From assembly GCF_007289895.1 (NCBI RefSeq), contig NZ_CP041660.1:186001-250000 (forward strand): 64,000 nt of DNA, in the 5' to 3' direction. The stretch is from Catenovulum sediminis (GTDB lineage Bacteria > Pseudomonadota > Gammaproteobacteria > Enterobacterales > Alteromonadaceae). Numbering within the stretch: position 1 is the stretch's first letter; the number at the start of each line of letters is the position of its first letter. Below the pieces are notes generated by a model, which did no database searches, was not told the origin of the DNA, and worked only from the letters and a program-made list of their open reading frames with translations. The translations under genes were made by a program, and so were the position numbers. This document shows positions 1-64,000 of this stretch, in pieces.

Positions 1-1
1 A

Positions 2-853
2 AAATTCAACTGTGCCCTGATGAACAGCAATAGAGAAATTATTGAGCTAACACGTATCGCCACCACAACACCACAAGAAACAATATCTCAGGTGTTGGCT
101 TTTTATCGCCCGTTGCAGGCCCTGTACAAGATTAAATCGCTTGGCTTGGCAAGCTTTGGCCCGATGGATTTAAATGCGAATTCAGGCAACTATGGGGGCA
201 TAGCGAAAACCCCAAAACCAAGCTGGTCATACACGCCATTATCTCAAAAGCTGAATGCCGAGTTGGGTTTACCGGTTTTTTTTGATACTGATGTAAATGG
301 CGCGATACTGGCTGAGTATCTATGGGGCAAAGCGCAAAACAGCAAAGTAGCAGTTTACGTGACGATAGGGACAGGTGTAGGCGGTGGTATCATTGTGAAT
401 GGTCATATTTTAAACGGCTTACATCATCCAGAAATGGGCCATATGTTGCTACCAACAAAAGAGGATAACAACGGCCACTGCCCTTTTCACGGCAATTGTT
501 TAGAGGGGCTAGCGGCTGGGCCTTCAATCCAGAAAACATGGCAAGAAAAAGCTGAGAATCTAGCGGATGATCATCCAGCCTGGCAACAACAAGTAGATCA
601 CATCGCGGCTTTTTGCCACAACCTGATTGTCACTTTAGGGCCGGAGAAAATCATTTTAGGGGGTGGTGTATTACAAAAGCCCGGCTTATTAGAAAAAATC
701 GCGCCGCAATGCGAAGAAAAGTTAAACCAATATTTAACTTTACCACAAACCTTAGACGAGATAATTGTCGCCCCGGGATTAGGCGACAAATCGGGATTGT
801 ACGGCGCGCTAGCACTCGCCATGGGGCATGGTTCACACCAGATTAACCGTTAA
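2..853 (+). CDS. ROK-family fructokinase, 5' end outside window
   Basis: Sugar kinase of the ROK family, most like cytoplasmic fructokinases of the Mak/YdhR/GmuE type that make fructose-6-phosphate. The reading frame is open to the left edge: codons before the first ATG (position 20) give KFNCAL, which continues the family's N-terminal GGTKF motif, so the true start lies before the window. Numbering from the ATG at 20, DVNGA (about 91-95) carries the catalytic Asp, TIGTGVGGG (115-123) is the phosphate/sugar loop, and the ROK zinc site reads HCPFHGNC (153-160) followed by LEGLAAGPS. A relative (GmuE) belongs to the Bacillus glucomannan operon, which fits the mannan genes downstream, but no shared operator is visible here. 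Substrate specificity is inferred. It converges with the lactonase gene, 17 bases away. Confidence 0.85.
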   Translation, partial: KFNCALMNSNREIIELTRIATTTPQETISQVLAFYRPLQALYKIKSLGLASFGPMDLNANSGNYGGIAKTPKPSWSYTPLSQKLNAELGLPVFFDTDVNGAILAEYLWGKAQNSKVAVYVTIGTGVGGGIIVNGHILNGLHHPEMGHMLLPTKEDNNGHCPFHGNCLEGLAAGPSIQKTWQEKAENLADDHPAWQQQVDHIAAFCHNLIVTLGPEKIILGGGVLQKPGLLEKIAPQCEEKLNQYLTLPQTLDEIIVAPGLGDKSGLYGALALAMGHGSHQINR

Positions 854-870
854 CGTGAACGATAAAAAAT

Positions 871-2004
871 TTATTTTATGACCCATGGTTGGATAAATTT
901 AGCGGTCGCCAGCGGAATACTAAAATCAGTATGTACTAATAAACCGGTTTTAGTATTTCGTTCAAACACCTCGATATTGCCACTGCGCAAATTGGCAACC
1001 AACAAATAGTTTTCTTCTAGATTAAAATTAAAATCTCTCGGCCAGTCGCCTGCTGTACTGATGCTTTGAATCATTTCGACTTTACCGTTAGGCTGCGTTT
1101 TGAAAACAGCAATCGAATTTTCACCGCGGTTACTGACATAGACAAAACGTCCGTCACTTGAAAGCCGAATGGCAGCTGAACTTGTTGGTTTATCCGATTG
1201 CAAAGTACCCACACGCTGAATCTGTTTAAGGGCGCCCGATTTTAAATCTTGCTGGTAAACAACTAGAGTATTTGACAGCTCATTCAATAAATAGGCAAAG
1301 TTACGGGTTGGATGAAAAGCCAAATGTCTAGGACCGTCGCCTGCCTGCAATTTAGCAGCCGTGCTGACTAACCATTCACCATCTTGTTGCTGATACTGTT
1401 TAACTTCATCTATACCTAAATCAACGGCATACAAAAACTTTCCATCCGGCGACCACCCCATCCAATGCGGATGAGGCGCTTCTTGTCTTTGATGTACGCT
1501 TTTACCACTATTACCACTATGTTTAAAACGCGTTACTTCGGTCAATTTTCGGTTATCTGCATTGTAATCCAGCAACAAAGTATGAGGCGAAACGTAATTC
1601 GCTATACTCACCAATCCGCTTTGTTCGTTATAACTAATATGGCAAGGGTAATCGCCTAATCCAGTCAGCGAAGTAACAGCTTGCCAACCATTCTGTTGAT
1701 TTTGATAGTTAAAAACAAACGCGCCTGAGTTTGCCTCTTCGTTAACGGCAAATAAAGTTCTACCATCTTCAGATAAAGTGATATAAGAGGGGTCTTGTGT
1801 GTCAATGACGCGCTTTAAACTATATTGCTGCTTTTCAAATGAGTCTATCTGCAAATGATAAACACCACTTTTATCCGGCTTAGCATCAGCCCCAATAATA
1901 AACTGAGCAGATTGCGCATAAACATTGGGTAAAGACAAAACGATCCCGGCAGCTGTTAACAATCGAGTTAAAATAGATTTGTGCGTGCGTACTGTAGATT
2001 GCAT
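871..2004 (-). CDS. exported lactonase-family seven-bladed beta-propeller protein
   Basis: A 377-residue protein of the lactonase (Pgl/YbhE-like) propeller family. A basic N-terminus plus a hydrophobic stretch ending at VYAQS (about residue 32) looks like a signal peptide, so the protein is probably periplasmic. This differs from cytoplasmic 6-phosphogluconolactonase. Repeated blade motifs such as SPDGKFLYAVDLG, LSSDGRFVYVSNRGENSIAVF and HPTRNFAYLLNEL are visible, with the conserved APHPHW segment near the middle. Its true substrate is unknown: family members hydrolyse sugar lactones, and aldonolactone hydrolysis near xylose genes is plausible but not shown. It is transcribed divergently from the small lipoprotein gene. 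Confidence 0.75.
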   Translation of the reverse strand: MQSTVRTHKSILTRLLTAAGIVLSLPNVYAQSAQFIIGADAKPDKSGVYHLQIDSFEKQQYSLKRVIDTQDPSYITLSEDGRTLFAVNEEANSGAFVFNYQNQQNGWQAVTSLTGLGDYPCHISYNEQSGLVSIANYVSPHTLLLDYNADNRKLTEVTRFKHSGNSGKSVHQRQEAPHPHWMGWSPDGKFLYAVDLGIDEVKQYQQQDGEWLVSTAAKLQAGDGPRHLAFHPTRNFAYLLNELSNTLVVYQQDLKSGALKQIQRVGTLQSDKPTSSAAIRLSSDGRFVYVSNRGENSIAVFKTQPNGKVEMIQSISTAGDWPRDFNFNLEENYLLVANLRSGNIEVFERNTKTGLLVHTDFSIPLATAKFIQPWVIK

Positions 2005-2244
2005 AAAATTTATATATCCTTTTTACAATTAAACTCAAAATAATGTTATTAAAATTATTATATGTGCAGTGAAATTAACGCATAAAGCGTTTACAAGATC
2101 CAACTAAAATCACCCTAACTGAACGAAAATTTGTTTTGTATTTAAAATATTCAAATTTATATTAAACAACTAAAAATCGAAGCTTGCAGTCTTAATTGAG
2201 CCAGTTTAAAGTTAGTGAAAATTTACAACTACGGAAAATCAATA

Positions 2245-2616
2245 ATGAAAAATACTATCCTAGTCACGGCTCTATTTGCAGCTTTATCTCTTACGGCATG
2301 CAGCAAACCTGAACCTTTACATGACTCAATGGAGTCAATGGAAGATTCTTACAAATCATTGAAAAAAGCAGAAACATTAGAAGATAAAAAGCAGCTGGTA
2401 GCTGACTTTGAAAAGTATCTACTCATTGCCAAAGAACAAAAAGTACGCCCAGAAGATCAAAAAACATTTGATGAAGGCATCGAAAAACTGAGCCAAGAAG
2501 TACAAGCATTAAAACTGCAATTAGAACAAGGCAATATCGAAAACATTAAACCACAATTAAAAAGACTACATGATTTAGAAGAAGAATATCATGAGTTATT
2601 AGGTGTTGAAGAATAA
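2245..2616 (+). CDS. cytochrome b562-like lipoprotein
   Basis: Small lipoprotein of 123 residues, taking the ATG at 2245 because it directly precedes a lipoprotein signal peptide with lipobox LTAC (Cys19); an ATG ten codons earlier adds a polar tail. The mature part is nearly all helical and charged and lines up with soluble cytochrome b562. DSMESMEDSYKSLKKA resembles the b562 start around heme ligand Met7, and the C-terminal EEYHELLG matches the helix with ligand His102. Here the candidate axial ligands are Met29 and His116. There is no CxxCH, so heme would be non-covalent. The likely role is periplasmic electron transfer or heme binding at a membrane, which is inferred. A hairpin follows the stop codon. 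Confidence 0.6.
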   Translation: MKNTILVTALFAALSLTACSKPEPLHDSMESMEDSYKSLKKAETLEDKKQLVADFEKYLLIAKEQKVRPEDQKTFDEGIEKLSQEVQALKLQLEQGNIENIKPQLKRLHDLEEEYHELLGVEE

Positions 2617-2630
2617 TACACATAATTAAC

Positions 2631-2663
2631 AAAAGGGTGGCAGTAACCTACTACCGCCCTTTT
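2631..2663 (+). terminator. stem-loop after the b562-like lipoprotein gene
   Basis: Imperfect inverted repeat, AAAAGGGTGGCAG paired with CTACCGCCCTTTT, just after the stop codon. It ends in a short T run and is probably a Rho-independent terminator. Confidence 0.55.
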
Positions 2664-2867
2664 ACTGTTAACAATAAAAATTGGCATTATCTTCGACCGT
2701 CCGTCCCCACACCGCTCATTTGTTCACATAATTGCAAAATCAATCATCATAAATAGTATAAAAACGTCTAGCTTTCACACCTAGCGTAAGATTATCAAAT
2801 TTCATACAAAAACAATAAAATTTGATACTTGTTGCATTTTTCTCCGACCTCTAAACTGACCTCATTC

Positions 2868-2884
2868 GTAACAAAGTACTTTAC
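2868..2884. promoter_or_regulatory. candidate operator upstream of xylB
   Basis: GTAACAAAGTACTTTAC contains a perfect AAAGTACTTT palindrome with near-symmetric flanks. It lies about 35 bases before the xylB start in an otherwise empty 303-base gap. This is the position expected for a xylose-operon operator, but there is only one copy and no regulator gene beside it, so this is a weak call. Confidence 0.25.
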
Positions 2885-2919
2885 ATTTGTTTCACAATTT
2901 TAAGGTTCGTTTATAGATT

Positions 2920-4404
2920 ATGTATTTTTTAGGCTTAGATATAGGCAGCTCTTCTAGCAAAGTGTCTGTCTTGGATGCTAAAACAGGCAAAAGCTTGGCA
3001 TCAACACATTATCCAAAAACCGAATTAGCAATTGATGCGCCACAAGCGGGCTTTGCAGAGCAAGCACCGGACACCTGGTGGTCTTGCATTAAATCAGCCT
3101 GTCACGAACTGTTTAGTCGTGACGATATCGATGCACAAAAAATAGAAGCCATCGGTATCTCATATCAAATGCATGGTTTAGTCTGCGTTGATAAAAATCA
3201 AAACATTGTTCGCCCTGCCATTATCTGGTGTGACAGCCGCGCGGTTGAAATTGGTCAAAAAGCGTTTGAATCGATCGGTGAAGACACATGTTTGGCCGAA
3301 CTATTGAACTCACCGGGTAACTTTACGGCATCAAAACTAAAGTGGGTTAAAGACAACCAACCAGAGTTATTTTCACAAATAGACAAAATAATGTTGCCTG
3401 GCGACTATATCGCAATGAAATTAACAGGGGAAACAACCACAACCTCTTCCGGTTTAAGTGAAGGCATTTTATGGGACTTCAAAAACGGCGAAATCTCACA
3501 AACCCTTTTGTCTCATTATGGTTTCGACGCTTCGTTAATCCCAACATTAGTCCCAAGTTTTGGTATTCAGGGTGAAGTTTGTAAAAACGCCGCCGCAGAA
3601 TTAGGCATTCGTCAAGGCGTTAAAGTGACCTATCGCGGTGGTGATCAACCCAATAATGCAATGTCATTAAACGTGATGGAACCCGGCGAAGTCGCGGCAA
3701 CAGCCGGTACATCAGGTGTTATATACGCAGTAACCGACAAAAACGTTTATGACCAACATTCGCGTGTTAATACCTTTCAGCACGTATCCGACACCGCTGA
3801 AAATAAAAGAAATGGCGTATTGTTATGTGTAAATGGCACCGGCCGATTATACAGCTGGGTACGTGGCTTACTGAATACACAGGGCGAAAACATCAGTTAC
3901 CCAACCCTGAATCAATTAGCAGACCAGGTCAATATTGGCTCAGATGGATTAGTAATGCATCCGTTTGGCAATGGCGCAGAGCGCGTTTTACAAAACCAAA
4001 ATATTGGCGGCCATATGCGCGGTATTGATTTTAACCGCCACCAATTAGGCCACATTGTTCGCTCTGCTCAAGAAGGTATCGTGTTTGCACTGAAATATGG
4101 TTTCGACGTACTTAAAGACATGGGCGTCAGCAGCCAAGTGATTAGAGCCGGTAAAGGCAACATGTTCTTAAGCCCAATTTTTGTAGAAGCCTTTGTCAAT
4201 AGCTGCCAAGCAGACGTTGAATTATACGACACGGATGGCGCAGAAGGTGCAGCTCGCGGTGCGGGATACGGTTTGGGGTATTTTACCAGCCGTGCAGAAA
4301 TGTTTAACGGATTAACTCTATTAGAACACTTCGCACCAGAGGCGGAAAAAATAGACGCGTACGCACAGGCATACGAAAACTGGAAAAAATATTTAGATTT
4401 ATAA
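2920..4404 (+). CDS. xylB: xylulokinase
   Basis: FGGY-family carbohydrate kinase of 494 residues that phosphorylates D-xylulose to xylulose-5-phosphate in the cytoplasm. The N-terminal phosphate-binding motif is FLGLDIGSSSSKV (residues 3-15). MHGLV and WCDSR follow (about 84-106), the catalytic Asp is in RGGDQPNNAM (Asp242), and ATAGTSG (about 260-266) forms the second nucleotide loop. Length and motif order are those of XylB. It is first in a two-gene operon with xylA 38 bases downstream, the reverse of the E. coli xylAB order. A candidate operator precedes it. No xylose transporter or XylR lies in the window. Confidence 0.95.
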   Translation: MYFLGLDIGSSSSKVSVLDAKTGKSLASTHYPKTELAIDAPQAGFAEQAPDTWWSCIKSACHELFSRDDIDAQKIEAIGISYQMHGLVCVDKNQNIVRPAIIWCDSRAVEIGQKAFESIGEDTCLAELLNSPGNFTASKLKWVKDNQPELFSQIDKIMLPGDYIAMKLTGETTTTSSGLSEGILWDFKNGEISQTLLSHYGFDASLIPTLVPSFGIQGEVCKNAAAELGIRQGVKVTYRGGDQPNNAMSLNVMEPGEVAATAGTSGVIYAVTDKNVYDQHSRVNTFQHVSDTAENKRNGVLLCVNGTGRLYSWVRGLLNTQGENISYPTLNQLADQVNIGSDGLVMHPFGNGAERVLQNQNIGGHMRGIDFNRHQLGHIVRSAQEGIVFALKYGFDVLKDMGVSSQVIRAGKGNMFLSPIFVEAFVNSCQADVELYDTDGAEGAARGAGYGLGYFTSRAEMFNGLTLLEHFAPEAEKIDAYAQAYENWKKYLDL

Positions 4405-4442
4405 ACAAATCGATTCAGCTATATCAATAACGAGGTGAAGCT

Positions 4443-5774
4443 ATGAGCGTAGTATTAGGTGATAAAGAATTTTTCCCAACAGTTGGAAAAATTGAATTTG
4501 AAGGTCGTGATTCAGACAATCCATTTGCATTTAAATGGTACGATGAAAACCGTGTAGTTGCTGGTAAAACCATGAAAGAATGGTTACGTTTTTCAGGTTG
4601 TTACTGGCACACATTTTGTGGACAAGGCCACGACCCGTTTGGCCCAGGCCCACAACGTTTTGCATGGAACAACTATGCGGACGCAAAAGGCCGTGCAACA
4701 GCTAAAATGGATGCCGCTTTTGAGTTTTTCACAAAGATGGGCTTAGGTTATTACTGTTTCCACGACACTGACTTAATTGATGAAGAAGATTCGAGCGTTG
4801 AAGAATTCGGTGCTAAATTAGACTTCATCACAGATTACGCAAAAGCCAAACAACAAGCGTCAGGTGTTAAACTGTTATGGGGCACAGCAAACTTATTCTC
4901 TAATCCAAGATACATGAATGGTGCGGGTACAAATCCACACTTCCCTACTTTGGCTCGTGCCGGCGCTCAGCTTAAATTAGCAATTGATTCAACCATTAAA
5001 TTAAATGGCGAGAATTATGTATTCTGGGGTGGCCGTGAAGGTTATATCTCACTGTTAAACACCAACATGAAACAAGAGTTAGATAACTTTGCAGCATGGT
5101 TACACACGGCCAAAGATTACGCTCGCAAAAACGGTTTTACCGGTAACTTTTTCATTGAGCCAAAGCCAATGGAACCTACAAAACACCAGTACGACTTTGA
5201 CACAGCAACCGTTGCCGGCTTTCTAAACAAATATGGTTTGCAAGATGACTTTAAAGTAAATATTGAAGTAAACCACGCAACATTAGCAAACCATACCTTC
5301 CAGCACGAATTGCAAGTTGCAGCCGACAACAACATGTTAGGTTCAATTGATGCAAACCGTGGTGACTATCAAAACGCATGGGATACAGACCAATTCCCGA
5401 ACAACATTAACGAAGCAGTAGAAGCCATGTTAGTGTTTGTTGAAGCTGGCGGTTTACAAGGTGGTGGTGTTAACTTTGACGCTAAAACGCGCCGTGAATC
5501 AACAGACATGGAAGACATCTTCTTAGGCCATATTGGTGGTATGGATACATTTGCCCGCGGTTTAATTATTGCAGATGAGATTTTAACAAAATCTAATTAT
5601 AAAGCGTTACGTGCACAACGTTACGAAACGTTCCAATCTGGCAAAGGCCAACAATTTGCAGAAGGCAAAATGACATTAGAAGAACTGGCTGAAATTGGCA
5701 CAGCTGTCGGCGAGCCAGAACAAATTTCGGGTAAACAAGAATTGTTCGAAAACATCATTAATCGATATATCTAA
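4443..5774 (+). CDS. xylA: xylose isomerase
   Basis: Interconverts D-xylose and D-xylulose in the cytoplasm using two divalent metals. The 443-residue length is normal for the class II enzyme. Signature elements are the catalytic FHDTD (His107, Asp110), WGGREGY (about 195-201), the metal ligand in [16 protein letters not shown] (Glu239), GSIDANRGD, and [16 protein letters not shown] near the C-terminus. The sequence GAGGTGAAGCT before the ATG supplies a ribosome site. It follows xylB as one transcription unit that ends at the strong hairpin at 5825. Xylose isomerases can act slowly on other aldoses, but a xylose role is clear from the operon. Confidence 0.97.
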
Positions 5775-5824
5775 CGATTCGTCGAGCATCGTTAAAACGA
5801 GTTAAACATCTCCATGTGTGTAAG

Positions 5825-5855
5825 CGCCAGCAAAAGGATCTGCTGGCGTTTTTTT
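5825..5855 (+). terminator. Rho-independent terminator of xylBA
   Basis: Perfect 8-bp stem CGCCAGCA / TGCTGGCG with an 8-base loop, followed by seven T residues. Confidence 0.9.
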
Positions 5856-5915
5856 AAATTCCATAACGATTTAGTATATTCGCGATAATAAAACCTATCT
5901 ATGTGATCTGATCCG

Positions 5916-6154
5916 CTAACTCTGGACACTTAAATAGGCATAATTTTTCAATTCAAAATTCTCTGGGCTTAAATAGCCGAGTGAACTATGCCTTCTCGTT
6001 TTGTTATAATTATTGTTTCAGTTTTTTTCGGTCCATGATTGGCTCGTACTGAATAGCTTCAACCTTCAGTGAATGGAAGAAACGCTCTGCAATGGCGTTC
6101 TCCCAGCAGCAAACTTTGCGGCTCATGCTTTGGGTTAGCTGATGTTTTGCTGGT
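5916..6154 (-). pseudogene. IS3-family transposase (OrfB) C-terminal remnant
   Basis: Read on the minus strand, the piece from about 6154 gives PAKHQLTQSMSRK, then CWENAIAERFFHSLKVEAIQYE, then IMDRKKLKQ and a stop. After a short gap and frame change it resumes as NKTRRHSSLGYLSPENFEL. These are the last two conserved blocks of the IS3-family DDE integrase domain (the catalytic Glu region and the end). The segment normally joining them (about 20 residues of the FEYIEVDYN type) is deleted, and there is no orfA or N-terminal half. Outside the stop, GATCCGCTAACTCTGGACAC may be the remaining terminal repeat. It is a dead element marking an insertion scar between xylA and the Rhs fragment. Confidence 0.85.
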
Positions 6155-6238
6155 CATTTTTATACCTTTAAGATTTCGCTAATTGTAAGCTATAAATCTC
6201 TACAGTTGTATTAGACCATTACAGTAAATTTTGTTTAC

Positions 6239-6562
6239 TTAAAACCCAAGAACCTTATAAACCCCCTTAGGATTCACCTCAAAACATGCACACATATATT
6301 CGCAATAATCTTCAACTGTGTTTACCACAACATCACCAGATTGAAGCTTTTTGCGCATAGATTTATCTGCAACATCTTGAAGATCATAATTAATTTTATC
6401 AAATTCATTATCTTTAAAATCAGAGACAAAACTGGCTTGAAGCTCACCATCAAACCGATCTTTAAGATTCAAACTTTCGACTGGAATGGAAAATATTTTT
6501 GCAATACGTTTTTTCGCTTGATCAAAAATTTCTTGCTTTGTCACATCATAAAAAGCCATCAT
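6239..6562 (-). CDS. putative immunity protein for the adjacent Rhs tip
   Basis: A small acidic cytoplasmic protein of about 107 residues with no signal peptide or membrane segment; I do not recognise a named family. The ATG at 6562 overlaps the Rhs stop codon as TGATG and has GGAG about five bases upstream, so the two genes are translationally coupled. That arrangement, and the acidic, cysteine-containing small product, is the standard position of an Rhs/polymorphic-toxin immunity gene. An in-frame TTG just upstream (6565) and an ATG at 6559 are alternative starts. Function is inferred from position only. Confidence 0.5.
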   Translation of the reverse strand: MMAFYDVTKQEIFDQAKKRIAKIFSIPVESLNLKDRFDGELQASFVSDFKDNEFDKINYDLQDVADKSMRKKLQSGDVVVNTVEDYCEYMCACFEVNPKGVYKVLGF

Positions 6563-7356
6563 CAATCTCCATCGTCACTCTGAAAAGTCGTAGCATTTAC
6601 CGCTGCGCGACCAATAACCCCCCAGTTATAAAACCCTTCAAAAATAAGTAAGCCTGTTGCTGCCGTACCTAAAGCGACACCTCCGGCAGTCCTGCCCAAC
6701 TCTCTTAAAGCACGATTTCCCGTCCGACCAGACCAACGACTAAGCTGACCGGTATAAGGATTTAACTTATTTTTGGGAACACCCAACCCTCTTAATTCGG
6801 CTGGTGTTTTCGGCATTGTTCCAACACCAAGGGTTGTGGCAAGAGTGCCTAGGACAGCAGTAATATCGAATCGTCTGTCTCTGATTTCATTTGCAAACTG
6901 ATCGAAGTTAAAATTAACCCCTCCTTCTTGACCATCAGAACCGTGATCTTGCCCCTCTTGTGCATGCAACTGTTCTTCACCATTAGAGCCGTAATTATGG
7001 TTGTTATCCGCGCCTTCCAGCATTTCAGCTTCATCGTTGCGCATATTTTCTAATTCGTTATCCATTTCTCTCGTGTCTTGGCATGATTGGTCACAACCAG
7101 AAGATGTAACCTCATAATGGTCTGGCCCTATTTGATCCATTTCATATCCACTTGAGTCTGTATATCTTAACGGGTTATTCATCACATATGAATACCGGTT
7201 GTAGCTCTGTGAGTTTGTTGGTACTTGAATGAATATATCGGCACTTAGAAAGCGACCCGTTGTTGGATCATAAACACGCCCATTCATATGTATTAGCCCG
7301 TTAGCATCCAGCATTTCATGGCCTGTATATCCTCTTGCTGTTGACAAACAACACAA
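6562..7356 (-). CDS. Rhs core end plus variable toxin tip, 5'-truncated
   Basis: The first ~65 residues are the end of an Rhs/YD-repeat core: [35 protein letters not shown] and [20 protein letters not shown]. The rest is a polymorphic C-terminal tip: an acidic Asn/Glu/Gly-rich linker (about 90-150), then a basic segment with [20 protein letters not shown], then a Gly/Ala-rich hydrophobic stretch. A complete Rhs protein is well over 1000 residues. Here the frame has no ATG start, only a TTG, and ends upstream at a stop beside the LysR gene, so the long N-terminal part is missing. It is probably an orphan toxin module kept or dumped by recombination. Toxin activity is unassigned; I see no clear nuclease motif. 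Confidence 0.7.
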
Positions 7357-7389
7357 AATTAAATGCTTTACGTTAACAAGCTAAATTGC

Positions 7390-8259
7390 TCACAACGCGC
7401 TTTTAATGTGTTTAATAACAAACTGAATTCGATTGGCAAGGTGGTGTTTTTTATTTAGTGTTAAATACAAGGTTTCATAAACCGGATGTTTTAGTGGCTG
7501 AATACAGATTGACTCAGCTTGATTAAAGGCGGCTACGGCATGCGCTGGCAATACGGTAAAACCTAGCCCCCTGCTGACCGGCTCTAGTATCAACCCAATC
7601 TGATTCGAAAAACCGCTATGTTTAAACTGCTGAATACTTTGAAACTCACTAAAATTTTCACCGAGTAACAATTTTGCATGATGCGCACCATCTGGGTGAT
7701 CAATAAATCCAAGATCTAACAATGTTTGCCAGCTTAATGGTTGCGCACTTTTTGGCGTAACCAAAAGTAATGGCTCTTTGCCAATAGCCTGACAATCCAA
7801 ATTGTCAAAATCTGAAACCTGCGTCATTAAACCAATATCACAGTGATTTTCAGCAACGGCCCGTTCAATATCACCATTTGGCGAAAAACGATATTCAATA
7901 AACAACTCTGGGTTGTTTTGCTGAAGCGACAGTAAATCCGGATACAACCTAAGCCCTACACTGCCAGGTGAGCTGACTTTTACGCGCCCTTGATTAAATG
8001 GGTCGGTGTTAACCTTGTCGGCTAGATTGTCTAGTGCATTTAATATTGGCTTTGCCTGCTCATACAAGCGCTTGCCTGATTCAGTTAAATAAAATGATTT
8101 CCCTTCTCTAACCAACAATGCTGTGCCTAATGCTTCTTCAAGCTTTTTAATATGCTGGCTGACGCCCGATTGCGTCATATAAAGCTTTTCGGCCGTGCGT
8201 GTAAAGTGTTGCTCTTTTACTAAAGTACAAAAACTTTTCAGAAAAACCGGATTTACCAT
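7390..8259 (-). CDS. LysR-family transcriptional regulator
   Basis: A 289-residue protein with the LysR winged HTH at residues 3-62 (AEKLYMTQSGVSQHIKKLEE) and the effector-binding domain after about residue 88. It is divergent from the VOC dioxygenase-like gene with a 113-base gap, the usual layout for a LysR regulator and its target, so control of that gene is likely. Its 3' end abuts the truncated Rhs fragment at a probable recombination junction. The inducer is unknown. Confidence 0.88.
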   Translation of the reverse strand: MVNPVFLKSFCTLVKEQHFTRTAEKLYMTQSGVSQHIKKLEEALGTALLVREGKSFYLTESGKRLYEQAKPILNALDNLADKVNTDPFNQGRVKVSSPGSVGLRLYPDLLSLQQNNPELFIEYRFSPNGDIERAVAENHCDIGLMTQVSDFDNLDCQAIGKEPLLLVTPKSAQPLSWQTLLDLGFIDHPDGAHHAKLLLGENFSEFQSIQQFKHSGFSNQIGLILEPVSRGLGFTVLPAHAVAAFNQAESICIQPLKHPVYETLYLTLNKKHHLANRIQFVIKHIKSAL

Positions 8260-8372
8260 TACATAAAATTCTTATTTTTATAAATTTTAATAATTTTATA
8301 TTATCACTTATCTTCTGTAATCTCACTGCTGTCATCGTTAAAAACTAACGTGCCTTCATAGAGGAGAATATA

Positions 8373-8879
8373 ATGAGTACAGTTTATCCAAGAAATTTTT
8401 CGCATATTGGTATCTCAGTGCCCGACCTAGAAAAAGCAGTTGAGTTTTATACTCAGGTATTAGGCTGGTACTTAATTATGAAACCCACAGAAATTACTGA
8501 AGACACCAGTGCCATTGGTGTTATGTGTACCGACGTGTTTGGTGCCGGTTGGGAAAAATTTAGAATAGCGCATTTGTCTACTGGCGACAGAATTGGTGTA
8601 GAACTATTTGAATTTAAAAACCAAACCAACCCAGAAGATAACTTTGAATATTGGAAAACCGGTATTTTTCATTTCTGTGTGCAAGATCCCGATGTAGAAG
8701 GTTTGGCCGAGCGTATTGTAGCTGCTGGCGGTAAAAAACGTATGCCAGAGCCTAGGTATTATTACCCTGGGGAAAAGCCGTACCGCATGATTTATATGGA
8801 AGACCCATTCGGCAATATTTTAGAAATATACAGCCACAGCTATGAGCTTATCTATAGCGCAGGCGCATACGGTGGTTAA
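8373..8879 (+). CDS. VOC-fold (glyoxalase/extradiol-dioxygenase superfamily) protein
   Basis: A 168-residue two-module vicinal-oxygen-chelate protein. The four usual metal positions are present: His in FSHIGISVPDL (about 11), Glu in GVELFEF, His in GIFHFCVQD and Glu in GNILEIYSH. It is therefore likely a metal-dependent lyase or dioxygenase in the cytoplasm, for example a lactoylglutathione-lyase relative. The exact reaction cannot be told from the sequence. GAGGAG lies upstream of the ATG. It is divergent from a LysR gene that probably controls it, and its stop codon overlaps the end of the convergent second LysR gene by four bases. Confidence 0.8.
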   Translation: MSTVYPRNFSHIGISVPDLEKAVEFYTQVLGWYLIMKPTEITEDTSAIGVMCTDVFGAGWEKFRIAHLSTGDRIGVELFEFKNQTNPEDNFEYWKTGIFHFCVQDPDVEGLAERIVAAGGKKRMPEPRYYYPGEKPYRMIYMEDPFGNILEIYSHSYELIYSAGAYGG

Positions 8880-9757
8880 TCGTTAAAATAAGCCACTAAA
8901 AAGTCGATAAAAACACGCACCCTGACAGGTAAATATTGTGTTGCTGGATAACAAGCATAGGCATTTCTTGAACCGACAGAGTAGTCTTTTAAAACATGTA
9001 CTAGCTTGTTATCTTTTAAATCTTGGTCACAAATAAAATTAGGGCTTATGGTTATACCTTTGCCATTAATGGCTAATTGATTCAAAAAGTCGCCATTGTT
9101 GGCAACAAACGCATTTTGCATACGAACACTGTGAGCTTGCCCTTGTTGGTCAGTTAAATTTAGATTTTGTGTCGCCAATGTATACTTTAATAATTTATGC
9201 TGCATTAAATCATCAGGCGATTTGGGCTCACCGTGTTTTTTTAAATACTGCGGACTGGCAACCAGCTTTAGTTCTACCGGAAATAATTTTCTGGCACGCA
9301 TGCTAGAGTCTTTAAGCTCGCCAATACGCACCGCCAAATCAAACCCTTGCGCGACTAAATCTACAAAGTGGTCCGCCAGTTCCAACTCAACTTTTATTTT
9401 TGGATATAACTGATTAAATTCAGAAATTAAATCCGGAAAAAACTTCAATCCAAAAGACAAAGGCACTGAGATCCTCAATGTGCCGGTTACAGATACCTGC
9501 TCTTGAGTAATCAAGCTTTGTAACTCTTCCGTTGCATCAAGTAAGCGTGTGGCATGTTCATAACAACGCATACCGGCTTCGGTTAAACTCGATTTTCGTG
9601 TGGTACGGTTAATTAGCTTTGTGCCTAACCTTGCTTCTAAATCACTTAATCTTCTGCTGACAGCCGATTTAGCAATGCCGCTTTGTTCGGCAACTTTGCC
9701 AATTCCACCCGCTTCAACAATACGTACAAAGTTTTCCAGTTCTTCTAATTGTCCCAT
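8876..9757 (-). CDS. LysR-family transcriptional regulator (CrgA/AaeR-like)
   Basis: A 293-residue LysR protein: HTH in the first 60 residues (KVAEQSGIAKSAVSRRLSDL) and the TTRKSSLTEAG element typical of the CrgA-like subgroup, followed by the ligand domain. It is divergent from a DoxX-LigB pair with a gap of about 140 bases. By comparison with the usual LysR arrangement it is the likely regulator of that pair, perhaps in response to aromatic, quinone or oxidative stress (inference). Confidence 0.88.
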   Translation of the reverse strand: MGQLEELENFVRIVEAGGIGKVAEQSGIAKSAVSRRLSDLEARLGTKLINRTTRKSSLTEAGMRCYEHATRLLDATEELQSLITQEQVSVTGTLRISVPLSFGLKFFPDLISEFNQLYPKIKVELELADHFVDLVAQGFDLAVRIGELKDSSMRARKLFPVELKLVASPQYLKKHGEPKSPDDLMQHKLLKYTLATQNLNLTDQQGQAHSVRMQNAFVANNGDFLNQLAINGKGITISPNFICDQDLKDNKLVHVLKDYSVGSRNAYACYPATQYLPVRVRVFIDFLVAYFND

Positions 9758-9895
9758 TGTAATCTCTCTTTTATTGTTCCGATTTTAAGAACAGTTATTT
9801 CAAATAATAGAGGTTTATTCCACCATCAGCAACAGATAATATTTCAACCGTTGACACATCAACAACTCACTTAAATAAACGAAATGGAGAATATT

Positions 9896-10285
9896 ATGCA
9901 ATCTTTAAATCAATTCGCTGCACCTTTGGGCCGTGTTCTTTTATCCGCAATTTTTATTTTATCAGGTATTAGTAAAATATCTGGATACGAACAAACACAA
10001 GGCTACATGGAAATGTTTGGACTGAGTGGCGCACTACTCCCCTTGGTTATCGCATTAGAGGTTATCGGCGGTTTAGCTGTTCTACTAGGCTGGAAAATAA
10101 AATGGGTTGCGCCAGCATTAGCTGGATTCACACTGGTTGCCGCCATTGTTTTTCACGCCGATTTTAGTGACCAAATGCAAATGATTATGTTTATGAAAAA
10201 TTTATCCATTGCGGGTGCATTAATTTTTATGTTTGCAAGTGGTGCGGGTCGTTTTTCACTTGATAATAAAAGCACTAAAGTTTAA
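9896..10285 (+). CDS. DoxX-family membrane protein
   Basis: A 129-residue inner-membrane protein with four predicted membrane segments (about residues 10-28, 45-65, 70-90, 100-118). It has the DoxX signature FILSGISKISGY near the first helix. The ATG at 9896 is preferred over one four codons earlier because GGAG lies six bases before it. DoxX proteins are linked to redox or thiol stress and quinone-dependent reactions, but their biochemical role is not established. It is probably co-transcribed with the LigB-type dioxygenase 60 bases downstream. Confidence 0.85.
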   Translation: MQSLNQFAAPLGRVLLSAIFILSGISKISGYEQTQGYMEMFGLSGALLPLVIALEVIGGLAVLLGWKIKWVAPALAGFTLVAAIVFHADFSDQMQMIMFMKNLSIAGALIFMFASGAGRFSLDNKSTKV

Positions 10286-10345
10286 TGATTAAATCTTTAT
10301 CATTTAATTAAAACTGAACCCTTAGTCAATGTTAACCAAGCGAGC

Positions 10346-11170
10346 ATGATTTTGAATACATTAAACGCCAATCAAAACAAGCAGCAAGGCGTTTTATTTG
10401 TTTCCCATGGCGGTGGTCCCCTGCCGCTGCTGGGACACCCCAGCCATTGGGATATGTTAGATACATTCAGACAAATAAAACAACAGCTGACGAAACCCAA
10501 AAATATTTTATTGCTGAGTGCACATTGGGAGTCAGATTGTTTTGAAATTCAAAACAATGAAAATCCCGCGTTAATTTACGATTATTCTGGTTTTGCCGAC
10601 GAGGCTTATCAAATTAGCTACCCAGCAGCAGGCGATACTGAGCTTGCGCAACAAGTTAAATCTCAGTTAGATAAAGCCGGTCTGCCTACTCGCTACAATG
10701 CCTCAAGAGGTTATGATCACGGTATGTTTGTACCGCTCAAATTATTATGGCCAGAGGCTGACGTGCCAGTTGTGCAAGTTTCGTTGCAGCAGCATCTAAA
10801 TCCACAGCAACATATAAAGCTGGGCGAATCACTAAAGGTGCTACGTGAACAAGGTACCTTGATTATTGGCTCTGGCTTTAGTTTTCACAACTTGAATGTA
10901 TTTATGCGCAATAACAACATGCTCACGCAGCAAGCAGATGCATTCCACCACTGGTTAGACCGAAGAATGAGCAGCAATGACTGGGATTACCAACAAGCGA
11001 AGTCAGATTTAATTGACTGGCAGCAAGCGCCTTCGGCACAATTTAATCATCCCAGAGAAGAGCATTTACTGCCTCTACACGTGTGTTTTGGTGCTGCTCA
11101 AACACCTGCAGACCAAGTGTTTAGATTTACGTTAAACAATTGGCCAGCTCGCTGTTATTTGTGGCGTTAA
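10346..11170 (+). CDS. ygiD: extradiol ring-cleavage dioxygenase, class III (LigB/DODA type)
   Basis: A 274-residue protein of the class III extradiol dioxygenase family, closest in pattern to bacterial YgiD, a 4,5-DOPA extradiol dioxygenase. Metal and catalytic histidines are seen in FVSHGGGPLPLL (His21 region), LLSAHWES, YDHGMFVPLKL and SGFSFHNLN. The likely action is Fe/Zn-dependent opening of a catechol ring in the cytoplasm. It follows doxX and is divergent from a LysR gene, forming a small redox/aromatic module. The physiological substrate is unknown. Confidence 0.85.
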   Translation: MILNTLNANQNKQQGVLFVSHGGGPLPLLGHPSHWDMLDTFRQIKQQLTKPKNILLLSAHWESDCFEIQNNENPALIYDYSGFADEAYQISYPAAGDTELAQQVKSQLDKAGLPTRYNASRGYDHGMFVPLKLLWPEADVPVVQVSLQQHLNPQQHIKLGESLKVLREQGTLIIGSGFSFHNLNVFMRNNNMLTQQADAFHHWLDRRMSSNDWDYQQAKSDLIDWQQAPSAQFNHPREEHLLPLHVCFGAAQTPADQVFRFTLNNWPARCYLWR

Positions 11171-11187
11171 GATATCTAAACTCAAAT

Positions 11188-12024
11188 TTAATTATGTACA
11201 TTTAACCACAACTCTTTGCGTTCAAGTGGTGTTTGCGGCGTTAAATTTGGGTTTGAAATACGAATAACGGTGCGCTGTGAAAGCTGCGCGCGTGCTAATG
11301 CATTTTTAATATGTGGCGCTTGATAGAATAATTTATCAAAACTACCATCGGCAATTGCGTTTTCAAGGCCCTGCTCTATTAATTGCTGTAATGCTTTGTT
11401 ATCCCGGCTCACAAAAAAATACATAGCCATGGGATAAATTAATAATATATTTTCTTCAACGGTTAACCCCAGCGCTTTGCGCTTAATCACTTCATCCCAT
11501 GGTTCATGCACAGCCAATGGAAAATAGTCGAACCGGCCGCCTTCTAACATATAAAATAAACTTTCTTTTTTGACGGGTGCTACAACAGGTAAACCTGAAT
11601 TTTTGAGAATGACTGTATCTCCCCAAAATCGCCCTTGCCCCGCGGTAAAAGCTTGTAAATCTTGCAGTGTTTTAACCTTAGAAAACTCAGGCTGTTGCTC
11701 AGGTTTAATAATAAAAAGTCGATGTCCTTGTAAACCTTTCATTAAAGGGATCCTGATTGGATAAAGCGTTTCCTCATATTCGGGCTGCGTGCCTGCCCAC
11801 ATAATAGATAGCTCACCCGTTTGTATTCTTTCTACCTGCTGATGTTGGTTAAATATCTGGTCAGATTCTACAATTTTATATGTAGATTCTATATCTGCTT
11901 TTTCTATCGCCAGTTGTATCAACTCAACAAAATAACGACTTTTACTATCGCCCACTTTTGTGTGGTGAATCTGCTGGGCATTCGCACCCGCGACCACAAA
12001 AAACAAACAAATTAGATATTTCAT
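11188..12024 (-). CDS. periplasmic solute-binding protein (SBP_bac_3-like), no transporter partner
   Basis: A 278-residue exported protein: a signal peptide ending at GANA (about residue 16) and then a type II periplasmic-binding fold similar to extracellular solute-binding family 3. No ABC permease or ATPase gene is near it. GAGGT lies before the ATG, and an operator-like palindrome sits only nine bases upstream of the start. This ties the gene to the mannan regulon. A diverged, broken homologue lies at 23160. Without a transporter it may be a sensory or scavenging protein. Such lone binding proteins are common in Alteromonadales, but their ligands are unknown. Confidence 0.75.
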   Translation of the reverse strand: MKYLICLFFVVAGANAQQIHHTKVGDSKSRYFVELIQLAIEKADIESTYKIVESDQIFNQHQQVERIQTGELSIMWAGTQPEYEETLYPIRIPLMKGLQGHRLFIIKPEQQPEFSKVKTLQDLQAFTAGQGRFWGDTVILKNSGLPVVAPVKKESLFYMLEGGRFDYFPLAVHEPWDEVIKRKALGLTVEENILLIYPMAMYFFVSRDNKALQQLIEQGLENAIADGSFDKLFYQAPHIKNALARAQLSQRTVIRISNPNLTPQTPLERKELWLNVHN

Positions 12025-12032
12025 ACTGACCT

Positions 12033-12046
12033 CTCAACCGGTTACA
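12033..12046. promoter_or_regulatory. LacI-type operator, site 1 (binding-protein gene)
   Basis: CTCAACCGGTTACA matches 11 of 14 positions of the palindrome TGTAACCGGTTACA. It lies between the binding-protein gene and the phosphohexomutase stop. Confidence 0.65.
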
Positions 12047-12081
12047 AAAAATAAACATCCCTGTCAAAAGGGTAAAAACAG

Positions 12082-13431
12082 TTACTTATCTTCAATTACT
12101 GCAGCTAACTCAGCGGTTTTTTGCTTCAATAATTCAGCATCAGCTCGGGTTTCAACATTTAAACGTAATAAGGGCTCAGTGTTTGAAGCGCGTACATTAA
12201 AGCGCCAGTTTTCAAACTCCATACTGATGCCATCAATCGTGTCGACTTTAATCGCCTGCTGTTGGTAACATCGGCTAATTTTATCCAGCACATTTTGCAC
12301 ATCCGACACCGTAAAATTACGCTCACCACTGCAAGGAAATTCAGCTTGTTGTTGGGCAACTAATTGCGATAATGAACGGTCAGATTGGGATAAATATTCA
12401 ACCAATATTAACCAAGGAATATTGCCATTATCGCAGTACGCAAAATCTCTAAAATAGTGATGCGCACTCATTTCTCCGCCATACAAAGCGTCTTTTTCGC
12501 GCATGGTTTGTTTTATAAACGCATGCCCTGTTTTACTCACATGCGCCTGACCACCGCTATTTTTAACAACCTCTAATGTATTCCAATATAATCTGGGATC
12601 ATAAACGATATTTTGTTTTGGCTGCTTCTCAAGCATAGCCGCGGCTAACAAAGCCACCATATAATACCCTTCGACAAAGTTACCGGTTTCATCAAAGAAA
12701 AAACAACGATCAAAGTCGCCATCCCAAGCAATCCCTAGGTTCGCTTTGTGATCAATTACCGCTTGCGCTGTAATCTGGCGGTTTTCTGGCAATAATGGAT
12801 TCGGCACACCTTGTGGAAAATGGCCATTCGCATCATGTTGTAATTTAATAAATTCAAAAGGTAATGCATCTTCTAACAAGTCGATGATTGCGCCTGCGCC
12901 ACCATTACCAGCATTAACAACCACTTTGAGTGGTTTTAATACTTCAATATTGATATACGACAATAAATGCGCTTTGTAATTTTCGGCTATCGAAATATAT
13001 TCTACATTTCCTTTTTTGCTAACGGTTGGATAAGTGCGCGATTCAGCTAAATATTTGATGTTAGCTAACTGTGTTTCAGTTATTGGCTGCGCATTTTTTT
13101 TGACAAATTTCATGCCATTATATTCTTTAGGATTATGGCTGGCGGTAACACAAATTCCGCCGTCTATATCCAGCGTTTGGGCAGCAAAATAGATTTCTTC
13201 TGTGCCACACTGTCCAATATGTACTACGTCACAGCCTTGATCATTCAACCCTTTAATCAGTGCTTCGGTTATTTCCGGCCCCGTTAAACGAATATCATGA
13301 CCCACTGCTACTTTTTTTGCCGCGAGTTCGCTCGCATAGGCGCGCCCTATTTCATAAGCGATTAAAGTATTCAGTTGTTGAGGCACTTTGCCGCGTACGT
13401 CGTATGTTTTAAAACAACTGGTTTGCATCAT
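12082..13431 (-). CDS. phosphomannomutase/phosphoglucomutase
   Basis: Alpha-D-phosphohexomutase of about 449 residues interconverting mannose-1-P and mannose-6-P in the cytoplasm (ManB/CpsG/AlgC class). Domains in order: the phosphoserine loop GICVTASHNPKEYNG, the metal loop DGDFDRCFFFDE, the sugar-binding GGEMSAHHYFRDF, and the C-terminal phosphate-binding RASNTEPLLRLN. The start is taken at one of three consecutive ATGs (13434, 13431, 13428). GGAG lies just upstream with the best spacing to the middle one; the frame extends further upstream but only through operator DNA. Next to GH130 and manA genes, its likely direction is Man-1-P to Man-6-P. Two operator-like sites precede it. Confidence 0.92.
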   Translation of the reverse strand: MMQTSCFKTYDVRGKVPQQLNTLIAYEIGRAYASELAAKKVAVGHDIRLTGPEITEALIKGLNDQGCDVVHIGQCGTEEIYFAAQTLDIDGGICVTASHNPKEYNGMKFVKKNAQPITETQLANIKYLAESRTYPTVSKKGNVEYISIAENYKAHLLSYINIEVLKPLKVVVNAGNGGAGAIIDLLEDALPFEFIKLQHDANGHFPQGVPNPLLPENRQITAQAVIDHKANLGIAWDGDFDRCFFFDETGNFVEGYYMVALLAAAMLEKQPKQNIVYDPRLYWNTLEVVKNSGGQAHVSKTGHAFIKQTMREKDALYGGEMSAHHYFRDFAYCDNGNIPWLILVEYLSQSDRSLSQLVAQQQAEFPCSGERNFTVSDVQNVLDKISRCYQQQAIKVDTIDGISMEFENWRFNVRASNTEPLLRLNVETRADAELLKQKTAELAAVIEDK

Positions 13432-13463
13432 CATTAACTCCAAATTTATCCTATAACCACAAA

Positions 13464-13477
13464 TGTAACCGGTTTTA
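13464..13477. promoter_or_regulatory. LacI-type operator, site 2 (phosphohexomutase)
   Basis: TGTAACCGGTTTTA matches 12 of 14 consensus positions, about 33 bases upstream of the mutase start. Confidence 0.7.
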
Positions 13478-13506
13478 CTTATTTCTGCAAGAACTGATGA
13501 GCGCAT

Positions 13507-13520
13507 CCAATCTGGTTACA
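13507..13520. promoter_or_regulatory. weak second operator upstream of the phosphohexomutase
   Basis: CCAATCTGGTTACA matches 9 of 14 positions with one intact half-site (GGTTACA). It lies 43 bases from site 2, so it may be an auxiliary half-site. Confidence 0.35.
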
Positions 13521-13587
13521 GATCTTTAATGATATTGGCAAAAATATGAATGCACTGAGATACAAACCAGATGTTAAGGCTTGAATG

Positions 13588-15002
13588 CTACTCGGGGTTA
13601 TATGAGAACCAATTAAAGTTCCACCCACCGGTATTTGCTTTAATACCTAAATTATGAGTACCAGCAGACAAATACAAAGTGGTATAAACTGTAGTCCAAG
13701 TTTGCCACCCTCCAGTTGCAGGCACGTTAACTGTGCCTAGCACACTGCCGCCTCCAGCTTGCTCTAATTGCAATTGACCACCACTAGGACTAGCAACTCT
13801 AAAACCAAAAACATAATTACCACTTTGACTAATTTGTATATTGTTATAAGTCATCCAATCCCATGTATCAATTGACCCCACACTATAACCGCCTGAAGTG
13901 TCATTTGTAGAGCCAACAATAACACCATTCATATTTGAGTAGTCTTCAGCCTGAACATAAGTAGCTTGTTGAGGGGGATTTTGTGGAAATTGGTAACCAA
14001 GCCATCCAGGCATTTCATTAAGCACCAATACCCTGTCTGACCAATATACCTGCTGAATTTTGCTATTAGTGTTATGTTGAAAGGTTAATTCAGACCACGG
14101 CATAAAAAACGTCCATTGAGATTGTTGCGCAAGTAAAGCTGGCATTGGAATATCATCACATTCACTAATCCCTATTGGTTTACCTGCAGCTTTATTTAAA
14201 ATGGCATTGTATTTCGCAGTTGTGTATCCCTGCCCATCACTCCAATACATATCCATAGTTAACACATCCCAATTGTTATAGCCTGGGTCATAGCTATTCA
14301 AGTCATTTGCCATATTACTGAAATCTTGAACATTCCATAACCAAACAATGTTGGTTAAACCTTTTTGGTTTAATAAATAATCGCGAGTGATTTGATACAA
14401 GCGTGCAGAACCATTTGAGCCAGGTCTTCCCCCCACCAAAACATACCTTGGTTCATTTCATGTAATGGTCGGAATAACACCTCTACACCAGCATCTTTCA
14501 TTTGCTGAATATAATAAGCAACATCGTCCATCATTGATTTCCAGTTACTATTTATTGCAGTTCCATCTGTGATTAACTGATTCCATTCCCAATCCGACAT
14601 AGCACTCAAAACGCCATTTGAGTCCCACTGACAAGGTGATTGTTTGGCTGGATTACAGGCGTGCCACATTAAGTGGATCATTGCCCCGTTATTCCACTCG
14701 TTTATTACTTGATTTGTGATGGTTTGACGATGGGCTATTTCATTCGGCTCAAACTGAAAATCAGTGCTATACATACCTGGCCATTGACCCGTGACAGCAT
14801 TTAAATCACGACTATATTTATTAGGGTCTGAATTGGGTTGCCTATTATGCATTGCCCCAATTGTTTTAGTGCCTTTAATGGAATATAAAAAATCTAAAGT
14901 TTCCAACGCATAACTGTTCGCCGACATCATCAGCGCGCTTGAAACAAGTCCTGCTTGAACGAACTTATAAAAGTTAGTAAGTCTAGTTTTTGTGTAGTGC
15001 AT
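13588..15002 (-). pseudogene. GH26 beta-mannanase with C-terminal CBM6, interrupted by one frameshift
   Basis: Secreted endo-1,4-beta-mannanase. The ATG at 15002 (AAGG seven bases upstream) starts a signal peptide ending near SYA (residue 32). The GH26 domain follows with the acid/base Glu182 in FRPLHEMNQ. Reading breaks at WWG (residue 191) in a six-C run (14429-14434). One more base would join WWG to GRPGSNGSARLYQITRDYL, exactly where the neighbouring GH26 paralogue continues. The second part carries the nucleophile Glu in PIGISECDD and a CBM6-like module starting at TYVQAEDYSNM. Both catalytic residues survive, so either one base was miscalled or the gene is freshly broken. An operator lies 26 bases upstream. 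Confidence 0.85.
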
Positions 15003-15027
15003 AAGTGTACCTTTTATAGGCCGAGTA

Positions 15028-15041
15028 AAATACCGGTTACA
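15028..15041. promoter_or_regulatory. LacI-type operator, site 3 (CBM6-GH26 gene)
   Basis: AAATACCGGTTACA matches 10 of 14 positions with an intact right half, immediately upstream of the GH26-CBM6 ribosome site. Confidence 0.6.
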
Positions 15042-15064
15042 TAAATTAATTGTGTGCAATTGTA

Positions 15065-15078
15065 TGTAACCGGTGGAG
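15065..15078. promoter_or_regulatory. LacI-type operator, site 4 (same gap)
   Basis: TGTAACCGGTGGAG matches 10 of 14 positions with an intact left half. Its centre is 37 bases from site 3, suggesting paired sites before the GH26-CBM6 gene. Confidence 0.5.
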
Positions 15079-15096
15079 TAAAAACTAATTGATATT

Positions 15097-17238
15097 TTAA
15101 TCCTTTGATAAAATGATGTTATCTATTTGAAAGACAGCACCTTTTTGGTTTGCTCCCCATTGAGGAAAAACAACCAATGGTGAATTTACCGAGTCTAATT
15201 GTAACGGACTGCCGTTATTCTCTAGAGCAAGCAAATCGTCTATTTTAAAGGTGTAGTGCTGCCACATACCAACCGATGGCATGACCCCTTCAACACTTGC
15301 ATCTAATCGAACATCACCCGTACCACATGGCCAGCCACAATCCATTTTCATAAACCAGTTACCGTCTATACCTTCGGGCTCTGTAACAACCAGCAAATCA
15401 AACGATAACGTCCCACCAGTATAAGCACTAAAGTCTAAAGGAGACAAAGAACTAAACTCACTAACCACTTCAATGCCGACATACTCATGCTGAATAACTT
15501 TGCCATATTGAGCATCTTCAGCATCTACCACAGTTTCAGTGATTGCAGCAACAGACTTTTCAGGTAATTTCCAATCTGTTATGTCATCCGCAAAAATTAT
15601 CGTATCTGCAATGGGGGCTTCAGGCGCAGGATTAACTACAATGTTGTCAATTCTAAACACAGTATCTTTCTGATTAGCGCCCCACTCTGGGAAAATTACT
15701 AAAGGAGAAGAAACTGAATCAATTTGTAATGGATTACCGTTATTTTCTAACGCTATTAAATCATCAATATTAAAAGTATAGTGTTGCCACTGGCCAACAG
15801 TCGGCGCAACACCTTCAACACTAGAAGTTAACGGCACGTCACCAGTACCGCAAGGCCAGCCACAATCTATTTTCATAAACCAGTTACCATCAATTGCAGT
15901 TGGCTCGTTTACTACTTTTAAATCGAATTCAAGTGTTCCACCAACATATCCAGACAAATCAACAGCGGTATCTGAACGAAATTCACTAACTGTTTCAATA
16001 CCAACATAAGTGTGCTCAACAACATTGCCATAATTTTCGTCTTCAATTACAACAGCTTCAGTAATATTGGCATTTGTAGAAGGTAGCTTCCAATTGGTCA
16101 ACTCTTCATTAAATATTACCAGAGGTTCAACTGTTTGCGCGCCTGAAGATGGGACTTCGTATACGGTCTTGTTTCCATCCGTCCACCCTGGCATGTCGTC
16201 CAGTTTGACAACATTATCTGCATTATAAAGCTCACGGATGTTTGCCTTAGAATTATGCTCAAACGTTAACTCAGCCCAACTCATGACAAAAGCCCATAAA
16301 GGCTGTTCTAACAATAACTCCGGCGATGGGAGTGTTTGTACCTCACCTAATGCAATAGGCTTATTTCCAGCTTTGGCAACTAATGCGTCATACTTCTCTT
16401 GGGTAAAACCTTTACCGTCAGTACCATACATGTCTAGCGATAAAATATCCCAATACTCATCACCCGGATCATAAGAATTTAAATCGTCAGCCAAAGTTGC
16501 AAAGTCTTGTACATTCCAAACAAATGTTAAGTTTGTAAGGTCTTTATCATCAACCAAATAATCATGAGTTAATCGATAAAGCTCTGCTGTGTATTCTTGT
16601 TTGCCCGAGGTTTTTGAAGACCACCAAAAGATAGTTTGATTCATCTCATGGAAAGGACGAAACATTACACGAACGCCCTTTTTATTTAAATAATCTAAAT
16701 AAAAAGCCATGTTGTCTAAGCGTGCTTTCCATGTGTTGTTTAGCTCAGTACCATTCGTTAATAAATCTAACCACTCTTGCTCAGTCAGCTCATAATGCAT
16801 ACCAGCGGTATTCCAGCCACAGGTTTCGGCAGTTGTTGGAGGACACACATGCATCATTATGTTAACTAACATACCTTGCTTCCAACGTTTTTCGGCTTCA
16901 TAGATCATAGACCAACGATTAGCAACATCGTCTTCTGAAAACAAGAAGTCGCCGCTCCACAACCCCGGCCAAACGCCAGTTGTTTTTGCAACTTCTTCAG
17001 TCCACATGTCTGGATCACTATTAGGCTCTCTATTGTGAACCCCTACAACTGTTTTTTGACCCTTAATTGAGTTCAAGTAGTTAAGCATAACTGGTTCTAG
17101 CAAACGGTTGTCTTCAAGCTCCGTAGGCCCATCGCTTGAAACTTCTGGTGTATAAGTAACAACAGGCTCTTCGTTGCCACAGCCAACCAAAGCTAGTGTA
17201 ATCGCGGCAGCTACAGCTGCTCGTTGTGTAATATTCAT
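15097..17238 (-). CDS. GH26 beta-mannanase lipoprotein with two ExoP-C-like carbohydrate-binding modules
   Basis: A 713-residue surface or periplasmic lipoprotein (lipobox LVGC, Cys20) predicted to cut beta-1,4-mannan internally. The GH26 domain spans about 45-350 with acid/base Glu198 in FRPFHEMNQ and nucleophile Glu299 in IALGEVQ. Two consecutive repeats of about 165 residues follow (about 373-535 and 547-713). Each has WKLP, YVGIE.VSEF, NWFMK.DCGWPCGTGDV, WQHYTF.IDDL and a WGANQK segment. They resemble the Gal-binding-like C-terminal domain of marine ExoP beta-glucosidases. The tandem copy points to internal duplication. It is paralogous to the GH26 gene downstream and divergent from the TonB receptor across a 340-base gap that holds two operator-like sites and no other gene. 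Confidence 0.92.
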   Translation of the reverse strand: MNITQRAAVAAAITLALVGCGNEEPVVTYTPEVSSDGPTELEDNRLLEPVMLNYLNSIKGQKTVVGVHNREPNSDPDMWTEEVAKTTGVWPGLWSGDFLFSEDDVANRWSMIYEAEKRWKQGMLVNIMMHVCPPTTAETCGWNTAGMHYELTEQEWLDLLTNGTELNNTWKARLDNMAFYLDYLNKKGVRVMFRPFHEMNQTIFWWSSKTSGKQEYTAELYRLTHDYLVDDKDLTNLTFVWNVQDFATLADDLNSYDPGDEYWDILSLDMYGTDGKGFTQEKYDALVAKAGNKPIALGEVQTLPSPELLLEQPLWAFVMSWAELTFEHNSKANIRELYNADNVVKLDDMPGWTDGNKTVYEVPSSGAQTVEPLVIFNEELTNWKLPSTNANITEAVVIEDENYGNVVEHTYVGIETVSEFRSDTAVDLSGYVGGTLEFDLKVVNEPTAIDGNWFMKIDCGWPCGTGDVPLTSSVEGVAPTVGQWQHYTFNIDDLIALENNGNPLQIDSVSSPLVIFPEWGANQKDTVFRIDNIVVNPAPEAPIADTIIFADDITDWKLPEKSVAAITETVVDAEDAQYGKVIQHEYVGIEVVSEFSSLSPLDFSAYTGGTLSFDLLVVTEPEGIDGNWFMKMDCGWPCGTGDVRLDASVEGVMPSVGMWQHYTFKIDDLLALENNGSPLQLDSVNSPLVVFPQWGANQKGAVFQIDNIILSKD

Positions 17239-17340
17239 TCATTGACTCCAAAATAAAGCAAAAATAAAAAGCTAGTAAGTCGCACTAAAATGCTTACGGA
17301 CGCCTCATCATGCTGACTTGACAAAAACAATAGCAAAACA

Positions 17341-17354
17341 GGTAACGCGTTACA
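17341..17354. promoter_or_regulatory. LacI-type operator variant, site 5 (GH26 lipoprotein)
   Basis: GGTAACGCGTTACA matches 11 of 14 positions. Its centre is GCGC-like (ACGCGT) instead of ACCGGT, about 100 bases upstream of the GH26 lipoprotein start. Confidence 0.5.
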
Positions 17355-17529
17355 AATGGTAAATTTAATTATTTACAAAAAAATTACTTTTTTTTGATAA
17401 AACCCAAAAACAAAACCATTAAAAAGTTTAAAATCCTATTTTTTTACATATTTTTAATTGAATACTTACCTTTTTTGATTTAAATTGACTTAAACCATCA
17501 CATTTATAGGCTCAACGCCAGACTGTGAA

Positions 17530-17543
17530 TGTAACCGGTTTTC
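17530..17543. promoter_or_regulatory. LacI-type operator, site 6 (TonB receptor)
   Basis: TGTAACCGGTTTTC matches 11 of 14 positions, some 36 bases before the TonB-receptor start. Confidence 0.65.
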
Positions 17544-17578
17544 TTTAAATTTATAATACTAATATGGGTACATATTTT

Positions 17579-20515
17579 ATGATCTTCAAAAGAACACTAC
17601 TTGCAGCAGGTATTACTACAGCACTACTACAAACGATAGCCCCGGTAGCGTCAGCTGCTGAAAATTCAGAAGAGCAAACCGAAACAATTACCGTTACTGG
17701 TATTCGAGGCTCACTGATCAAGTCAGTTGCCGACAAACGAAATGCAGGCTCTGTGATAGATGCGATTACGGCAGAAGACATTGGTAAACTACCGGATATC
17801 ACTATAGCCGATTCACTACAGCGTGTAACAGGCATTCAAATTAAACGCTCTGCCGGTGAGGGTGCAAGTGTAAACGTTCGTGGCTTATCTCAAGTTACTA
17901 CATTGTTAAACGGTGAGCAATTTATTAGCACGGGGTCAATTACCGGTTTACAACCTGATTTTAGTGATATACCTGCAGAATTATTAGGCGGTGTAGAGGT
18001 GTATAAATCCTCTGAAGCTAATTTAATGTCTGGTGGTATCTCAGGCACCGTGAATCTAAAGAGTCGTCGCCCATTAAACCTGGATGATGGATGGACTTTT
18101 GTTGGCTCAGCTGAAGGCTCAAAAGGTAATTATACTGATGATGTAGGTAAAAAAATAACTGCTTTCGCTGGATTCAAACAAGATGATTTTGGCGTTATTG
18201 CAACCATTTCTAAATCAGACTCTACGCTTGCAAATTTCCGCTATGGCATGTTTGGGGATTGGATTTACCGTGGCTACCATATGGACGTAAATGAAGACGG
18301 TGAACAAGACGTTTTATTTGGCAATATAGATTATGGTATTACCAATAAAACAGCTAAGCGTGATCGCCTTGGGGCTTCTGCAACCTTCCAATATTACTTA
18401 AATGACCAAGTCGAATTAGTCGGTGATGTGTTTTACACCGAAATGGAGAACAATGATCACGCTAACGGTTTAGTTGTCGATAACGCATGGCAAAAATGGA
18501 GTGGATTTATTGATCCAATCGAATATACAAATCATGGTCAAGGTCGCGTAAACCCAGGGCATGAGGGCGAAGACTTTTACACAACAGATCACTTCAACAT
18601 TGTTGCTCCTCGAGTGCTGTCAAAGGGTGAAGCCGTTACCAGCAAGAGAGATTCTCTAAACCTTAATTTACAAGCAAACGTATTCTTAACCGACAACCTA
18701 AAAGGGTCAATTAGATATGTTCACGGTGAAGCAACCAGTGACAATACTTTCAATTATGCTGATGCATATGCAACTAGCGGTGCACAACAAAACTTAAATC
18801 GTCGCGTTGATGGCGTCGAAGAAGTTGCAAACCCAGGTGGCTGGGGACCTGAAGATGTTACAATAGAAGTTGATACTAGAGGTAAGTTTCCTACTTTTAC
18901 TTTCCCGGAAGGTTTTGGTACGGATATGAGCCAATATGCGTTAGTTTCAACATTCTCCGAAAACAACCACCTTGACGAAGCAAGTCTTGACGCGCTGCGC
19001 CTTGATGGTAAGTACGAATTTGACAGTAGTTTCTCTTTTATTGACATGGCATCTATTGAATTCGGTGCACGAGTTGCTAAGCGCGAAGTTATTTCAAATA
19101 ATTATGATTTAGCCGCACCATTCACCCGTAAACTCAATGACAACAGTGGTGAAGTATTAACATCTTATGCTAAATGGAAAGATTCAGGCATTGCAGTAGA
19201 TGCAGGAACTGGCGATACAATTGGTCGTTACATTGGTTACGAAGAATTAGCTGATATAGGTTATATACACGAAGTCTCTGATTTCGGGCCTGCAAGCAAT
19301 GGCCAAAGTTTCTTCTTTATAAACCCAGAAGTAATGTCTGATGCGTTAGCTTTCCAAGATTCAATTTACCCAGGTAACGTTAAGGCAAACAATTGGTTTA
19401 ATTCATATAAAGTTGAAGAAGATATTAATACATTCTATCTGCAAGCCAATCTTAGTGGCGAATTGTTAGTGCCTTTTAACGCAAATTTAGGGGTTCAAGC
19501 AGTTAGCAGCACCATAGACGTAACCGGTTATAGTGGTGGCAATACTTCATACCTTATCGTGGATGGTGTGCAATACAATGCAGTAGCGGGTGCTCCAGGT
19601 CCAAAAGTTGGCACTACAGTAACCAGTAAAGAAACGTTAGATTATTTACCTCGCGTAAACCTGAACTTTGACTTAACGCAAGACCTTAAATTACGTTTTT
19701 CATATACAGAGAATCTAACTCAGTTAGATGCAAGGTTATTGGGGGCGGGATCTAAAGTAACCATGACACCTTATGGCAACGAAGAACTTAAAGGTGTATT
19801 TCAAGCACAACGTGTCGACGTGAGCGGCAACCCTGAGTTAAATCCGTGGAGCTCTAAAAATCTTGATGTTAGTTTGGAATGGTATTTTGACGATGAGGGA
19901 ATAATCAGTATCGGTGCATACAAGTTAGATATCGATAGTGCTCCAATGACAGTGAGCAGTGAATTAATCATGGACATCCCAGACTCAGACGGTGTTGTGC
20001 GCAACAATGGATTACCTTATGCGTACCCGACAAATGGTGAAGGACTATCTGTTGAAGGTGTCGAGTTTGGATACCAACAAGGTTATGAATTTTTACCGGG
20101 TTTCTTGAGCGGCTTAGGGTCAACCATCAATTACACTTGGTCAACGGGTGATGGTGGTAACGAGGATTTTTATGGTAAAAGTATGATCATGACTGATAAC
20201 TCCGAGCATCAGTTAAATGCAATACTTTGGTATCAAAAAGACAATTTACAAGCTCGTATCGCATACAACTACCGCAGCGAAAGGTTTAATGGCGTTCCTG
20301 GTATTGATGGACACTTTGCTGCATACATGACATCACCAACAAAATACGTCGACGCGTCAGTAAACTATCAAGTAAACGATAATTTTGAGGTGTACCTTCA
20401 GGGCCAAAACTTGACGAAAGAATTTGAAAGTACGTACATGCAATGGGAGGACGTTAAGGTCAATCAAAACGTTTTCGAAGCACGATATACATTGGGAGTA
20501 CGAGCTAAATTTTAG
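17579..20515 (+). CDS. TonB-dependent receptor for mannan oligosaccharides (inferred)
   Basis: Outer-membrane receptor of about 978 residues. A signal peptide (MIFKRTLLAAG to VASAA) precedes a TonB-box-like ETITVTGIRGSL. A plug domain follows (IADSLQRVTGIQIKRSAGEG, VNVRGLSQVTTLLNG, EVYKSSEANLMSGGISGTVNL), then a large barrel ending in YTLGVRAKF with the terminal aromatic residue typical of outer-membrane barrels. It belongs to the large marine Xanthomonas/Caulobacter-like group that works without SusD. Position beside mannanases and an operator indicates mannan-oligosaccharide import. The start at 17579 is chosen because it begins the signal peptide; an in-frame ATG lies five codons upstream. 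Neither has a strong ribosome site. Confidence 0.9.
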   Translation: MIFKRTLLAAGITTALLQTIAPVASAAENSEEQTETITVTGIRGSLIKSVADKRNAGSVIDAITAEDIGKLPDITIADSLQRVTGIQIKRSAGEGASVNVRGLSQVTTLLNGEQFISTGSITGLQPDFSDIPAELLGGVEVYKSSEANLMSGGISGTVNLKSRRPLNLDDGWTFVGSAEGSKGNYTDDVGKKITAFAGFKQDDFGVIATISKSDSTLANFRYGMFGDWIYRGYHMDVNEDGEQDVLFGNIDYGITNKTAKRDRLGASATFQYYLNDQVELVGDVFYTEMENNDHANGLVVDNAWQKWSGFIDPIEYTNHGQGRVNPGHEGEDFYTTDHFNIVAPRVLSKGEAVTSKRDSLNLNLQANVFLTDNLKGSIRYVHGEATSDNTFNYADAYATSGAQQNLNRRVDGVEEVANPGGWGPEDVTIEVDTRGKFPTFTFPEGFGTDMSQYALVSTFSENNHLDEASLDALRLDGKYEFDSSFSFIDMASIEFGARVAKREVISNNYDLAAPFTRKLNDNSGEVLTSYAKWKDSGIAVDAGTGDTIGRYIGYEELADIGYIHEVSDFGPASNGQSFFFINPEVMSDALAFQDSIYPGNVKANNWFNSYKVEEDINTFYLQANLSGELLVPFNANLGVQAVSSTIDVTGYSGGNTSYLIVDGVQYNAVAGAPGPKVGTTVTSKETLDYLPRVNLNFDLTQDLKLRFSYTENLTQLDARLLGAGSKVTMTPYGNEELKGVFQAQRVDVSGNPELNPWSSKNLDVSLEWYFDDEGIISIGAYKLDIDSAPMTVSSELIMDIPDSDGVVRNNGLPYAYPTNGEGLSVEGVEFGYQQGYEFLPGFLSGLGSTINYTWSTGDGGNEDFYGKSMIMTDNSEHQLNAILWYQKDNLQARIAYNYRSERFNGVPGIDGHFAAYMTSPTKYVDASVNYQVNDNFEVYLQGQNLTKEFESTYMQWEDVKVNQNVFEARYTLGVRAKF

Positions 20516-20530
20516 AAACAGTGTGAAATT

Positions 20531-20555
20531 GGAAGCCTGAATATTTCAGGCTTCC
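20531..20555 (+). terminator. strong intercistronic stem-loop after the TonB receptor
   Basis: Perfect 11-bp stem GGAAGCCTGAA / TTCAGGCTTCC with a 3-base loop. There is no good T run after it, so it may partly terminate or stabilise the receptor mRNA ahead of the GH5-like gene. Confidence 0.6.
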
Positions 20556-20582
20556 CCCCTTGCAATTTTCTATGGTGTAAAA

Positions 20583-22286
20583 ATGAATAAATCTATAATT
20601 TTACTTTCTGCAATAATGGTCGCTGGCTGCAGCCTATCAAATGATGACCAAAACCCAATTAAATCTTTAACGTCAAATGCTTTTAAAGATACATCTCCGG
20701 TCCGTCAATATGAAACAGTGTCATTTGATAGTCAATTAGTCGCTGAATGGCAAGACCCCTACGCTTCAAATGATGTTGCAGTAGACCTTCAAATTGTAAC
20801 TCCCAGTAACAAAACACTTAAGTTACCAGGATATTATGTAGAAGGTGACAGCAACACACTTTCATCGTGGAAATTTAAACTGGCTCCAAAAGAAATCGGT
20901 TCATATACAGTCAGTGTTATTCTAACTGATGATGGCAAAATAACAGGTGAAAGCCCAGCTTCCAATTTCTCAGTGGAACCCTCTGACGCTAACGGCTTTA
21001 TTGAGAGCAATGATAATTGGACTTTCAAATATAGTAATGGTGAGTTATTTAGAGGTATTGGCGAAAACTTTGGCTGGGAAGCTCGAGATACAGATGATTC
21101 ACGTTACTTTAAAGAGCTACATGAGCAAAAACGTTTTAACTATGATCAAGTCCTGAAAAAACTAAACGAGCAAGGCGCAAACATCATACGTACATGGATG
21201 ATCTATTGGAATTTACCAGTAGATTGGAAAACCGTTAAAAATGCCTCACGCTACTCAGACGATGCACAAAGATTTAACCGTTCGGGTATTGAGCGGATGG
21301 ATGATCTGGTTTCACTTGCAACGCAATATGACATAAAAATCATCTTATCAATGGATAGCCATGCTGGTTTCGATAGCAACGGCTGGGCTCTAAACAGCTA
21401 CAATCAAGAAAATGGTGGGCCTGCAGCTTCAGTTGAAGACTTCTTTGTGAATCCAAAAGCCAAACAAAGATACAAAGACAAACTTAGATTTCTGGTTGCA
21501 AAATGGAGTCACTCACCTTCTATCGCAGCATGGGAATTCTTCAATGAGATAGACAACGCTATGTATCATGGTGAAGAACAGCACATAGCTGATGAAATAA
21601 TTACTGAATGGCATACAGAAATGAGTGCATACCTTAAGTCAATTGACCCACACCAACATTTAATTACAACCAGTATTTCTCATCGCGGCGTAAAAGGACT
21701 TTTTGATATCAAACATATTGATTTAAACCAAAGTCATCTATACAAGGTAACCGATAGAATTCCAGAAATAATCAATAAGTTTGTTAAACACCACAATAAG
21801 CCTTATTTTGCAGGTGAATTCAGTGCAGAATGGGATTGGAGCAAAAATTTCGATGATTTCAAAGAGTTAATGATTAGCGATTTTAAGCGAGGTTTATGGT
21901 ATGGTATTTTTTCGCCAACCCCGATCATGCCACTAAGTTGGTGGTGGGAATATTTTGACGAGAATGGAACAACAAACTACTTCAACAATGTCAAGAAAAT
22001 AAATGAATTAATGCTGACTGGCGGCAATGGCTACATTCGAGAGCAGTCACTCAACAATCCAAATGTCAGCCTAAAAACTTTAGCCGTAACGAACGGCAAA
22101 AATATTTTTGCCTATGTTTATAACGCAACAGATATTCAGCAAAAGTTTACTTTAACTGGCCACCAATCTGTAGCAAAACCTAGCGCAATTTACGATTGCG
22201 AATCTGGTCAATATATAGATATCAACAATGGCACCTATCTAACTATAGAAGCAGGACAAGACTTAATTTATATATTTGACCTGTAA
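20583..22286 (+). CDS. GH5-like endo-glycosidase lipoprotein with DUF5060 domain
   Basis: A 567-residue lipoprotein (VAGC, Cys16). The N-terminal beta-sandwich (about 35-135, with RQYETVSFDS and FKLAPKEIGSYTVSV) resembles DUF5060, which often precedes clan GH-A glycosidases. The (beta/alpha)8 domain (about 145-480) has the acid/base Glu322 in AAWEFFNEID and the nucleophile Glu412 in PYFAGEFSAEWDW. A small beta domain follows. It is probably a mannanase or mannosidase acting on the oligomers imported by the neighbouring receptor; the subfamily cannot be assigned by eye. It lies 67 bases after the receptor on the same strand, likely one unit with the hairpin between acting as an attenuator. Confidence 0.82.
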   Translation: MNKSIILLSAIMVAGCSLSNDDQNPIKSLTSNAFKDTSPVRQYETVSFDSQLVAEWQDPYASNDVAVDLQIVTPSNKTLKLPGYYVEGDSNTLSSWKFKLAPKEIGSYTVSVILTDDGKITGESPASNFSVEPSDANGFIESNDNWTFKYSNGELFRGIGENFGWEARDTDDSRYFKELHEQKRFNYDQVLKKLNEQGANIIRTWMIYWNLPVDWKTVKNASRYSDDAQRFNRSGIERMDDLVSLATQYDIKIILSMDSHAGFDSNGWALNSYNQENGGPAASVEDFFVNPKAKQRYKDKLRFLVAKWSHSPSIAAWEFFNEIDNAMYHGEEQHIADEIITEWHTEMSAYLKSIDPHQHLITTSISHRGVKGLFDIKHIDLNQSHLYKVTDRIPEIINKFVKHHNKPYFAGEFSAEWDWSKNFDDFKELMISDFKRGLWYGIFSPTPIMPLSWWWEYFDENGTTNYFNNVKKINELMLTGGNGYIREQSLNNPNVSLKTLAVTNGKNIFAYVYNATDIQQKFTLTGHQSVAKPSAIYDCESGQYIDINNGTYLTIEAGQDLIYIFDL

Positions 22287-22298
22287 CACCCTATTGTT

Positions 22299-22325
22299 AA
22301 GGCCACTGTTTCAGTGGCCTTGTTT
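22299..22325 (+). terminator. stem-loop after the GH5-like gene
   Basis: Perfect 10-bp stem AAGGCCACTG / CAGTGGCCTT with a 3-base loop, followed by GTTT. It is a probable but weak Rho-independent terminator. Confidence 0.6.
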
Positions 22326-22342
22326 AACTACTTGGCGATCAT

Positions 22343-23113
22343 ATGAAAACAATCTTACTATTCATCTTACTCTTAGCTGCAACCAATCCTGTTAAAAGTG
22401 CTCCAATTGAACTGTTTCAACATGCTCATTTTTCCACTGAGCAGTCAGCAATAGATTACCGCATCCTGTATCCACGTAATTTCAACGTAAATCACCAATA
22501 TCCAGTGGTGTTTTTATTGCACGGTGCGGGAGAAAGAGGAAGTGACAATGAAAGACAGCTTACTCACGGTGCAGATCTATTTTTGGACTCGAAATTTAGA
22601 GCGTCTCATCAAGTTATTGCCATCATCCCACAAGTACCAAAAGATGATTATTGGGCCGCTGTAAACGTTGATAGAAATACTCTCCCACTTACTTTAACTT
22701 TTAAGCCAGAAACCCCAGCAACTAAATCAATGAAAGCCTTAATCAAATTAGTTGACGACGCTAAAGCAAAGCCCTATATCGACGGAAGTAAAGTCTACGT
22801 TCTTGGCTTAAGTATGGGTGGCATGGGGGTGTACGAAATATTAGCTCGTCGGCCAGATACTTTTAATGCCGCAATTGCAATATGTGGTGCTGCACCAGAC
22901 TTTATTTTAAAAAAAATCCGTCAAGATATGCCTCTTTGGGTATTTCATGGGGACCGTGACGAAATCGTTGATCACACCTATAGCGAGCTAGCAGCAAAAC
23001 ATTTCAACAACAACACTGAATTTAAATTTACCAGCTATCCGGGGGTTTACCACAACAGTTGGAATAACGCATTTGCAGAACCAAATTTATTGAACTGGCT
23101 GTTAAGTTATTAA
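22343..23113 (+). CDS. exported alpha/beta-hydrolase (esterase)
   Basis: A 256-residue secreted hydrolase with a signal peptide ending near KSA (residue 20). The oxyanion region FLLHGAGERG (about 57-66) and the nucleophile elbow GLSMGG (Ser157) are present, with acid Asp in HGDRDEIV (about 206) and His in PGVYHNSWN (about 237). The pattern matches PHB-depolymerase/feruloyl-esterase-like enzymes. In a mannan locus, deacetylation of acetylated mannan or glucomannan is a reasonable guess. It follows the GH5-like gene on the same strand. Confidence 0.8.
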   Translation: MKTILLFILLLAATNPVKSAPIELFQHAHFSTEQSAIDYRILYPRNFNVNHQYPVVFLLHGAGERGSDNERQLTHGADLFLDSKFRASHQVIAIIPQVPKDDYWAAVNVDRNTLPLTLTFKPETPATKSMKALIKLVDDAKAKPYIDGSKVYVLGLSMGGMGVYEILARRPDTFNAAIAICGAAPDFILKKIRQDMPLWVFHGDRDEIVDHTYSELAAKHFNNNTEFKFTSYPGVYHNSWNNAFAEPNLLNWLLSY

Positions 23114-23159
23114 CTTAGCCATTATAGATACAAATCGTAGCTAACTTAGAGGGTGTAAA

Positions 23160-23976
23160 ATGCAAATACTCAAAATTATTCTTCGCCCTTGCGTTCTAAT
23201 CTGTACTATCTTCACAGTTATTACATCACCTCTGGTTTTCGCTAAACCGGAAATAGAGCTAACCGAATGTGATACTCACATTTCATATTTAGAAGACAGT
23301 GTTAACTACTTTCCTGATTTATTAAAACTAGTGTTAGAAAAATCTGTTCCAAAATTTGGCTGCTTCACATTGTCGGCTAAACCTGCAATTTCAACAAAAG
23401 AGAGAATGCGAAAATTGCTGGCAGATAACCAGTACTTCGACGTGTTATGGAGTAACTCAAATCAACAACGAGATCGAGAATTATTGCCGGTAAAGTTCGA
23501 TATACTCAAAGGTTTAAACCAATACAAATTATTACTCATACGTCCAGAAATGCAGTGTCAATTCAAAGATATATCAACCCTATCCGACCTATCTAGGTTC
23601 ATTGGCATGGTACTCAGGTACTGCGCCGTAACGGACTGAGGATTACAACAGGTCCGGACTACGACAGAGTCATAAAAATGTTTACTGCTAAACGAGCAGA
23701 TTATTTCCCTCGGAGTGCTTATATAATCTGGCAAGAACTCCAGCAGACACGATTCTCAGGATTTGAAATAGAGCAGCATTTGTTATTACATTACAGAGCA
23801 AACTATTATTTTTTTGTTAGCCCACAAAACGAGCACTTAGCTAAGCGTCTACTATATGGCTTACAAACAGCAAAAGACGACGGCAGCCTCAATGTTCTTT
23901 TTTTAGTGACCAATCTTTAGCCAAAGGATGGGAACTTATTAATAATCCTCAGCGGACGGTATTAAATTTATATTAA
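23160..23976 (+). pseudogene. broken periplasmic solute-binding protein, homologue of the one at 11188
   Basis: The frame starts with a signal peptide (to about VFAKP) and tracks the family 3-like binding protein at 11188-12024. Matching blocks are LLPVKFDILKGLNQYKLLLI with its IP.MKGLQGHRLFII, ADYFPRSA with FDYFPLAV, and NYYFFVS with MYFFVS. It breaks twice. Near 23608, one extra G would turn GMVLRYC into GMGTQVLRRNGL. At a seven-T run (23898-23904), one extra T restores LFFSDQSLAKGWELINNPQ and NLY before the stop at 23976. Either the gene is decaying or two bases were missed. It lies at the end of the receptor/GH5/esterase gene group, with no transporter genes. Confidence 0.8.
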
Positions 23977-23987
23977 CCCGTTATTTC

Positions 23988-24257
23988 CTAGGGCGTGTTT
24001 ATCTTTGTTTATAATTTGAGCTGAGAGAAAAAATGGTCTTAGGCAAGGCAGAAATAATGAAGTTTAGTCATCTAAATAAGTTATTTCTAACGCTGCATAA
24101 GACCATTTTGGCCTCAGCCCGAAGGGCAATGGCTATTTTAACCCTTAACGGCATTAGAATTCGTTTATTTAGAATGACTAAACCCCACTCATTCTGCTTT
24201 GTTAATGATTAAAATAGCCTATTGCTCAAAAATAATACAAAGATTCACACGCCCTAG
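23988..24257. mobile_element. MITE-like palindromic element with CTAG target duplication
   Basis: A non-coding ~262-bp block bounded by near-perfect terminal inverted repeats: GGCGTGTTTATCTTTGT on the left, and ACAAAGATTCACACGCC on the right, with two mismatches. Both ends are flanked by CTAG. Inside are two further long imperfect inverted repeats: 24028-24056 with 24081-24109 (AAAATGGTCTTA / TAAGACCATTTT outer part) and 24126-24141 with 24209-24225 (GCAATGGCTATTTTAA / TTAAAATAGCCTATTGC). It has no transposase. A CTAG (YTAR) duplication suggests mobilisation by an IS5-type transposase, but the parent is not in the window. Confidence 0.7.
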
Positions 24258-24286
24258 AGGCCGCCAAGCTTATTTTTAAGTGCTAT

Positions 24287-25762
24287 CTAAGTAAAATTTA
24301 AACTTGAACGACGAATAAAATCGGCCAATTTATCCATATCGTATTTATGTTTTTGGATGTTTGTGTGATTTCCTACAGCAGGAAAAAAACCATGGCCCGC
24401 AAAAATTGTGTACCAGGATGAAACAGGATAATGTTGATCTAACTTAAGTTCTCGAATTGTTTGTGTGATTGACTTTCCAGACTTCCAGCAGTCAACTAAT
24501 TGTAAGACCCGATCAGACATATGTTCCCAGCCCGATCTACTATCACGCCAATACGAGTGATCTTGACGAGAATTTAACTTGTAGTGTAGTGCAACGTAAT
24601 CTCGAATACCATCGAATTCATAATTTACTTCTTGATTAAAATTCGATTGATATTTAGTGGTTTCGTCGCCTTTTTGCCAATAATCAATAAATTTTCCGAC
24701 TGTTTGTTGAATTAAAAAAAGCGCTGTAGCTTCTAGTGGCTCTATAAAACCTTGTGATAAACCAACTGCGACACAATTTTTACACCAGTGCTCATTAACC
24801 CTACCCAACTTAAATTTCAAAAGCTTAGTTTCAGCATTCAAATCGGTATTAATGGAATTGATAAACTCTGTTGTCGCAGCTTCATCACTAATGTACTGAG
24901 AGCTGTATACATATCCATTGCCAATTCGAGTAGTTAAAGGAATTTGCCATTTCCAACCGGCTTTCATTCCAGTTGAAATCGTTTGAGTTCCAATATTTTG
25001 GTTGGTTTTGCATGATTGTGCTACCACAGCAGAATCATTGAACAATAACCTGTCATAACTACTGAACTCAACATTCAATGTTTTTTGAATTAATGCGGAG
25101 GACATGCCCGAACAATCAAAAAAAATATCCGCTGCAATTGCTTGACCCGAGTCCAAAATCAGTTTAGCGATATCACCATTGACCAACAATTCGCACTCGA
25201 CAACTTCAGCTTGTAAGTGCACTACGCCTTTCTGTATGGCTCTTTTTCTCAAGAACTCTGCGAGCTTCCCAGAATTAAAGTGATATGCGTAATTTATCTC
25301 GAAAGGAAATGACTCTTGTGCAATTGGCCGTTTATTTTCACGGGCTAACTTGGCAGTTAAAAAATAATCATTCGGATTAGCATAGACATCCATACCTCGA
25401 ACTCGCGAAATAGAATTGTGCATAAACAGAGGCAAAGTATGATTGTCAATTATCGAAGGAAAAGCATGAAAGTAGTTTAGATACCCTTGCTTCTCAGACC
25501 AATTATCAAAAAATATTCCGTTTTTGTATGTTGCGTCGCATTGAGGCATCCATTCTGTTTCCGCAATGCCCAATAATTCGAAAAAACTTTTAAGAGCAGG
25601 GGTAGATCCCTCACCCACTCCAATAGTTTTGATTTCTGGCGACTCGACTAAACAAATACGATAATCTGGGAAGACATGCTGAAGCATACTTGCGGTCATC
25701 CAACCAGCGGTTCCTCCACCAAGGATACAGAAGGTTTTTACTTTCTGATTATGTAGGTTCAT
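24287..25762 (-). CDS. flavin-dependent tryptophan-halogenase-like protein
   Basis: A 491-residue FAD protein of the tryptophan 7-halogenase family. It shows the FAD-binding FCILGGGTAGWMTA (11-24), IGVGEGSTP (47-55), the family's catalytic Lys region CDATYKNGIFF (Lys80, like Lys79 of PrnA), GWKWQIPL matching the GWxWxIP halogenase motif, and GLSQGFIEPLEATALFLIQ near residue 340. In marine and xanthomonad genomes such genes often lie beside TonB receptors for plant or algal polysaccharides. Their substrates there are unknown, so real halogenation should not be assumed. No flavin reductase or natural-product genes are nearby. No clear operator is seen in its 154-base upstream gap. Confidence 0.85.
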   Translation of the reverse strand: MNLHNQKVKTFCILGGGTAGWMTASMLQHVFPDYRICLVESPEIKTIGVGEGSTPALKSFFELLGIAETEWMPQCDATYKNGIFFDNWSEKQGYLNYFHAFPSIIDNHTLPLFMHNSISRVRGMDVYANPNDYFLTAKLARENKRPIAQESFPFEINYAYHFNSGKLAEFLRKRAIQKGVVHLQAEVVECELLVNGDIAKLILDSGQAIAADIFFDCSGMSSALIQKTLNVEFSSYDRLLFNDSAVVAQSCKTNQNIGTQTISTGMKAGWKWQIPLTTRIGNGYVYSSQYISDEAATTEFINSINTDLNAETKLLKFKLGRVNEHWCKNCVAVGLSQGFIEPLEATALFLIQQTVGKFIDYWQKGDETTKYQSNFNQEVNYEFDGIRDYVALHYKLNSRQDHSYWRDSRSGWEHMSDRVLQLVDCWKSGKSITQTIRELKLDQHYPVSSWYTIFAGHGFFPAVGNHTNIQKHKYDMDKLADFIRRSSLNFT

Positions 25763-25916
25763 AACAATTGCCTTTGTAAACTAATAACTTGTCTTTTGAT
25801 CGAATTGTTTAAAATATACACAATACAAATCTAAAATAAAAAATGATAACAAATCATGTAAAACACATGGGGTTAATCCTTTAACTAAACAAACCAGTTT
25901 GTAAACATTAACCTTA

Positions 25917-27134
25917 TCAATGCAATTTATCGCTAAGCACTTTGATTACTTCCATCATGGCTCTACCATTATGGTATGGGGCTTTCCAAAACCCAGCTTT
26001 GTAAGTGTTATAGTCGGCATCCTGATCACGCGTTGCCAGCCAGTGCCATTCGCCTAAAGCCCTGTCTATATGAAACTCTTTAGTGAACGACCAAATATTG
26101 TTAAATACTTGCCAATATGCGGTGTCGCCTGTTAATTGGTAAGTATATAAAAACCCAACCATGGCTTCAGCTTGAACCCACCAACAACTTTCTTGGTGTT
26201 TAATGGCTTTGCCAATATCATATTCATCACAGACCTGCCCTTGATCACCTAACCCTTCGGTCAGTGTCGTTTTAGCGACAGCTAAAACCAGTGGTTTAAC
26301 CCGATTCATCACTAACGGATCGTTTAATGCAACCAGTGCTTCATACAACAGCCAACTACATTCGATGTCATGACCATATGAAAATGTTTTTGAATGGTCT
26401 TGCCAATCAACATCCATAAATAAACGTAAATGGTTATTTGCTTTGTTGATAATAGTACCATCAAAAAAATCGACTAAACGTCGCAAAGCTAACGCACTTT
26501 CAGCTGTCGGTTTAACCAGATGTAAGGTCGCATACGCTTCCATTACATGTAGATGCGTATTTTGCGTTTTAGGTAGATTGTCGTCTTTTTCACTTAAACG
26601 AAAATCGCCGATGTCTCCCCATTTGCGATCAAAGGCTTCTAAATAGCCGCCTTTTTCATCGTCATGGCAATATTTCTGTAAAATTTGAAAGTATTCATAG
26701 GCTTTGTCAATCGCTTGCTGATTACCGGTTAATTTGTAATACGCACATAGTCCGTAAATGGCAAATGACTGAGCATAAGTTTGTTTTTTACTGTCCTTTA
26801 CGTGTCCATCTGCGGTTAATGACCAATACACCCCGCCATATTCAGCATCGTGAAAGTAATTTGTTATATATTGAAATGCCCGATGTGCTGCAGCTTTATA
26901 TTCTGGTTTATCTATATACTGACAAACCTCACTAAAAAACCACAATATTCTGGCATGCATAACTACACCTTTATCTGCTGAAGCCACAGCAGTGCCATCT
27001 GCTTCTACCTGGCCATAAAATCCACCATTTTTTTCATCTATGGTATTTTTTACCCACCAGTCAGCAATATTACCGAGTTCATCTCTAAACTCGGCAACTA
27101 AGCTGGCGATTTCCGGCTTGTTAAACAAAGACAT
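25917..27134 (-). CDS. AGE-family epimerase, likely mannobiose 2-epimerase
   Basis: A 405-residue (alpha/alpha)6-barrel of the N-acylglucosamine/cellobiose 2-epimerase family. Conserved active-site elements are NTHLHVMEAYATL (about 192-204), SYGHDIECSWLLYEAL (about 252-267), HQESCWWVQAEAMVGF (about 311-326) and FWKAPYHNGRAMME near the C-terminus. Its start overlaps the GH130 stop as TAATG. In the known Bacteroides route a mannobiose 2-epimerase turns mannobiose into mannosyl-glucose for the GH130 phosphorylase, and the coupling here supports the same role in the cytoplasm. Confidence 0.88.
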   Translation of the reverse strand: MSLFNKPEIASLVAEFRDELGNIADWWVKNTIDEKNGGFYGQVEADGTAVASADKGVVMHARILWFFSEVCQYIDKPEYKAAAHRAFQYITNYFHDAEYGGVYWSLTADGHVKDSKKQTYAQSFAIYGLCAYYKLTGNQQAIDKAYEYFQILQKYCHDDEKGGYLEAFDRKWGDIGDFRLSEKDDNLPKTQNTHLHVMEAYATLHLVKPTAESALALRRLVDFFDGTIINKANNHLRLFMDVDWQDHSKTFSYGHDIECSWLLYEALVALNDPLVMNRVKPLVLAVAKTTLTEGLGDQGQVCDEYDIGKAIKHQESCWWVQAEAMVGFLYTYQLTGDTAYWQVFNNIWSFTKEFHIDRALGEWHWLATRDQDADYNTYKAGFWKAPYHNGRAMMEVIKVLSDKLH

Positions 27135-28309
27135 TAGATTGATTCCAAAACAGCTAGGTTTCGATTGATTAATGCATTACGCACTTCAACCGACGCCGCT
27201 GAGCGAAGACCATCTTCCGGCGTATTTTTCACATAATCAATCAACTTATCTAAAGTTGTTGTAGCAACGTGCATACGGGTATCCGACGATGCGTAATAAA
27301 TATTCACATCTTTGCCATTTAGCGTCCAACCATTGGCAAATACGACATTGGATACATCACCCACTCGTTCTTCACCTTCTGGTGCAATAAAGTGGCCTGC
27401 AGGTGCATGTTTAATCACCCAAGGTTTATCTAACTCTGTCATAAACATATATAATACGTAGCGCAAACCGGCTGCAGTGTTTCGCACACCATGGGCTAAA
27501 TGCAACCACCCTTCATCGGTTTTAATGGGTGCCGGGCCTTGCCCATTTTTGATTTCTTTAATGGTATGGTAAGCCTTGTTGTCGATAATGACTTCTTCTT
27601 TAATTTCAGCATTTTCCATCGAGTCACATAAACCCCAACCAATACCACCACCTTTGCCGACACTGATAAAACCATCTTGAGGACGGGTATACAACGCGTA
27701 TTTGCCATCAACAAACTCAGGGTGCAAAACAACATTGCGCTGTTGACCAGAATAGGTAATTAAGTCAGGTAAACGCTCCCAGTTCACTAAATCTTTGGTA
27801 CGTGCAATACCGCACTGCGCTTCAGCGGCAGATAAGTCATCCGGGAAGTTTTCGTCTTTTCTCTCAGTGCAAAATAACCCGTAAATATATCCATCTTGGT
27901 GCTGAGTTAATCGCATATCATAAATATTTGTATCCGCTCTTTCTGTTTCCGGCATGGTGATTGGATGTGACCAGAACCTAAAATTATCGACACCGGTTTC
28001 ACTTTCAGCGACAGCAAAAAATGATTTACGATCATCTCCTTCTACCCGCACAACCAATAAGTATTTACCGTTCAGATAAATAGCACCTGAGTTTAAAGTT
28101 GCATTAATACCCTGTCTTTCTAATAAATAAGGATTGCTCTTTTCGTTTAAATCAAAACGCCAATAAACCGGTACGTGCTCACGCGTAATTATCGGGTTTT
28201 CCCAACGTTGGTATATTCTGTTACCACCCGTTTTTGCTTTGTTTGGTTTAATTAATAAACTTTCTTGCGCAGAAATCAAAGCTTTGACTTGCTGAATGTA
28301 TGAACTCAT
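27134..28309 (-). CDS. GH130 phosphorylase, likely 4-O-beta-D-mannosyl-D-glucose phosphorylase
   Basis: A 391-residue GH130 enzyme. The five-bladed propeller features include IYDMRLTQHQDGYIYG with the proton-donor Asp (about residue 130), ARTKDLVNWERLPDL, NVVLHPEFVDGKYALYTRPQ, IKNGQGPAPIKTDEGWLHL and the C-terminal VNIYYASSDTRMHVAT. It would split mannosyl-glucose with phosphate into mannose-1-P and glucose in the cytoplasm; specificity is inferred from coupling to the epimerase. It is transcribed after the symporter gene and also has its own operator-like site. Confidence 0.9.
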   Translation of the reverse strand: MSSYIQQVKALISAQESLLIKPNKAKTGGNRIYQRWENPIITREHVPVYWRFDLNEKSNPYLLERQGINATLNSGAIYLNGKYLLVVRVEGDDRKSFFAVAESETGVDNFRFWSHPITMPETERADTNIYDMRLTQHQDGYIYGLFCTERKDENFPDDLSAAEAQCGIARTKDLVNWERLPDLITYSGQQRNVVLHPEFVDGKYALYTRPQDGFISVGKGGGIGWGLCDSMENAEIKEEVIIDNKAYHTIKEIKNGQGPAPIKTDEGWLHLAHGVRNTAAGLRYVLYMFMTELDKPWVIKHAPAGHFIAPEGEERVGDVSNVVFANGWTLNGKDVNIYYASSDTRMHVATTTLDKLIDYVKNTPEDGLRSAASVEVRNALINRNLAVLESI

Positions 28310-28322
28310 GTTGACCCCTTAA

Positions 28323-28336
28323 TAATACCGGTTACA
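28323..28336. promoter_or_regulatory. LacI-type operator, site 7 (GH130-epimerase)
   Basis: TAATACCGGTTACA matches 11 of 14 positions, 14 bases upstream of the GH130 start. Confidence 0.65.
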
Positions 28337-28383
28337 AATCGATTAATAATTTGTCTTAATTTAAAATAAAATATAGTTTCTAA

Positions 28384-29770
28384 TTAGCCTTCTGCACGTC
28401 GGGCATACAGCTCTTGATTAACTTGCTGCATATAATCGTCAGTCAATCGATAGAAAATCATAAATAATGCTGAAATCATAGCCCCTATGGCGGGTAAAAA
28501 ACTGACCATGTAACGCAAACCTTCTTTGGCGACATCGGTCTGTTCAACGTTGGCAACGTAGCCAAAATATGCCAATGTCCAGCCGGTTAATGCCCCCCTA
28601 ATGTCCACCCCATTTTTTGTGCAAATGAAGAGGATGAAAAGATTAATCCGGTTGTTCTCCGACCCGTTGTATATTCAGAATAATCTGCAATATCCGCATA
28701 CATTGACCACAACAATGGAAAAATAATACCAGCACAGGCGCTGATCACCACCTGCAACATTAAAATAAGTGTTAATTGTCCTTCATCTAAAAAATAAAAC
28801 AAACAGCTTAAAATGGCGGCAGAAAACATTGCATACATGAAGGTGTTGCGCTTACCAAGTCTTTTAGAGATAGGTTGTGCCAATACCACCCCGATGATAT
28901 TTGACGCCTGTCCTAAAACTAAATAAACCGTCGTAATACCAAAACTTAGCCCCAGAAACGACCACTCTGGTGATTGGATATAATATTTAAAATAATAAAC
29001 TGAAGCACCATCACGCATGCTATTAAAGATTAAAGTTGCCAATGCTGCACCCAATAAAATAAACCAGGGTTTATTGGTTGCTAAGTTTTTAAAATCTTTT
29101 TTAAGTGAGCTTTGTTGTGTTGCCGGCGGTTGAATGCGCTCTTTTGTCCAAGCGAATGTAAAATAAAACAAAATTGCGGCAATACAGCCGTACACCACCA
29201 TAGTTAACATCCAACCCGTCTGCGGATCCGGTGTTTCGGTTAAATGGGTAAAAAACTGAGTTAACGGATCGATAAGCACAAACGCAAAGATACTACCGGC
29301 AAATGCCAACACCATTCTGTATGAAGCAAGCTGTGTTCTATCGTCGCTGTTTGCAGACATTACGCCTAATAACGCGCCATAAGGTACATTCACAGCGGTA
29401 TACGCCATCATCATCAGTGTATAAGTGCAATATGCATACACTAGTTTAGCTTCGTTTGACCAATCTGGCGTGGTAAAAGTTAACACGCCGATTAAAGCAA
29501 AGGGTATTGCCCCCACAATAAATAGGGTCTGAACTTACCCCAGCGTGTATTGGTTCTGTCTGCGACAATGCCCATAATTGGGTCGTTTGCAGTATCCCAA
29601 ATACGTGTGACTAAAAACATAGTACCGACTGCTGCTGCTGAGATCCCAAAAACATCAGTGTAAAATATCATCAGGTAGACAGAGAACATCTTCCAAAACA
29701 TCGAAGAGGCAAAATCGCCAAAACCATATCCTAATTTTTCTTTAAATTTTAACTGCTGTGTTTCATTCAT
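28384..29770 (-). pseudogene. GPH-family sugar:cation symporter, interrupted by two frameshifts
   Basis: A 12-helix MFS/GPH (glycoside-pentoside-hexuronide) symporter, expected to carry mannobiose or related sugars across the inner membrane. The N-terminal piece begins KEKLGYGFGDFASSMFWK and contains the loop DRTNTRWGKFRPYLLWG. The frame is lost in a five-C run (29510-29514); one extra base gives WGAIPFALIG. It is lost again in a six-C run (28593-28598), where one extra base joins KMGWTLGG to ALTGWTLAYFGY. Apart from those two points the whole family length is present and conserved. Both breaks are single missing bases in homopolymers, so the gene may well be intact. An operator-like site lies 52 bases upstream. 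Confidence 0.85.
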
Positions 29771-29821
29771 AAATTTGCTCTACATTCGATGGAAAACCAA
29801 TACCAAGTGTGAAAACCAAAT

Positions 29822-29835
29822 TGTATCCGGTTACA
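29822..29835. promoter_or_regulatory. LacI-type operator, site 8 (symporter)
   Basis: TGTATCCGGTTACA matches 13 of 14 positions. Confidence 0.75.
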
Positions 29836-30005
29836 TAGGTAAGATATTAGCACAACTTTTTGGATAAGTAACAGCAAAAAAAGTGAAAATGTACATTTTT
29901 ATTACATTGCTTGCTTAACTGAAAAGAAGAATTCGCCACCTAGTATATAAAAAGTAATTTAAATTCATAAAGTTAGCTTATTTTAAAACAACTTTATGTC
30001 TAAAA

Positions 30006-31109
30006 TTAATCTTCTTTAGGCGGGAAAACGTTAAAATAATGTTTAGTCCGCTGCAAATTTAGAAAAACAGATAAAGATGAGAAATCTTGCCGTCTCCAAG
30101 CTTTAAAATGCAGTAATGTTTCATCCAGCTTATCGCGGGTTATTAAGCCAAAGTCCAAGGGGAATTGAACCCCATTATCAATCTCAGCAAAGTCTCTTTT
30201 ATTGGCGTGATCAAATAACAATACAAGACCCAAAGCCCCTGTAACACTGTGCCCACCAACAACTACGTGTAATTCTCCAGCCTGTAACGCAGCAAAAGTT
30301 TGAGGTGTAAAATTAACCGTGCCGATACTGATGTTTGATTGTCTGCCAAGTGCTTCGATAGCGCTGGCACTTCCTTTTGCAATACGGTGTCCTGCCGTCC
30401 ATATTACATTTGTGTTTGGAAAGCGTGTTAATAATTTAGTCGTTTTATAAAAACCATCGGTTTCGGTCCAGTCGGTTGGAATTATTTGTTGTAAATGCGT
30501 GTTGCCAGCGGCAACGACTTGTTTCAAACCAGCAATTCGGTTTTCACTTTCACTATGTTGTTTACTACCTGCCAGCGCGACGACATAAGTATCAGAATAG
30601 GTATCAGAATAGGTATCAGACTCATTCTGCGGTGTTTGCAACGCTTCCATAAGCCGGCGTCCCGCTTGCACATTGTTACCAAATATGTGCCCTAACCAAT
30701 ACTTAAATTTTTCGCGTGGTTTTTTATAACTATCCACTTCGTTTGGCGGTATTTCACCGGATATCATTAAAGAAGGTATTTTCAATGATTCCAGCTTAAC
30801 GAGTGTTTTATAGCTGATTAAGCCTGGTAATGGCGTGAAAATAACATAATCAGGTTTAGGCGACATCGCTTCGATTTGACGCATTTTAGCAATTTGTTCG
30901 CGAAAATTATCGTCATGCTGGTCATACAAAATTGAAAGGTTTACATGCAAATCATTTGCTGCTTTTTGCATATGCGCTTGCACTTGTGTCCAATAGGTAC
31001 ACTGGGTGGTTTGTTTACATGGGCTTAAATAAACAATATTTAGCGCCTGTGCAGGTGCACACAGTATAGTTGCAATGGCGATTAATATACTAACGCAACA
31101 GGTTTTCAT
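30006..31109 (-). CDS. periplasmic sugar-binding protein (Peripla_BP_4-like), lone
   Basis: A 367-residue exported protein: a signal peptide ending at AQA (about 22), then a type I periplasmic-binding fold like ribose/LacI-type sugar-binding proteins (YVIFTPLPGL, NVIWTAGHRIAKGSASAIEAL, GTVNFTPQTFAAL). No ABC permease or ATPase accompanies it, and the import route here is TonB plus symporter, so it more likely serves as a ligand sensor or buffer. It is divergent from the LacI-family gene, with an operator-like palindrome between them. It contains an in-frame tandem repeat of Ser-Asp-Thr-Tyr. Confidence 0.75.
   Translation of the reverse strand: MKTCCVSILIAIATILCAPAQALNIVYLSPCKQTTQCTYWTQVQAHMQKAANDLHVNLSILYDQHDDNFREQIAKMRQIEAMSPKPDYVIFTPLPGLISYKTLVKLESLKIPSLMISGEIPPNEVDSYKKPREKFKYWLGHIFGNNVQAGRRLMEALQTPQNESDTYSDTYSDTYVVALAGSKQHSESENRIAGLKQVVAAGNTHLQQIIPTDWTETDGFYKTTKLLTRFPNTNVIWTAGHRIAKGSASAIEALGRQSNISIGTVNFTPQTFAALQAGELHVVVGGHSVTGALGLVLLFDHANKRDFAEIDNGVQFPLDFGLITRDKLDETLLHFKAWRRQDFSSLSVFLNLQRTKHYFNVFPPKED
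30589..30620. repeat. 12-bp in-frame tandem repeat (SDTY)n
   Basis: GTATCAGAATAG is present twice in tandem plus eight bases of a third copy. On the minus strand this encodes three SDTY units in the binding protein, a likely length-variable site. Confidence 0.8.
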
Positions 31110-31235
31110 CTGATTTTCAGTTTTTAAACATCATAAATTTAGTGTATGCCAGTATGCGAAAAAGTCTAATTCTATTCCATAGATTCTTAAAGCGCTTAAA
31201 TTAGAGCAATTTTCACCATCTAAGCTAACACATAG

Positions 31236-31249
31236 AGAAACCGGTTTAC
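31236..31249. promoter_or_regulatory. degenerate LacI-type operator, site 9 (lacI/binding-protein gap)
   Basis: AGAAACCGGTTTAC keeps the AAACCGGTTT palindromic core but only 9 of 14 consensus positions. It lies between two divergent genes and may mediate autoregulation. Confidence 0.45.
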
Positions 31250-31358
31250 ACGTTATTAATACTGGTGCTCCAAAGGATAATTTTATATAGCATTACATTT
31301 GTTTCTTTGTTAAATTCTTATGAATAGAGATCAGTAGATAACAACAACGGAAATAACT

Positions 31359-32354
31359 ATGAGCAATATCAGAGAAGTTGCGAAACGCGCCGGTGTTTCA
31401 ATAGCAACCGTTTCACGTGCCTTCACCAACCCAGATAAAGTTACAAAAAGTAGCCTGAAAAAAGTAATGGATGCAGTTGATGAAGTGGGTTATCGTCCAA
31501 ATATGATGGCTCGCAATTTTCGCTCAACAAAATCATACGCTGTTGTTGTATTAGTACCGGATTTTGCCAACTTATTTTTCACCAAAGTCATTCGTGCAAT
31601 TCAGGAAACAGGGTTAAAACACGGTTACAATATCTTATTAGGTGAAACTCGCGATTCTAAAGAGCGCGAGGCGGATTATTTAAAGCTGGTTGAAACAAGA
31701 CAGGCTGACGGTGTCATTCAACTCAGCCCACATATCCCCGAGCAAGAGCTTTTACCGCATCCGCATATTCATGCTGTTGCAGCCTGTGGCGCTTGTGACA
31801 CACCGTATACTTCTGTGCGGATGGATCATATATCTGCTGCAAAATCGATTGTGAATTATTTAATTTCAATGGGCCATCGCAAAATTGCTTGTATTTCAGG
31901 TTTAGCAGATAACCCGCACAGCCGTGACCGTTTAGTCGGTTATAAACAAGCTTTAGAAGAAGCGGGTATCGAGTTTAATGAAACATTGATATTTGAAGGT
32001 AACTTCACCATGGCATCCGGCCATGATGCCGGTGATTATTACGCTCAATTAGACGAAAAGCCCAGTGCCATCTTCTCGATGAATGACGACATGGCAATTG
32101 GTGCGATTAAATCATTTAAAGAGCATGGTATTCGTGTACCACAAGATATTTCAATTACCGGTTTTGATGACTTGGACTTTGCAACTTATACCGATCCGGC
32201 ACTGACAACCATTCGTCAACCTGCTGAAGAGATGGGTAAAAAAGCAATGCAACTTTTATTGCAAATATTAGACGGTAAAAAACCCGCACAGCAAGAATTT
32301 ATTCTTAAACATGAGTTTGTGTTAAGAGACAGTGTACTGCCATATAAAGGCTAG
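31359..32354 (+). CDS. LacI-family repressor, candidate regulator of the mannan genes
   Basis: A 331-residue LacI/GalR protein of the CytR-like branch. The HTH covers residues 3-22 (IREVAKRAGVSIATVSRAF), the hinge helix is in YRPNMMARNFRS, and the type I periplasmic-binding-like effector domain runs from about residue 60 to the end (VVLVPDFANLFF, AIFSMNDDMAIGAI, ITGFDDLDFATYTDPALTTI). It is the only LacI-type gene in the window and sits inside the cluster whose promoters share an ACCGGT-centred palindrome. LacI proteins bind such CG-centred palindromes, so it is the best candidate for their regulator. The effector is probably a mannose-containing sugar or sugar phosphate (inferred). Confidence 0.9.
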   Translation: MSNIREVAKRAGVSIATVSRAFTNPDKVTKSSLKKVMDAVDEVGYRPNMMARNFRSTKSYAVVVLVPDFANLFFTKVIRAIQETGLKHGYNILLGETRDSKEREADYLKLVETRQADGVIQLSPHIPEQELLPHPHIHAVAACGACDTPYTSVRMDHISAAKSIVNYLISMGHRKIACISGLADNPHSRDRLVGYKQALEEAGIEFNETLIFEGNFTMASGHDAGDYYAQLDEKPSAIFSMNDDMAIGAIKSFKEHGIRVPQDISITGFDDLDFATYTDPALTTIRQPAEEMGKKAMQLLLQILDGKKPAQQEFILKHEFVLRDSVLPYKG

Positions 32355-32377
32355 CGTTACCCCTTGTTTTGACCGAG

Positions 32378-32402
32378 ATATAGCGCGAATACCGCGCTAT
32401 AT
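32378..32402. terminator. bidirectional stem-loop between lacI-family gene and manA
   Basis: Perfect 10-bp stem ATATAGCGCG / CGCGCTATAT with a 5-base loop, between two convergent genes. There is no long T run. Confidence 0.5.
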
Positions 32403-32501
32403 ATTCAGAGCTCGCTTTCTCCATCAGACTGTATAAGCATCTGGATATCCGCACTTGGATATCGAAAGCACCCAGATATAAGCAGCAAAGATTTTAAAGC
32501 A

Positions 32502-33683
32502 TTATAAACAAGTATACACCCGCGCCACTTTTGTATTTGCGCCAGTTAATGTTTTTGGTTTGAGACTTGCTGGCCATAAAAATGATTCACCCTGAACAAA
32601 AATTTCACCGCTTACCGCGACCTGCCCTTCTACTACAAAATACAACTCAACCCCTTCACTGGAGCCTGTAAGATATTCATTTTCTTCATTAAGCATTAAT
32701 AGTTCAAACTGAAAATCGGGACAAGGAATATCAAATATACGTACATTCTTTTTAACCCGCCCTTGTTGCACCTCAATTTGATTGGCTTGTGAAGTATACT
32801 GGGTTACTTTAACAAGCTCTGCTCTGTCCATGTATTTTTGTGTTAAACCACCGCGCAATACATTGTCAGAATTCGCCATAATTTCAATGCCCGTTCCTTT
32901 CAGATATGCATGTGGGCAACCAGCTCCCAAAAATATTGCCTGACCCGGAGATAACTCAAAAAGATTTAAAATCAATGGAAAGAAGATCCCTGAGTCAACA
33001 CCATAAAGTTGATATAACTGGTACAACCAAGACAAAGCGTTATCATCGGATTGTTGTGCAATTTGTACCGCATACCCAACATAGTCCGTTAACAGTTCAC
33101 CATCCAGATACAATAACCAATGATAAAAAGCTTCAATATCCTGCGCACTCCCTGCTTTAATGCGAAAAGCCCATTTATCAAAATCTGGATGCTGCAAGGT
33201 CAATAGCGATTCAGCGAGTGCCTCATTAGTTCGAAAACCCGCCATCGCATAAAAAGGGGTCAGCGCGTAAATCAGTTCAGGCTTATGATTGTCATCTTTA
33301 TAATTACAGTTTTGACTCTGTGCGGTTATACCCGCGGCCCGCTCTTTTTTAAAACCACTTTGCGCCTGAGCTTTACTGGGATGAACCTGAATAGAAAGCG
33401 CTTTACGAGCAGACAATATCTTAAATAAATACGGTAAGGTATTGTCCATACTTGCAGCATGCGCACCTAATATAAGTTCGGGTTGCTGGCGGATCAGCTC
33501 ATTTAAAGATTGACCACTATCTGCCACCATTGACGGCGCATTCGGATGTGCACCAACCCATAACTCTGCTAAAGGTAAATCTGTATCTGGTTTGTCGATT
33601 CCCAATATTGCTGGAATATCGTTATAAGTACCCCAATCATAATTTTGAAATTGATTGTTCAGTCTTAATGGTTTTGAAAACAT
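32502..33683 (-). CDS. manA: mannose-6-phosphate isomerase, class I
   Basis: Zinc enzyme of 393 residues converting mannose-6-P to fructose-6-P in the cytoplasm. The zinc and substrate motifs are SIQVHPSKAQAQ (Gln/His), DDNHKPELIYALTPF (Glu) and FLGAGCPHAYLKG with ANSDNVLRGGLT (His and the active-site loop). Length is as for ManA. It closes the pathway from Man-1-P via the phosphohexomutase to glycolysis. A 13-of-14 operator match lies 50 bases upstream, and a second site lies 344 bases upstream. Confidence 0.95.
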   Translation of the reverse strand: MFSKPLRLNNQFQNYDWGTYNDIPAILGIDKPDTDLPLAELWVGAHPNAPSMVADSGQSLNELIRQQPELILGAHAASMDNTLPYLFKILSARKALSIQVHPSKAQAQSGFKKERAAGITAQSQNCNYKDDNHKPELIYALTPFYAMAGFRTNEALAESLLTLQHPDFDKWAFRIKAGSAQDIEAFYHWLLYLDGELLTDYVGYAVQIAQQSDDNALSWLYQLYQLYGVDSGIFFPLILNLFELSPGQAIFLGAGCPHAYLKGTGIEIMANSDNVLRGGLTQKYMDRAELVKVTQYTSQANQIEVQQGRVKKNVRIFDIPCPDFQFELLMLNEENEYLTGSSEGVELYFVVEGQVAVSGEIFVQGESFLWPASLKPKTLTGANTKVARVYTCL

Positions 33684-33732
33684 CTTATTCTTTCTCTACT
33701 CATTTAAATACAAAAGTGGTTAAACACCAAAT

Positions 33733-33746
33733 AGTAACCGGTTACA
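33733..33746. promoter_or_regulatory. LacI-type operator, site 10 (manA)
   Basis: AGTAACCGGTTACA matches 13 of 14 positions with a perfect GTAACCGGTTAC palindrome. Confidence 0.75.
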
Positions 33747-34332
33747 CAAATTAGATAAGAAAAATCCATAGCAATGTGGTTTATTGGCAAACAAGCGCTG
33801 GTATTGCAGAGCCAAGCAAATTTGCTTGATTAAGAAAACGATACTTAAAACCGCAGTTATATTTATTGAATTTCGCTGTTAAGCGCCGCGTACGTTGCAC
33901 AAAACTTATTCACAGTTAACACATTAATCTCTCATGTTTCTTAAGCTAAAACTCTCAATACCTAATTATTTGGCATCAAGAATATGTGCATCATAATAGC
34001 GAAATATAATTCTTACAATAAAAAAATGTAACCGGTATCCAAAGGTATAATCTACCCCCATGGAAAATTTAAATATAAAACATCAAACTTTACAAAATTT
34101 TATCTAACGAATAAACACAACGTCTATGCATTCTCAGCTAATTTCTGACAAGTTAGATAAAAACTAAACTGGTCGTAATGGATTAATATATACCTAAAAG
34201 ACGCACTGCTTATGAGCTTAATTAATACCAATATTTGGCAGGCTAACTGCTTAGAAATACCAGTGCTTACGATAGTCTAGTTATAAATCAGAGATGATGC
34301 TTAATGTACTAGGCTTTTTTATCTGTACTAAA
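33747..34332. other. long AT-rich gap upstream of manA, no gene seen
   Basis: No credible reading frame on either strand. The only notable element is the operator-like site near 34027; otherwise the DNA is AT-rich and featureless to my reading. Confidence 0.5.
34027..34040. promoter_or_regulatory. LacI-type operator, site 11 (distal to manA)
   Basis: TGTAACCGGTATCC matches 11 of 14 positions with an intact left half. It is about 294 bases from site 10, so it could be a distal looping site. Confidence 0.5.
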
Positions 34333-34980
34333 TTACCACCGCAGCAAAAATTTTTGCAGCTGCGCGCGCCATTCTTCGGATAAACCTTCAACCGCTACCG
34401 CTTTTTCGATAATGGGTTTAGCAGCACTTTTTTCCATGTGAAAATACGCTGAAAAGATACTTTGTACAGAAACACTATTCGCTGCTTTATCGATTAATTG
34501 AAAGGTATCATCCGGTGCAATCGTACCGCTTTGTTTTACGCTGAAGTACACACCTGTGCGCAACGATTTAGAAAATAACCTTGGCATTTCAGCGTTATCA
34601 AATTTTAAGCCCAATTTAAAACAAGGAACGCGTGGCTGTGATACTTGCAAAATCACATCACCCACTTTAAAAATATCCCCTATTTGTATTTGTGCTTCAT
34701 CTAATTCAGACAGGGTCAGGTTTTCACCAAAACTACCGAACGGCAGTTCATTTAAACTCAGTTCAGTGCGCCAGTAACTGTAGTGCTGATAGCTATAAGC
34801 ATAAACTGCTTTACCCAGCCCACCATGATTTTTTAGGTCGGCTTGCTCATCACCTTCGATGTGGTCATTAAAAACTTGGACGGCTGAGCTGACAGGCTGT
34901 TTAAAAATGCCGGTTTCTATTTGCCTTGTACCATACTGAACCAAGCGTTTTTTAGAAACATTAATAGATAAAATGTGCAT
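34333..34980 (-). CDS. yiiM: MOSC-domain protein, YiiM-like
   Basis: A 215-residue molybdenum-cofactor sulfurase C-terminal (MOSC) domain protein with the YiiM-type 3-alpha C-terminal extension. Visible motifs are DLKNHGGLGKAVYAYS, FGSFGENLTL, and the conserved cysteine in QPRVPCFKLGLKF that would hold the molybdenum cofactor. The E. coli YiiM relative reduces N-hydroxylated compounds; the same activity here is inferred. It stands alone between manA and the TonB receptor. Confidence 0.85.
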   Translation of the reverse strand: MHILSINVSKKRLVQYGTRQIETGIFKQPVSSAVQVFNDHIEGDEQADLKNHGGLGKAVYAYSYQHYSYWRTELSLNELPFGSFGENLTLSELDEAQIQIGDIFKVGDVILQVSQPRVPCFKLGLKFDNAEMPRLFSKSLRTGVYFSVKQSGTIAPDDTFQLIDKAANSVSVQSIFSAYFHMEKSAAKPIIEKAVAVEGLSEEWRAQLQKFLLRW

Positions 34981-35093
34981 AAGACGGCCCTCTTCTTTAT
35001 CTGTAGCAAACTATATACAAAATTAGAAAAGGGCGCGAGGTCAACAGGGCGTTATCCTTGTATTATTTTTTTATATCAAGCAAAGCGTTAGGC

Positions 35094-37580
35094 CTAAAAA
35101 TAAGTTGTGATACCAAAACTGATGTTTCTGCCCATAATAGGCGCTTCATCTTTAATTAACGAGGTATGCACTTTGGCATATTCATCGGTTAAGTTTTCTG
35201 CTTTGGCGAACACTTTCAGCTCTTGTCCGGCTAGATTGGTGTAATAATTAAAATACACATCTAAAACGGTATAACCCGTTGTCGCCGTTTCATTTTGCGA
35301 GATATTTTTTTGTGAAAAATAACGACTCAGCTGCCCTTCTATTGAATAATTGACGGCTTGATATTTAACATGGCTGTAGACACGCATCGGTGATGTGCGC
35401 GGAAGATTTTCGCCACTTTTTAATTTTGCTCGAACTGCATCACTACCTACTTCAAGTTTCCAATCAGAATTGGGTTGCCAAAACACTTGCGCTTCGTAGC
35501 CATAGAGTTTTGCATCGGCACTTTGATATTGATATACATCTAAATTTAACGCATCTTCTGCATGCGCTTCTTCAGGCTCTTCTAGATGCTCATCTTCATG
35601 TTCGTGCGCACTAACTAAAGCTGTAAACTCGGTTTTTTGTTGATAATAATAATTATCTATATTGTTGTAGAAAACGTTAAAGACAAAACCTGTATTGCCA
35701 GAAAACTTACGAAAACTGAGATCCAAGTTGTTGGATTTTTCTAATTTCAAATCACTTGCATTTAGCTCAAAATCGACATGTTCATCATGTTCGTGAAGCT
35801 CATAAGCACGGCCAACTTCATATACACCACTGGCCAAATGAGGACCAAACGCAAATAATTCGTTAACGGAAGGCGCTCGCTGCGCATGAGATACTGCCAA
35901 TCCTAAGTTGTAACCTTCGGTGAAATCCCAAACCACGCCAGCGGTTAAACTTAATGGTGTAAATGAGTGCTCACTATAGTTAAAAGTGATTGCGTGCTCG
36001 TCATGTTCACCTTCATGCTCGTTTTCATGCGGTTCTTCATGCGGTTCGGCGTGTTCGTCATGATGGGATGCAAATTCTATCTCCTGCAAGCTGAGCGGAT
36101 CAGCTTTTATCTTTACCTCATCTAAACGCATCCCCAACTGAATTAAAAAATCACCTGCATGTTTTTCTTCTATCCAGGCAATTGCTAGATTTTCAGTTGT
36201 TGAATCGGGTGCATAAGCTTCTTCACCTTTTGACTGCTGTGCGTCTCGTTTGTAGTGCACATTCCAGCCACCACGCCAGTCATGATATTCTTTATGTAAA
36301 AATTCATTTCTAATTTCGAACGTTTGTTTATCAAACCTAGTTGCTACCGCGCCGTCTTCAATTTCATCATGTCGGTAATCGGTATACCCCAGCGCAAAAT
36401 TAACCTGCTGTACAAATGCATCCGCGAAATTAAATTCACCTTTAACCTGCCCCCGATGCTGCCACATATCCGCATAAACACGCTCTTCATGTGCTGCGTG
36501 TTCACCGTCGTGTTCACCGTCGTGATCATCTTCGTGCAATAGATGTTCGTCTTCGTGCTCATCTTCATGTCCGTCTTCATGTCCGTCTTGATGAGCGGTG
36601 TCGGGTGAATGGCTATGGCCCGGTATGCCATACTGCTTATTCATAAAACCATAACTAGCACCAATAGAGCCATTATCTAAAAACTGACTGGCTCCCAAGG
36701 TAAAACCAGACGCTTGCGCATCTGAGTTTTCAATTTCACTTTCTGCTGAATGATAATTACCATTGTCATAAGCAAAACCATCTAAATAAAGTGCAGTAGA
36801 TTCAAAACCGGTTTTATAACTTGCGCTGGCATTTTTACCGCTATTGTTATTCGCGTAAAGCAAACTGGCTTGACCTTCCGTTGCTGTGTCCTGCGGAATA
36901 CGCCCGTCAACAATATTCACAACACCACCAATCGCCCCATTGCCATAAAACAAGGTGGCCGGCCCTCTTAACACTTCAATTTGTTTCGCCGTGCTCGCAT
37001 TACTACTGATGATATGATCGGCGCCCGAGCGCGAAACATCACCACTATCTAATCCATTTTGCACCATTAACACACGCGGACCGTCTAAACCGCGGATAAT
37101 CGGAGATGCTGCGACAGAGCCATGGTGGTTGCTATGTACGCCAACCACCTTTTTTAAACTATCCCCTATGGTAGTCGCTTGTTGTTGACGCAACTGCTCT
37201 CCACTTAAAACACTAACCGGCATCGCTGATTCTATTTGCGAGGTATGAAACGAGCTGGCCGTAACATCGATCACTTCAATTGGTGATTGACTCAATGTAA
37301 TCTTTACGCCTTCTAAACCAGTCGCTGGCACGTCAATATGAATGTTTTTATGCACATAACCATCCGCTACGATATGCAGCTCGTAATGACCTTCCGGCAA
37401 GGGTTTAATCGCAAAGTGTCCATATTCTGAAGTTTGTGTTTTTTGACTACCGCCAATCACTTCAACTAAAGCGTTTTTAACGGGTTGACCATTTTCGGTT
37501 GAAAGTTGCCCAGCAAGATAATTTGCATTTACGAAGGGTGTAAATACCAGACAAGATAAAGGGAGGATTTTTTTAAACAT
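35094..37580 (-). CDS. TonB-dependent receptor with His/Asp/Glu-rich loops, likely zinc receptor (ZnuD-like)
   Basis: An 828-residue outer-membrane receptor. A signal peptide (to NANY) is followed by a carboxypeptidase-regulatory-like domain (about 22-105), a TonB box and plug (IEVIDVTASSF, DSLKKVVGVHSNHHGS, VLRGPATLFYGNGAIGGVVNIVD), and a barrel ending in ISFGITTYF. Several predicted surface loops are extremely rich in His, Asp and Glu (about 325-370, 510-540, 600-605, 660-685), as in zinc-binding ZnuD loops. Two Zur-box-like palindromes lie within 55 bases upstream of the start. Together this points to zinc uptake under Zur control. Copper or another divalent metal remains possible. Confidence 0.85.
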   Translation of the reverse strand: MFKKILPLSCLVFTPFVNANYLAGQLSTENGQPVKNALVEVIGGSQKTQTSEYGHFAIKPLPEGHYELHIVADGYVHKNIHIDVPATGLEGVKITLSQSPIEVIDVTASSFHTSQIESAMPVSVLSGEQLRQQQATTIGDSLKKVVGVHSNHHGSVAASPIIRGLDGPRVLMVQNGLDSGDVSRSGADHIISSNASTAKQIEVLRGPATLFYGNGAIGGVVNIVDGRIPQDTATEGQASLLYANNNSGKNASASYKTGFESTALYLDGFAYDNGNYHSAESEIENSDAQASGFTLGASQFLDNGSIGASYGFMNKQYGIPGHSHSPDTAHQDGHEDGHEDEHEDEHLLHEDDHDGEHDGEHAAHEERVYADMWQHRGQVKGEFNFADAFVQQVNFALGYTDYRHDEIEDGAVATRFDKQTFEIRNEFLHKEYHDWRGGWNVHYKRDAQQSKGEEAYAPDSTTENLAIAWIEEKHAGDFLIQLGMRLDEVKIKADPLSLQEIEFASHHDEHAEPHEEPHENEHEGEHDEHAITFNYSEHSFTPLSLTAGVVWDFTEGYNLGLAVSHAQRAPSVNELFAFGPHLASGVYEVGRAYELHEHDEHVDFELNASDLKLEKSNNLDLSFRKFSGNTGFVFNVFYNNIDNYYYQQKTEFTALVSAHEHEDEHLEEPEEAHAEDALNLDVYQYQSADAKLYGYEAQVFWQPNSDWKLEVGSDAVRAKLKSGENLPRTSPMRVYSHVKYQAVNYSIEGQLSRYFSQKNISQNETATTGYTVLDVYFNYYTNLAGQELKVFAKAENLTDEYAKVHTSLIKDEAPIMGRNISFGITTYF

Positions 37581-37592
37581 AAGAGGCCAAGA

Positions 37593-37607
37593 TGTTATAA
37601 CGTAACA
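37593..37607. promoter_or_regulatory. Zur-box-like site 1
   Basis: TGTTATAACGTAACA closely follows the gammaproteobacterial Zur consensus core GTTATANNATAAC. It is 13 bases upstream of the receptor start. Confidence 0.65.
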
Positions 37608-37619
37608 AATGGAGGGTAT

Positions 37620-37634
37620 TGTTACATTATAACA
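37620..37634. promoter_or_regulatory. Zur-box-like site 2
   Basis: TGTTACATTATAACA is the inverted counterpart of site 1, 27 bases away start to start. Two facing sites strengthen the Zur call. Confidence 0.65.
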
Positions 37635-37675
37635 GTTGACTGTAAAGCCGTTTGTCGCTGTTTAACTAAATGATT

Positions 37676-38506
37676 TTAGATTTGCGGATCAAACGACTCG
37701 TGGCGTTTTTCTCTGTCACTTGCTGCCGCTTTTTCAGCTTTTACGATTTCTTCATCATCAATGGATAAACCCGGAATTTCCTGATCGCACACATCGCCAC
37801 CCATTTTTTTAACTTCACGGCATAAATCTGCGACTTTGCCATCCATAAAATGAAGGTGGTCTAAAATTCTGCCAATATGGCTGGCGACCGGATCAGGGTT
37901 ATCCTCACTGACTGCATAGGCATCAAAACCATACTTTTTAGCGATCGCTTGGCGTTTTTCATCCGCTGCACTATCAACATTAGCTTGTTTGTTTTTCGGT
38001 GTTACAACTCGCCCCGGAATACCGACCACTGTCGCTCCTTCCGGTACATCTTTAACGACTACGGAGTTAGAACCGACTTTGGCATTTTCACCAACGTAAA
38101 TTGGCCCTAAAACTTTAGCGCCTGCCCCGACAACAACACCATTGCCAAGTGTTGGGTGGCGTTTGCCAGCGTTCCAGCTTGTACCACCTAATGTCACGCC
38201 ATGGTACAAAGTACAATCATCACCAATTTCTGCCGTTTCACCGATAACAACGCCCATCCCATGATCGATAAAAAAGCGCCGGCCAATGGTTGCCCCCGGA
38301 TGAATTTCAATACCGGTCAACCAACGCGCTAAATTGGAGACAAAACGTGCCAGCCATTTCCAGTTTCGTTTATACAAAGGGTGACTTATTCTGTGCCACC
38401 AAATTGCATGCATCCCTGGATAATTGGTTAATACATCAATAAAATTACGCGCCGCTGGGTCGCGATGAAATACAGAGTTAATATCTTCTTTGAGGCGCTC
38501 AAACAT
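37676..38506 (-). CDS. cysE: serine O-acetyltransferase
   Basis: Makes O-acetylserine for cysteine synthesis. The 276-residue protein has the N-terminal helical domain ([30 protein letters not shown]) and the left-handed beta-helix hexapeptide region ([41 protein letters not shown]) with the catalytic His in IDHGMG. A charged C-terminal tail extends beyond the usual end. It lies one base after the trmJ stop on the same strand, so the two are co-transcribed. Confidence 0.95.
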
Positions 38507-38507
38507 G

Positions 38508-39233
38508 CTAGCTATCCTTGTTTTTACTTAGCTTATCAACAGAAGCTAACATACCACGCAGGATATTTAACTCCTGCGCTTCAGGTCTGGCACGATTAAA
38601 CAATCGACGTAACTTTGCCATCACCTGCCCCGGATGGTTTTTAACGATAAAATCAATATCCGTAAGTGTCTGTTCAAGGTGTGTATAAAACCGTTCAACA
38701 TCATCCGTCAAGGGATAGGGTTCTTCTTGCTCGGGATACTGATGTTCTTGCAAATAAGCCATGCGAACTTCGTAACAAAGCGTCTGTACAGCTGCGGCTA
38801 AATTTAAAGAACTATAATCAGGGTTAGCTGGAATAATCGCGTGAAAATTCGCTTTTTGTAATTCTTCATTACTTAAACCATTATTCTCACGGCCAAAAAT
38901 AAGTGCAACTTCACCTGTTTGAGATTCCTGCACTAATTTAATGCCCGACTCTCTTGGATCCATCACCGGCCAAGATAAAGTTCTGCTGCGCGCACTGGCC
39001 GCAACCACTAAACGACAACCCGCGATTGCTTCATCTAAGGTTTTAACTATCTTCGCATTGCCTAATACATCTGTTGCACCCGCCGCCAATGCACTGGCAT
39101 GACTATCGGGTTCGTTAACCGGATCAACTAACCAAAGTTTAGACAAACCCATGGTTTTCATTGCACGAGCTGTCGAACCGATATTACCTGTATGAGATGT
39201 ATTAACCAGAATGATACGAATATTGTCTAACAT
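38508..39233 (-). CDS. trmJ: tRNA (cytidine/uridine-2'-O-)-methyltransferase TrmJ
   Basis: A 241-residue SPOUT methyltransferase that methylates position 32 of tRNAs. The N-terminal [25 protein letters not shown] and the trefoil-knot motifs ([38 protein letters not shown]) are typical. In E. coli the gene precedes iscR; here it leads into cysE instead, an order seen in several gammaproteobacteria. Confidence 0.93.
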
Positions 39234-39304
39234 GAAGCTGCCTTGATTTTTTTGTGAGCGCGTATTCTACGCCGATAGTTTCGCTAGCTCAAGGCCAGTA
39301 CTAG

Positions 39305-39466
39305 GTGAAAAGCTTGCAACTAGAATATCTAGGTTCACTGACAGATCTTAAAATTGTAGGCAGTAAAGGGGCTAGGTCTGTCGCTCTAATAAATATTGTA
39401 TTAGATACAGATGAAGCGCTTGTGCGACAAGGTGTTAAAACATTCGAAATAATAAATGCAAAATAA
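39305..39466 (+). CDS. small hypothetical protein (53 residues)
   Basis: A GTG-started frame reading VKSLQLEYLGSL, then DLKIVGSKGA, VALINIVLDTDEALV and FEIINAK, with a protein-like mix of residues and regular hydrophobic spacing. A TAG stop lies just before the GTG, and the only ribosome-site candidate (AAGG) is rather far away. It may be a real small gene or the tail of a deleted one. It lies between trmJ and the tRNA gene on the opposite strand. I recognise no family. Confidence 0.3.
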   Translation: MKSLQLEYLGSLTDLKIVGSKGARSVALINIVLDTDEALVRQGVKTFEIINAK

Positions 39467-39487
39467 GCGGGATTTGGTAAAGAAAAA

Positions 39488-39564
39488 TGGTGGCCCCACC
39501 CTGACTCGAACAGGGGACCTACCGATTATGAGTCGGGTGCTCTAACCAACTGAGCTATAGGGCC
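39488..39564 (-). tRNA. ileX: tRNA-Ile2 with CAU anticodon (lysidine-modified)
   Basis: A full cloverleaf is readable on the minus strand: acceptor GGCCCTA/TGGGGCC, D arm AGCTCAGTTGGTTAGAGC, anticodon arm CCGACTCATAATCGG, T arm CCCTGTTCGAGTCAGGG, and encoded CCA. CAT could mean Met, but the GACTCATAATCG arm and its place beyond rpoD match E. coli ileX, whose C34 is changed to lysidine to read AUA. Elongator Met remains a minor alternative. Confidence 0.85.
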
Positions 39565-39719
39565 ATTTTTTATGCTTTCAGCAGGCTAAGCCGTGAAAGT
39601 GGTGCGCAGTATAATGGAGTCTTTTTTTGATGTCACTTATTTTTCGTAATCTTTTGTTTAAGTGACTATTTTTTCAACATTTGATTAGGGTGTGTTGATT
39701 TTTGCATTAAATTTATTCG

Positions 39720-39754
39720 CGCAAAAACAAAAGAAGCCTCAAATGAGGCTTCTT
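39720..39754 (-). terminator. Rho-independent terminator of rpoD
   Basis: On the minus strand, AAGAAGCCTC-ATTT-GAGGCTTCTT is followed by TTGTTTTTG. It lies 40 bases past the rpoD stop. Confidence 0.85.
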
Positions 39755-39780
39755 ATAAAGTACAATTTAATGCTTTGCAA

Positions 39781-39804
39781 TCTACTCGTCTATCTACTCG
39801 TCTA
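39781..39804. repeat. 12-bp perfect tandem duplication across the rpoD stop
   Basis: TCTACTCGTCTA occurs twice head to tail. It duplicates the last codons and stop of rpoD, so a second, unused copy of the C-terminal coding end follows the real stop. Confidence 0.8.
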
Positions 39805-41623
39805 GGAAACTGCGTAGCTGCTCAGAGCGTGATGGATGTCTTAGCTTACGAAGTGCTTTTGCTTCAATCTGACGAATACGTTCGCGTGTTACGTCAAATT
39901 GTTTACCGACCTCTTCTAAAGTGTGGTCAGTATTCATATCAATACCAAATCGCATACGTAAAACTTTAGATTCACGTGCTGTTAAGCCCGCTAATACGTC
40001 ACGTGTCGCATCTTGTAAGTTTTCAGAAGTCGCCGCATCAACCGGTGAGCTAATAGTGCTATCTTCAATAAAATCCCCCAAATGCGAATCTTCATCATCA
40101 CCAATGGGCGTTTCCATAGAAATCGGCTCTTTGGCAATCTTCATCACTTTGCGGATTTTATCTTCCGGCATCATCATTTCTTCAGCCAATTCTTCTGGCG
40201 TTGGCTCACGACCTTTTTCTTGTAGCATTTGACGCGAAATACGATTTAACTTGTTAATCGTTTCAATCATATGCACAGGAATACGGATGGTACGTGCTTG
40301 GTCAGCAATTGATCGGGTGATCGCCTGACGGATCCACCAAGTTGCATACGTCGAGAATTTATAACCGCGACGGTATTCAAACTTATCAACAGCTTTCATC
40401 AAACCAATGTTACCTTCCTGAATTAAATCTAGGAATTGTAAACCACGGTTTGTGTATTTTTTGGCAATGGAGATAACCAAACGTAAGTTTGCTTCAACCA
40501 TTTCTTTTTTCGCCCGGCGAGCTTTAGCTTCACCAATCGACATACGACGGTTGATATCTTTAATATTTACAACGCTGAGCTTAGTTTCTTCTTCAATGTG
40601 TTTTAATTTCTGCACACATCGTAAAATTTCATCTTTGTGCTCTGCAATGCCAGCTGAAAATGGCTTGCCATCTGCAATTGCTTTGTCTATCCATGCGGTC
40701 GAGGTTTCATCACCGGCAAATGCCCGTGTGAAATCTTTTTTCGGCATTTTTGCATATTCAACAGCATACTTCATGATGATACGCTCTTGTGTACGCACTT
40801 TGTCCATCATCGAGCGCATGTGACCTACTAAGCGATCAAACTGCTTAGGCACTAAACGGAACAATTTAAAAATATTGCTCAGCTCTTCAATAGCGGTACG
40901 CGTTTCAGGATGGCTACGGCCATGTTTGTCTACGACTTTCATCACATTTTCATATGATTCACGTAACTCCTGGAATTTTTCGCGCGCTAATTCAGGATCT
41001 ATCCCGGTATCTTCTTCTTCTTCGTCATCGTCATCTTCATCATCTAAATCATCTTTTGATAATTCAGAACCAACATGCGTTGCTGTTGGTGCCAAGACGT
41101 CGTCTGGCTCGTTAGGATCGATAAAACCTGAGACGATATCGGTTAAGCGAATTTCTTCCGCTTCAACTCTATCGTATTGGTCTAATAAATAAGTGATGGC
41201 TTCAGGAAATTCAGCAACTGAACATTGAACTTGGTTAATACCTTCTTCAATACGCTTAGCGATATCTATTTCGCCCTCACGCGTCAGAAGTTCAACTGTT
41301 CCCATTTCACGCATGTACATGCGAACAGGATCAGTCGTTCGACCAATTTCACTTTCAACAGAGGCGAGAGCTTGTGCAGCTGCTTCTGCCGCTTCTTCGT
41401 CTGTTGCGGTTGTTTCATCAGACATTAACAATGCGTCTGCATCGGGTGCTGATTCAAAGACCTGGATACCCATGTCATTGATCATACTAATAATGTCTTC
41501 GATTTGATCTGAGTCGACAATTTCTTGCGGCAAATGATCATTAACTTCGGCGTAAGTTAAATAGCCCTGCTCTTTACCTTTAGTAACGAGCAACTTAAGT
41601 TGTGACTGACGGTTTTGCTCCAT
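39794..41623 (-). CDS. rpoD: RNA polymerase primary sigma factor (sigma-70)
   Basis: A 609-residue housekeeping sigma factor. In order: region 1.1 ([20 protein letters not shown]), a long acidic spacer near residues 185-205, region 1.2 ([20 protein letters not shown]), region 2 ([20 protein letters not shown] and [20 protein letters not shown]), region 3, and region 4.2 ([20 protein letters not shown]) to the final LDE. Last gene of the rpsU-dnaG-rpoD group. The 120-base gap to dnaG leaves room for its own promoter. Confidence 0.98.
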
Positions 41624-41746
41624 ACAGACTTCCGCTTACCTATGAAATGAAATAAATTACGATGCAGTGAACTCGCCATTATAGCAGAGTTTTGCCATGA
41701 TTACACGATTCTGACTGATATTCGTTATAAATAGCCTTAACTAAAA

Positions 41747-43513
41747 TCAACGAACTTTCAGTAATTGTAAATATTCTTGCTTCTCTTCATTCGAAATTAG
41801 ATTCATGCGCGCTTTTGCTTGCAGTAATGCTTTGCGTTTGTTAACAAACAAAGCCAAAATTTTTTCAATGGCATCCAAAAAAACCACCTCTATGTTGTCT
41901 TCTTCAACATGATGCTCCCACATCAATAACTGGGACACAATTTTCTCTTGTGCTGTACCGCGCCAATGTTCAAGTATAGCCGCTGCACTAGAATTTGGAT
42001 TGTTTAGACAAAATCTGAGCAGTGCGACTAAAAAATCAATGCCGGGTTCTTCCATCGATGCGAGCGCATTTAACTGACTTTCACTTAAATGTGCCAGATG
42101 TTGTGATAGATGGGGACGAGACAGCATTAATGCAACCGCCATGCGTATTGGCGTGACTTTTTTGCCGCCTTTGGCATTCATTTTCGCCTGTTTTGCCTTA
42201 GCCTGGCTGACTTTATCTATCTTATTAACGGCGACATCGCGTTTAAGTTTAACCGATAATGTACTGGCAATTGCATGTTTGTACTCACTATCTGGCATAC
42301 TATCTATCAAAGGCTGTGCCAGTTGGCTGAGTTTGGAACGTGCAAAATCGCCATCACTTTCACCAATTTTTTCATACAAATTCTGGTAAAAAAAGCTTAC
42401 TAAATCTTGAGCTTTGGCAACTTCGTGCTCAAACTTTTCTTTTCCTTGTGTTTTTACAAACGAATCGGGATCTTCGCCATCCGGTAAAAACATAAACTTA
42501 ATTTGTACACCATCCACTAGATGTGGCAAAGCATTTTCAAGCGTTCGCCACGCAGCAGCTCGACCCGCTTTATCACCATCGTAACAGCACACAATCTCGC
42601 TGGTAGTGCGTAGCATCAACTGAATTTGTTCGGCTGTGGTTGAAGTGCCCAATGAAGCGACAGCATAGGTAATACCAGCCTGAAATAAGGCGACAACATC
42701 CATATAACCTTCAACAACAATTAAACGTTCAAGCCCACGATTTGCATTTCTGGCTTGATAAAGCCCATAAAGTTCCCGGCCTTTATGGAAAATACGTGTT
42801 TCAGGTGAGTTTAAATACTTAGGTGTCCCATCACCAATCACTCGACCGCCAAAACCAATGCATTTTCCCCGGCGATCCAATATCGGAAACATCAGACGAT
42901 CTCTAAACCTGTCGTATAATGATCCTTTGCCTTCTTTTTCAATCAGCATGCCTAAATCACGCAGTTGCATTGCTTGATCTCGGCTTTTACCGATTGCTTT
43001 TAACAAGCCATCCCATTGCGCGGGAGAATAACCAATCTGAAAATACTGGACTGTTTCGGCATTTAAACCACGCTGTTGAATATATTGTTGAACTTTGGCT
43101 GACTGAGAATTATGGGTAAGCTGATACTGGTAAAACTGAGTGGCTTGCGCCATCACTTCATAATCTTGTTTACTTTGCGCTTTTTTAGCTGGGTCAATAG
43201 GTTGTCCGGTGTCTTCTCGCGGTACATCCATGCCGTGCATACCCGCCAGCTCTTCTATTGCATCTACAAACTCTAAACTGTCATATTCCATTAAAAAAGA
43301 AATGACATTGCCTTTTGCGCCACAACCAAAACAATAATAAAACTGTTTATCTGGTGCGACTGTAAAAGATGGGGATTTTTCGTTATGAAACGGGCAACAG
43401 GCAGAATAATTTTTACCGGTTTTTTTTAAACGCACACGTGCATCAATCACCTCTACTATGTCAGTACGGGCAATTATGTCGTCAATAAAATTTCTTGGAA
43501 TGCGTCCAGCCAT
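41747..43513 (-). CDS. dnaG: DNA primase
   Basis: Makes RNA primers at the replication fork. The 588-residue protein has the N-terminal zinc finger CCPFHNEKSPSF...YYCFGCGAKGN (about 40-65), the RNA-polymerase-like basic domain, the TOPRIM motifs RLIVVEGYMDVVALFQAG and CCYDGDKAGRAA (about 255-320), and a helical C-terminal helicase-binding domain. It lies between the yqeY-like gene and rpoD on the same strand, the classic macromolecular-synthesis operon order. Confidence 0.97.
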   Translation of the reverse strand: MAGRIPRNFIDDIIARTDIVEVIDARVRLKKTGKNYSACCPFHNEKSPSFTVAPDKQFYYCFGCGAKGNVISFLMEYDSLEFVDAIEELAGMHGMDVPREDTGQPIDPAKKAQSKQDYEVMAQATQFYQYQLTHNSQSAKVQQYIQQRGLNAETVQYFQIGYSPAQWDGLLKAIGKSRDQAMQLRDLGMLIEKEGKGSLYDRFRDRLMFPILDRRGKCIGFGGRVIGDGTPKYLNSPETRIFHKGRELYGLYQARNANRGLERLIVVEGYMDVVALFQAGITYAVASLGTSTTAEQIQLMLRTTSEIVCCYDGDKAGRAAAWRTLENALPHLVDGVQIKFMFLPDGEDPDSFVKTQGKEKFEHEVAKAQDLVSFFYQNLYEKIGESDGDFARSKLSQLAQPLIDSMPDSEYKHAIASTLSVKLKRDVAVNKIDKVSQAKAKQAKMNAKGGKKVTPIRMAVALMLSRPHLSQHLAHLSESQLNALASMEEPGIDFLVALLRFCLNNPNSSAAAILEHWRGTAQEKIVSQLLMWEHHVEEDNIEVVFLDAIEKILALFVNKRKALLQAKARMNLISNEEKQEYLQLLKVR

Positions 43514-43547
43514 GATTTCTTTTTTATGTCAGTGCGTAATAAACAGC

Positions 43548-43571
43548 AAAACCGCACATAAGCGCGGTTTT
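43548..43571 (-). terminator. stem-loop between the yqeY-like gene and dnaG
   Basis: AAAACCGC / GCGGTTTT, an 8-bp perfect stem with an 8-base loop ending in U residues. It resembles the terminator that separates rpsU from dnaG expression in E. coli. Confidence 0.65.
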
Positions 43572-43599
43572 ACCAAAAACGACAGAGCAAGCTGAAAGA

Positions 43600-44046
43600 T
43601 TAAGCGTTTATCTTCGCTTTAACCATTTGGCTTACCTGAGCCATGTCTGCGCGGCCTTGAACTTGAGGACGAATAATATTCATTACTTTCCCCATGTCTT
43701 GCATGCCTTGTGCGCCACTTTCTTGTATTGCCTGTATCACAATATCTGATAACTCAGATTCGCTTAACGCGGCAGGCAAGAAAGTTTCTAATTCAGCAAT
43801 TTCTGCTGTTTCGACTGCGGCCAGGTCTTCACGACCCCCTTGTGTATACTGTTCAACCGAGTCTTTGCGCTGCTTTACCATTTTGGTAAGCACGGCGAGT
43901 ACTTCATCATCAGACAAAGTTTTTTGGCCGTCAACTTCCTGTTGTTTAATGGCAGACAGAGCCAGCCTAATCGTTCCGAGGCGCACTTTATTTTTCGCAC
44001 GCATCGCATCTTTCATGGCATCTTTCAGCTGTTCAGTAAGAGTCAT
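43600..44046 (-). CDS. GatB/YqeY-domain protein
   Basis: A 148-residue YqeY-family protein, related to the tail domain of the GatB amidotransferase subunit that binds tRNA. Characteristic parts are LKDAMRAKNKVRLGTIRLAL, the KQRKDSVEQYTQGGREDLA helix region, LETFLPAALSESEL, and GKVMNIIRPQVQGRADMAQV near the end. The precise function is unknown. It sits between rpsU and dnaG as in many gammaproteobacteria and is likely co-transcribed with rpsU 13 bases upstream. Confidence 0.92.
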   Translation of the reverse strand: MTLTEQLKDAMKDAMRAKNKVRLGTIRLALSAIKQQEVDGQKTLSDDEVLAVLTKMVKQRKDSVEQYTQGGREDLAAVETAEIAELETFLPAALSESELSDIVIQAIQESGAQGMQDMGKVMNIIRPQVQGRADMAQVSQMVKAKINA

Positions 44047-44059
44047 GTCAATCGCTGTC

Positions 44060-44275
44060 TTAGTATAATTTTACACGACGTGCGTTTTCACGCGAAAGCT
44101 TCTTAGCATGACGCTTAACCGCTGCAGCTTTTTTGCGCTTACGCTCTGCAGTTGGTTTTTCGTAGAATTCACGGCTACGAACATCAGCTAAAATACCAGC
44201 TTTTTCACATGAACGCTTGAAGCGACGCAAAGCGACGTCAAATGGTTCGTTTTCTCTTACCTTAACAATTGGCAT
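44060..44275 (-). CDS. rpsU: 30S ribosomal protein S21
   Basis: A 71-residue S21 with [20 protein letters not shown] at the start and the basic [19 protein letters not shown] tail. First gene of the rpsU-dnaG-rpoD group and divergent from tsaD, as is usual. A small hairpin (ACCGCT / AGCGGT, 44304-44329) lies in its leader. It starts with ATG after a GAGGTGAT ribosome site. Confidence 0.98.
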
Positions 44276-44457
44276 TAAATATCACCTCAGGATAATAAAA
44301 CACACCGCTTCGAACATTATTTGAGCGGTCGGACTAAAAATGGTGCGCAATTCTAATCCAATTATTCCGTTAAAGTAAAGTTATTGAGCACAAAAACTGG
44401 TGAATTAAACGCAAGATGGCTAAAATGCGCGCCCAAGAGTGATAACAGAGGCAAAAA

Positions 44458-45468
44458 ATGCGCGTTTTAGGTATAGAAACTTCTTGTGATGAAACCGGCA
44501 TCGCCATCTATGATGAAAAAGATGGCCTATTAAATCATCAATTATATAGTCAGGTAAAATTACATGCTGACTATGGTGGTGTTGTACCCGAACTTGCATC
44601 ACGCGATCACATTCGCAAAATTGTCCCGTTAATCGAAAAAACTTTAAAAGAAGCCAATTGTGATAAATCGTCTATAGATGGCATCGCCTTTACATCAGGT
44701 CCCGGACTTATTGGTGCACTATTGGTTGGTTCGACCGTCGCCAGAGGGTTAGCTTACGCTTGGAATAAACCGGTAGTAGGTGTACACCATATGGAAGGTC
44801 ATTTGTTAGCGCCTATGTTAGAAGAGGAAAAGGCAGATTTTCCGTTTGTTGCCTTGTTAGTTTCTGGTGGTCATTCGTTATTGGTTGAAGTAAAGGGCAT
44901 TGGCCAGTATGAACTGTTAGGTGAAAGCATTGACGATGCGGTGGGTGAAGCTTTTGATAAAACCGCTAAAATTATGGGTTTGGATTATCCGGGCGGACCA
45001 AGGCTTGCAAAACTGGCTGAACAAGGCACCGCTGGCCGTTTCAAATTTCCAAGACCAATGACTGACAGACCGGGTTTAGATTTTTCTTTCTCTGGTTTAA
45101 AGACGTTTGCAGCCAATACATTACGCGACAACGGAAAAGATCAACAAACATTGGCGGATATCGCTTATGCCTTTCAGGAAGCGGCTGTCGATACACTGGT
45201 CATCAAATGTAAACGCGCGTTAAAACAAACTGGGCACAAAAGACTTGTTGTCGCAGGCGGTGTCAGTGCAAATACTTTTTTACGAGAAAAGCTAGCGGCT
45301 TTAATGCAGGCTCAACAAGGCCAGGTTTATTACCCAAGGTTAGAGTTTTGTACGGATAATGGTGCAATGATAGCGTATGCAGGTTTACAACGATTAAAAG
45401 CGGGTCAAGCTGGACAAGATACCGAAATTAAACCGCGCTGGCCGCTAACCGATTTACAAGCAATTTAA
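44458..45468 (+). CDS. tsaD: tRNA N6-threonylcarbamoyladenosine transferase TsaD
   Basis: Transfers the threonylcarbamoyl group to A37 of ANN-decoding tRNAs with TsaB and TsaE. The 336-residue protein has the ASKHA fold with [15 protein letters not shown] (4-18), the iron-binding HHMEGH (about 110-115), [27 protein letters not shown], the DFSFSGLKT element and [17 protein letters not shown] before the ATG supports the start. It is divergent from rpsU. Confidence 0.97.
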
Positions 45469-45550
45469 CTACGATTTCACCGCTAAATTAACGCGCTAAT
45501 CAAATAACTTGCTATAATGCGGCCCATCATTTTCAATTTAGGCCGCATTT

Positions 45551-46939
45551 GTGACTGACACAGCGTTTAACTCTTTAAAATTACATCCTGACTTATTAAA
45601 AAATATTGAATCGCTGGGTTATCAGTCGATGACCGAAATACAAGCGCAAAGCCTGCCGGCCATTTTACAAGGTAAAGATGTTATTGCCCAAGGCAAAACC
45701 GGCTCAGGTAAAACGGCCGCATTTGGTTTAGGTTTATTAAACAAACTAGATGTTAAAAAATTTCGCATTCAAACATTAGTTTTGTGCCCAACAAGAGAAC
45801 TGGCAGATCAAGTTGCGGTTGAACTTAGAAAGCTCGCCCGTACTATCCACAATATTAAAATTTTAACCCTGTGTGGTGGCGTACCCATTGGTAAACAAAT
45901 AGACTCGCTCTACCATGGCGCGCATATCATTGTAGGTACACCGGGCCGTATTGAAGATCATTTAAACCGTGGAACCTTGACCTTTGAACACGTCGACACA
46001 TTTGTGTTGGATGAAGCGGATCGCATGTTAGAAATGGGATTTCAATCAGCTATTGATGCAGTAACGGATGTTTTGCCAACAGCTCGCCAAACCTTATTAT
46101 TCAGTGCAACCTATCCCGATAAAATTGAAGCAATCAGTCGAAAAATAATGCAAAACCCGCTGATGGTTAAAGTAGAAGCAAGCCACGACCAAAATTCAAT
46201 TAGTCAGCACTTTTTTCAAGTGAACAACAATGATGATCGACTCATGGCTTTACGCTTGTTACTACAGCAACACCAACCTGAATCGAGTGTTGTTTTTTGT
46301 AACACTAAACAGGATACGCTAGCCGTTTGCCGTGAATTAAACGCTTATGGTTATAGTGCGCTTGCATTAAATGGTGATTTAGAGCAAAAAGAGCGGGACC
46401 AAACCATAGTTCAATTTGCCAATAAAAGCGCCAGTATATTAGTAGCAACGGATGTTGCTGCTCGAGGTTTGGATGTTGATAATTTAGACGCTGTGTTTAA
46501 TTATAATTTAGCGCATGACTCCGAAGTCCATGTTCACCGTGTTGGGCGAACCGGACGCGCTGGTAATAAGGGCCTCGCCTGTTCATTTTTTACCGAAAAA
46601 GACAGTTATAAAATTGAATTACTAAGTGAATTATTAGGCCGAGATATTCGTGCAGAAAGCCTGCCCCGCCCCAGTGTATTAGAAAAACCAATCACACAGG
46701 CAAGGATGGCGACTATTCAGATTGATGGCGGGAAAAAACAAAAAGTGCGTGCGGGAGATATTTTAGGTGCGCTGACACGTGATAAAGATTTAACCGGTGA
46801 TGATATTGGCAAGATCCAATTATTTGATAATTGGGCATACGTCGCCGTGCCCCGCGATAAACGCAAACTAGCATTAGAAAAAATTGTTAAAGGAAAACTC
46901 AAAGGACGCACCTTTCGCGCCCGACTACTGCGCGGTTAA
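45551..46939 (+). CDS. dbpA: ATP-dependent RNA helicase DbpA
   Basis: A DEAD-box helicase of 462 residues that acts in 50S ribosome assembly. Helicase motifs: QAQSLPAIL (Q motif), AQGKTGSGKTAAF, PTRELADQ, GTPGRI, VLDEADRML, LFSATYP, DVAARGLDV and HRVGRTGRAG. The C-terminal ~75 residues (VRAGDILGALTRDKDLTGDD to FRARLLRG) form the DbpA RNA-binding domain specific for 23S rRNA hairpin 92. The start is GTG. It converges with a LysR gene. Confidence 0.95.
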   Translation: MTDTAFNSLKLHPDLLKNIESLGYQSMTEIQAQSLPAILQGKDVIAQGKTGSGKTAAFGLGLLNKLDVKKFRIQTLVLCPTRELADQVAVELRKLARTIHNIKILTLCGGVPIGKQIDSLYHGAHIIVGTPGRIEDHLNRGTLTFEHVDTFVLDEADRMLEMGFQSAIDAVTDVLPTARQTLLFSATYPDKIEAISRKIMQNPLMVKVEASHDQNSISQHFFQVNNNDDRLMALRLLLQQHQPESSVVFCNTKQDTLAVCRELNAYGYSALALNGDLEQKERDQTIVQFANKSASILVATDVAARGLDVDNLDAVFNYNLAHDSEVHVHRVGRTGRAGNKGLACSFFTEKDSYKIELLSELLGRDIRAESLPRPSVLEKPITQARMATIQIDGGKKQKVRAGDILGALTRDKDLTGDDIGKIQLFDNWAYVAVPRDKRKLALEKIVKGKLKGRTFRARLLRG

Positions 46940-46950
46940 GTCAGGAAAAG

Positions 46951-47886
46951 CTAACAAAAATAATGCGACATCGATAAATAATGTTGTTTGATATGTTCAA
47001 CCAACATTTTTATTTTGTTCGATGGCTGTTTAGTGTAGGGATAAACTGCATACACCCCCAGTCGCTTGGCAACGTGTTGGGGGAATAGCTCTAACAAATC
47101 ACCGCAACACAAATCTGGATAAACCAAACACCTAGGTAAATACGCAATACCATGACTGCCCAGCACCGCTTTGCGTAATGCACTGGCATTGTTGGTTGAA
47201 AACGAGCCACGAACCTGCACGGAATAATTTCGATGTTCGGTTTTAAAGGCCCATTCGTTCGCGCCCGTTGTTTGATAAGCATATTGCAAACAATTGTAAT
47301 GAATTAAGTCTTCCGGCGTTTTAGGCGTTCCATTTTTTGCAAGGTAAGCAGGGGCAACACAAACCACCCACTGAGAGTCAATCAAGTGTCTGGCAATTAA
47401 ACTAGAGTCATTCAAATGTCCGGTTCGAATAACTAAATCGTAACCTTCATTAATTAAATCGACAAAACGATTGTCCATCGACATATCAACCGTTAAGCCT
47501 GGGTGCAGATTGCAAAATTCAGCCACTGCACCGGCCAGCAGTAATTCACCAGAGATCGTCGGTACTGACATCTTGATATGTCCTGATATTTGCTCTCCTA
47601 ACCCAGAAACCGTATTTACAGCATCGGTTGTCGCTTGGCTAACATTTTTAGCGCCCACAGCCAAAATACGCCCCGCTTCAGTAGGGGTTAATTTACGTGT
47701 TGTACGATATAAAAGCTGCACGCCAAGTTCGGCTTCTAACCGTGCAATTCGTTTACTCACAACCGAATTTGTCAGGTTATTTACCTCTGCAGCTTTGCTA
47801 AAACTCCCCAATTCGATCACTTGAGAAAATAAGATTAAGTCATTCGCCAGCATATTTATCAATATTTTGGAAATAGTGTTATTCAT
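46951..47886 (-). CDS. LysR-family transcriptional regulator (CrgA-like)
   Basis: LysR protein of about 311 residues: HTH with FSQVIELGSFSKAAEVNNLT and VVSKRIARLEAELGVQLLYR, the RTTRKLTPTEAG element, then the ligand-binding domain. Of three in-frame ATGs, 47886 has GGA at a workable distance and is preferred. The divergent L-lactate dehydrogenase gene begins about 70 bases away, so it is a likely regulator of lldD, unlike the GntR-type LldR of E. coli. Confidence 0.88.
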   Translation of the reverse strand: MNNTISKILINMLANDLILFSQVIELGSFSKAAEVNNLTNSVVSKRIARLEAELGVQLLYRTTRKLTPTEAGRILAVGAKNVSQATTDAVNTVSGLGEQISGHIKMSVPTISGELLLAGAVAEFCNLHPGLTVDMSMDNRFVDLINEGYDLVIRTGHLNDSSLIARHLIDSQWVVCVAPAYLAKNGTPKTPEDLIHYNCLQYAYQTTGANEWAFKTEHRNYSVQVRGSFSTNNASALRKAVLGSHGIAYLPRCLVYPDLCCGDLLELFPQHVAKRLGVYAVYPYTKQPSNKIKMLVEHIKQHYLSMSHYFC

Positions 47887-47956
47887 TATTTCCATTTATT
47901 TATAAAAAATAAAGCGATAAATTAAAAGAATTAGAACGACTAACAGGATTTATAGC

Positions 47957-49096
47957 ATGATTATTTCGGCTTCAACTGATTATCGCAAAGCGGCAAAAGC
48001 GAAACTGCCCCCTTTTTTGTTTCACTATATCGATGGCGGCTCATATAGCGAGCATACACTGAGAAAAAACAGTGAAGATCTGGCAGAAATCGCACTAAAA
48101 CAACGTGTATTAAACAATATGTCAGAGCTTGATTTATCAACTGAGATTTTCGGTGAAAAGTTAGACTTGCCTATCATTTTAGCGCCTGTTGGTTTAACTG
48201 GCATGTATGCCCGACGAGGCGAAGTTCAGGCAGCAAAAGCAGCGGACAATAAAGGCATTCCGTTTACTATGTCGACGGTTTCTGTTTGTCCTATTGAAGA
48301 AGTAGCGCCTAAAATTGAACGCCCAATGTGGTTTCAGCTTTACGTTTTAAAAGACCGTGGATTTATGCGCAACGTATTAGAGCGCGCTAAAGCAGCAGGT
48401 GTTACAACACTCGTTTTCACAGTGGACATGCCCGTACCCGGTGCCCGTTATCGTGATATGCATTCTGGTATGAGTGGCCCAAATGCTGCGCTGAGAAGAA
48501 ATTTACAAGCTGTATGCCACCCACAATGGGCTATTGATGTGGGTTTGTTAGGCAAACCGCATGACTTGGGCAATATTTCGACCTACCGCGGTACCCCGAC
48601 TAAATTAGAGGATTATATTGGTTGGTTAGGTGAAAATTTTGACCCTTCTATTTCATGGAAAGATTTAGAATGGATTAGAGATTTTTGGGATGGCCCTATG
48701 ATAATCAAAGGGATTCTAGATGCCGATGATGCCAAAGACGCAGTGAAGTTTGGTGCGGATGGCATTGTCGTTTCAAACCATGGTGGCCGCCAGTTAGATG
48801 GTGTTTTATCTTCGGCAAAAGCACTCCCAATGATTGCTGATGCTGTTAAAGGTGACTTGAAAATACTCGTCGATTCGGGGATACGAAACGGCTTAGACGT
48901 TGTCAGAATGTTGGCCTTAGGTGCTGACTGCACCATGTTAGGTCGCTCGTTTATCTATGCGCTCGCAGCGCAAGGTCAAGCCGGTGTTGAAAACTTATTG
49001 GATTTATATAAAAAAGAAATGCGCGTTGCCATGACACTCACCGGCGCCAAGCGAATCAGTGAATTAAACCGAGATTCACTGGTTAACATTAAATAA
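47957..49096 (+). CDS. lldD: FMN-dependent L-lactate dehydrogenase
   Basis: A 379-residue membrane-associated flavoenzyme oxidising L-lactate to pyruvate and passing electrons to quinones. It has the FMN-dependent alpha-hydroxy-acid dehydrogenase motifs [32 protein letters not shown], the active-site [12 protein letters not shown] (catalytic His and Arg), [20 protein letters not shown] and [12 protein letters not shown]. The length and the 180-200 substrate loop fit LldD. It is preceded by a divergent LysR gene and stands alone; the repeat region follows. Confidence 0.95.
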
Positions 49097-49165
49097 TTCG
49101 CGACTTAAAACTTGTAACTTGTCACTTATCACTTGTAACTTGTCACTTGTAACTTGTAACTAAAA

Positions 49166-49189
49166 TGTAGGTCGGCGTTTACGCCGACA
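49166..49189. repeat. REP-like palindrome 1
   Basis: TGTAGGTCGGCG-TTTA-CGCCGACA, a perfect hairpin with a GTAGGTCG-type foot, as in REP elements mobilised by RAYT transposases. Confidence 0.6.
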
Positions 49190-49316
49190 AGCACTGCTTA
49201 ATGTAAATATGTCGAATTAAAACCGTCACATATAGGGAAAAGCTTTAATATTAACTCGAAACTTGTAGCTCGCAGCTCGTAGCTTGTAGCTCGTAGCTCA
49301 AATCCCGCCGCTCAAT

Positions 49317-49341
49317 TGTCGCCCTAAAGGGACGACCCACC
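49317..49341. repeat. REP-like palindrome 2
   Basis: Read on the minus strand, GGTGGGTCGTCCC-TTTA-GGGCGACA, the same architecture as palindrome 1 in inverse orientation. Confidence 0.55.
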
Positions 49342-49566
49342 TTTTAGCTGCGAGTCACGAGCTTCGAGCATTTAGCTAAGAACTCATACAAGATAGATTT
49401 GCCATTGACGTTAAGGCCTGCATTTAGATCAACAAAAGCAGTATACACATGTATTGAAGATGGCAGTGTACAGAAAGAATTGGATATTAACTCGAAACTT
49501 GTCACTTGAAACTTGTAGCTCGAAACTTGTAGCTTGTAGCTCGTAGCTCAAATCCCGCCGCTCAAT

Positions 49567-49591
49567 TGTCGCCCTAAAGGGACGACCCACC
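49567..49591. repeat. REP-like palindrome 3
   Basis: Identical in sequence to palindrome 2, 250 bases further on. Confidence 0.55.
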
Positions 49592-49802
49592 TTTTAGCTG
49601 CGAGTCACGAGCTTCGAGCATTGAGCTAAGAACTCATACAAGATAGATTTGCCATTGACGTTAAGGCCTGCATTTAGATCAACAAAAGCAGAATGCACAT
49701 GTATTGAAGATAGCCGCGTATAGAAATAAATGGATATTAACTCGAAACTCGTCGCTTGTAACTCGTAGCTCGTAGCTCGCTGCTCAAAGCTCGCCGCTCA
49801 AT

Positions 49803-49827
49803 TTTCGCCCTAAAGGGACGACCCACC
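49803..49827. repeat. REP-like palindrome 4
   Basis: Same as palindromes 2 and 3 except for the first bases of the stem (TTTCGCCC), in the third repeat copy. Confidence 0.5.
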
Positions 49828-50002
49828 TTTCATACTTAACTTAAAACTTGAAACTTGAAACTTGAAACTTGTAACTTGCAACTCGAAGCTCATAGCTCGA
49901 AGCTCATAGCTCGAAGCTCGAAGCTCGAAGCTCACCACTATAAAAAAGCATAAAAAATAGTTACAATAGCGCCCCAAATAATATCAAAAGCAACCAACCA
50001 CT

Positions 50003-50761
50003 TTGAAAGAATTATTAGCGCCGATAAACAATTTTCTACATTGTAGCACGCCTGATGAATGGGTAGATGCAGCAGTCAAATCTGAAAACAGAACGGTTTT
50101 ACTAACCGATCACATGATATGTGAGCTTAAGGCCGCACAAACCGCTATGTGGCTTATTCGCCGTTATGCGGTTGATAAAGAAAGTGGTGACGCATTACTT
50201 GCCTGGTTAGCCCCTTATGAAGATTTTATTTACCGTAAAAACGGCAGCTTTGAAAGTTTATCCAAGCTTAAAAATGGTTTGTCCAAACAAATAAAAGCGC
50301 GCGAAGATTCGCCTTATGGACAAGATCTCATCGATAAAATGGTGTTGTTAATTAAAGAAGAGTTACACCATTTTTATCAGGTATTAGAAATTATTACTGC
50401 GCGTGATATCAAATACGATAACATCAGCGCGGGGCGATATGCCAAAGGGCTTATCAAACATGTTAAAAACCATGAACCGGATACGCTTATCGACAAACTC
50501 ATTTGTGGTGCGTACATTGAAGCCCGTTCGTGTGAACGTTTTGCCAAACTAGCCCCACACTTAGACACTGAGCTGGAAAAGTTTTATATATCTTTACTGC
50601 GCTCAGAAGCCCGCCACTATCAAGATTACCTGACATTAGCCGAACAAATCGCCGGCCAAGATATTTCCCAGCGTATCGAGTTTTTTGGACAAGTTGAGGC
50701 GGAACTTATTTTATCCACCGATAAAGATTTCAAATTTCATAGTGGCGTACCAGCATCTTAA
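50003..50761 (+). CDS. miaE: tRNA 2-methylthio-N6-isopentenyladenosine(37) hydroxylase MiaE
   Basis: Di-iron hydroxylase of 252 residues that oxidises ms2i6A37 in tRNAs. Ferritin-like helices carry LTDHMICELKAAQTAM, LIKEELHHFYQVLEI (ExxH motif), AYIEARSCERFAKLAP and LLRSEARHYQDYLTLA (second ExxH). The start is a TTG giving MKELLAPINNFLHCSTPDEW, which lines up with the usual MiaE N-terminus; no ATG is suitably placed. The minisatellite region ends less than 70 bases upstream, so the promoter may lie in or near it. Confidence 0.93.
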   Translation: MKELLAPINNFLHCSTPDEWVDAAVKSENRTVLLTDHMICELKAAQTAMWLIRRYAVDKESGDALLAWLAPYEDFIYRKNGSFESLSKLKNGLSKQIKAREDSPYGQDLIDKMVLLIKEELHHFYQVLEIITARDIKYDNISAGRYAKGLIKHVKNHEPDTLIDKLICGAYIEARSCERFAKLAPHLDTELEKFYISLLRSEARHYQDYLTLAEQIAGQDISQRIEFFGQVEAELILSTDKDFKFHSGVPAS

Positions 50762-50807
50762 GCCCTGTTAGCGAGATACAGGTCTGCGATACTTTGCCAA
50801 TTGATAC

Positions 50808-51242
50808 TTATGAGTTCTTAACTCGATTCTCATTGTCCAAGGGAATTGAATTAAGTTCACACCAATCGATCAAGGCTTGCTCTGTTGCTTGATCTTCGTA
50901 AGCATACCACTTTTCAACTAAATCTAATCGCTGTAAAAGCGATTTAAACTTGCCGTAAGCACCTCTTTGTTCAAACATGGCAGATACTTTATCAAGCTGA
51001 TTTGGCATTTCTAACAATGTAAAACGTATAACCGTTTTTTTACCTATCCCGAGGTCATTTTTTGAAGGAATACTAATATATTTTTCATTTTCGTAGATAT
51101 CAGCAGGTAGCTCTTCGTCAACTGCCTCGCCTGCCAGATAGGTTTCACCGGTTTCAGTATCAATAAATGCTTCATTGTCAAAAGAATAACCACCCGATAC
51201 AAAATCCATGGCTAATAAAAGGTCGTCCAATTTAACTTTCAT
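50808..51242 (-). CDS. UPF0158-family protein
   Basis: A 144-residue cytoplasmic protein of unknown function in the UPF0158 family. Hallmarks are EAFIDTETGETYL, the ISIPSKNDLGIGKK segment and an acidic first half, then a C-terminal helical part with GAYGKFKSLLQRLDLVEKWY. The ATG at 51242 follows GGAGGGGAT directly; a TTG four codons upstream is less likely. It stands alone. Confidence 0.8.
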   Translation of the reverse strand: MKVKLDDLLLAMDFVSGGYSFDNEAFIDTETGETYLAGEAVDEELPADIYENEKYISIPSKNDLGIGKKTVIRFTLLEMPNQLDKVSAMFEQRGAYGKFKSLLQRLDLVEKWYAYEDQATEQALIDWCELNSIPLDNENRVKNS

Positions 51243-51492
51243 ATCCCCCTCCAAAAAAATTGCTTGATTAGATATACTGACACATATAGCGGTAATCAGC
51301 GGTAATCAAACTTTCTTAGATAAAAAACTAACACTGATTATAATCAAAATTATTTTGCAAAACATATCCCATCATTTGCCAAACCGTAGCGTACGTTAAA
51401 ACTCATTACATGATATTCAGCGGCAATTGCACAAAACGAATAAAAAAAGAATAATAACAACGTCATTCTAAGACTAAACATGGTGTCCTTCT

Positions 51493-51627
51493 ATGGATAG
51501 TAATATATTGCAAATTAAACAAACTCTATCACACCTAAACACGGGATTGTCAGCAAAAATTGGAAATATGAACGCCCTTTTGATTGATCCCACAGCTAAG
51601 AGTAAAAAACGTGAATATAAGCCGTAA
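51493..51627 (+). CDS. possible small ORF overlapping the pldA start (44 residues)
   Basis: ATG-started frame (MDSNILQIKQTLSHLN, then a Lys-rich end SKKREYKP) that overlaps the proposed pldA GTG start by 17 bases in another frame. It could be a leader peptide coupled to pldA translation, or chance. No strong ribosome site is seen. The rest of the 51243-51610 gap is AT-rich and empty. Confidence 0.25.
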   Translation: MDSNILQIKQTLSHLNTGLSAKIGNMNALLIDPTAKSKKREYKP

Positions 51628-52618
51628 CCTATTAGTATTATTAGCTAAATTATTATTTTTATTTTCGCTATCCAGTTACGCTGACGAACTGTCAGAGTAT
51701 GAACGGTGCCAGCTAAAACAGCTTAATAGCTCGCTCGAAAATATATCAATAGAACAAATTAATCATCTTTGCAATTCGTTAAAAAATAAAGACACAACAC
51801 ACTCTAATGGTGCTCTATCACTACGACTCAAAGAAGAGCGTAAAACGGCATTTAATCCGTATGTCATTACCCCGCATTTAATGAATTACATTCTACCGAT
51901 TACTTATACGACGGGCTACAATGAAGCCGTTTATGCAGATTCACCTTTGGCGGATGCTTCTCAGCGATTTGAAGCCAAAATGCAGATTAGTTTTAAAGTA
52001 CCTTTAAATTATGCCTCAATGTTTACCGAAAATGACGCCTTATTTTTTGGTATGACAATGCAATCTTGGTGGCAGGTTTATAGTAGCGTACATTCAAAAC
52101 CTTTTCGTGAAACAAACTACCAACCTGAAATATTTTATTTTTTACCGGTCAACTGGCAGCTACTAAATACCAGTACCAGTTTAATATTTGGTTTAGAACA
52201 TCAATCGAACGGCCGTGAACTCCCCATATCTCGCAGTTGGAACCGAATCTATATGGGTATACTAGTAGAACATCCAGATTGGGTATTAAATTTACAGCCA
52301 TGGTGGCGCATTCCTGAAAACCAAAACAATGATACGAGCGATCCTGACAGGGACGACAACCCAGATATTGCATATTATATGGGCTATTTTGAACTCAAAG
52401 GCGCCTATAGAATTGATCAAAACATGCAAACTCAATTTTTAATACGTCACAATATCAATACACATAAAGGCGCATTTGAAATTGGCTTTACATTTCCGAT
52501 ATGGGGACGGCTGCGCGGTTACTTGCAGTATTTCAATGGTTATGGGGAAAGTTTAATTGACTATAATAACGCGCAACAAAGGTTAGGATTAGGCATCGCC
52601 CTCACAGATTTACTCTAA
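51611..52618 (+). CDS. pldA: outer-membrane phospholipase A
   Basis: A 12-stranded barrel lipid hydrolase of about 335 residues. A signal peptide (LLVLLAKLLFLFSLSSYA) leads to a short linker and the PldA barrel. The catalytic His-Ser pair is in FGLEHQSNGRELPISRSWNR, and NLQPWWRIPE and the C-terminal LGLGIALTDLL are family-typical. The start is uncertain: GTG at 51611 gives a clean signal peptide, while a TTG at 51584 would add nine residues. Activity in this family needs dimerisation and calcium. It converges with the PilZ gene across two opposed terminators. Confidence 0.88.
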   Translation: MNISRNLLVLLAKLLFLFSLSSYADELSEYERCQLKQLNSSLENISIEQINHLCNSLKNKDTTHSNGALSLRLKEERKTAFNPYVITPHLMNYILPITYTTGYNEAVYADSPLADASQRFEAKMQISFKVPLNYASMFTENDALFFGMTMQSWWQVYSSVHSKPFRETNYQPEIFYFLPVNWQLLNTSTSLIFGLEHQSNGRELPISRSWNRIYMGILVEHPDWVLNLQPWWRIPENQNNDTSDPDRDDNPDIAYYMGYFELKGAYRIDQNMQTQFLIRHNINTHKGAFEIGFTFPIWGRLRGYLQYFNGYGESLIDYNNAQQRLGLGIALTDLL

Positions 52619-52661
52619 TTTAAGTCCATAATATATAAGAAATTCACAGACTCAATATGTA

Positions 52662-52693
52662 GAAAAAAAGCCCGGGGTGCACACTTCCCGGGC
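52662..52693 (-). terminator. terminator for the PilZ-protein gene (minus strand)
   Basis: Stem GCCCGGG / CCCGGGC (52670-52693) followed on the minus strand by CTTTTTTT. It lies about 300 bases past the PilZ stop; the stretch between (52725-52991) shows no convincing gene. Confidence 0.7.
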
Positions 52694-52707
52694 AAAATAC
52701 TTAGGAG

Positions 52708-52724
52708 AACTACTGAGTAGTTTT
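52708..52724 (+). terminator. terminator for pldA (plus strand)
   Basis: Perfect AACTACT-G-AGTAGTT palindrome followed by TT and TGTTATT, immediately next to the opposing minus-strand terminator. Confidence 0.5.
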
Positions 52725-52991
52725 GTTATTATTAATTCAATACAAAACTTTTATGGCGAGCTTAGCTACCACTAGCCTATCAATAGATATACAAAATCCA
52801 TTCCACAAAGCCAAACAAACAACAAAAAAAATAAATCCATTATTTTTCAATCACTTAAAAACAAACTATGATTCCCTAAAACTTAGAATTAATACAGCGC
52901 ACCAAATAAACAAACCAATTTGGTGCGATAAACCATTCATAACCATTTAATTGTGGATGATTAAATACCAGTATTAATATTAAATACGCTT

Positions 52992-55385
52992 TTAATCCAA
53001 AACGTCAAAAACAAATTCGTTTTGTTGTTGATGGTTTTTGGCAATCGTCGCACTGTCAAAATTGTAGCGGATCATCGCTTCTCGGGTGACATCTGTTAAG
53101 GTAAAACAGGTTTGCACGGTTTCAATATAACGCTCTAACTGTTGAGCTGCGGCGGGTTGAAAGGAATTTAGATAAGTGAGCTCGAGCTCTATCGATTTGT
53201 AATCTGGCTGAATAGCTGCATGTGACTCAAGGCGAATAACCCAAATACAGCCTCTTTTATATTCCTGTTGCAAACGTTTTTGCCGCTCTGGCTCACTGAC
53301 CTCTTGTTCAAGCCAGGCAACAGGCTCTACTTGATGCTCATTACAAACCAGCAACAGCTCTGCATGTAGTTGATTTTGCGCTTTTTCATCTAATTTAAAT
53401 CTCTCTAATAAAAAAGCTTCAAATGCATTTTGATGGAATTGATGTGCTTTATCGATCAACGCACTTAACCGGTTAGCGGTTGCCGATTGTGCCAAAATAC
53501 AATACAGATCCTTACTAGGCTTTAATAAAAAACCACAACATTGAGACGTTGACATCACAATCAGATTTCTTAAAGCCAGTTCTAATCCTTCAATATCTTG
53601 CCCAGCTTTCTTGTTATCTAAATGTTGATTATGAATCAGCCGGCTAAAAACCCCAGATACTTTACCAACTGGGCTGATAATGCGTAACCCCAATACTTTA
53701 TATTGAGGGTTAGTTGCCATCACTTGATACGCTTGAGCGCCGATCCCCCCTTTTACACTGCCCTCTAACAAGGGAAAACTTAGCTTAACCTTACTACCTT
53801 TTTCAAAATCAAACCATTTATCAACGCGAATCTGCAGCCCGCTGGGTGAAACATTAACGGTTTTAGCAACGCAATGCGCGCCTGCGCATTCCAACTTAAC
53901 CAGCGTATCGTAGCGCATACGTAACTCTTTGCGCTTGCCTAAAATTTCATAACGAATTGCCTGAGTTTGTGTCGCTTCTAATTTTTCCTGCTTAAAGCTC
54001 ATCAATCGGTCTAAATGTTTAACTTCAACTTCGTGGTTTAAGTAACTATTTTTAGCGACACTATTGGTCACATCTAATAACAAAGCAAAATGTGATATCT
54101 GACTCAAGCGTTGCTGAACCGAAGCACCAATAGGTTGATTATGCTTTTTAATTTCTTCACCAGCAGACTCAGGTATAGAGACGGCTCGCCACGCGTTATT
54201 TAAATCAATTTCCTGCAACTGGACTTTAAAAACCCGCCATCCCGGCTTTTGAGCACCAAACCCTAAAAACAAATCAGTGAGCTCAAACCTCTCTAACTCA
54301 TCATAAGTCGCACTAAAATAATGTTTTTTACCATGCTGTACATGGGTAAAACAGAACAAGTATTCGTTTTTAACCGGTGTTAATTGATTTAACAAATGCG
54401 ATAAACGACGACCTGACAAGAGCTCTCGAAGTTGGCAAATACCATTTTCATCTTGCCAGTAGTCTAATACATGCGCATTGCTTTGCTGTTTACAAACATA
54501 GGGAATATGTACTTCCATTCCCTTTTGCGCAATAAACAGGGGTAACGCACTGTGCGTATAAAAATAACATTGCTCAAACAATATGTTGCGCGCCGATTGC
54601 AGCGTATTACAGGCATCTAATCGATATTTTCGTTTATAGCTGCGCACATACTTTTCGACAAACTTGCCGAACGACTGGCTAACATCATCATCTAGCGTTG
54701 CTAAGCCTAAAATCGTGGTTTCTTTTTCTGTTTTTTGCCAACAAATTTTATATTTTGCTTCGCAAATCTGATCAACAAATTGTTGTTGCCAGTGTGAAAA
54801 AGACACAAGCAATGGAATATCACTATCAAAATGTTGAATCGATTTAATTTTAATCCGCAAACCAGAAGGTGAAATATCTCGCGTAATTGCATCGACAACC
54901 CGTTTACCACTTTTAAGTTTAACTTGCGTGGTGTAATTCATCCTTTCTTCATTTCGAATTAAACGCTGCCCGAATTCTACCGGCATCTGTAAAGTTCTTT
55001 CCACCTCACTTTGCTGTGTTTTAGATTCAAATTGTTCACTTTTTGGTTTGACTTTAAAACGCGCTAAAATGTGCTCATAAATCGCGAAAGTGTAGGTTCC
55101 AGCATATAATTCAAGCAATGACTTATAGGCGTCAATCGCTTTTTCTGGCATATAATGTGCGATGTTGTTATGTTCAAACAGTTGGCATTCAGACTTATAA
55201 CGCTGGCGTAAATCAATTGGCCTTTGGCACGGTTTATTACGACGGTTCACTTCCATTTTTATTTGAAAACGATCTGCGTTAGAAAGATCTTGAGTATGCT
55301 GTACGAAAGTTTCTTCAAATGCGGGATCTTGCCTCAGTGGCGTCAATTGCTCGATAATTTGTTTAATATGCGCTGAATATTCCAC
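52992..55385 (-). CDS. large protein with two PilZ (c-di-GMP-binding) domains
   Basis: A 797-residue cytoplasmic protein with no signal peptide. PilZ domain 1 is at about 150-255 (RNEERMNYTTQVKL, DISPSGLRIKIKS). Domain 2 is at about 470-580 (RKELRMRYDTLVKL, NVSPSGLQIRVDKWFDF). Both keep the [D/N]xSxxG motif and upstream arginines used to bind c-di-GMP. The flanking regions are helical and unassigned. It is likely a c-di-GMP effector of unknown output; a diguanylate cyclase gene lies about 4 kb away. The gene starts 66 bases after the PdsS stop on the same strand and may share its transcript. Confidence 0.8.
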   Translation of the reverse strand: MEYSAHIKQIIEQLTPLRQDPAFEETFVQHTQDLSNADRFQIKMEVNRRNKPCQRPIDLRQRYKSECQLFEHNNIAHYMPEKAIDAYKSLLELYAGTYTFAIYEHILARFKVKPKSEQFESKTQQSEVERTLQMPVEFGQRLIRNEERMNYTTQVKLKSGKRVVDAITRDISPSGLRIKIKSIQHFDSDIPLLVSFSHWQQQFVDQICEAKYKICWQKTEKETTILGLATLDDDVSQSFGKFVEKYVRSYKRKYRLDACNTLQSARNILFEQCYFYTHSALPLFIAQKGMEVHIPYVCKQQSNAHVLDYWQDENGICQLRELLSGRRLSHLLNQLTPVKNEYLFCFTHVQHGKKHYFSATYDELERFELTDLFLGFGAQKPGWRVFKVQLQEIDLNNAWRAVSIPESAGEEIKKHNQPIGASVQQRLSQISHFALLLDVTNSVAKNSYLNHEVEVKHLDRLMSFKQEKLEATQTQAIRYEILGKRKELRMRYDTLVKLECAGAHCVAKTVNVSPSGLQIRVDKWFDFEKGSKVKLSFPLLEGSVKGGIGAQAYQVMATNPQYKVLGLRIISPVGKVSGVFSRLIHNQHLDNKKAGQDIEGLELALRNLIVMSTSQCCGFLLKPSKDLYCILAQSATANRLSALIDKAHQFHQNAFEAFLLERFKLDEKAQNQLHAELLLVCNEHQVEPVAWLEQEVSEPERQKRLQQEYKRGCIWVIRLESHAAIQPDYKSIELELTYLNSFQPAAAQQLERYIETVQTCFTLTDVTREAMIRYNFDSATIAKNHQQQNEFVFDVLD

Positions 55386-55451
55386 CGTCTCACCTTAGCG
55401 TGCAATTTAGAACGAGTGGGCAGAGAAAAAGTCTATAATTCAAAGTAACGC

Positions 55452-57611
55452 TCACTGAGTTAAATTTAGTCGTTGAATTTCAAATTGTAAACATACACCG
55501 GGTTGTCCGTCCTGACGATTAAAAGCAGATATTTTCCCCTCATGAAACTGACTCACTAAACGGGCAATATATAAACCTAAGCCTAAATGGGGTTTTTGCT
55601 GCTGAGTCGCTGTATTTTCTTTGCGAATTGAGACCATAGAATCAAATAACCTGTCGTACATGGTTTCGGGTAAAGGTTGCCCTACATTTTTAACTTCCAG
55701 AATTGCTTTGCTTTTCACAGCTTTTAATTCAATCTCTATTTGATTGTCGCCAACTGAAAACTCAATTGCATTTGCCAGTATCTTATCCATCATCTGCGCT
55801 ATTAAATCAGGGCTACCCATTACTCGATAGTCTGCTTTTTGTATCTCTAATGCAAACTTTTGCTTACTAAAGGCTAAAGTATGGCCTGCAATGCAGCCTT
55901 CTACAACCTGTGCTAAATCAAATATTTCTTTATCTTCATTTTGAATCGATTGTTCTAATCGCGTGGCTTCTGTCATTGCTGTTAACATGGCATCTAATCT
56001 CTGCAATCCTTCATTTGCACGGATCACAAATGCATTACCCTGTAACTGACTTTCCTGTTGTTTAAGTGCATCAATAGACGAGCGGATCACCGCCAATGGT
56101 GTTTTAAATTCGTGTGACATACGAGAAGACATACTTTGTAAATACAAATTATATTCAGCTAACCGCTGCACTAAATCACTGACACTACGCGACAAATCGC
56201 CTAACTCATCCTGAGTTTTCTCCGCCTTAACGTTTCCGGTAATACGCCCTTGTTTATCAACTGCAGCAATTAATTGTGATTGTAGCGTCTGTATACGCCC
56301 AGAAATACGAAACGCAAACAGCAAAAAGACACAACTACCCGCCAACAATAGCAACACGATTTGGTTAAACAATGATTCCAGCGCTTGATTTCTTAAACTG
56401 CGAATACCATGTGTCGTCTCTTCAACGACAACAGCGCCTAACACCTCTCCACCGATAAAAATGGGGTGCGCTGCAGAAATAATAACGGCTTGTTTATCTG
56501 GTGATAATCGCCATAAAGTGTCTGGAACACCTTTTAATGCACTCAATAAAGCTTGATCTTGCAGTTGCACTGCATCTTTTAATTGATCGATAAACGTCTG
56601 TGCTGGCTGAGTTAAAATAGTATCGTATAAAGGTTGTAAAAATGACTGCAACGATTGCATCAAAGGATGGCTGTCGGGTTTTGCACTTTTTTGCGCCGAA
56701 GCATAAATAGAACCCGATTTTGCAAGTACTCGACCATGTTTATCGACTACCCAAATACGCGACTGATTATAACTTAACCCCTTGATGATCGAATCAATCT
56801 CTGGAGAAGGCACTAATATAGTCCCCAAATCTGCCGCTTTTTGTGTATTGGCCGTACCGATGGCACTAACAACTGAGCGCTCTATTTTGTCGTCTACATC
56901 ATAAATCGCAAACCCAGCTTTCGCACCAACCCAACTGACAGGTAACCTCAATTCAAGCCGGTATCCTTCTGGGCTATTTTGCCAATAACCTTGAATTTTT
57001 CGCTCGGGTAGTTCGGCCCGATTATTGATATCCACCGGATACGCATTAACCCAACCGGCTTGCTGATTTGAAGCAAAAATATAACGTTTGAAAACACCGT
57101 CGTTGTCTTCTATCGATATTTCTAAGTAGTCATTTTTGTCTATTCGGTAGCTGTTTGGTTCACGCAATACCACATGATTATCCTGCACATCAAAAGCCAG
57201 ATACAAATGTTGCTGATATTGCCCAACCGTATGATTAAACGAAATACTAGAGGGGGTAAGCGTTTTAAATTCCGGCAATAAATTTTGTTGATTGTAATAC
57301 ACACTGCGTTTCGAAAAATCAGTCCATTCTGACAAATCGCCATCCAACCGAATAGGCTGTTTTAATTGATACGCATACAAATCCTTGCCCGGCACAACCA
57401 CCTGTTGATATGCAGCGTGTTGCTCAAATAGCACTGGCCGCTCGTGTAATGCAGTGGCAACCGCCTGCGCGGTTCCCGATAAAGTTTTTTCTTGCCCCAA
57501 CCGTAGAAAAGATTCCATTTCCCAAACGTATTGATAGCCCAGCCATGGCAATACAAACATCACACTGGAGAGCAAAAGTAACTTACTTTTTAACGAAAAG
57601 CGCACTCTCAT
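55452..57611 (-). CDS. pdsS: PdsS: sensor histidine kinase of the proteobacterial dedicated sortase system
   Basis: A 719-residue membrane kinase: TM1 (about 10-27), a large periplasmic sensor, TM2 (about 415-435), HAMP (about 436-490), HisKA with His500 in RMSHEFKTPLAVIRSS, and HATPase with GLGLYIARLV near the end. Residues about 85-170 (PIRLDGDLSEW, YLAFDVQDNHVVL, DYLEISIEDNDG) look like a CBM9/DOMON-type beta-sandwich, which suggests sugar or heme sensing. Length and layout match the marine sortase-system kinase family. The start overlaps the PdsR stop by four bases. The sortase and its target protein are not in the window. Confidence 0.82.
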   Translation of the reverse strand: MRVRFSLKSKLLLLSSVMFVLPWLGYQYVWEMESFLRLGQEKTLSGTAQAVATALHERPVLFEQHAAYQQVVVPGKDLYAYQLKQPIRLDGDLSEWTDFSKRSVYYNQQNLLPEFKTLTPSSISFNHTVGQYQQHLYLAFDVQDNHVVLREPNSYRIDKNDYLEISIEDNDGVFKRYIFASNQQAGWVNAYPVDINNRAELPERKIQGYWQNSPEGYRLELRLPVSWVGAKAGFAIYDVDDKIERSVVSAIGTANTQKAADLGTILVPSPEIDSIIKGLSYNQSRIWVVDKHGRVLAKSGSIYASAQKSAKPDSHPLMQSLQSFLQPLYDTILTQPAQTFIDQLKDAVQLQDQALLSALKGVPDTLWRLSPDKQAVIISAAHPIFIGGEVLGAVVVEETTHGIRSLRNQALESLFNQIVLLLLAGSCVFLLFAFRISGRIQTLQSQLIAAVDKQGRITGNVKAEKTQDELGDLSRSVSDLVQRLAEYNLYLQSMSSRMSHEFKTPLAVIRSSIDALKQQESQLQGNAFVIRANEGLQRLDAMLTAMTEATRLEQSIQNEDKEIFDLAQVVEGCIAGHTLAFSKQKFALEIQKADYRVMGSPDLIAQMMDKILANAIEFSVGDNQIEIELKAVKSKAILEVKNVGQPLPETMYDRLFDSMVSIRKENTATQQQKPHLGLGLYIARLVSQFHEGKISAFNRQDGQPGVCLQFEIQRLNLTQ

Positions 57612-58312
57612 TCACCACTGTTCCAACGATACCCCATGCCATATACAGTATCAATTTGTTTAAACTGACCATCCAATTGTTCAAACTTTCTGCGCATCCG
57701 TTTAATGTGTGACGTAATCGTTGAATCATCAACCACCATTTGTGCATCTTTCATCAGTTGTTCGCGGCTGCGAACATGGCCGGGGTGGCGAACCAGAGAA
57801 TGTAACATCCAAAATTCAGTAACCGTTAAATCTACCAACTGGTTTTGCCAGTGAACCCGTATTCTATTTACATCTATCGTCAAATCCCCCACTTTGAGCA
57901 AAGCGGAAGCCGCCGCTTGCTGCTGCGGCTGATTTTGCAATTCAATACGCCTAAACAGGGCGGATATCCGCGCCGATAAATGAGCCAGACTAATATTTTT
58001 ACTCAAATAATCATCAGCGCCAATTCTAAGCCCTGTGACAATATCGATATCACTATCACGCGCGGTTAAAAACAATATCGCAATACTCATCGATTGGTTT
58101 CGCAGCCATTGACATAAAGTAAAACCGCCATCGTATTCATCAGCTAAACCAATATCGATAATCGCCAATTGCGGCATATTTTCGTTTAATCCTTGCTGTG
58201 CACTGATTCTGTCTGCATAACAATCGACCTGATAACCTTGCTGCCGCAACATTTCTGCGTAGTTGTCGCGAATGGCCTTTTCATCTTCAATTATCGCTAA
58301 ATGTTTTTTCAT
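57608..58312 (-). CDS. pdsR: PdsR: response regulator of the proteobacterial dedicated sortase system
   Basis: OmpR/PhoB-type regulator of about 234 residues. The receiver has IIEDEKAIRDNYAEML (8-23), phosphoacceptor Asp53 in AIIDIGLADEYDGG, LFLTARDSD and GADDYLSKNIS. The winged-helix output domain ends in RRKFEQLDGQFKQIDTVYGMGYRW. The ATG at 58312 is chosen because it starts the receiver fold directly; the frame extends upstream with a non-homologous tail. The gene is coupled to pdsS and divergent from pdsO. Confidence 0.87.
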   Translation of the reverse strand: MKKHLAIIEDEKAIRDNYAEMLRQQGYQVDCYADRISAQQGLNENMPQLAIIDIGLADEYDGGFTLCQWLRNQSMSIAILFLTARDSDIDIVTGLRIGADDYLSKNISLAHLSARISALFRRIELQNQPQQQAAASALLKVGDLTIDVNRIRVHWQNQLVDLTVTEFWMLHSLVRHPGHVRSREQLMKDAQMVVDDSTITSHIKRMRRKFEQLDGQFKQIDTVYGMGYRWNSGE

Positions 58313-58578
58313 ACATACACACGTTTGCATATTTAATAGCTGGTAAATTAGGCAATATACCGGATGCCAGACTGGATACAAGGCTGCTTGGGCAAAAGGC
58401 GACAAAAGCCATATTTTCGCCACAATTGACCTTTAGATTGCCATTTTACAACCCCCGTTATGCCCTTTTTTTACGTTTTAATCATTTCTGTCGAAACACA
58501 AAACTGAATTCTCAAAACTAATTTTCAACACTAATTCTCAACACTTAGTGCTCAACAATGAATAACGAGGAAATTGAT

Positions 58579-59367
58579 ATGAATAAAATAAACAAATCAA
58601 CCATCGCAATCTTAGTTTCGTGCAGCCTTGGGTTACCCGCTTTCGCATCTGAACAAAGCAGATTATCAACCCCAGAAAAGTGGTTGGCCGCAGGTAAACA
58701 AACCATAGAAAATGCGAAAGAAAAAATCCAAGAGCCTGAAAATGTCGGCCTGTTATCAGGCGGCAGTTTGGGCGCTTTAGTAGCCGGTCCTTTAGGTGCG
58801 GTAATAGGTGCGACAATCGGCGGTTTAATCGGCCACGCCGAAGAAGAGGATGACAAAATAAAAACATTAACCCAACAGCATCAACAATCGTTAGATGCGT
58901 TAGCACAATTAAACGATACACTGCACAAACAAAAACGCCAGCAAGTCATCACGCTTCGACAAGTATCACAACAAATCGATATGCTAGAAGCACCTTTTAC
59001 ACAGGGGAGAAATATACAATTTCAAGTACAGTTTAAAACTGGCTCGAGCGATGTAACGCCCGAGTATCAGAAACAATTAGTGGGGATTAGCCGTTTGTTG
59101 CACGCCATTCCTGATTTAAAAATCAGTTTAGACGGTTTTGCCGACAACCGCGGCGGCGCCAAGTATAACCAGCAATTGGCACTCGAACGCGCACAAGCTG
59201 TCGCGCAAGTTTTACAATCATTAGGCGTGGAAACAAACAGAATAAAACTGCAAGCCATTGGCGAATTAACCCAAGCGGAGGATGATTTAGAGAATAACTT
59301 TTTTCAACGCCGTGTTACCGTCACACTCGCTAAACAACATGCCCAATTGGTTCAGAGTGTCCAATAG
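58579..59367 (+). CDS. pdsO: PdsO: sortase-system-associated OmpA-family protein
   Basis: A 262-residue envelope protein. The signal peptide ends at AFAS; a Gly/Ala-rich segment (LLSGGSLGALVAGPLGAVIG, about 62-85) is like glycine-zipper membrane inserts; then come a coiled-coil-like stretch and an OmpA-like peptidoglycan-binding domain (about 150-255) with LDGFADNRGGAKYNQQLALE and RRVTVTL. The ATG at 58579 has GAGG eight bases upstream. It is divergent from pdsR, as in other marine sortase loci, but no sortase or sorted protein gene follows. Confidence 0.8.
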   Translation: MNKINKSTIAILVSCSLGLPAFASEQSRLSTPEKWLAAGKQTIENAKEKIQEPENVGLLSGGSLGALVAGPLGAVIGATIGGLIGHAEEEDDKIKTLTQQHQQSLDALAQLNDTLHKQKRQQVITLRQVSQQIDMLEAPFTQGRNIQFQVQFKTGSSDVTPEYQKQLVGISRLLHAIPDLKISLDGFADNRGGAKYNQQLALERAQAVAQVLQSLGVETNRIKLQAIGELTQAEDDLENNFFQRRVTVTLAKQHAQLVQSVQ

Positions 59368-59495
59368 CACTTTCTTTTTGTAAGCATTTTACAAGGCATC
59401 AAGGCGCGTATTGATAGCTGTAAAGGAAATTCCAGCTTTCTGCACGCCTAAATTATTAGACATTTATTTAGCCAACTTTTGACATATGCGCTATA

Positions 59496-61307
59496 TTGAT
59501 AGAGATAATTAAAAGAGTGCTAATTATGCTACACAACGCCGTTTTCTATCTGAGCTGCCTCGCAAAAAGGATCTTAATGATAGTCAGTATGCTCGCCATA
59601 TATAGCACCTCAGCGGCAACACCTGAGCATGCACGGGTGTTATTGCTAAACTCATACCATCCACAGTATTTATGGACCGAGGCGTTAACTCAGGGTGTAA
59701 AATCTGAACTCGCTAACTTAATTGAAGCAGAAAACTTACATATAGAGTACATGGATGAAAGACGATTTGTTTCGGATCCGACCTATCATGAAAAATGGCG
59801 CCAACTGCTATTATATAAGTACCAGCAATTTAAGCCTGACATCATCATTTCCAGTGACGATGCTGCATTTCATTTTTTAGCAGATGAAGTCGACGAGCTA
59901 TTCCCCAATACACCGATTATATTTGGTGGCGTAAACGTATTTAAACCCCATATTATCGAAAACAAAACTAACTTCAGTGGCATACTCGAAGGCATGGAAA
60001 TCAAAGGAAATGTAGAGCTTATTTACCAACTGCAACCACAGGTTAAAGAAATCATTCTATTGGCAGATAAAACCGAGCTTGGGATCCGTATGGTTGAACA
60101 GGCAAGATCAGAGATGCCATATGATTTAGGGAAACAAGTTTTGGTCAGAATATGGGATGACTTTTCAATTGCAGAATTTAAATCATATGCCAGTCAAACA
60201 TCAACCAAAACTGCCTTTTTGATGCTGGCAGTGCACAAAGATAAAAATGGCGCATACTTTTCATTTGCAAAAGAACTAAAAGATTTCGCAACAATCAGCA
60301 AAGCGCCTATTTATGGTATGTGGGGCGCAATTATGATTGGCCAGGGCGTTATTGGCGGGTTAATGAACAACCCTTTTGAACATGGCAAAGCACTGGCTAA
60401 TATGGCTAAACGCGTCTTATCCGGGACGCCCATTGCAAATATACCGCTCGAGGCAAACTCTAAATTTAGCCCGACATTTGATTACAACCAACTGCAAAAA
60501 TTTAATATTGATTTAAACAGGCTACCGCTCAATAGCGAGATATATTTTAAACCAGAATCATTTTATCAATCCAATAAAAGTTTAGTTCATGGCACTGTTC
60601 TGACTGCCTGCATATTAATTGCAATTATTTTTATTTTGTTTGCAAATATACAAAGGCGACGCAAAGCTGAAACTTCATTATTAGAATTAAATGATTCTTT
60701 AGAACATAAGATAAAATTCAGAACACAGGAACTATCAGATAAAAATAATCAGTTAAAAGCGATGATGGAAGAAATGAAGCATTTAGCCAATACCGATTCA
60801 TTAACGGATTTACCCAACCGCCGCTCAGGTGCCCGCCGCTTAAGAAAGTTTATGACGCGTTACCTTCCATCACAAGATAACTTAACCATAGCAATGTTAG
60901 ATATAGATTATTTTAAAAGTATCAATGATAAATTTGGTCACAACGTGGGAGACAACATCCTAAAAAGAACTTCTATTTGTTTGCAAAATACCATTAGACC
61001 CACTGACTTTGCCTACCGCTGGGGAGGGGAAGAATTTTTAATTTTGTTTTCCAACACGCCAGTGAAAAGTGCATTTAGTGCTTGCACACGAATACAACAA
61101 CATTTAGCAGAGATCAAAACGCCTGATGACAAACCTGTAACTGTCAGTATCGGAATCGCACAGCAACAGGTTAATGATTCATTTGAGTACATTTTAAAAC
61201 GAGCAGATGAGAGCTTGTATTACGCAAAAGGCAATGGCAGAAACCGAATTGAAATGCTCTATACTGAAATTAATAAACACAAAGAGCAGTCAGGTTATTG
61301 TGCGTAA
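59496..61307 (+). CDS. diguanylate cyclase with periplasmic ABC-substrate-binding-like sensor
   Basis: A 603-residue membrane protein: an N-terminal signal anchor, a periplasmic domain (about 45-345) resembling ABC-type substrate-binding proteins (VLLLNSYHPQYLWTEAL, IIISSDDAAFHFLADEV, PIIFGGVNVF), a TM helix (about 365-385), a short coiled coil, and a GGDEF domain. The active-site motif RWGGEEF is intact, as are DSLTDLPNRRS and the metal site MLDIDYFKSINDKFGH. It should make c-di-GMP in response to a periplasmic ligand. The start may be the second ATG ten codons in. Possible partner of the double-PilZ effector nearby (inference). Confidence 0.88.
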   Translation: MIEIIKRVLIMLHNAVFYLSCLAKRILMIVSMLAIYSTSAATPEHARVLLLNSYHPQYLWTEALTQGVKSELANLIEAENLHIEYMDERRFVSDPTYHEKWRQLLLYKYQQFKPDIIISSDDAAFHFLADEVDELFPNTPIIFGGVNVFKPHIIENKTNFSGILEGMEIKGNVELIYQLQPQVKEIILLADKTELGIRMVEQARSEMPYDLGKQVLVRIWDDFSIAEFKSYASQTSTKTAFLMLAVHKDKNGAYFSFAKELKDFATISKAPIYGMWGAIMIGQGVIGGLMNNPFEHGKALANMAKRVLSGTPIANIPLEANSKFSPTFDYNQLQKFNIDLNRLPLNSEIYFKPESFYQSNKSLVHGTVLTACILIAIIFILFANIQRRRKAETSLLELNDSLEHKIKFRTQELSDKNNQLKAMMEEMKHLANTDSLTDLPNRRSGARRLRKFMTRYLPSQDNLTIAMLDIDYFKSINDKFGHNVGDNILKRTSICLQNTIRPTDFAYRWGGEEFLILFSNTPVKSAFSACTRIQQHLAEIKTPDDKPVTVSIGIAQQQVNDSFEYILKRADESLYYAKGNGRNRIEMLYTEINKHKEQSGYCA

Positions 61308-61379
61308 ATAAAAACATTTAGTTTATAGTAGCCACTCAACTCAATCGCACCATGAATAATTTAACGAGATTGCAACCAC

Positions 61380-61916
61380 ATGAACACTAGGCTTTTTATC
61401 TCTGCCACAGTAGCCTTTATTTTTTATTTTGCATGGAGTTATTGGGCAAATTTATCTGCCGAGATAGCCATTGAAAAAACCCTACAATCTGCGTTGGTTC
61501 AGGCCAGCTACAGCGCATTTGTGACTTTATTTTTTACCTTAATTTTAGAAAAAGTGGTCAGCAAGTTTGAGCGAAGTTACCTATCGCTCGCATTTATTAC
61601 CCCCATTTTATGTAAGGTTCATTCGCAAACACCGCAAAACAAAGCGATATTCCGTAGTTTCAGTTATGCGCTGGAGCAAAGCGCTTGCTATTTCAAGGGC
61701 AAACAACTGGCGGGGGTTATCTTTGCGCCACTCATCCCCCTGAGTATCCAATCGATTTTAGTGATTAGTGTAAACCTAATCAATCAAACCCCTAATTTAT
61801 GGCTAACCATAGCGCCCAGTATTTTTTTCACCGCACTCTACGGTTATAGTTACACATTTACTTTATTAAAACCTAAACCTAAACCTAAGCCTAAACCTGA
61901 AACTAGACGCAATTAA
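61380..61916 (+). CDS. small multi-spanning membrane protein, unknown
   Basis: A 178-residue protein with four hydrophobic segments (about 5-23, 38-58, 110-130, 140-160) and a cytoplasmic loop with FRSFSYALEQSACYF. The C-terminus is a run of five Lys-Pro pairs encoded by 6-base repeats (61869-61898), then ETRRN. I do not recognise a family. It ends 14 bases inside the convergent PhnB-like fragment. Confidence 0.6.
   Translation: MNTRLFISATVAFIFYFAWSYWANLSAEIAIEKTLQSALVQASYSAFVTLFFTLILEKVVSKFERSYLSLAFITPILCKVHSQTPQNKAIFRSFSYALEQSACYFKGKQLAGVIFAPLIPLSIQSILVISVNLINQTPNLWLTIAPSIFFTALYGYSYTFTLLKPKPKPKPKPETRRN
61869..61898. repeat. 6-bp in-frame repeat (Lys-Pro)5
   Basis: Five AAACCT-type units (one AAGCCT) coding alternating Lys-Pro at the C-terminus of the membrane protein; probably length-variable. 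Confidence 0.8.
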
Positions 61917-62241
61917 TCATCCAGTTAACGCCAAATTTGTCGACAACAGAGCCAAACAAAGGAGACCAAAATGTCTTTTCAAGCGGCATTTGCACTGTTC
62001 CATCAACACTTAGTGCGGCAAAGATTTCTTTTGCCCGGTTTTGATCATGCAGAGCAATCGATAAAGCAAACCCTTTAAACGCATCAGCAGGGCTACAACC
62101 ATCAGATGCCATAATGATAGAATCCCCTAACTTAAAGCTTGCATGCATAATCTTATTTTCATAACCTGCCGGCACCATATCTTCTGGCATCGGCTCTGGG
62201 CTTTCGCTAAAACGCATCATCATTTCCATTTCGATGCCCAA
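61903..62241 (-). pseudogene. PhnB/YjdN-type VOC protein, N-terminus missing
   Basis: The 112-residue fragment matches the YjdN/PhnB family after its first ~25 residues: MMMRFSESPEPMPEDMVPAG, NKIMHASFKLGDSIIMASDG, FWSPLFGSVVDKFGVNWMIN. The minus-strand frame continues upstream with FYQQALGIEMEM, exactly as in the family, but hits a stop a few codons earlier. The usual start (PYL.FDGNCEEA) is absent. There is no ATG for the full product; the frame opens at a TTG. It is likely a 5'-deleted remnant. Confidence 0.65.
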
Positions 62242-62392
62242 TGCCTGTTGATAAAAAGATAAAGTTGACTAAAAAGCAGCCAGCAGAATGCAACTAAAAC
62301 TATAGCAAATCGTATTAAATTTACTGTTTAAGTTTGAAGACTTTTTTAAGACAGGGTTACAATAGCGAAAAAAAGAGAGTACCAGCGTCTTT

Positions 62393-63049
62393 ATGCAAAA
62401 ATTTATTTACACACCACCAGCTGGCATACCAGAGATCCTGCACCAAGATAAAGATATTATTATTATCAACAAACCGTCTGGCTTGCTGTCTAACCCCGGA
62501 CGGGCAGAAGAAACACATGACTGCGCACTCAGTCGCTTACAATCCATATGTCCGCACACCATTTTGGTACATCGGCTAGATTGTGAAACCTCTGGCATTA
62601 TGGTGTTTGCGAAAAACAAAAAAGCCGAGGTGTCGCTTAAAAAGCAATTTGAAGCAAGACAAACACATAAAGTGTATATTGCTGAAATCAATGGTATACC
62701 AAACACCAATAGCGGCACCATTAGTTGGCCATTGATAGCAGATAAATCTAATGTTCCGCTACAAAAAGTAGATTTAGAAAATGGTAAACCCGCCTCGACA
62801 GATTATCGGCTCCTGATTAACAAAGCGCGTTCATCTATTATCGAACTCACCCCAAAAACGGGCCGCACCCATCAACTGAGAGTGCATATGCATCATTGGG
62901 GGCATACCATTTTAGGGGATAATTTTTATGGCGAGGACATAATCAGGCAAAGCGCATCGCGCCTGAGACTGCATGCGTTATCGTTAGCTTTTACACATCC
63001 TTACACTGCTAAGTTATGTAGTTTCTACGCACCTGCTGAGTTCATTTAA
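62393..63049 (+). CDS. rluA: RluA-family pseudouridine synthase
   Basis: A 218-residue synthase of the RluA type (23S rRNA U746 and tRNA U32 in E. coli). It has IIIINKPSGLLSNPG, the catalytic Asp in LVHRLDCETSGIMVFA (about residue 63), and the C-terminal LTPKTGRTHQLRVHMHHWGH followed by LGDNFYG. The lack of an S4 domain and the short length favour RluA over RluC or RluD. It starts with ATG and is followed by a hairpin. Confidence 0.9.
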   Translation: MQKFIYTPPAGIPEILHQDKDIIIINKPSGLLSNPGRAEETHDCALSRLQSICPHTILVHRLDCETSGIMVFAKNKKAEVSLKKQFEARQTHKVYIAEINGIPNTNSGTISWPLIADKSNVPLQKVDLENGKPASTDYRLLINKARSSIIELTPKTGRTHQLRVHMHHWGHTILGDNFYGEDIIRQSASRLRLHALSLAFTHPYTAKLCSFYAPAEFI

Positions 63050-63060
63050 AAACCCGAGCT

Positions 63061-63094
63061 AAACATGCCGGCATCATCATGCTTGGGCATGTTT
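63061..63094 (+). terminator. stem-loop after rluA
   Basis: AAACATGCC / GGCATGTTT with a 16-base loop that contains a smaller GCATCATCATGC hairpin. The T run is short, so it is a moderate terminator candidate. Confidence 0.5.
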
Positions 63095-63181
63095 AATTTA
63101 AGACCTGTGATTTACTTCAGAACATAAATTAAGCGCAGCCAATGTTAAGGTATTTGGTTGTCACTTTATTTTATAAACAGT

Positions 63182-64000
63182 TCATTTTGTAGACAATGTT
63201 GCTTTTTCCATCAGAGAAGTGGCCAAATTATTGTCATAATAAGCCGCTTCATTAACAAAAGCCGTGTACACCGTTTTATCGCCGTCATATAAAATGGCTT
63301 CACCATCAAACTTCATAAATAACGGATCACCCGGATTCAGCTGTGCAAAATCACTGTCTTGTACATGTTTATGAACCATACCTATGCGCTCACCCTGCTC
63401 GTCTACCGGTAAAGTCAGACTTTTTATAAATCTAAACACTTCTACTGATTCCGGCAATTCAGGTAAAGCATCCTGATTAAACAATTCAACAAAATCTAAG
63501 ATGATCTGTGTTAACTGTTCGCTTTGTTCAAAAACATCATGTCTCAATACAGATTGAGGCACCGGCCCAACCTCAACAATGACACCATATTTACCGACAG
63601 TACATAACAAATGGTGCTCTTCATTCGCCCGGCTATCTTCATCACAAAACACAATGGCTTCTGGCATTTGTTGTTTTACATAAGCCGCTAACAAATTATA
63701 GAAGCGCCCTTTTTGCGGTATCAGTACGGTCGGCCCCATATTGCTGGTTGTTGTATGTAAATCAATAATTAAATCTGTCTTGGGATTACCTTTAGGGCCC
63801 AAAATTTGATTTATCACTTTTGCCCGATTTTCTTCGTATGATCCTAATTCAGGGTTTTCCAAATCTTTTTGTGCAAACTGGCGATTTAAGTCTTCATCTA
63901 CATACCGGCGATTTATCTCGTATGCTTTTGGATTGCCTTGCAATAAACCAGTCGAAAAGCTTTCCCGGCTAATTAACGAAAGGTCTTTTTGCCATTTTTT
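63182..64000 (-). CDS. aspartoacylase-like deacylase, 5' end outside window
   Basis: Zinc amidohydrolase of the AstE/AspA group, close in pattern to animal aspartoacylase. It has RRYVDEDLNRQF, the zinc ligand in IIDLHTTTSNMGPTVL, GVIVEVGPVPQSVLRHDVF with the catalytic Glu, LNPGDPLFMKFDG, and YTAFVNEAAYY near the end. It would release acetate or another acyl group from an N-acyl-aspartate-type substrate. The frame stays open past the first possible start (TTG at 63943): 19 further codons reaching the window edge (KDLSLISRESFSTGL) fit the family, so the true start is to the right. Confidence 0.85.
   Translation of the reverse strand, partial: KKWQKDLSLISRESFSTGLLQGNPKAYEINRRYVDEDLNRQFAQKDLENPELGSYEENRAKVINQILGPKGNPKTDLIIDLHTTTSNMGPTVLIPQKGRFYNLLAAYVKQQMPEAIVFCDEDSRANEEHHLLCTVGKYGVIVEVGPVPQSVLRHDVFEQSEQLTQIILDFVELFNQDALPELPESVEVFRFIKSLTLPVDEQGERIGMVHKHVQDSDFAQLNPGDPLFMKFDGEAILYDGDKTVYTAFVNEAAYYDNNLATSLMEKATLSTK

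Follow-up and report, generated by a model that had tools for sequence, protein, structure and literature searches.

A shared operator-like motif at the mannan locus of Catenovulum sediminis points to a LacI-family regulator

Mannan is a plant and algal sugar, and the Bacteroides-type pathway for β-mannan, which uses a 2-epimerase, a mannosyl-glucose phosphorylase and a phosphomannomutase, is under regulators of other types. Closer to the system described here are the ManR groups, LacI-family transcription factors assigned to mannose or mannosides (PMC4052901), and GlyR2 of Clostridium thermocellum, a LacI-type repressor linked to mannanase genes and responsive to mannobiose (PMC10766802). The manR-I/II genes of Shewanella appear alongside transporters and an outer-membrane receptor, in passages that do not state LacI-family membership (PMC2996990). 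The likeness of the C. sediminis locus to these systems is one of description: with ManR it shares a LacI-family factor for mannose or mannosides, differing in its GH26, GH130 and 2-epimerase genes, and with GlyR2, whose host is Gram-positive, it shares a LacI-type protein accompanying mannanase genes. In the literature searched, which excluded subscription journals and RegPrecise, we found neither the 14-mer motif described below as a string nor, among the papers listed, one on a Catenovulum mannan regulon.

The locus lies within a window of 64 kb, the whole stretch of DNA that was analysed (Table 1), and its mannan assignment is supported by two GH26 enzymes, a mannosyl-glucose phosphorylase-like enzyme, a cellobiose 2-epimerase-like enzyme, phosphomannomutase and manA. 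The GH130 enzyme is close to solved 4-O-β-mannosyl-glucose phosphorylases (3was, 2.2e-170) and the 2-epimerase matches the structure 3wkf (2.4e-99). Judged by such similarities, the 2-epimerase, GH130 and phosphomannomutase of a phosphorolytic β-mannan pathway would all be present at one locus, although none of the three reaches its NCBIfam equivalog cut-off. This is the enzyme set of the Bacteroides-type pathway, with the 2-epimerase and GH130 matched. The middle piece of the broken symporter gene alone scores 227.3 bits, just below the GPH cut-off of 231.35.

Table 1. Genes and candidate operators of the mannan locus (window coordinates; match counts are out of 14 motif positions)
Feature	Position	Strand	Remarks
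278-aa protein	11188..12024	-	without Pfam or NCBIfam family
Candidate operator, 11/14	12033..12046		centre 15.5 bp before secreted-looking 278-aa gene; matrix and ACCGGTTACA
Phosphomannomutase/phosphoglucomutase	12082..13434	-	CpsG model 566 bits, below cut-off 801
Candidate operator, 12/14	13464..13477		upstream of phosphomannomutase, whose start is taken as 13434
GH26 mannanase with CBM6/CBM35-like module	13588..15002	-	one frame break, poly-C run near 14430
Candidate operator, 10/14, one half perfect	15028..15041		centre 32.5 bp before GH26-CBM6 start 15002
Second candidate operator half, 10/14	15065..15078		before GH26-CBM6; matrix score low (2.5)
GH26 mannanase	15097..17238	-	domain match
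Candidate operator variant GGTAACGCGTTACA, 11/14	17341..17354		before GH26 gene
Candidate operator, 11/14	17530..17543		before TonB receptor operon
TonB-dependent receptor (TonB-Xanth-Caul type)	17564..20515	+	family match
DUF5060 protein and alpha/beta hydrolase	20583..23113	+	downstream of receptor; domain match
Cellobiose/mannobiose 2-epimerase-like enzyme	25917..27134	-	EpiA model 522.6 bits, below cut-off 800
GH130, 4-O-beta-D-mannosyl-D-glucose phosphorylase-like	27134..28309	-	solved-structure match
Candidate operator, 11/14	28323..28336		before GH130-epimerase(-halogenase)
GPH-type symporter	28390..29770	-	two frame breaks at poly-C runs
Candidate operator, 13/14	29822..29835		before symporter, directly past promoter-like element
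Periplasmic sugar-binding protein	30006..31109	-	domain match
Doubtful site, 9/14	31236..31249		binding-protein/lacI gap; matrix 7.15, rank 14
LacI-family repressor, 331 aa, proposed operator reader	31359..32354	+	Pfam LacI, Peripla_BP_3; orthologue tree
manA, mannose-6-phosphate isomerase	32502..33683	-	family match
Candidate operator, 13/14	33733..33746		before manA; matrix and ACCGGTTACA
Candidate operator, 11/14	34027..34040		centre 350 bp before manA; without gene of its own

The same short tag fronts most of the mannan-digestion genes of this marine bacterium. The initial annotation, made by eye from the window, had placed a shared ACCGGT-centred palindrome upstream of these genes; this placement stands for the phosphohexomutase (with its start corrected), both GH26 genes, the TonB receptor, GH130-epimerase, the symporter and manA, and the three sites named as best (29822, 33733 and 13464) match as well as claimed, but the site in the gap between lacI and the binding-protein gene is unconvincing. 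The site at 13464 falls inside the longest phosphohexomutase ORF, and was taken as non-coding because the alignment of orthologues begins at 13434; similarly, correcting the GH26-CBM6 start to 15002 gives that gene the sites at 15028 and 15065. A matrix was trained on 69 sites from other genera, read on both strands, which were picked at 12/14 or better to the consensus guessed in the initial annotation, coding or not, with identical 22-mers counted once. It gives TGTAACCGGTTACA, the left of the two central bases being C in 134/138 (the sites having been chosen beforehand at ≥12/14), and so has the even palindromic form with central CG described for LacI-family operators (PMC4052901). Palindromes beside the Microbulbifer genes are perfect, whereas 6 of the 12 listed C. 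sediminis sites have only 3-4 of 7 self-complementary pairs. On this matrix the 15028 site (7.44, rank 13) and the 31236 site both score below two matches outside the interval 11188-34040 (at 51143 and 5135), and a 9/14 match at 13507 is absent from the 30 best of the 64-kb window, which agrees with the doubts first raised about 13507 and 31236. Since these two are weak, autoregulation of lacI is unproven: motif and matrix scans of the window gave no convincing site before lacI of C. sediminis. In the 2E275 relative, an 11/14 site precedes lacI. Matches also occur inside genes, at 19519 in the TonB gene (12/14) and at 12678 in the mutase gene (11/14). The first has a 13/14 counterpart in G103, assigned to the matching stretch through the common GVQAV context, and, as it encodes V-T-G/S-Y, might reflect a protein motif instead of an operator within the gene.

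From sequence comparison, we put at roughly 85% the probability that β-mannan catabolism has its dedicated repressor in the LacI-family protein encoded at 31359, acting via TGTAACCGGTTACA-type operators; the system would then be a well-supported case of a known type of switch. A LacI dimer would bind these operators, whose centres lie mostly 15-110 bp before the starts of mannan genes, and, bound at or just past the promoter, would block transcription until released by a signal derived from mannan, most likely mannobiose, mannosyl-glucose or a mannose phosphate. The TonB receptor and the GH26 mannanases acting outside the cell would then be made, along with the symporter, and in the inner pathway the 2-epimerase and GH130 would lead to mannose-1-phosphate, and phosphomannomutase and ManA onward to fructose-6-phosphate. 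Direct binding, repression as its sign and the effector are what we infer here; the sites, their clustering in the genome, their conservation and the operator differences that accompany the helix are seen in the sequences. Site centres lie 30-140 bp before the start codon, as is usual in the LacI family, in 8/12 listed sites, those at 12033, 17530 and 28323 being closer (15-28 bp) and that at 34027 at 350 bp. A consensus promoter scan of 11000-30900 returned 38 promoter-like sites versus 59.6 in shuffles. The sites at 17341 and 31236 are centred 110-134 bp before a start, where activation is possible, and at some promoters LacI might accordingly activate transcription or act with either sign; we think this unlikely, because 9 of the 12 listed centres lie 15-80 bp from a start codon and, at the symporter, the operator begins 8 bp past a -10-like TAATAT, a repressor position that we take to resemble that of lac O1.

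As to the identity of the regulator, the 31359 protein carries the N-terminal helix-turn-helix (PF00356, 2.3e-15 at 4-48) and periplasmic-binding-protein-like effector domain (PF13377, 2e-40 at 165-326) of the LacI family, with the recognition helix S14-I15-A16-T-V-S-R20. No NCBIfam equivalog names it, the best-scoring being CytR (NF008269, 296.8 bits versus a cut-off of 436), and GntR NF011563 and NF052440 giving 121.1 and 210 bits versus 433 and 400. An orthologue (E ≤ 1e-100) is present in 4/8 genomes of the genus, each with adjoining clusters of the 10-mer ACCGGTTACA (the core plus one half-site), while the four genomes without one have 2, 2, 4 and 16 copies of the 10-mer, none less than 19 kb from another; of these negatives, G050 and G085 are also empty at 1e-60. 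Sites precede manA, the symporter, GH130 and phosphomannomutase in four Catenovulum species, and the TonB receptor/GH26 genes in three. Phosphomannomutase retains a site even at the other locus that it occupies in G104 and G106. At the symporter 15 bp are invariant across four species while the flanks diverge, and the TGTAACCGGT half of the 28323 site is likewise invariant in four; the counterpart of the 17341 site in C. agarivorans is TGTAACGGGTTACT. Upstream of the orthologue of the 278-aa gene there is an 11/14 site in L106 and no notable one in G103. Flanked by the same genes as the 34027 site, a site in C. agarivorans fronts a hexokinase gene, which in 2E275 lies behind a site-bearing transporter; we found no hexokinase in the C. 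sediminis genome, in a search run without a positive control, and no remnant of one in the 64-kb window at E up to 1. LacI orthologues elsewhere have the 14-mer at their flanks, either exact or one base off, and in Microbulbifer and other Alteromonadaceae the exact copies beside the orthologues are identical to the consensus guessed by eye. Presence and absence within the genus, sites beside orthologues, and operators that differ with the recognition helix (see below) together give strong indirect support to the 31359 protein as regulator of the sites, as the initial annotation had proposed. The operators could instead be real but serve one or more of the other LacI-family proteins encoded in this genome: ten LacI-type genes score over the cut-off, and cross-binding is possible, given that the helix STATVSR of the paralogue L058 occurs beside TGTAA half-sites in relatives. 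However, only 31359 sits in the mannan cluster, it is the 31359 orthologue that clustered sites track in the genus and the 31359-type helix that operator differences track, and the two ACCGGTTACA copies elsewhere in the genome are inside ORFs, so we hold this to be distinctly improbable.

The agreement between operator and helix was seen among 98 genomes, an even draw covering part of the family, which are not independent of one another and for which p-values ignore relatedness. Helix classes were set by the best LacI match with a fetched locus in each genome. At ≤1 mismatch, the motif has 2-10 sites in each of the 8 genomes with a mannan-type LacI of helix S[IT]ATVSR, none in the 5 with STGT[VI]SK, and a mean of 0.85 in the other 85, which include G047 (LacI 50% identical, helix SVATVSR). 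The STGT[VI]SK proteins form a nested clade differing in the recognition helix by A16G and R20K, and their operators beside mannan genes are of ATGAACCGGTTCAT type. These five genomes have 2-5 ATGAACCGGTTCAT places each (≤1 mismatch), 19 in total, versus 5 in seven S[IT]ATVSR genomes, G023 being left out of both classes because it has both regulators; at least one such place occurs in 45/98 genomes, with up to 3 outside the class, and in G054 two of five are away from the LacI locus. The two operator types differ at bases 5, 6 and 7 from the centre. A recognition code for LacI proteins ties bases 5 and 6 to residues 15/16 and 20 (Camas, Alm, Poyatos 2010, PMC2978694), and the differences in the mannan LacI clade, at residues 16 and 20 and at these two bases, fall on positions that the code links. 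As described there the code is limited to the TVSR group, whereas the mannan proteins offer a natural TVSR-to-T[VI]SK difference that goes with G6 to T, and, beyond the code, their outermost operator base differs too. Both regulators and both operator types coexist in G023, not cleanly separated: each lacI promoter also contains a match to the opposite type at 12/14, and both types occur in one TonB promoter. Our somewhat favoured account of these sequences is stepwise rewiring, in which a duplicated mannan LacI would have changed its helix (A16G, R20K) and its operator (TGTAACCGGTTACA to ATGAACCGGTTCAT), with G023 keeping both pairs, its mixed promoters maybe being intermediates, and at least five others having moved to the new pair. 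Two sister repressors with two operators and similar mannan genes constitute a natural test of an operator-specificity switch in a multi-operon regulon.

With respect to abundance, TGTAACCGGTTACA occurs at ≤3 mismatches 11 times in the 64-kb window versus 2.7 per shuffle, a count that 0/100 shuffles reach, and 10 of these 11 start within 11188-34040, where 0.97 are expected (binomial p 7e-8), in keeping with the matches first reported. Enrichment is local and absent genome-wide, as the 4.87 Mb genome has 206 such places versus 379 for the reversed control. At ≤1 mismatch, only 29822 and 33733 are found in the whole genome; at ≤2 mismatches there are 15 places, four of them in the interval (three non-coding and one inside the TonB gene) and 11 outside it, 10 of which are within ORFs. 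The 10-mer ACCGGTTACA has 10 genomic copies (its reverse has 14), and eight fall within 22 kb (window 12037-34036; p 1e-17 with the interval taken as given, 1e-14 once its choice is allowed for), all non-coding after start-codon correction. A scan of the window with the matrix from other genera gave the same picture, the ten best window matches all lying inside the interval, with nine scoring ≥10 versus 0.44 per 64 kb in Markov sequence (a score ≥6 arises by chance 2.4 times per 64 kb); equally good sites are concentrated at the locus rather than scattered through the genome, the outcome that the initial annotation had named as refuting the regulon being the scattered one. A reading of the pattern as chance and local base composition, suggested by the commonness of 9-10/14 matches (41 in window 1-11187 alone, as had been cautioned) and by the lack of genome-wide enrichment, has negligible probability, being ruled out by the genome scan, shuffles and Markov comparison, all of which the local counts far exceed, with the sites also conserved across species while flanks diverge. 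A motif spotted by eye has in this way become a genome-tested regulon with a named candidate regulator.

Support for a mannan regulon comes from the gene set; on its own the motif is not mannan-specific, since LacI relatives at 43-50% identity have the same 14-mer beside 3-keto-sugar genes, which rules out equating the motif by itself with mannan. A shared motif thus does not entail a shared pathway under related regulators. At least three copies are present in 8 of the 85 other genomes, G017, G047, G063 and G081 fitting the 3-keto-sugar relatives; G008, G033, G045 and G073 are without that assignment. An alphaproteobacterial MAG (M2405) has two exact sites, with no gene behind either under the ORF rules applied. 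The 14-mer, exact or one base off, fronts genes for a GMC oxidoreductase, Gfo/Idh/MocA, a 3-keto-disaccharide hydrolase and a nucleoside-type symporter in G081 and G017, and GMC, Gfo/Idh/MocA and symporter genes in Kordiimonas. A Gfo/Idh/MocA gene and a PD40 protein lie behind the motif in G047, and in a Phenylobacterium MAG a 13/14 site precedes a GMC gene.

We used the distribution of the 14-base, ACCGGT-centred palindrome to investigate whether the mannan genes form a regulon. Allowing up to three mismatches, the window (positions 186001-250000 of contig C1, in a 4.87 Mb genome of two contigs) holds 11 matches compared with 2.7 in shuffles, and the interval 11188-34040 holds 10 of the 206 genome places against 0.97 expected, confirming the clustering proposed in the initial annotation. 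The reversed control pattern occurs at 379 places; the motif is thus rarer genome-wide than its control and the excess is local. The symporter and manA sites are the genome's only one-mismatch places. At up to two mismatches there are 15 places, four in the interval (three non-coding, one within the TonB receptor gene) and 11 outside it, ten of which lie inside ORFs. The half-site-plus-core ACCGGTTACA is found ten times in the genome (14 copies for the reversed 10-mer control), eight times in the interval and twice elsewhere, both within ORFs, so that equally good sites are not scattered at random. Six of the 12 candidate operators have one good half only.

A matrix built on 69 sites from loci around LacI orthologues outside Catenovulum was run across the window, its training sites having been picked at 12 or more of 14 matches to the original consensus, a mild circularity. 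Its ten best matches all lie in the interval, two of them inside genes, and nine window matches score at least 10, where Markov sequence gives 0.44 per 64 kb. The two sites regarded as doubtful from the start, 13507 and 31236, are indeed poor by this measure. Autoregulation through a site in the lacI gap is therefore unsupported in this species, 31236 falling below two matches outside the interval; Catenovulum sp. 2E275 has an 11/14 site upstream of lacI. The exact 14-mer adjoins the LacI gene in GC-rich Microbulbifer (4/4 loci) and in other genera, and this occurrence is independent of the window.

Matrix matches and other features, in window positions
Feature	Position	Observation
Site, manA	33733	Matrix top ten
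Site, symporter	29822	Matrix top ten
Site, phosphomannomutase	13464	Matrix top ten
Site inside a gene	12678	Matrix top ten
Site between manA and MOSC gene	34027-34040	Matrix top ten; no gene of its own
Site inside TonB receptor gene	19519-19532	Matrix top ten; 12/14
Site	17341	Matrix top ten
Site	17530	Matrix top ten
Site	12033	Matrix top ten
Site	28323	Matrix top ten
Match outside interval	51143	Matrix rank 11
Match outside interval	5135	Matrix rank 12
Site	15028	Matrix rank 13
Site, lacI gap	31236	Matrix rank 14
Site	13507	Absent from matrix top 30
LacI-family gene	31359	
First GH26 gene	13588-15002	Split into two frames
Symporter gene	28390-29770	Split into three frames
Broken paralogue of 278-aa protein gene	23307-23902	Two frames (tblastn pieces)
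Tryptophan-halogenase-family gene	24287-25762	In the mannan cluster, downstream of epimerase; also in C. agarivorans

The interval encodes two GH26 mannanases, a TonB receptor, a GH130 enzyme (closest solved proteins, 4-O-beta-mannosyl-glucose phosphorylases), a 2-epimerase closest to cellobiose 2-epimerases, phosphomannomutase, manA, a GPH-type symporter, a sugar-binding protein and one LacI-family protein, whose nearest named relatives are in 2E275 (78%) and C. agarivorans YM01 (73%); on these grounds we regard the source as a marine bacterium of Catenovulum type. In established enzymology, such enzymes form a route from mannobiose through mannosyl-glucose, mannose-1-phosphate and mannose-6-phosphate to fructose-6-phosphate. 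The frame breaks in the symporter and first GH26 genes each fall at a run of 5-6 C, orthologues in relatives are intact, and the pattern is more suggestive of long-read homopolymer errors than of gene decay. In the congener G106, an 11/14 site precedes a gene 32% identical to the halogenase-family gene.

Within the genus, four of eight genomes have a LacI orthologue (E <= 1e-100), and in these four genomes clusters of the 10-mer adjoin the LacI gene, with further clusters on a second contig in G106 and at least ~35 kb away in G104; the four genomes lacking the orthologue have 2, 2, 4 and 16 scattered copies. Sites precede manA, symporter, GH130 and phosphomannomutase in four of four species (the manA site of G106 overlaps the called start, and in G104 and G106 phosphomannomutase, with its site, is at another locus). 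Three species have sites ahead of the TonB receptor and GH26, and this genome and G106 have one ahead of the 278-aa gene. Upstream of the symporter, a 15-bp stretch that includes the operator is unchanged across the four species between diverged flanks, and the TGTAACCGGT half upstream of GH130 is likewise unchanged; ahead of manA and phosphomannomutase, divergence is too great for a good alignment. Other genes behind sites in relatives encode hexokinase, a sugar transporter, GH26 with CBM35, GH5 with CBM10 and sulfatase.

Another way to view the regulator is through its recognition helix. Among 98 family genomes, the eight with a mannan-type LacI of helix S[IT]ATVSR have 2-10 copies of the 14-mer each (at most one mismatch), the five with STGT[VI]SK have none, and the remaining 85 average 0.85. 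The STGT[VI]SK proteins are nested in the mannan clade (quick tree, SH-aLRT support 99), and their loci, in stretches of varying length, include GH130 (4/5), GH26-like plus TonB-receptor genes (three), phosphomannomutase (three) and symporter (two). ATGAACCGGTTCAT-type sites occur at 21 places in these five stretches (at least 12/14), where no TGTAACCGGTTACA match at that threshold was seen. Genome-wide, at up to one mismatch, there are 19 in the five STGT[VI]SK genomes compared with five in seven S[IT]ATVSR genomes, on a background of at least one place in 45 of the 98 and up to three outside the STGT[VI]SK class. Thus the genus distribution, the orthologue-flanking sites and the helix-matched operators support the initial assignment of the LacI gene as regulator.

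Both types meet in G023 (loci L130, L088 and L120), which has two paralogous LacI regulators with differing helices: AGTAACCGGTTACA and TGTAACCGGTTAAT lie upstream of lacI and GH130 for the SIATVSR regulator, and GTGAACCGGTTCAT upstream of lacI and ATGAACCGGTTCAT upstream of a GH26-like gene for the STGTISK regulator. The separation is unclean: in each lacI promoter the other type is also matched at 12/14, and both types occur in one TonB-receptor promoter. Camas and colleagues (PMC2978694) link residues 16 and 20 (GalR numbering) with bases 5 and 6 counted from the centre, the very positions that differ between the two classes; base 7 differs too. In a related clade with K55 in place of R55 in the hinge, ATCGAT replaces ACCGGT, in agreement with a link that has been reported between residue 55 and base 2. 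That link is loose here, because L046 (S55) retains ACCGGT and the centres of L041-L045 (R55) are mixed. The LacI relatives L049-L051 and L053-L055, with hinge RPN[WV]LA and K55, are flanked by TGTAATCGATTACA-type palindromes.

The 14-mer alone is not a mark of mannan genes, because in LacI relatives of 43-50% identity TGTAACCGGTTACA, or a form one base off, adjoins Gfo/Idh/MocA, GMC oxidoreductase, 3-keto-disaccharide hydrolase and nucleoside-type symporter genes. Three or more copies (at most one mismatch) occur in 8 of the 85 other genomes, including G008, G033, G045 and G073. With the LacI relatives L115, L116, L117, L079 and L077 the 14-mer, or one base off, precedes 3-keto-sugar pathway-type genes; in G017 and G063 such sites are on a different contig from the listed LacI match.

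In the most likely mechanism, on the plain reading of the sequence, a LacI dimer would repress the mannan genes at the predicted operators and a mannan breakdown product would relieve repression. Site centres lie 15-134 bp upstream of the start codon for 11 of the 12 candidates, nine within 80 bp. Upstream of the symporter, a promoter-like element (TTACTT, 16 bp, TAATAT) ends 8 bp ahead of the operator, which would therefore cover the transcription start, as lac O1 does. TTACTT is unchanged in four species, the second hexamer elsewhere being TATTAT, TAATAT or TAGAAT. Motif type and placement fit what a LacI-family survey describes (PMC4052901), mostly even palindromes with central CG, mostly 30-140 bp upstream. 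ManR regulators assigned to mannose and mannosides appear in the survey as well, and this kind of system is therefore already known. The system is thus of an ordinary kind, and what stands out is the regulator-operator switch among relatives.

Between the same neighbours as site 34027, C. agarivorans has a hexokinase gene with a site; a search of this genome for hexokinase found none, and 34027 may represent the remnant operator of a hexokinase gene since lost. The site inside the TonB receptor gene is matched at 13/14 at the corresponding place in the G103 receptor (56% identical), and may be an inner operator or a V-T-G/S-Y protein motif.
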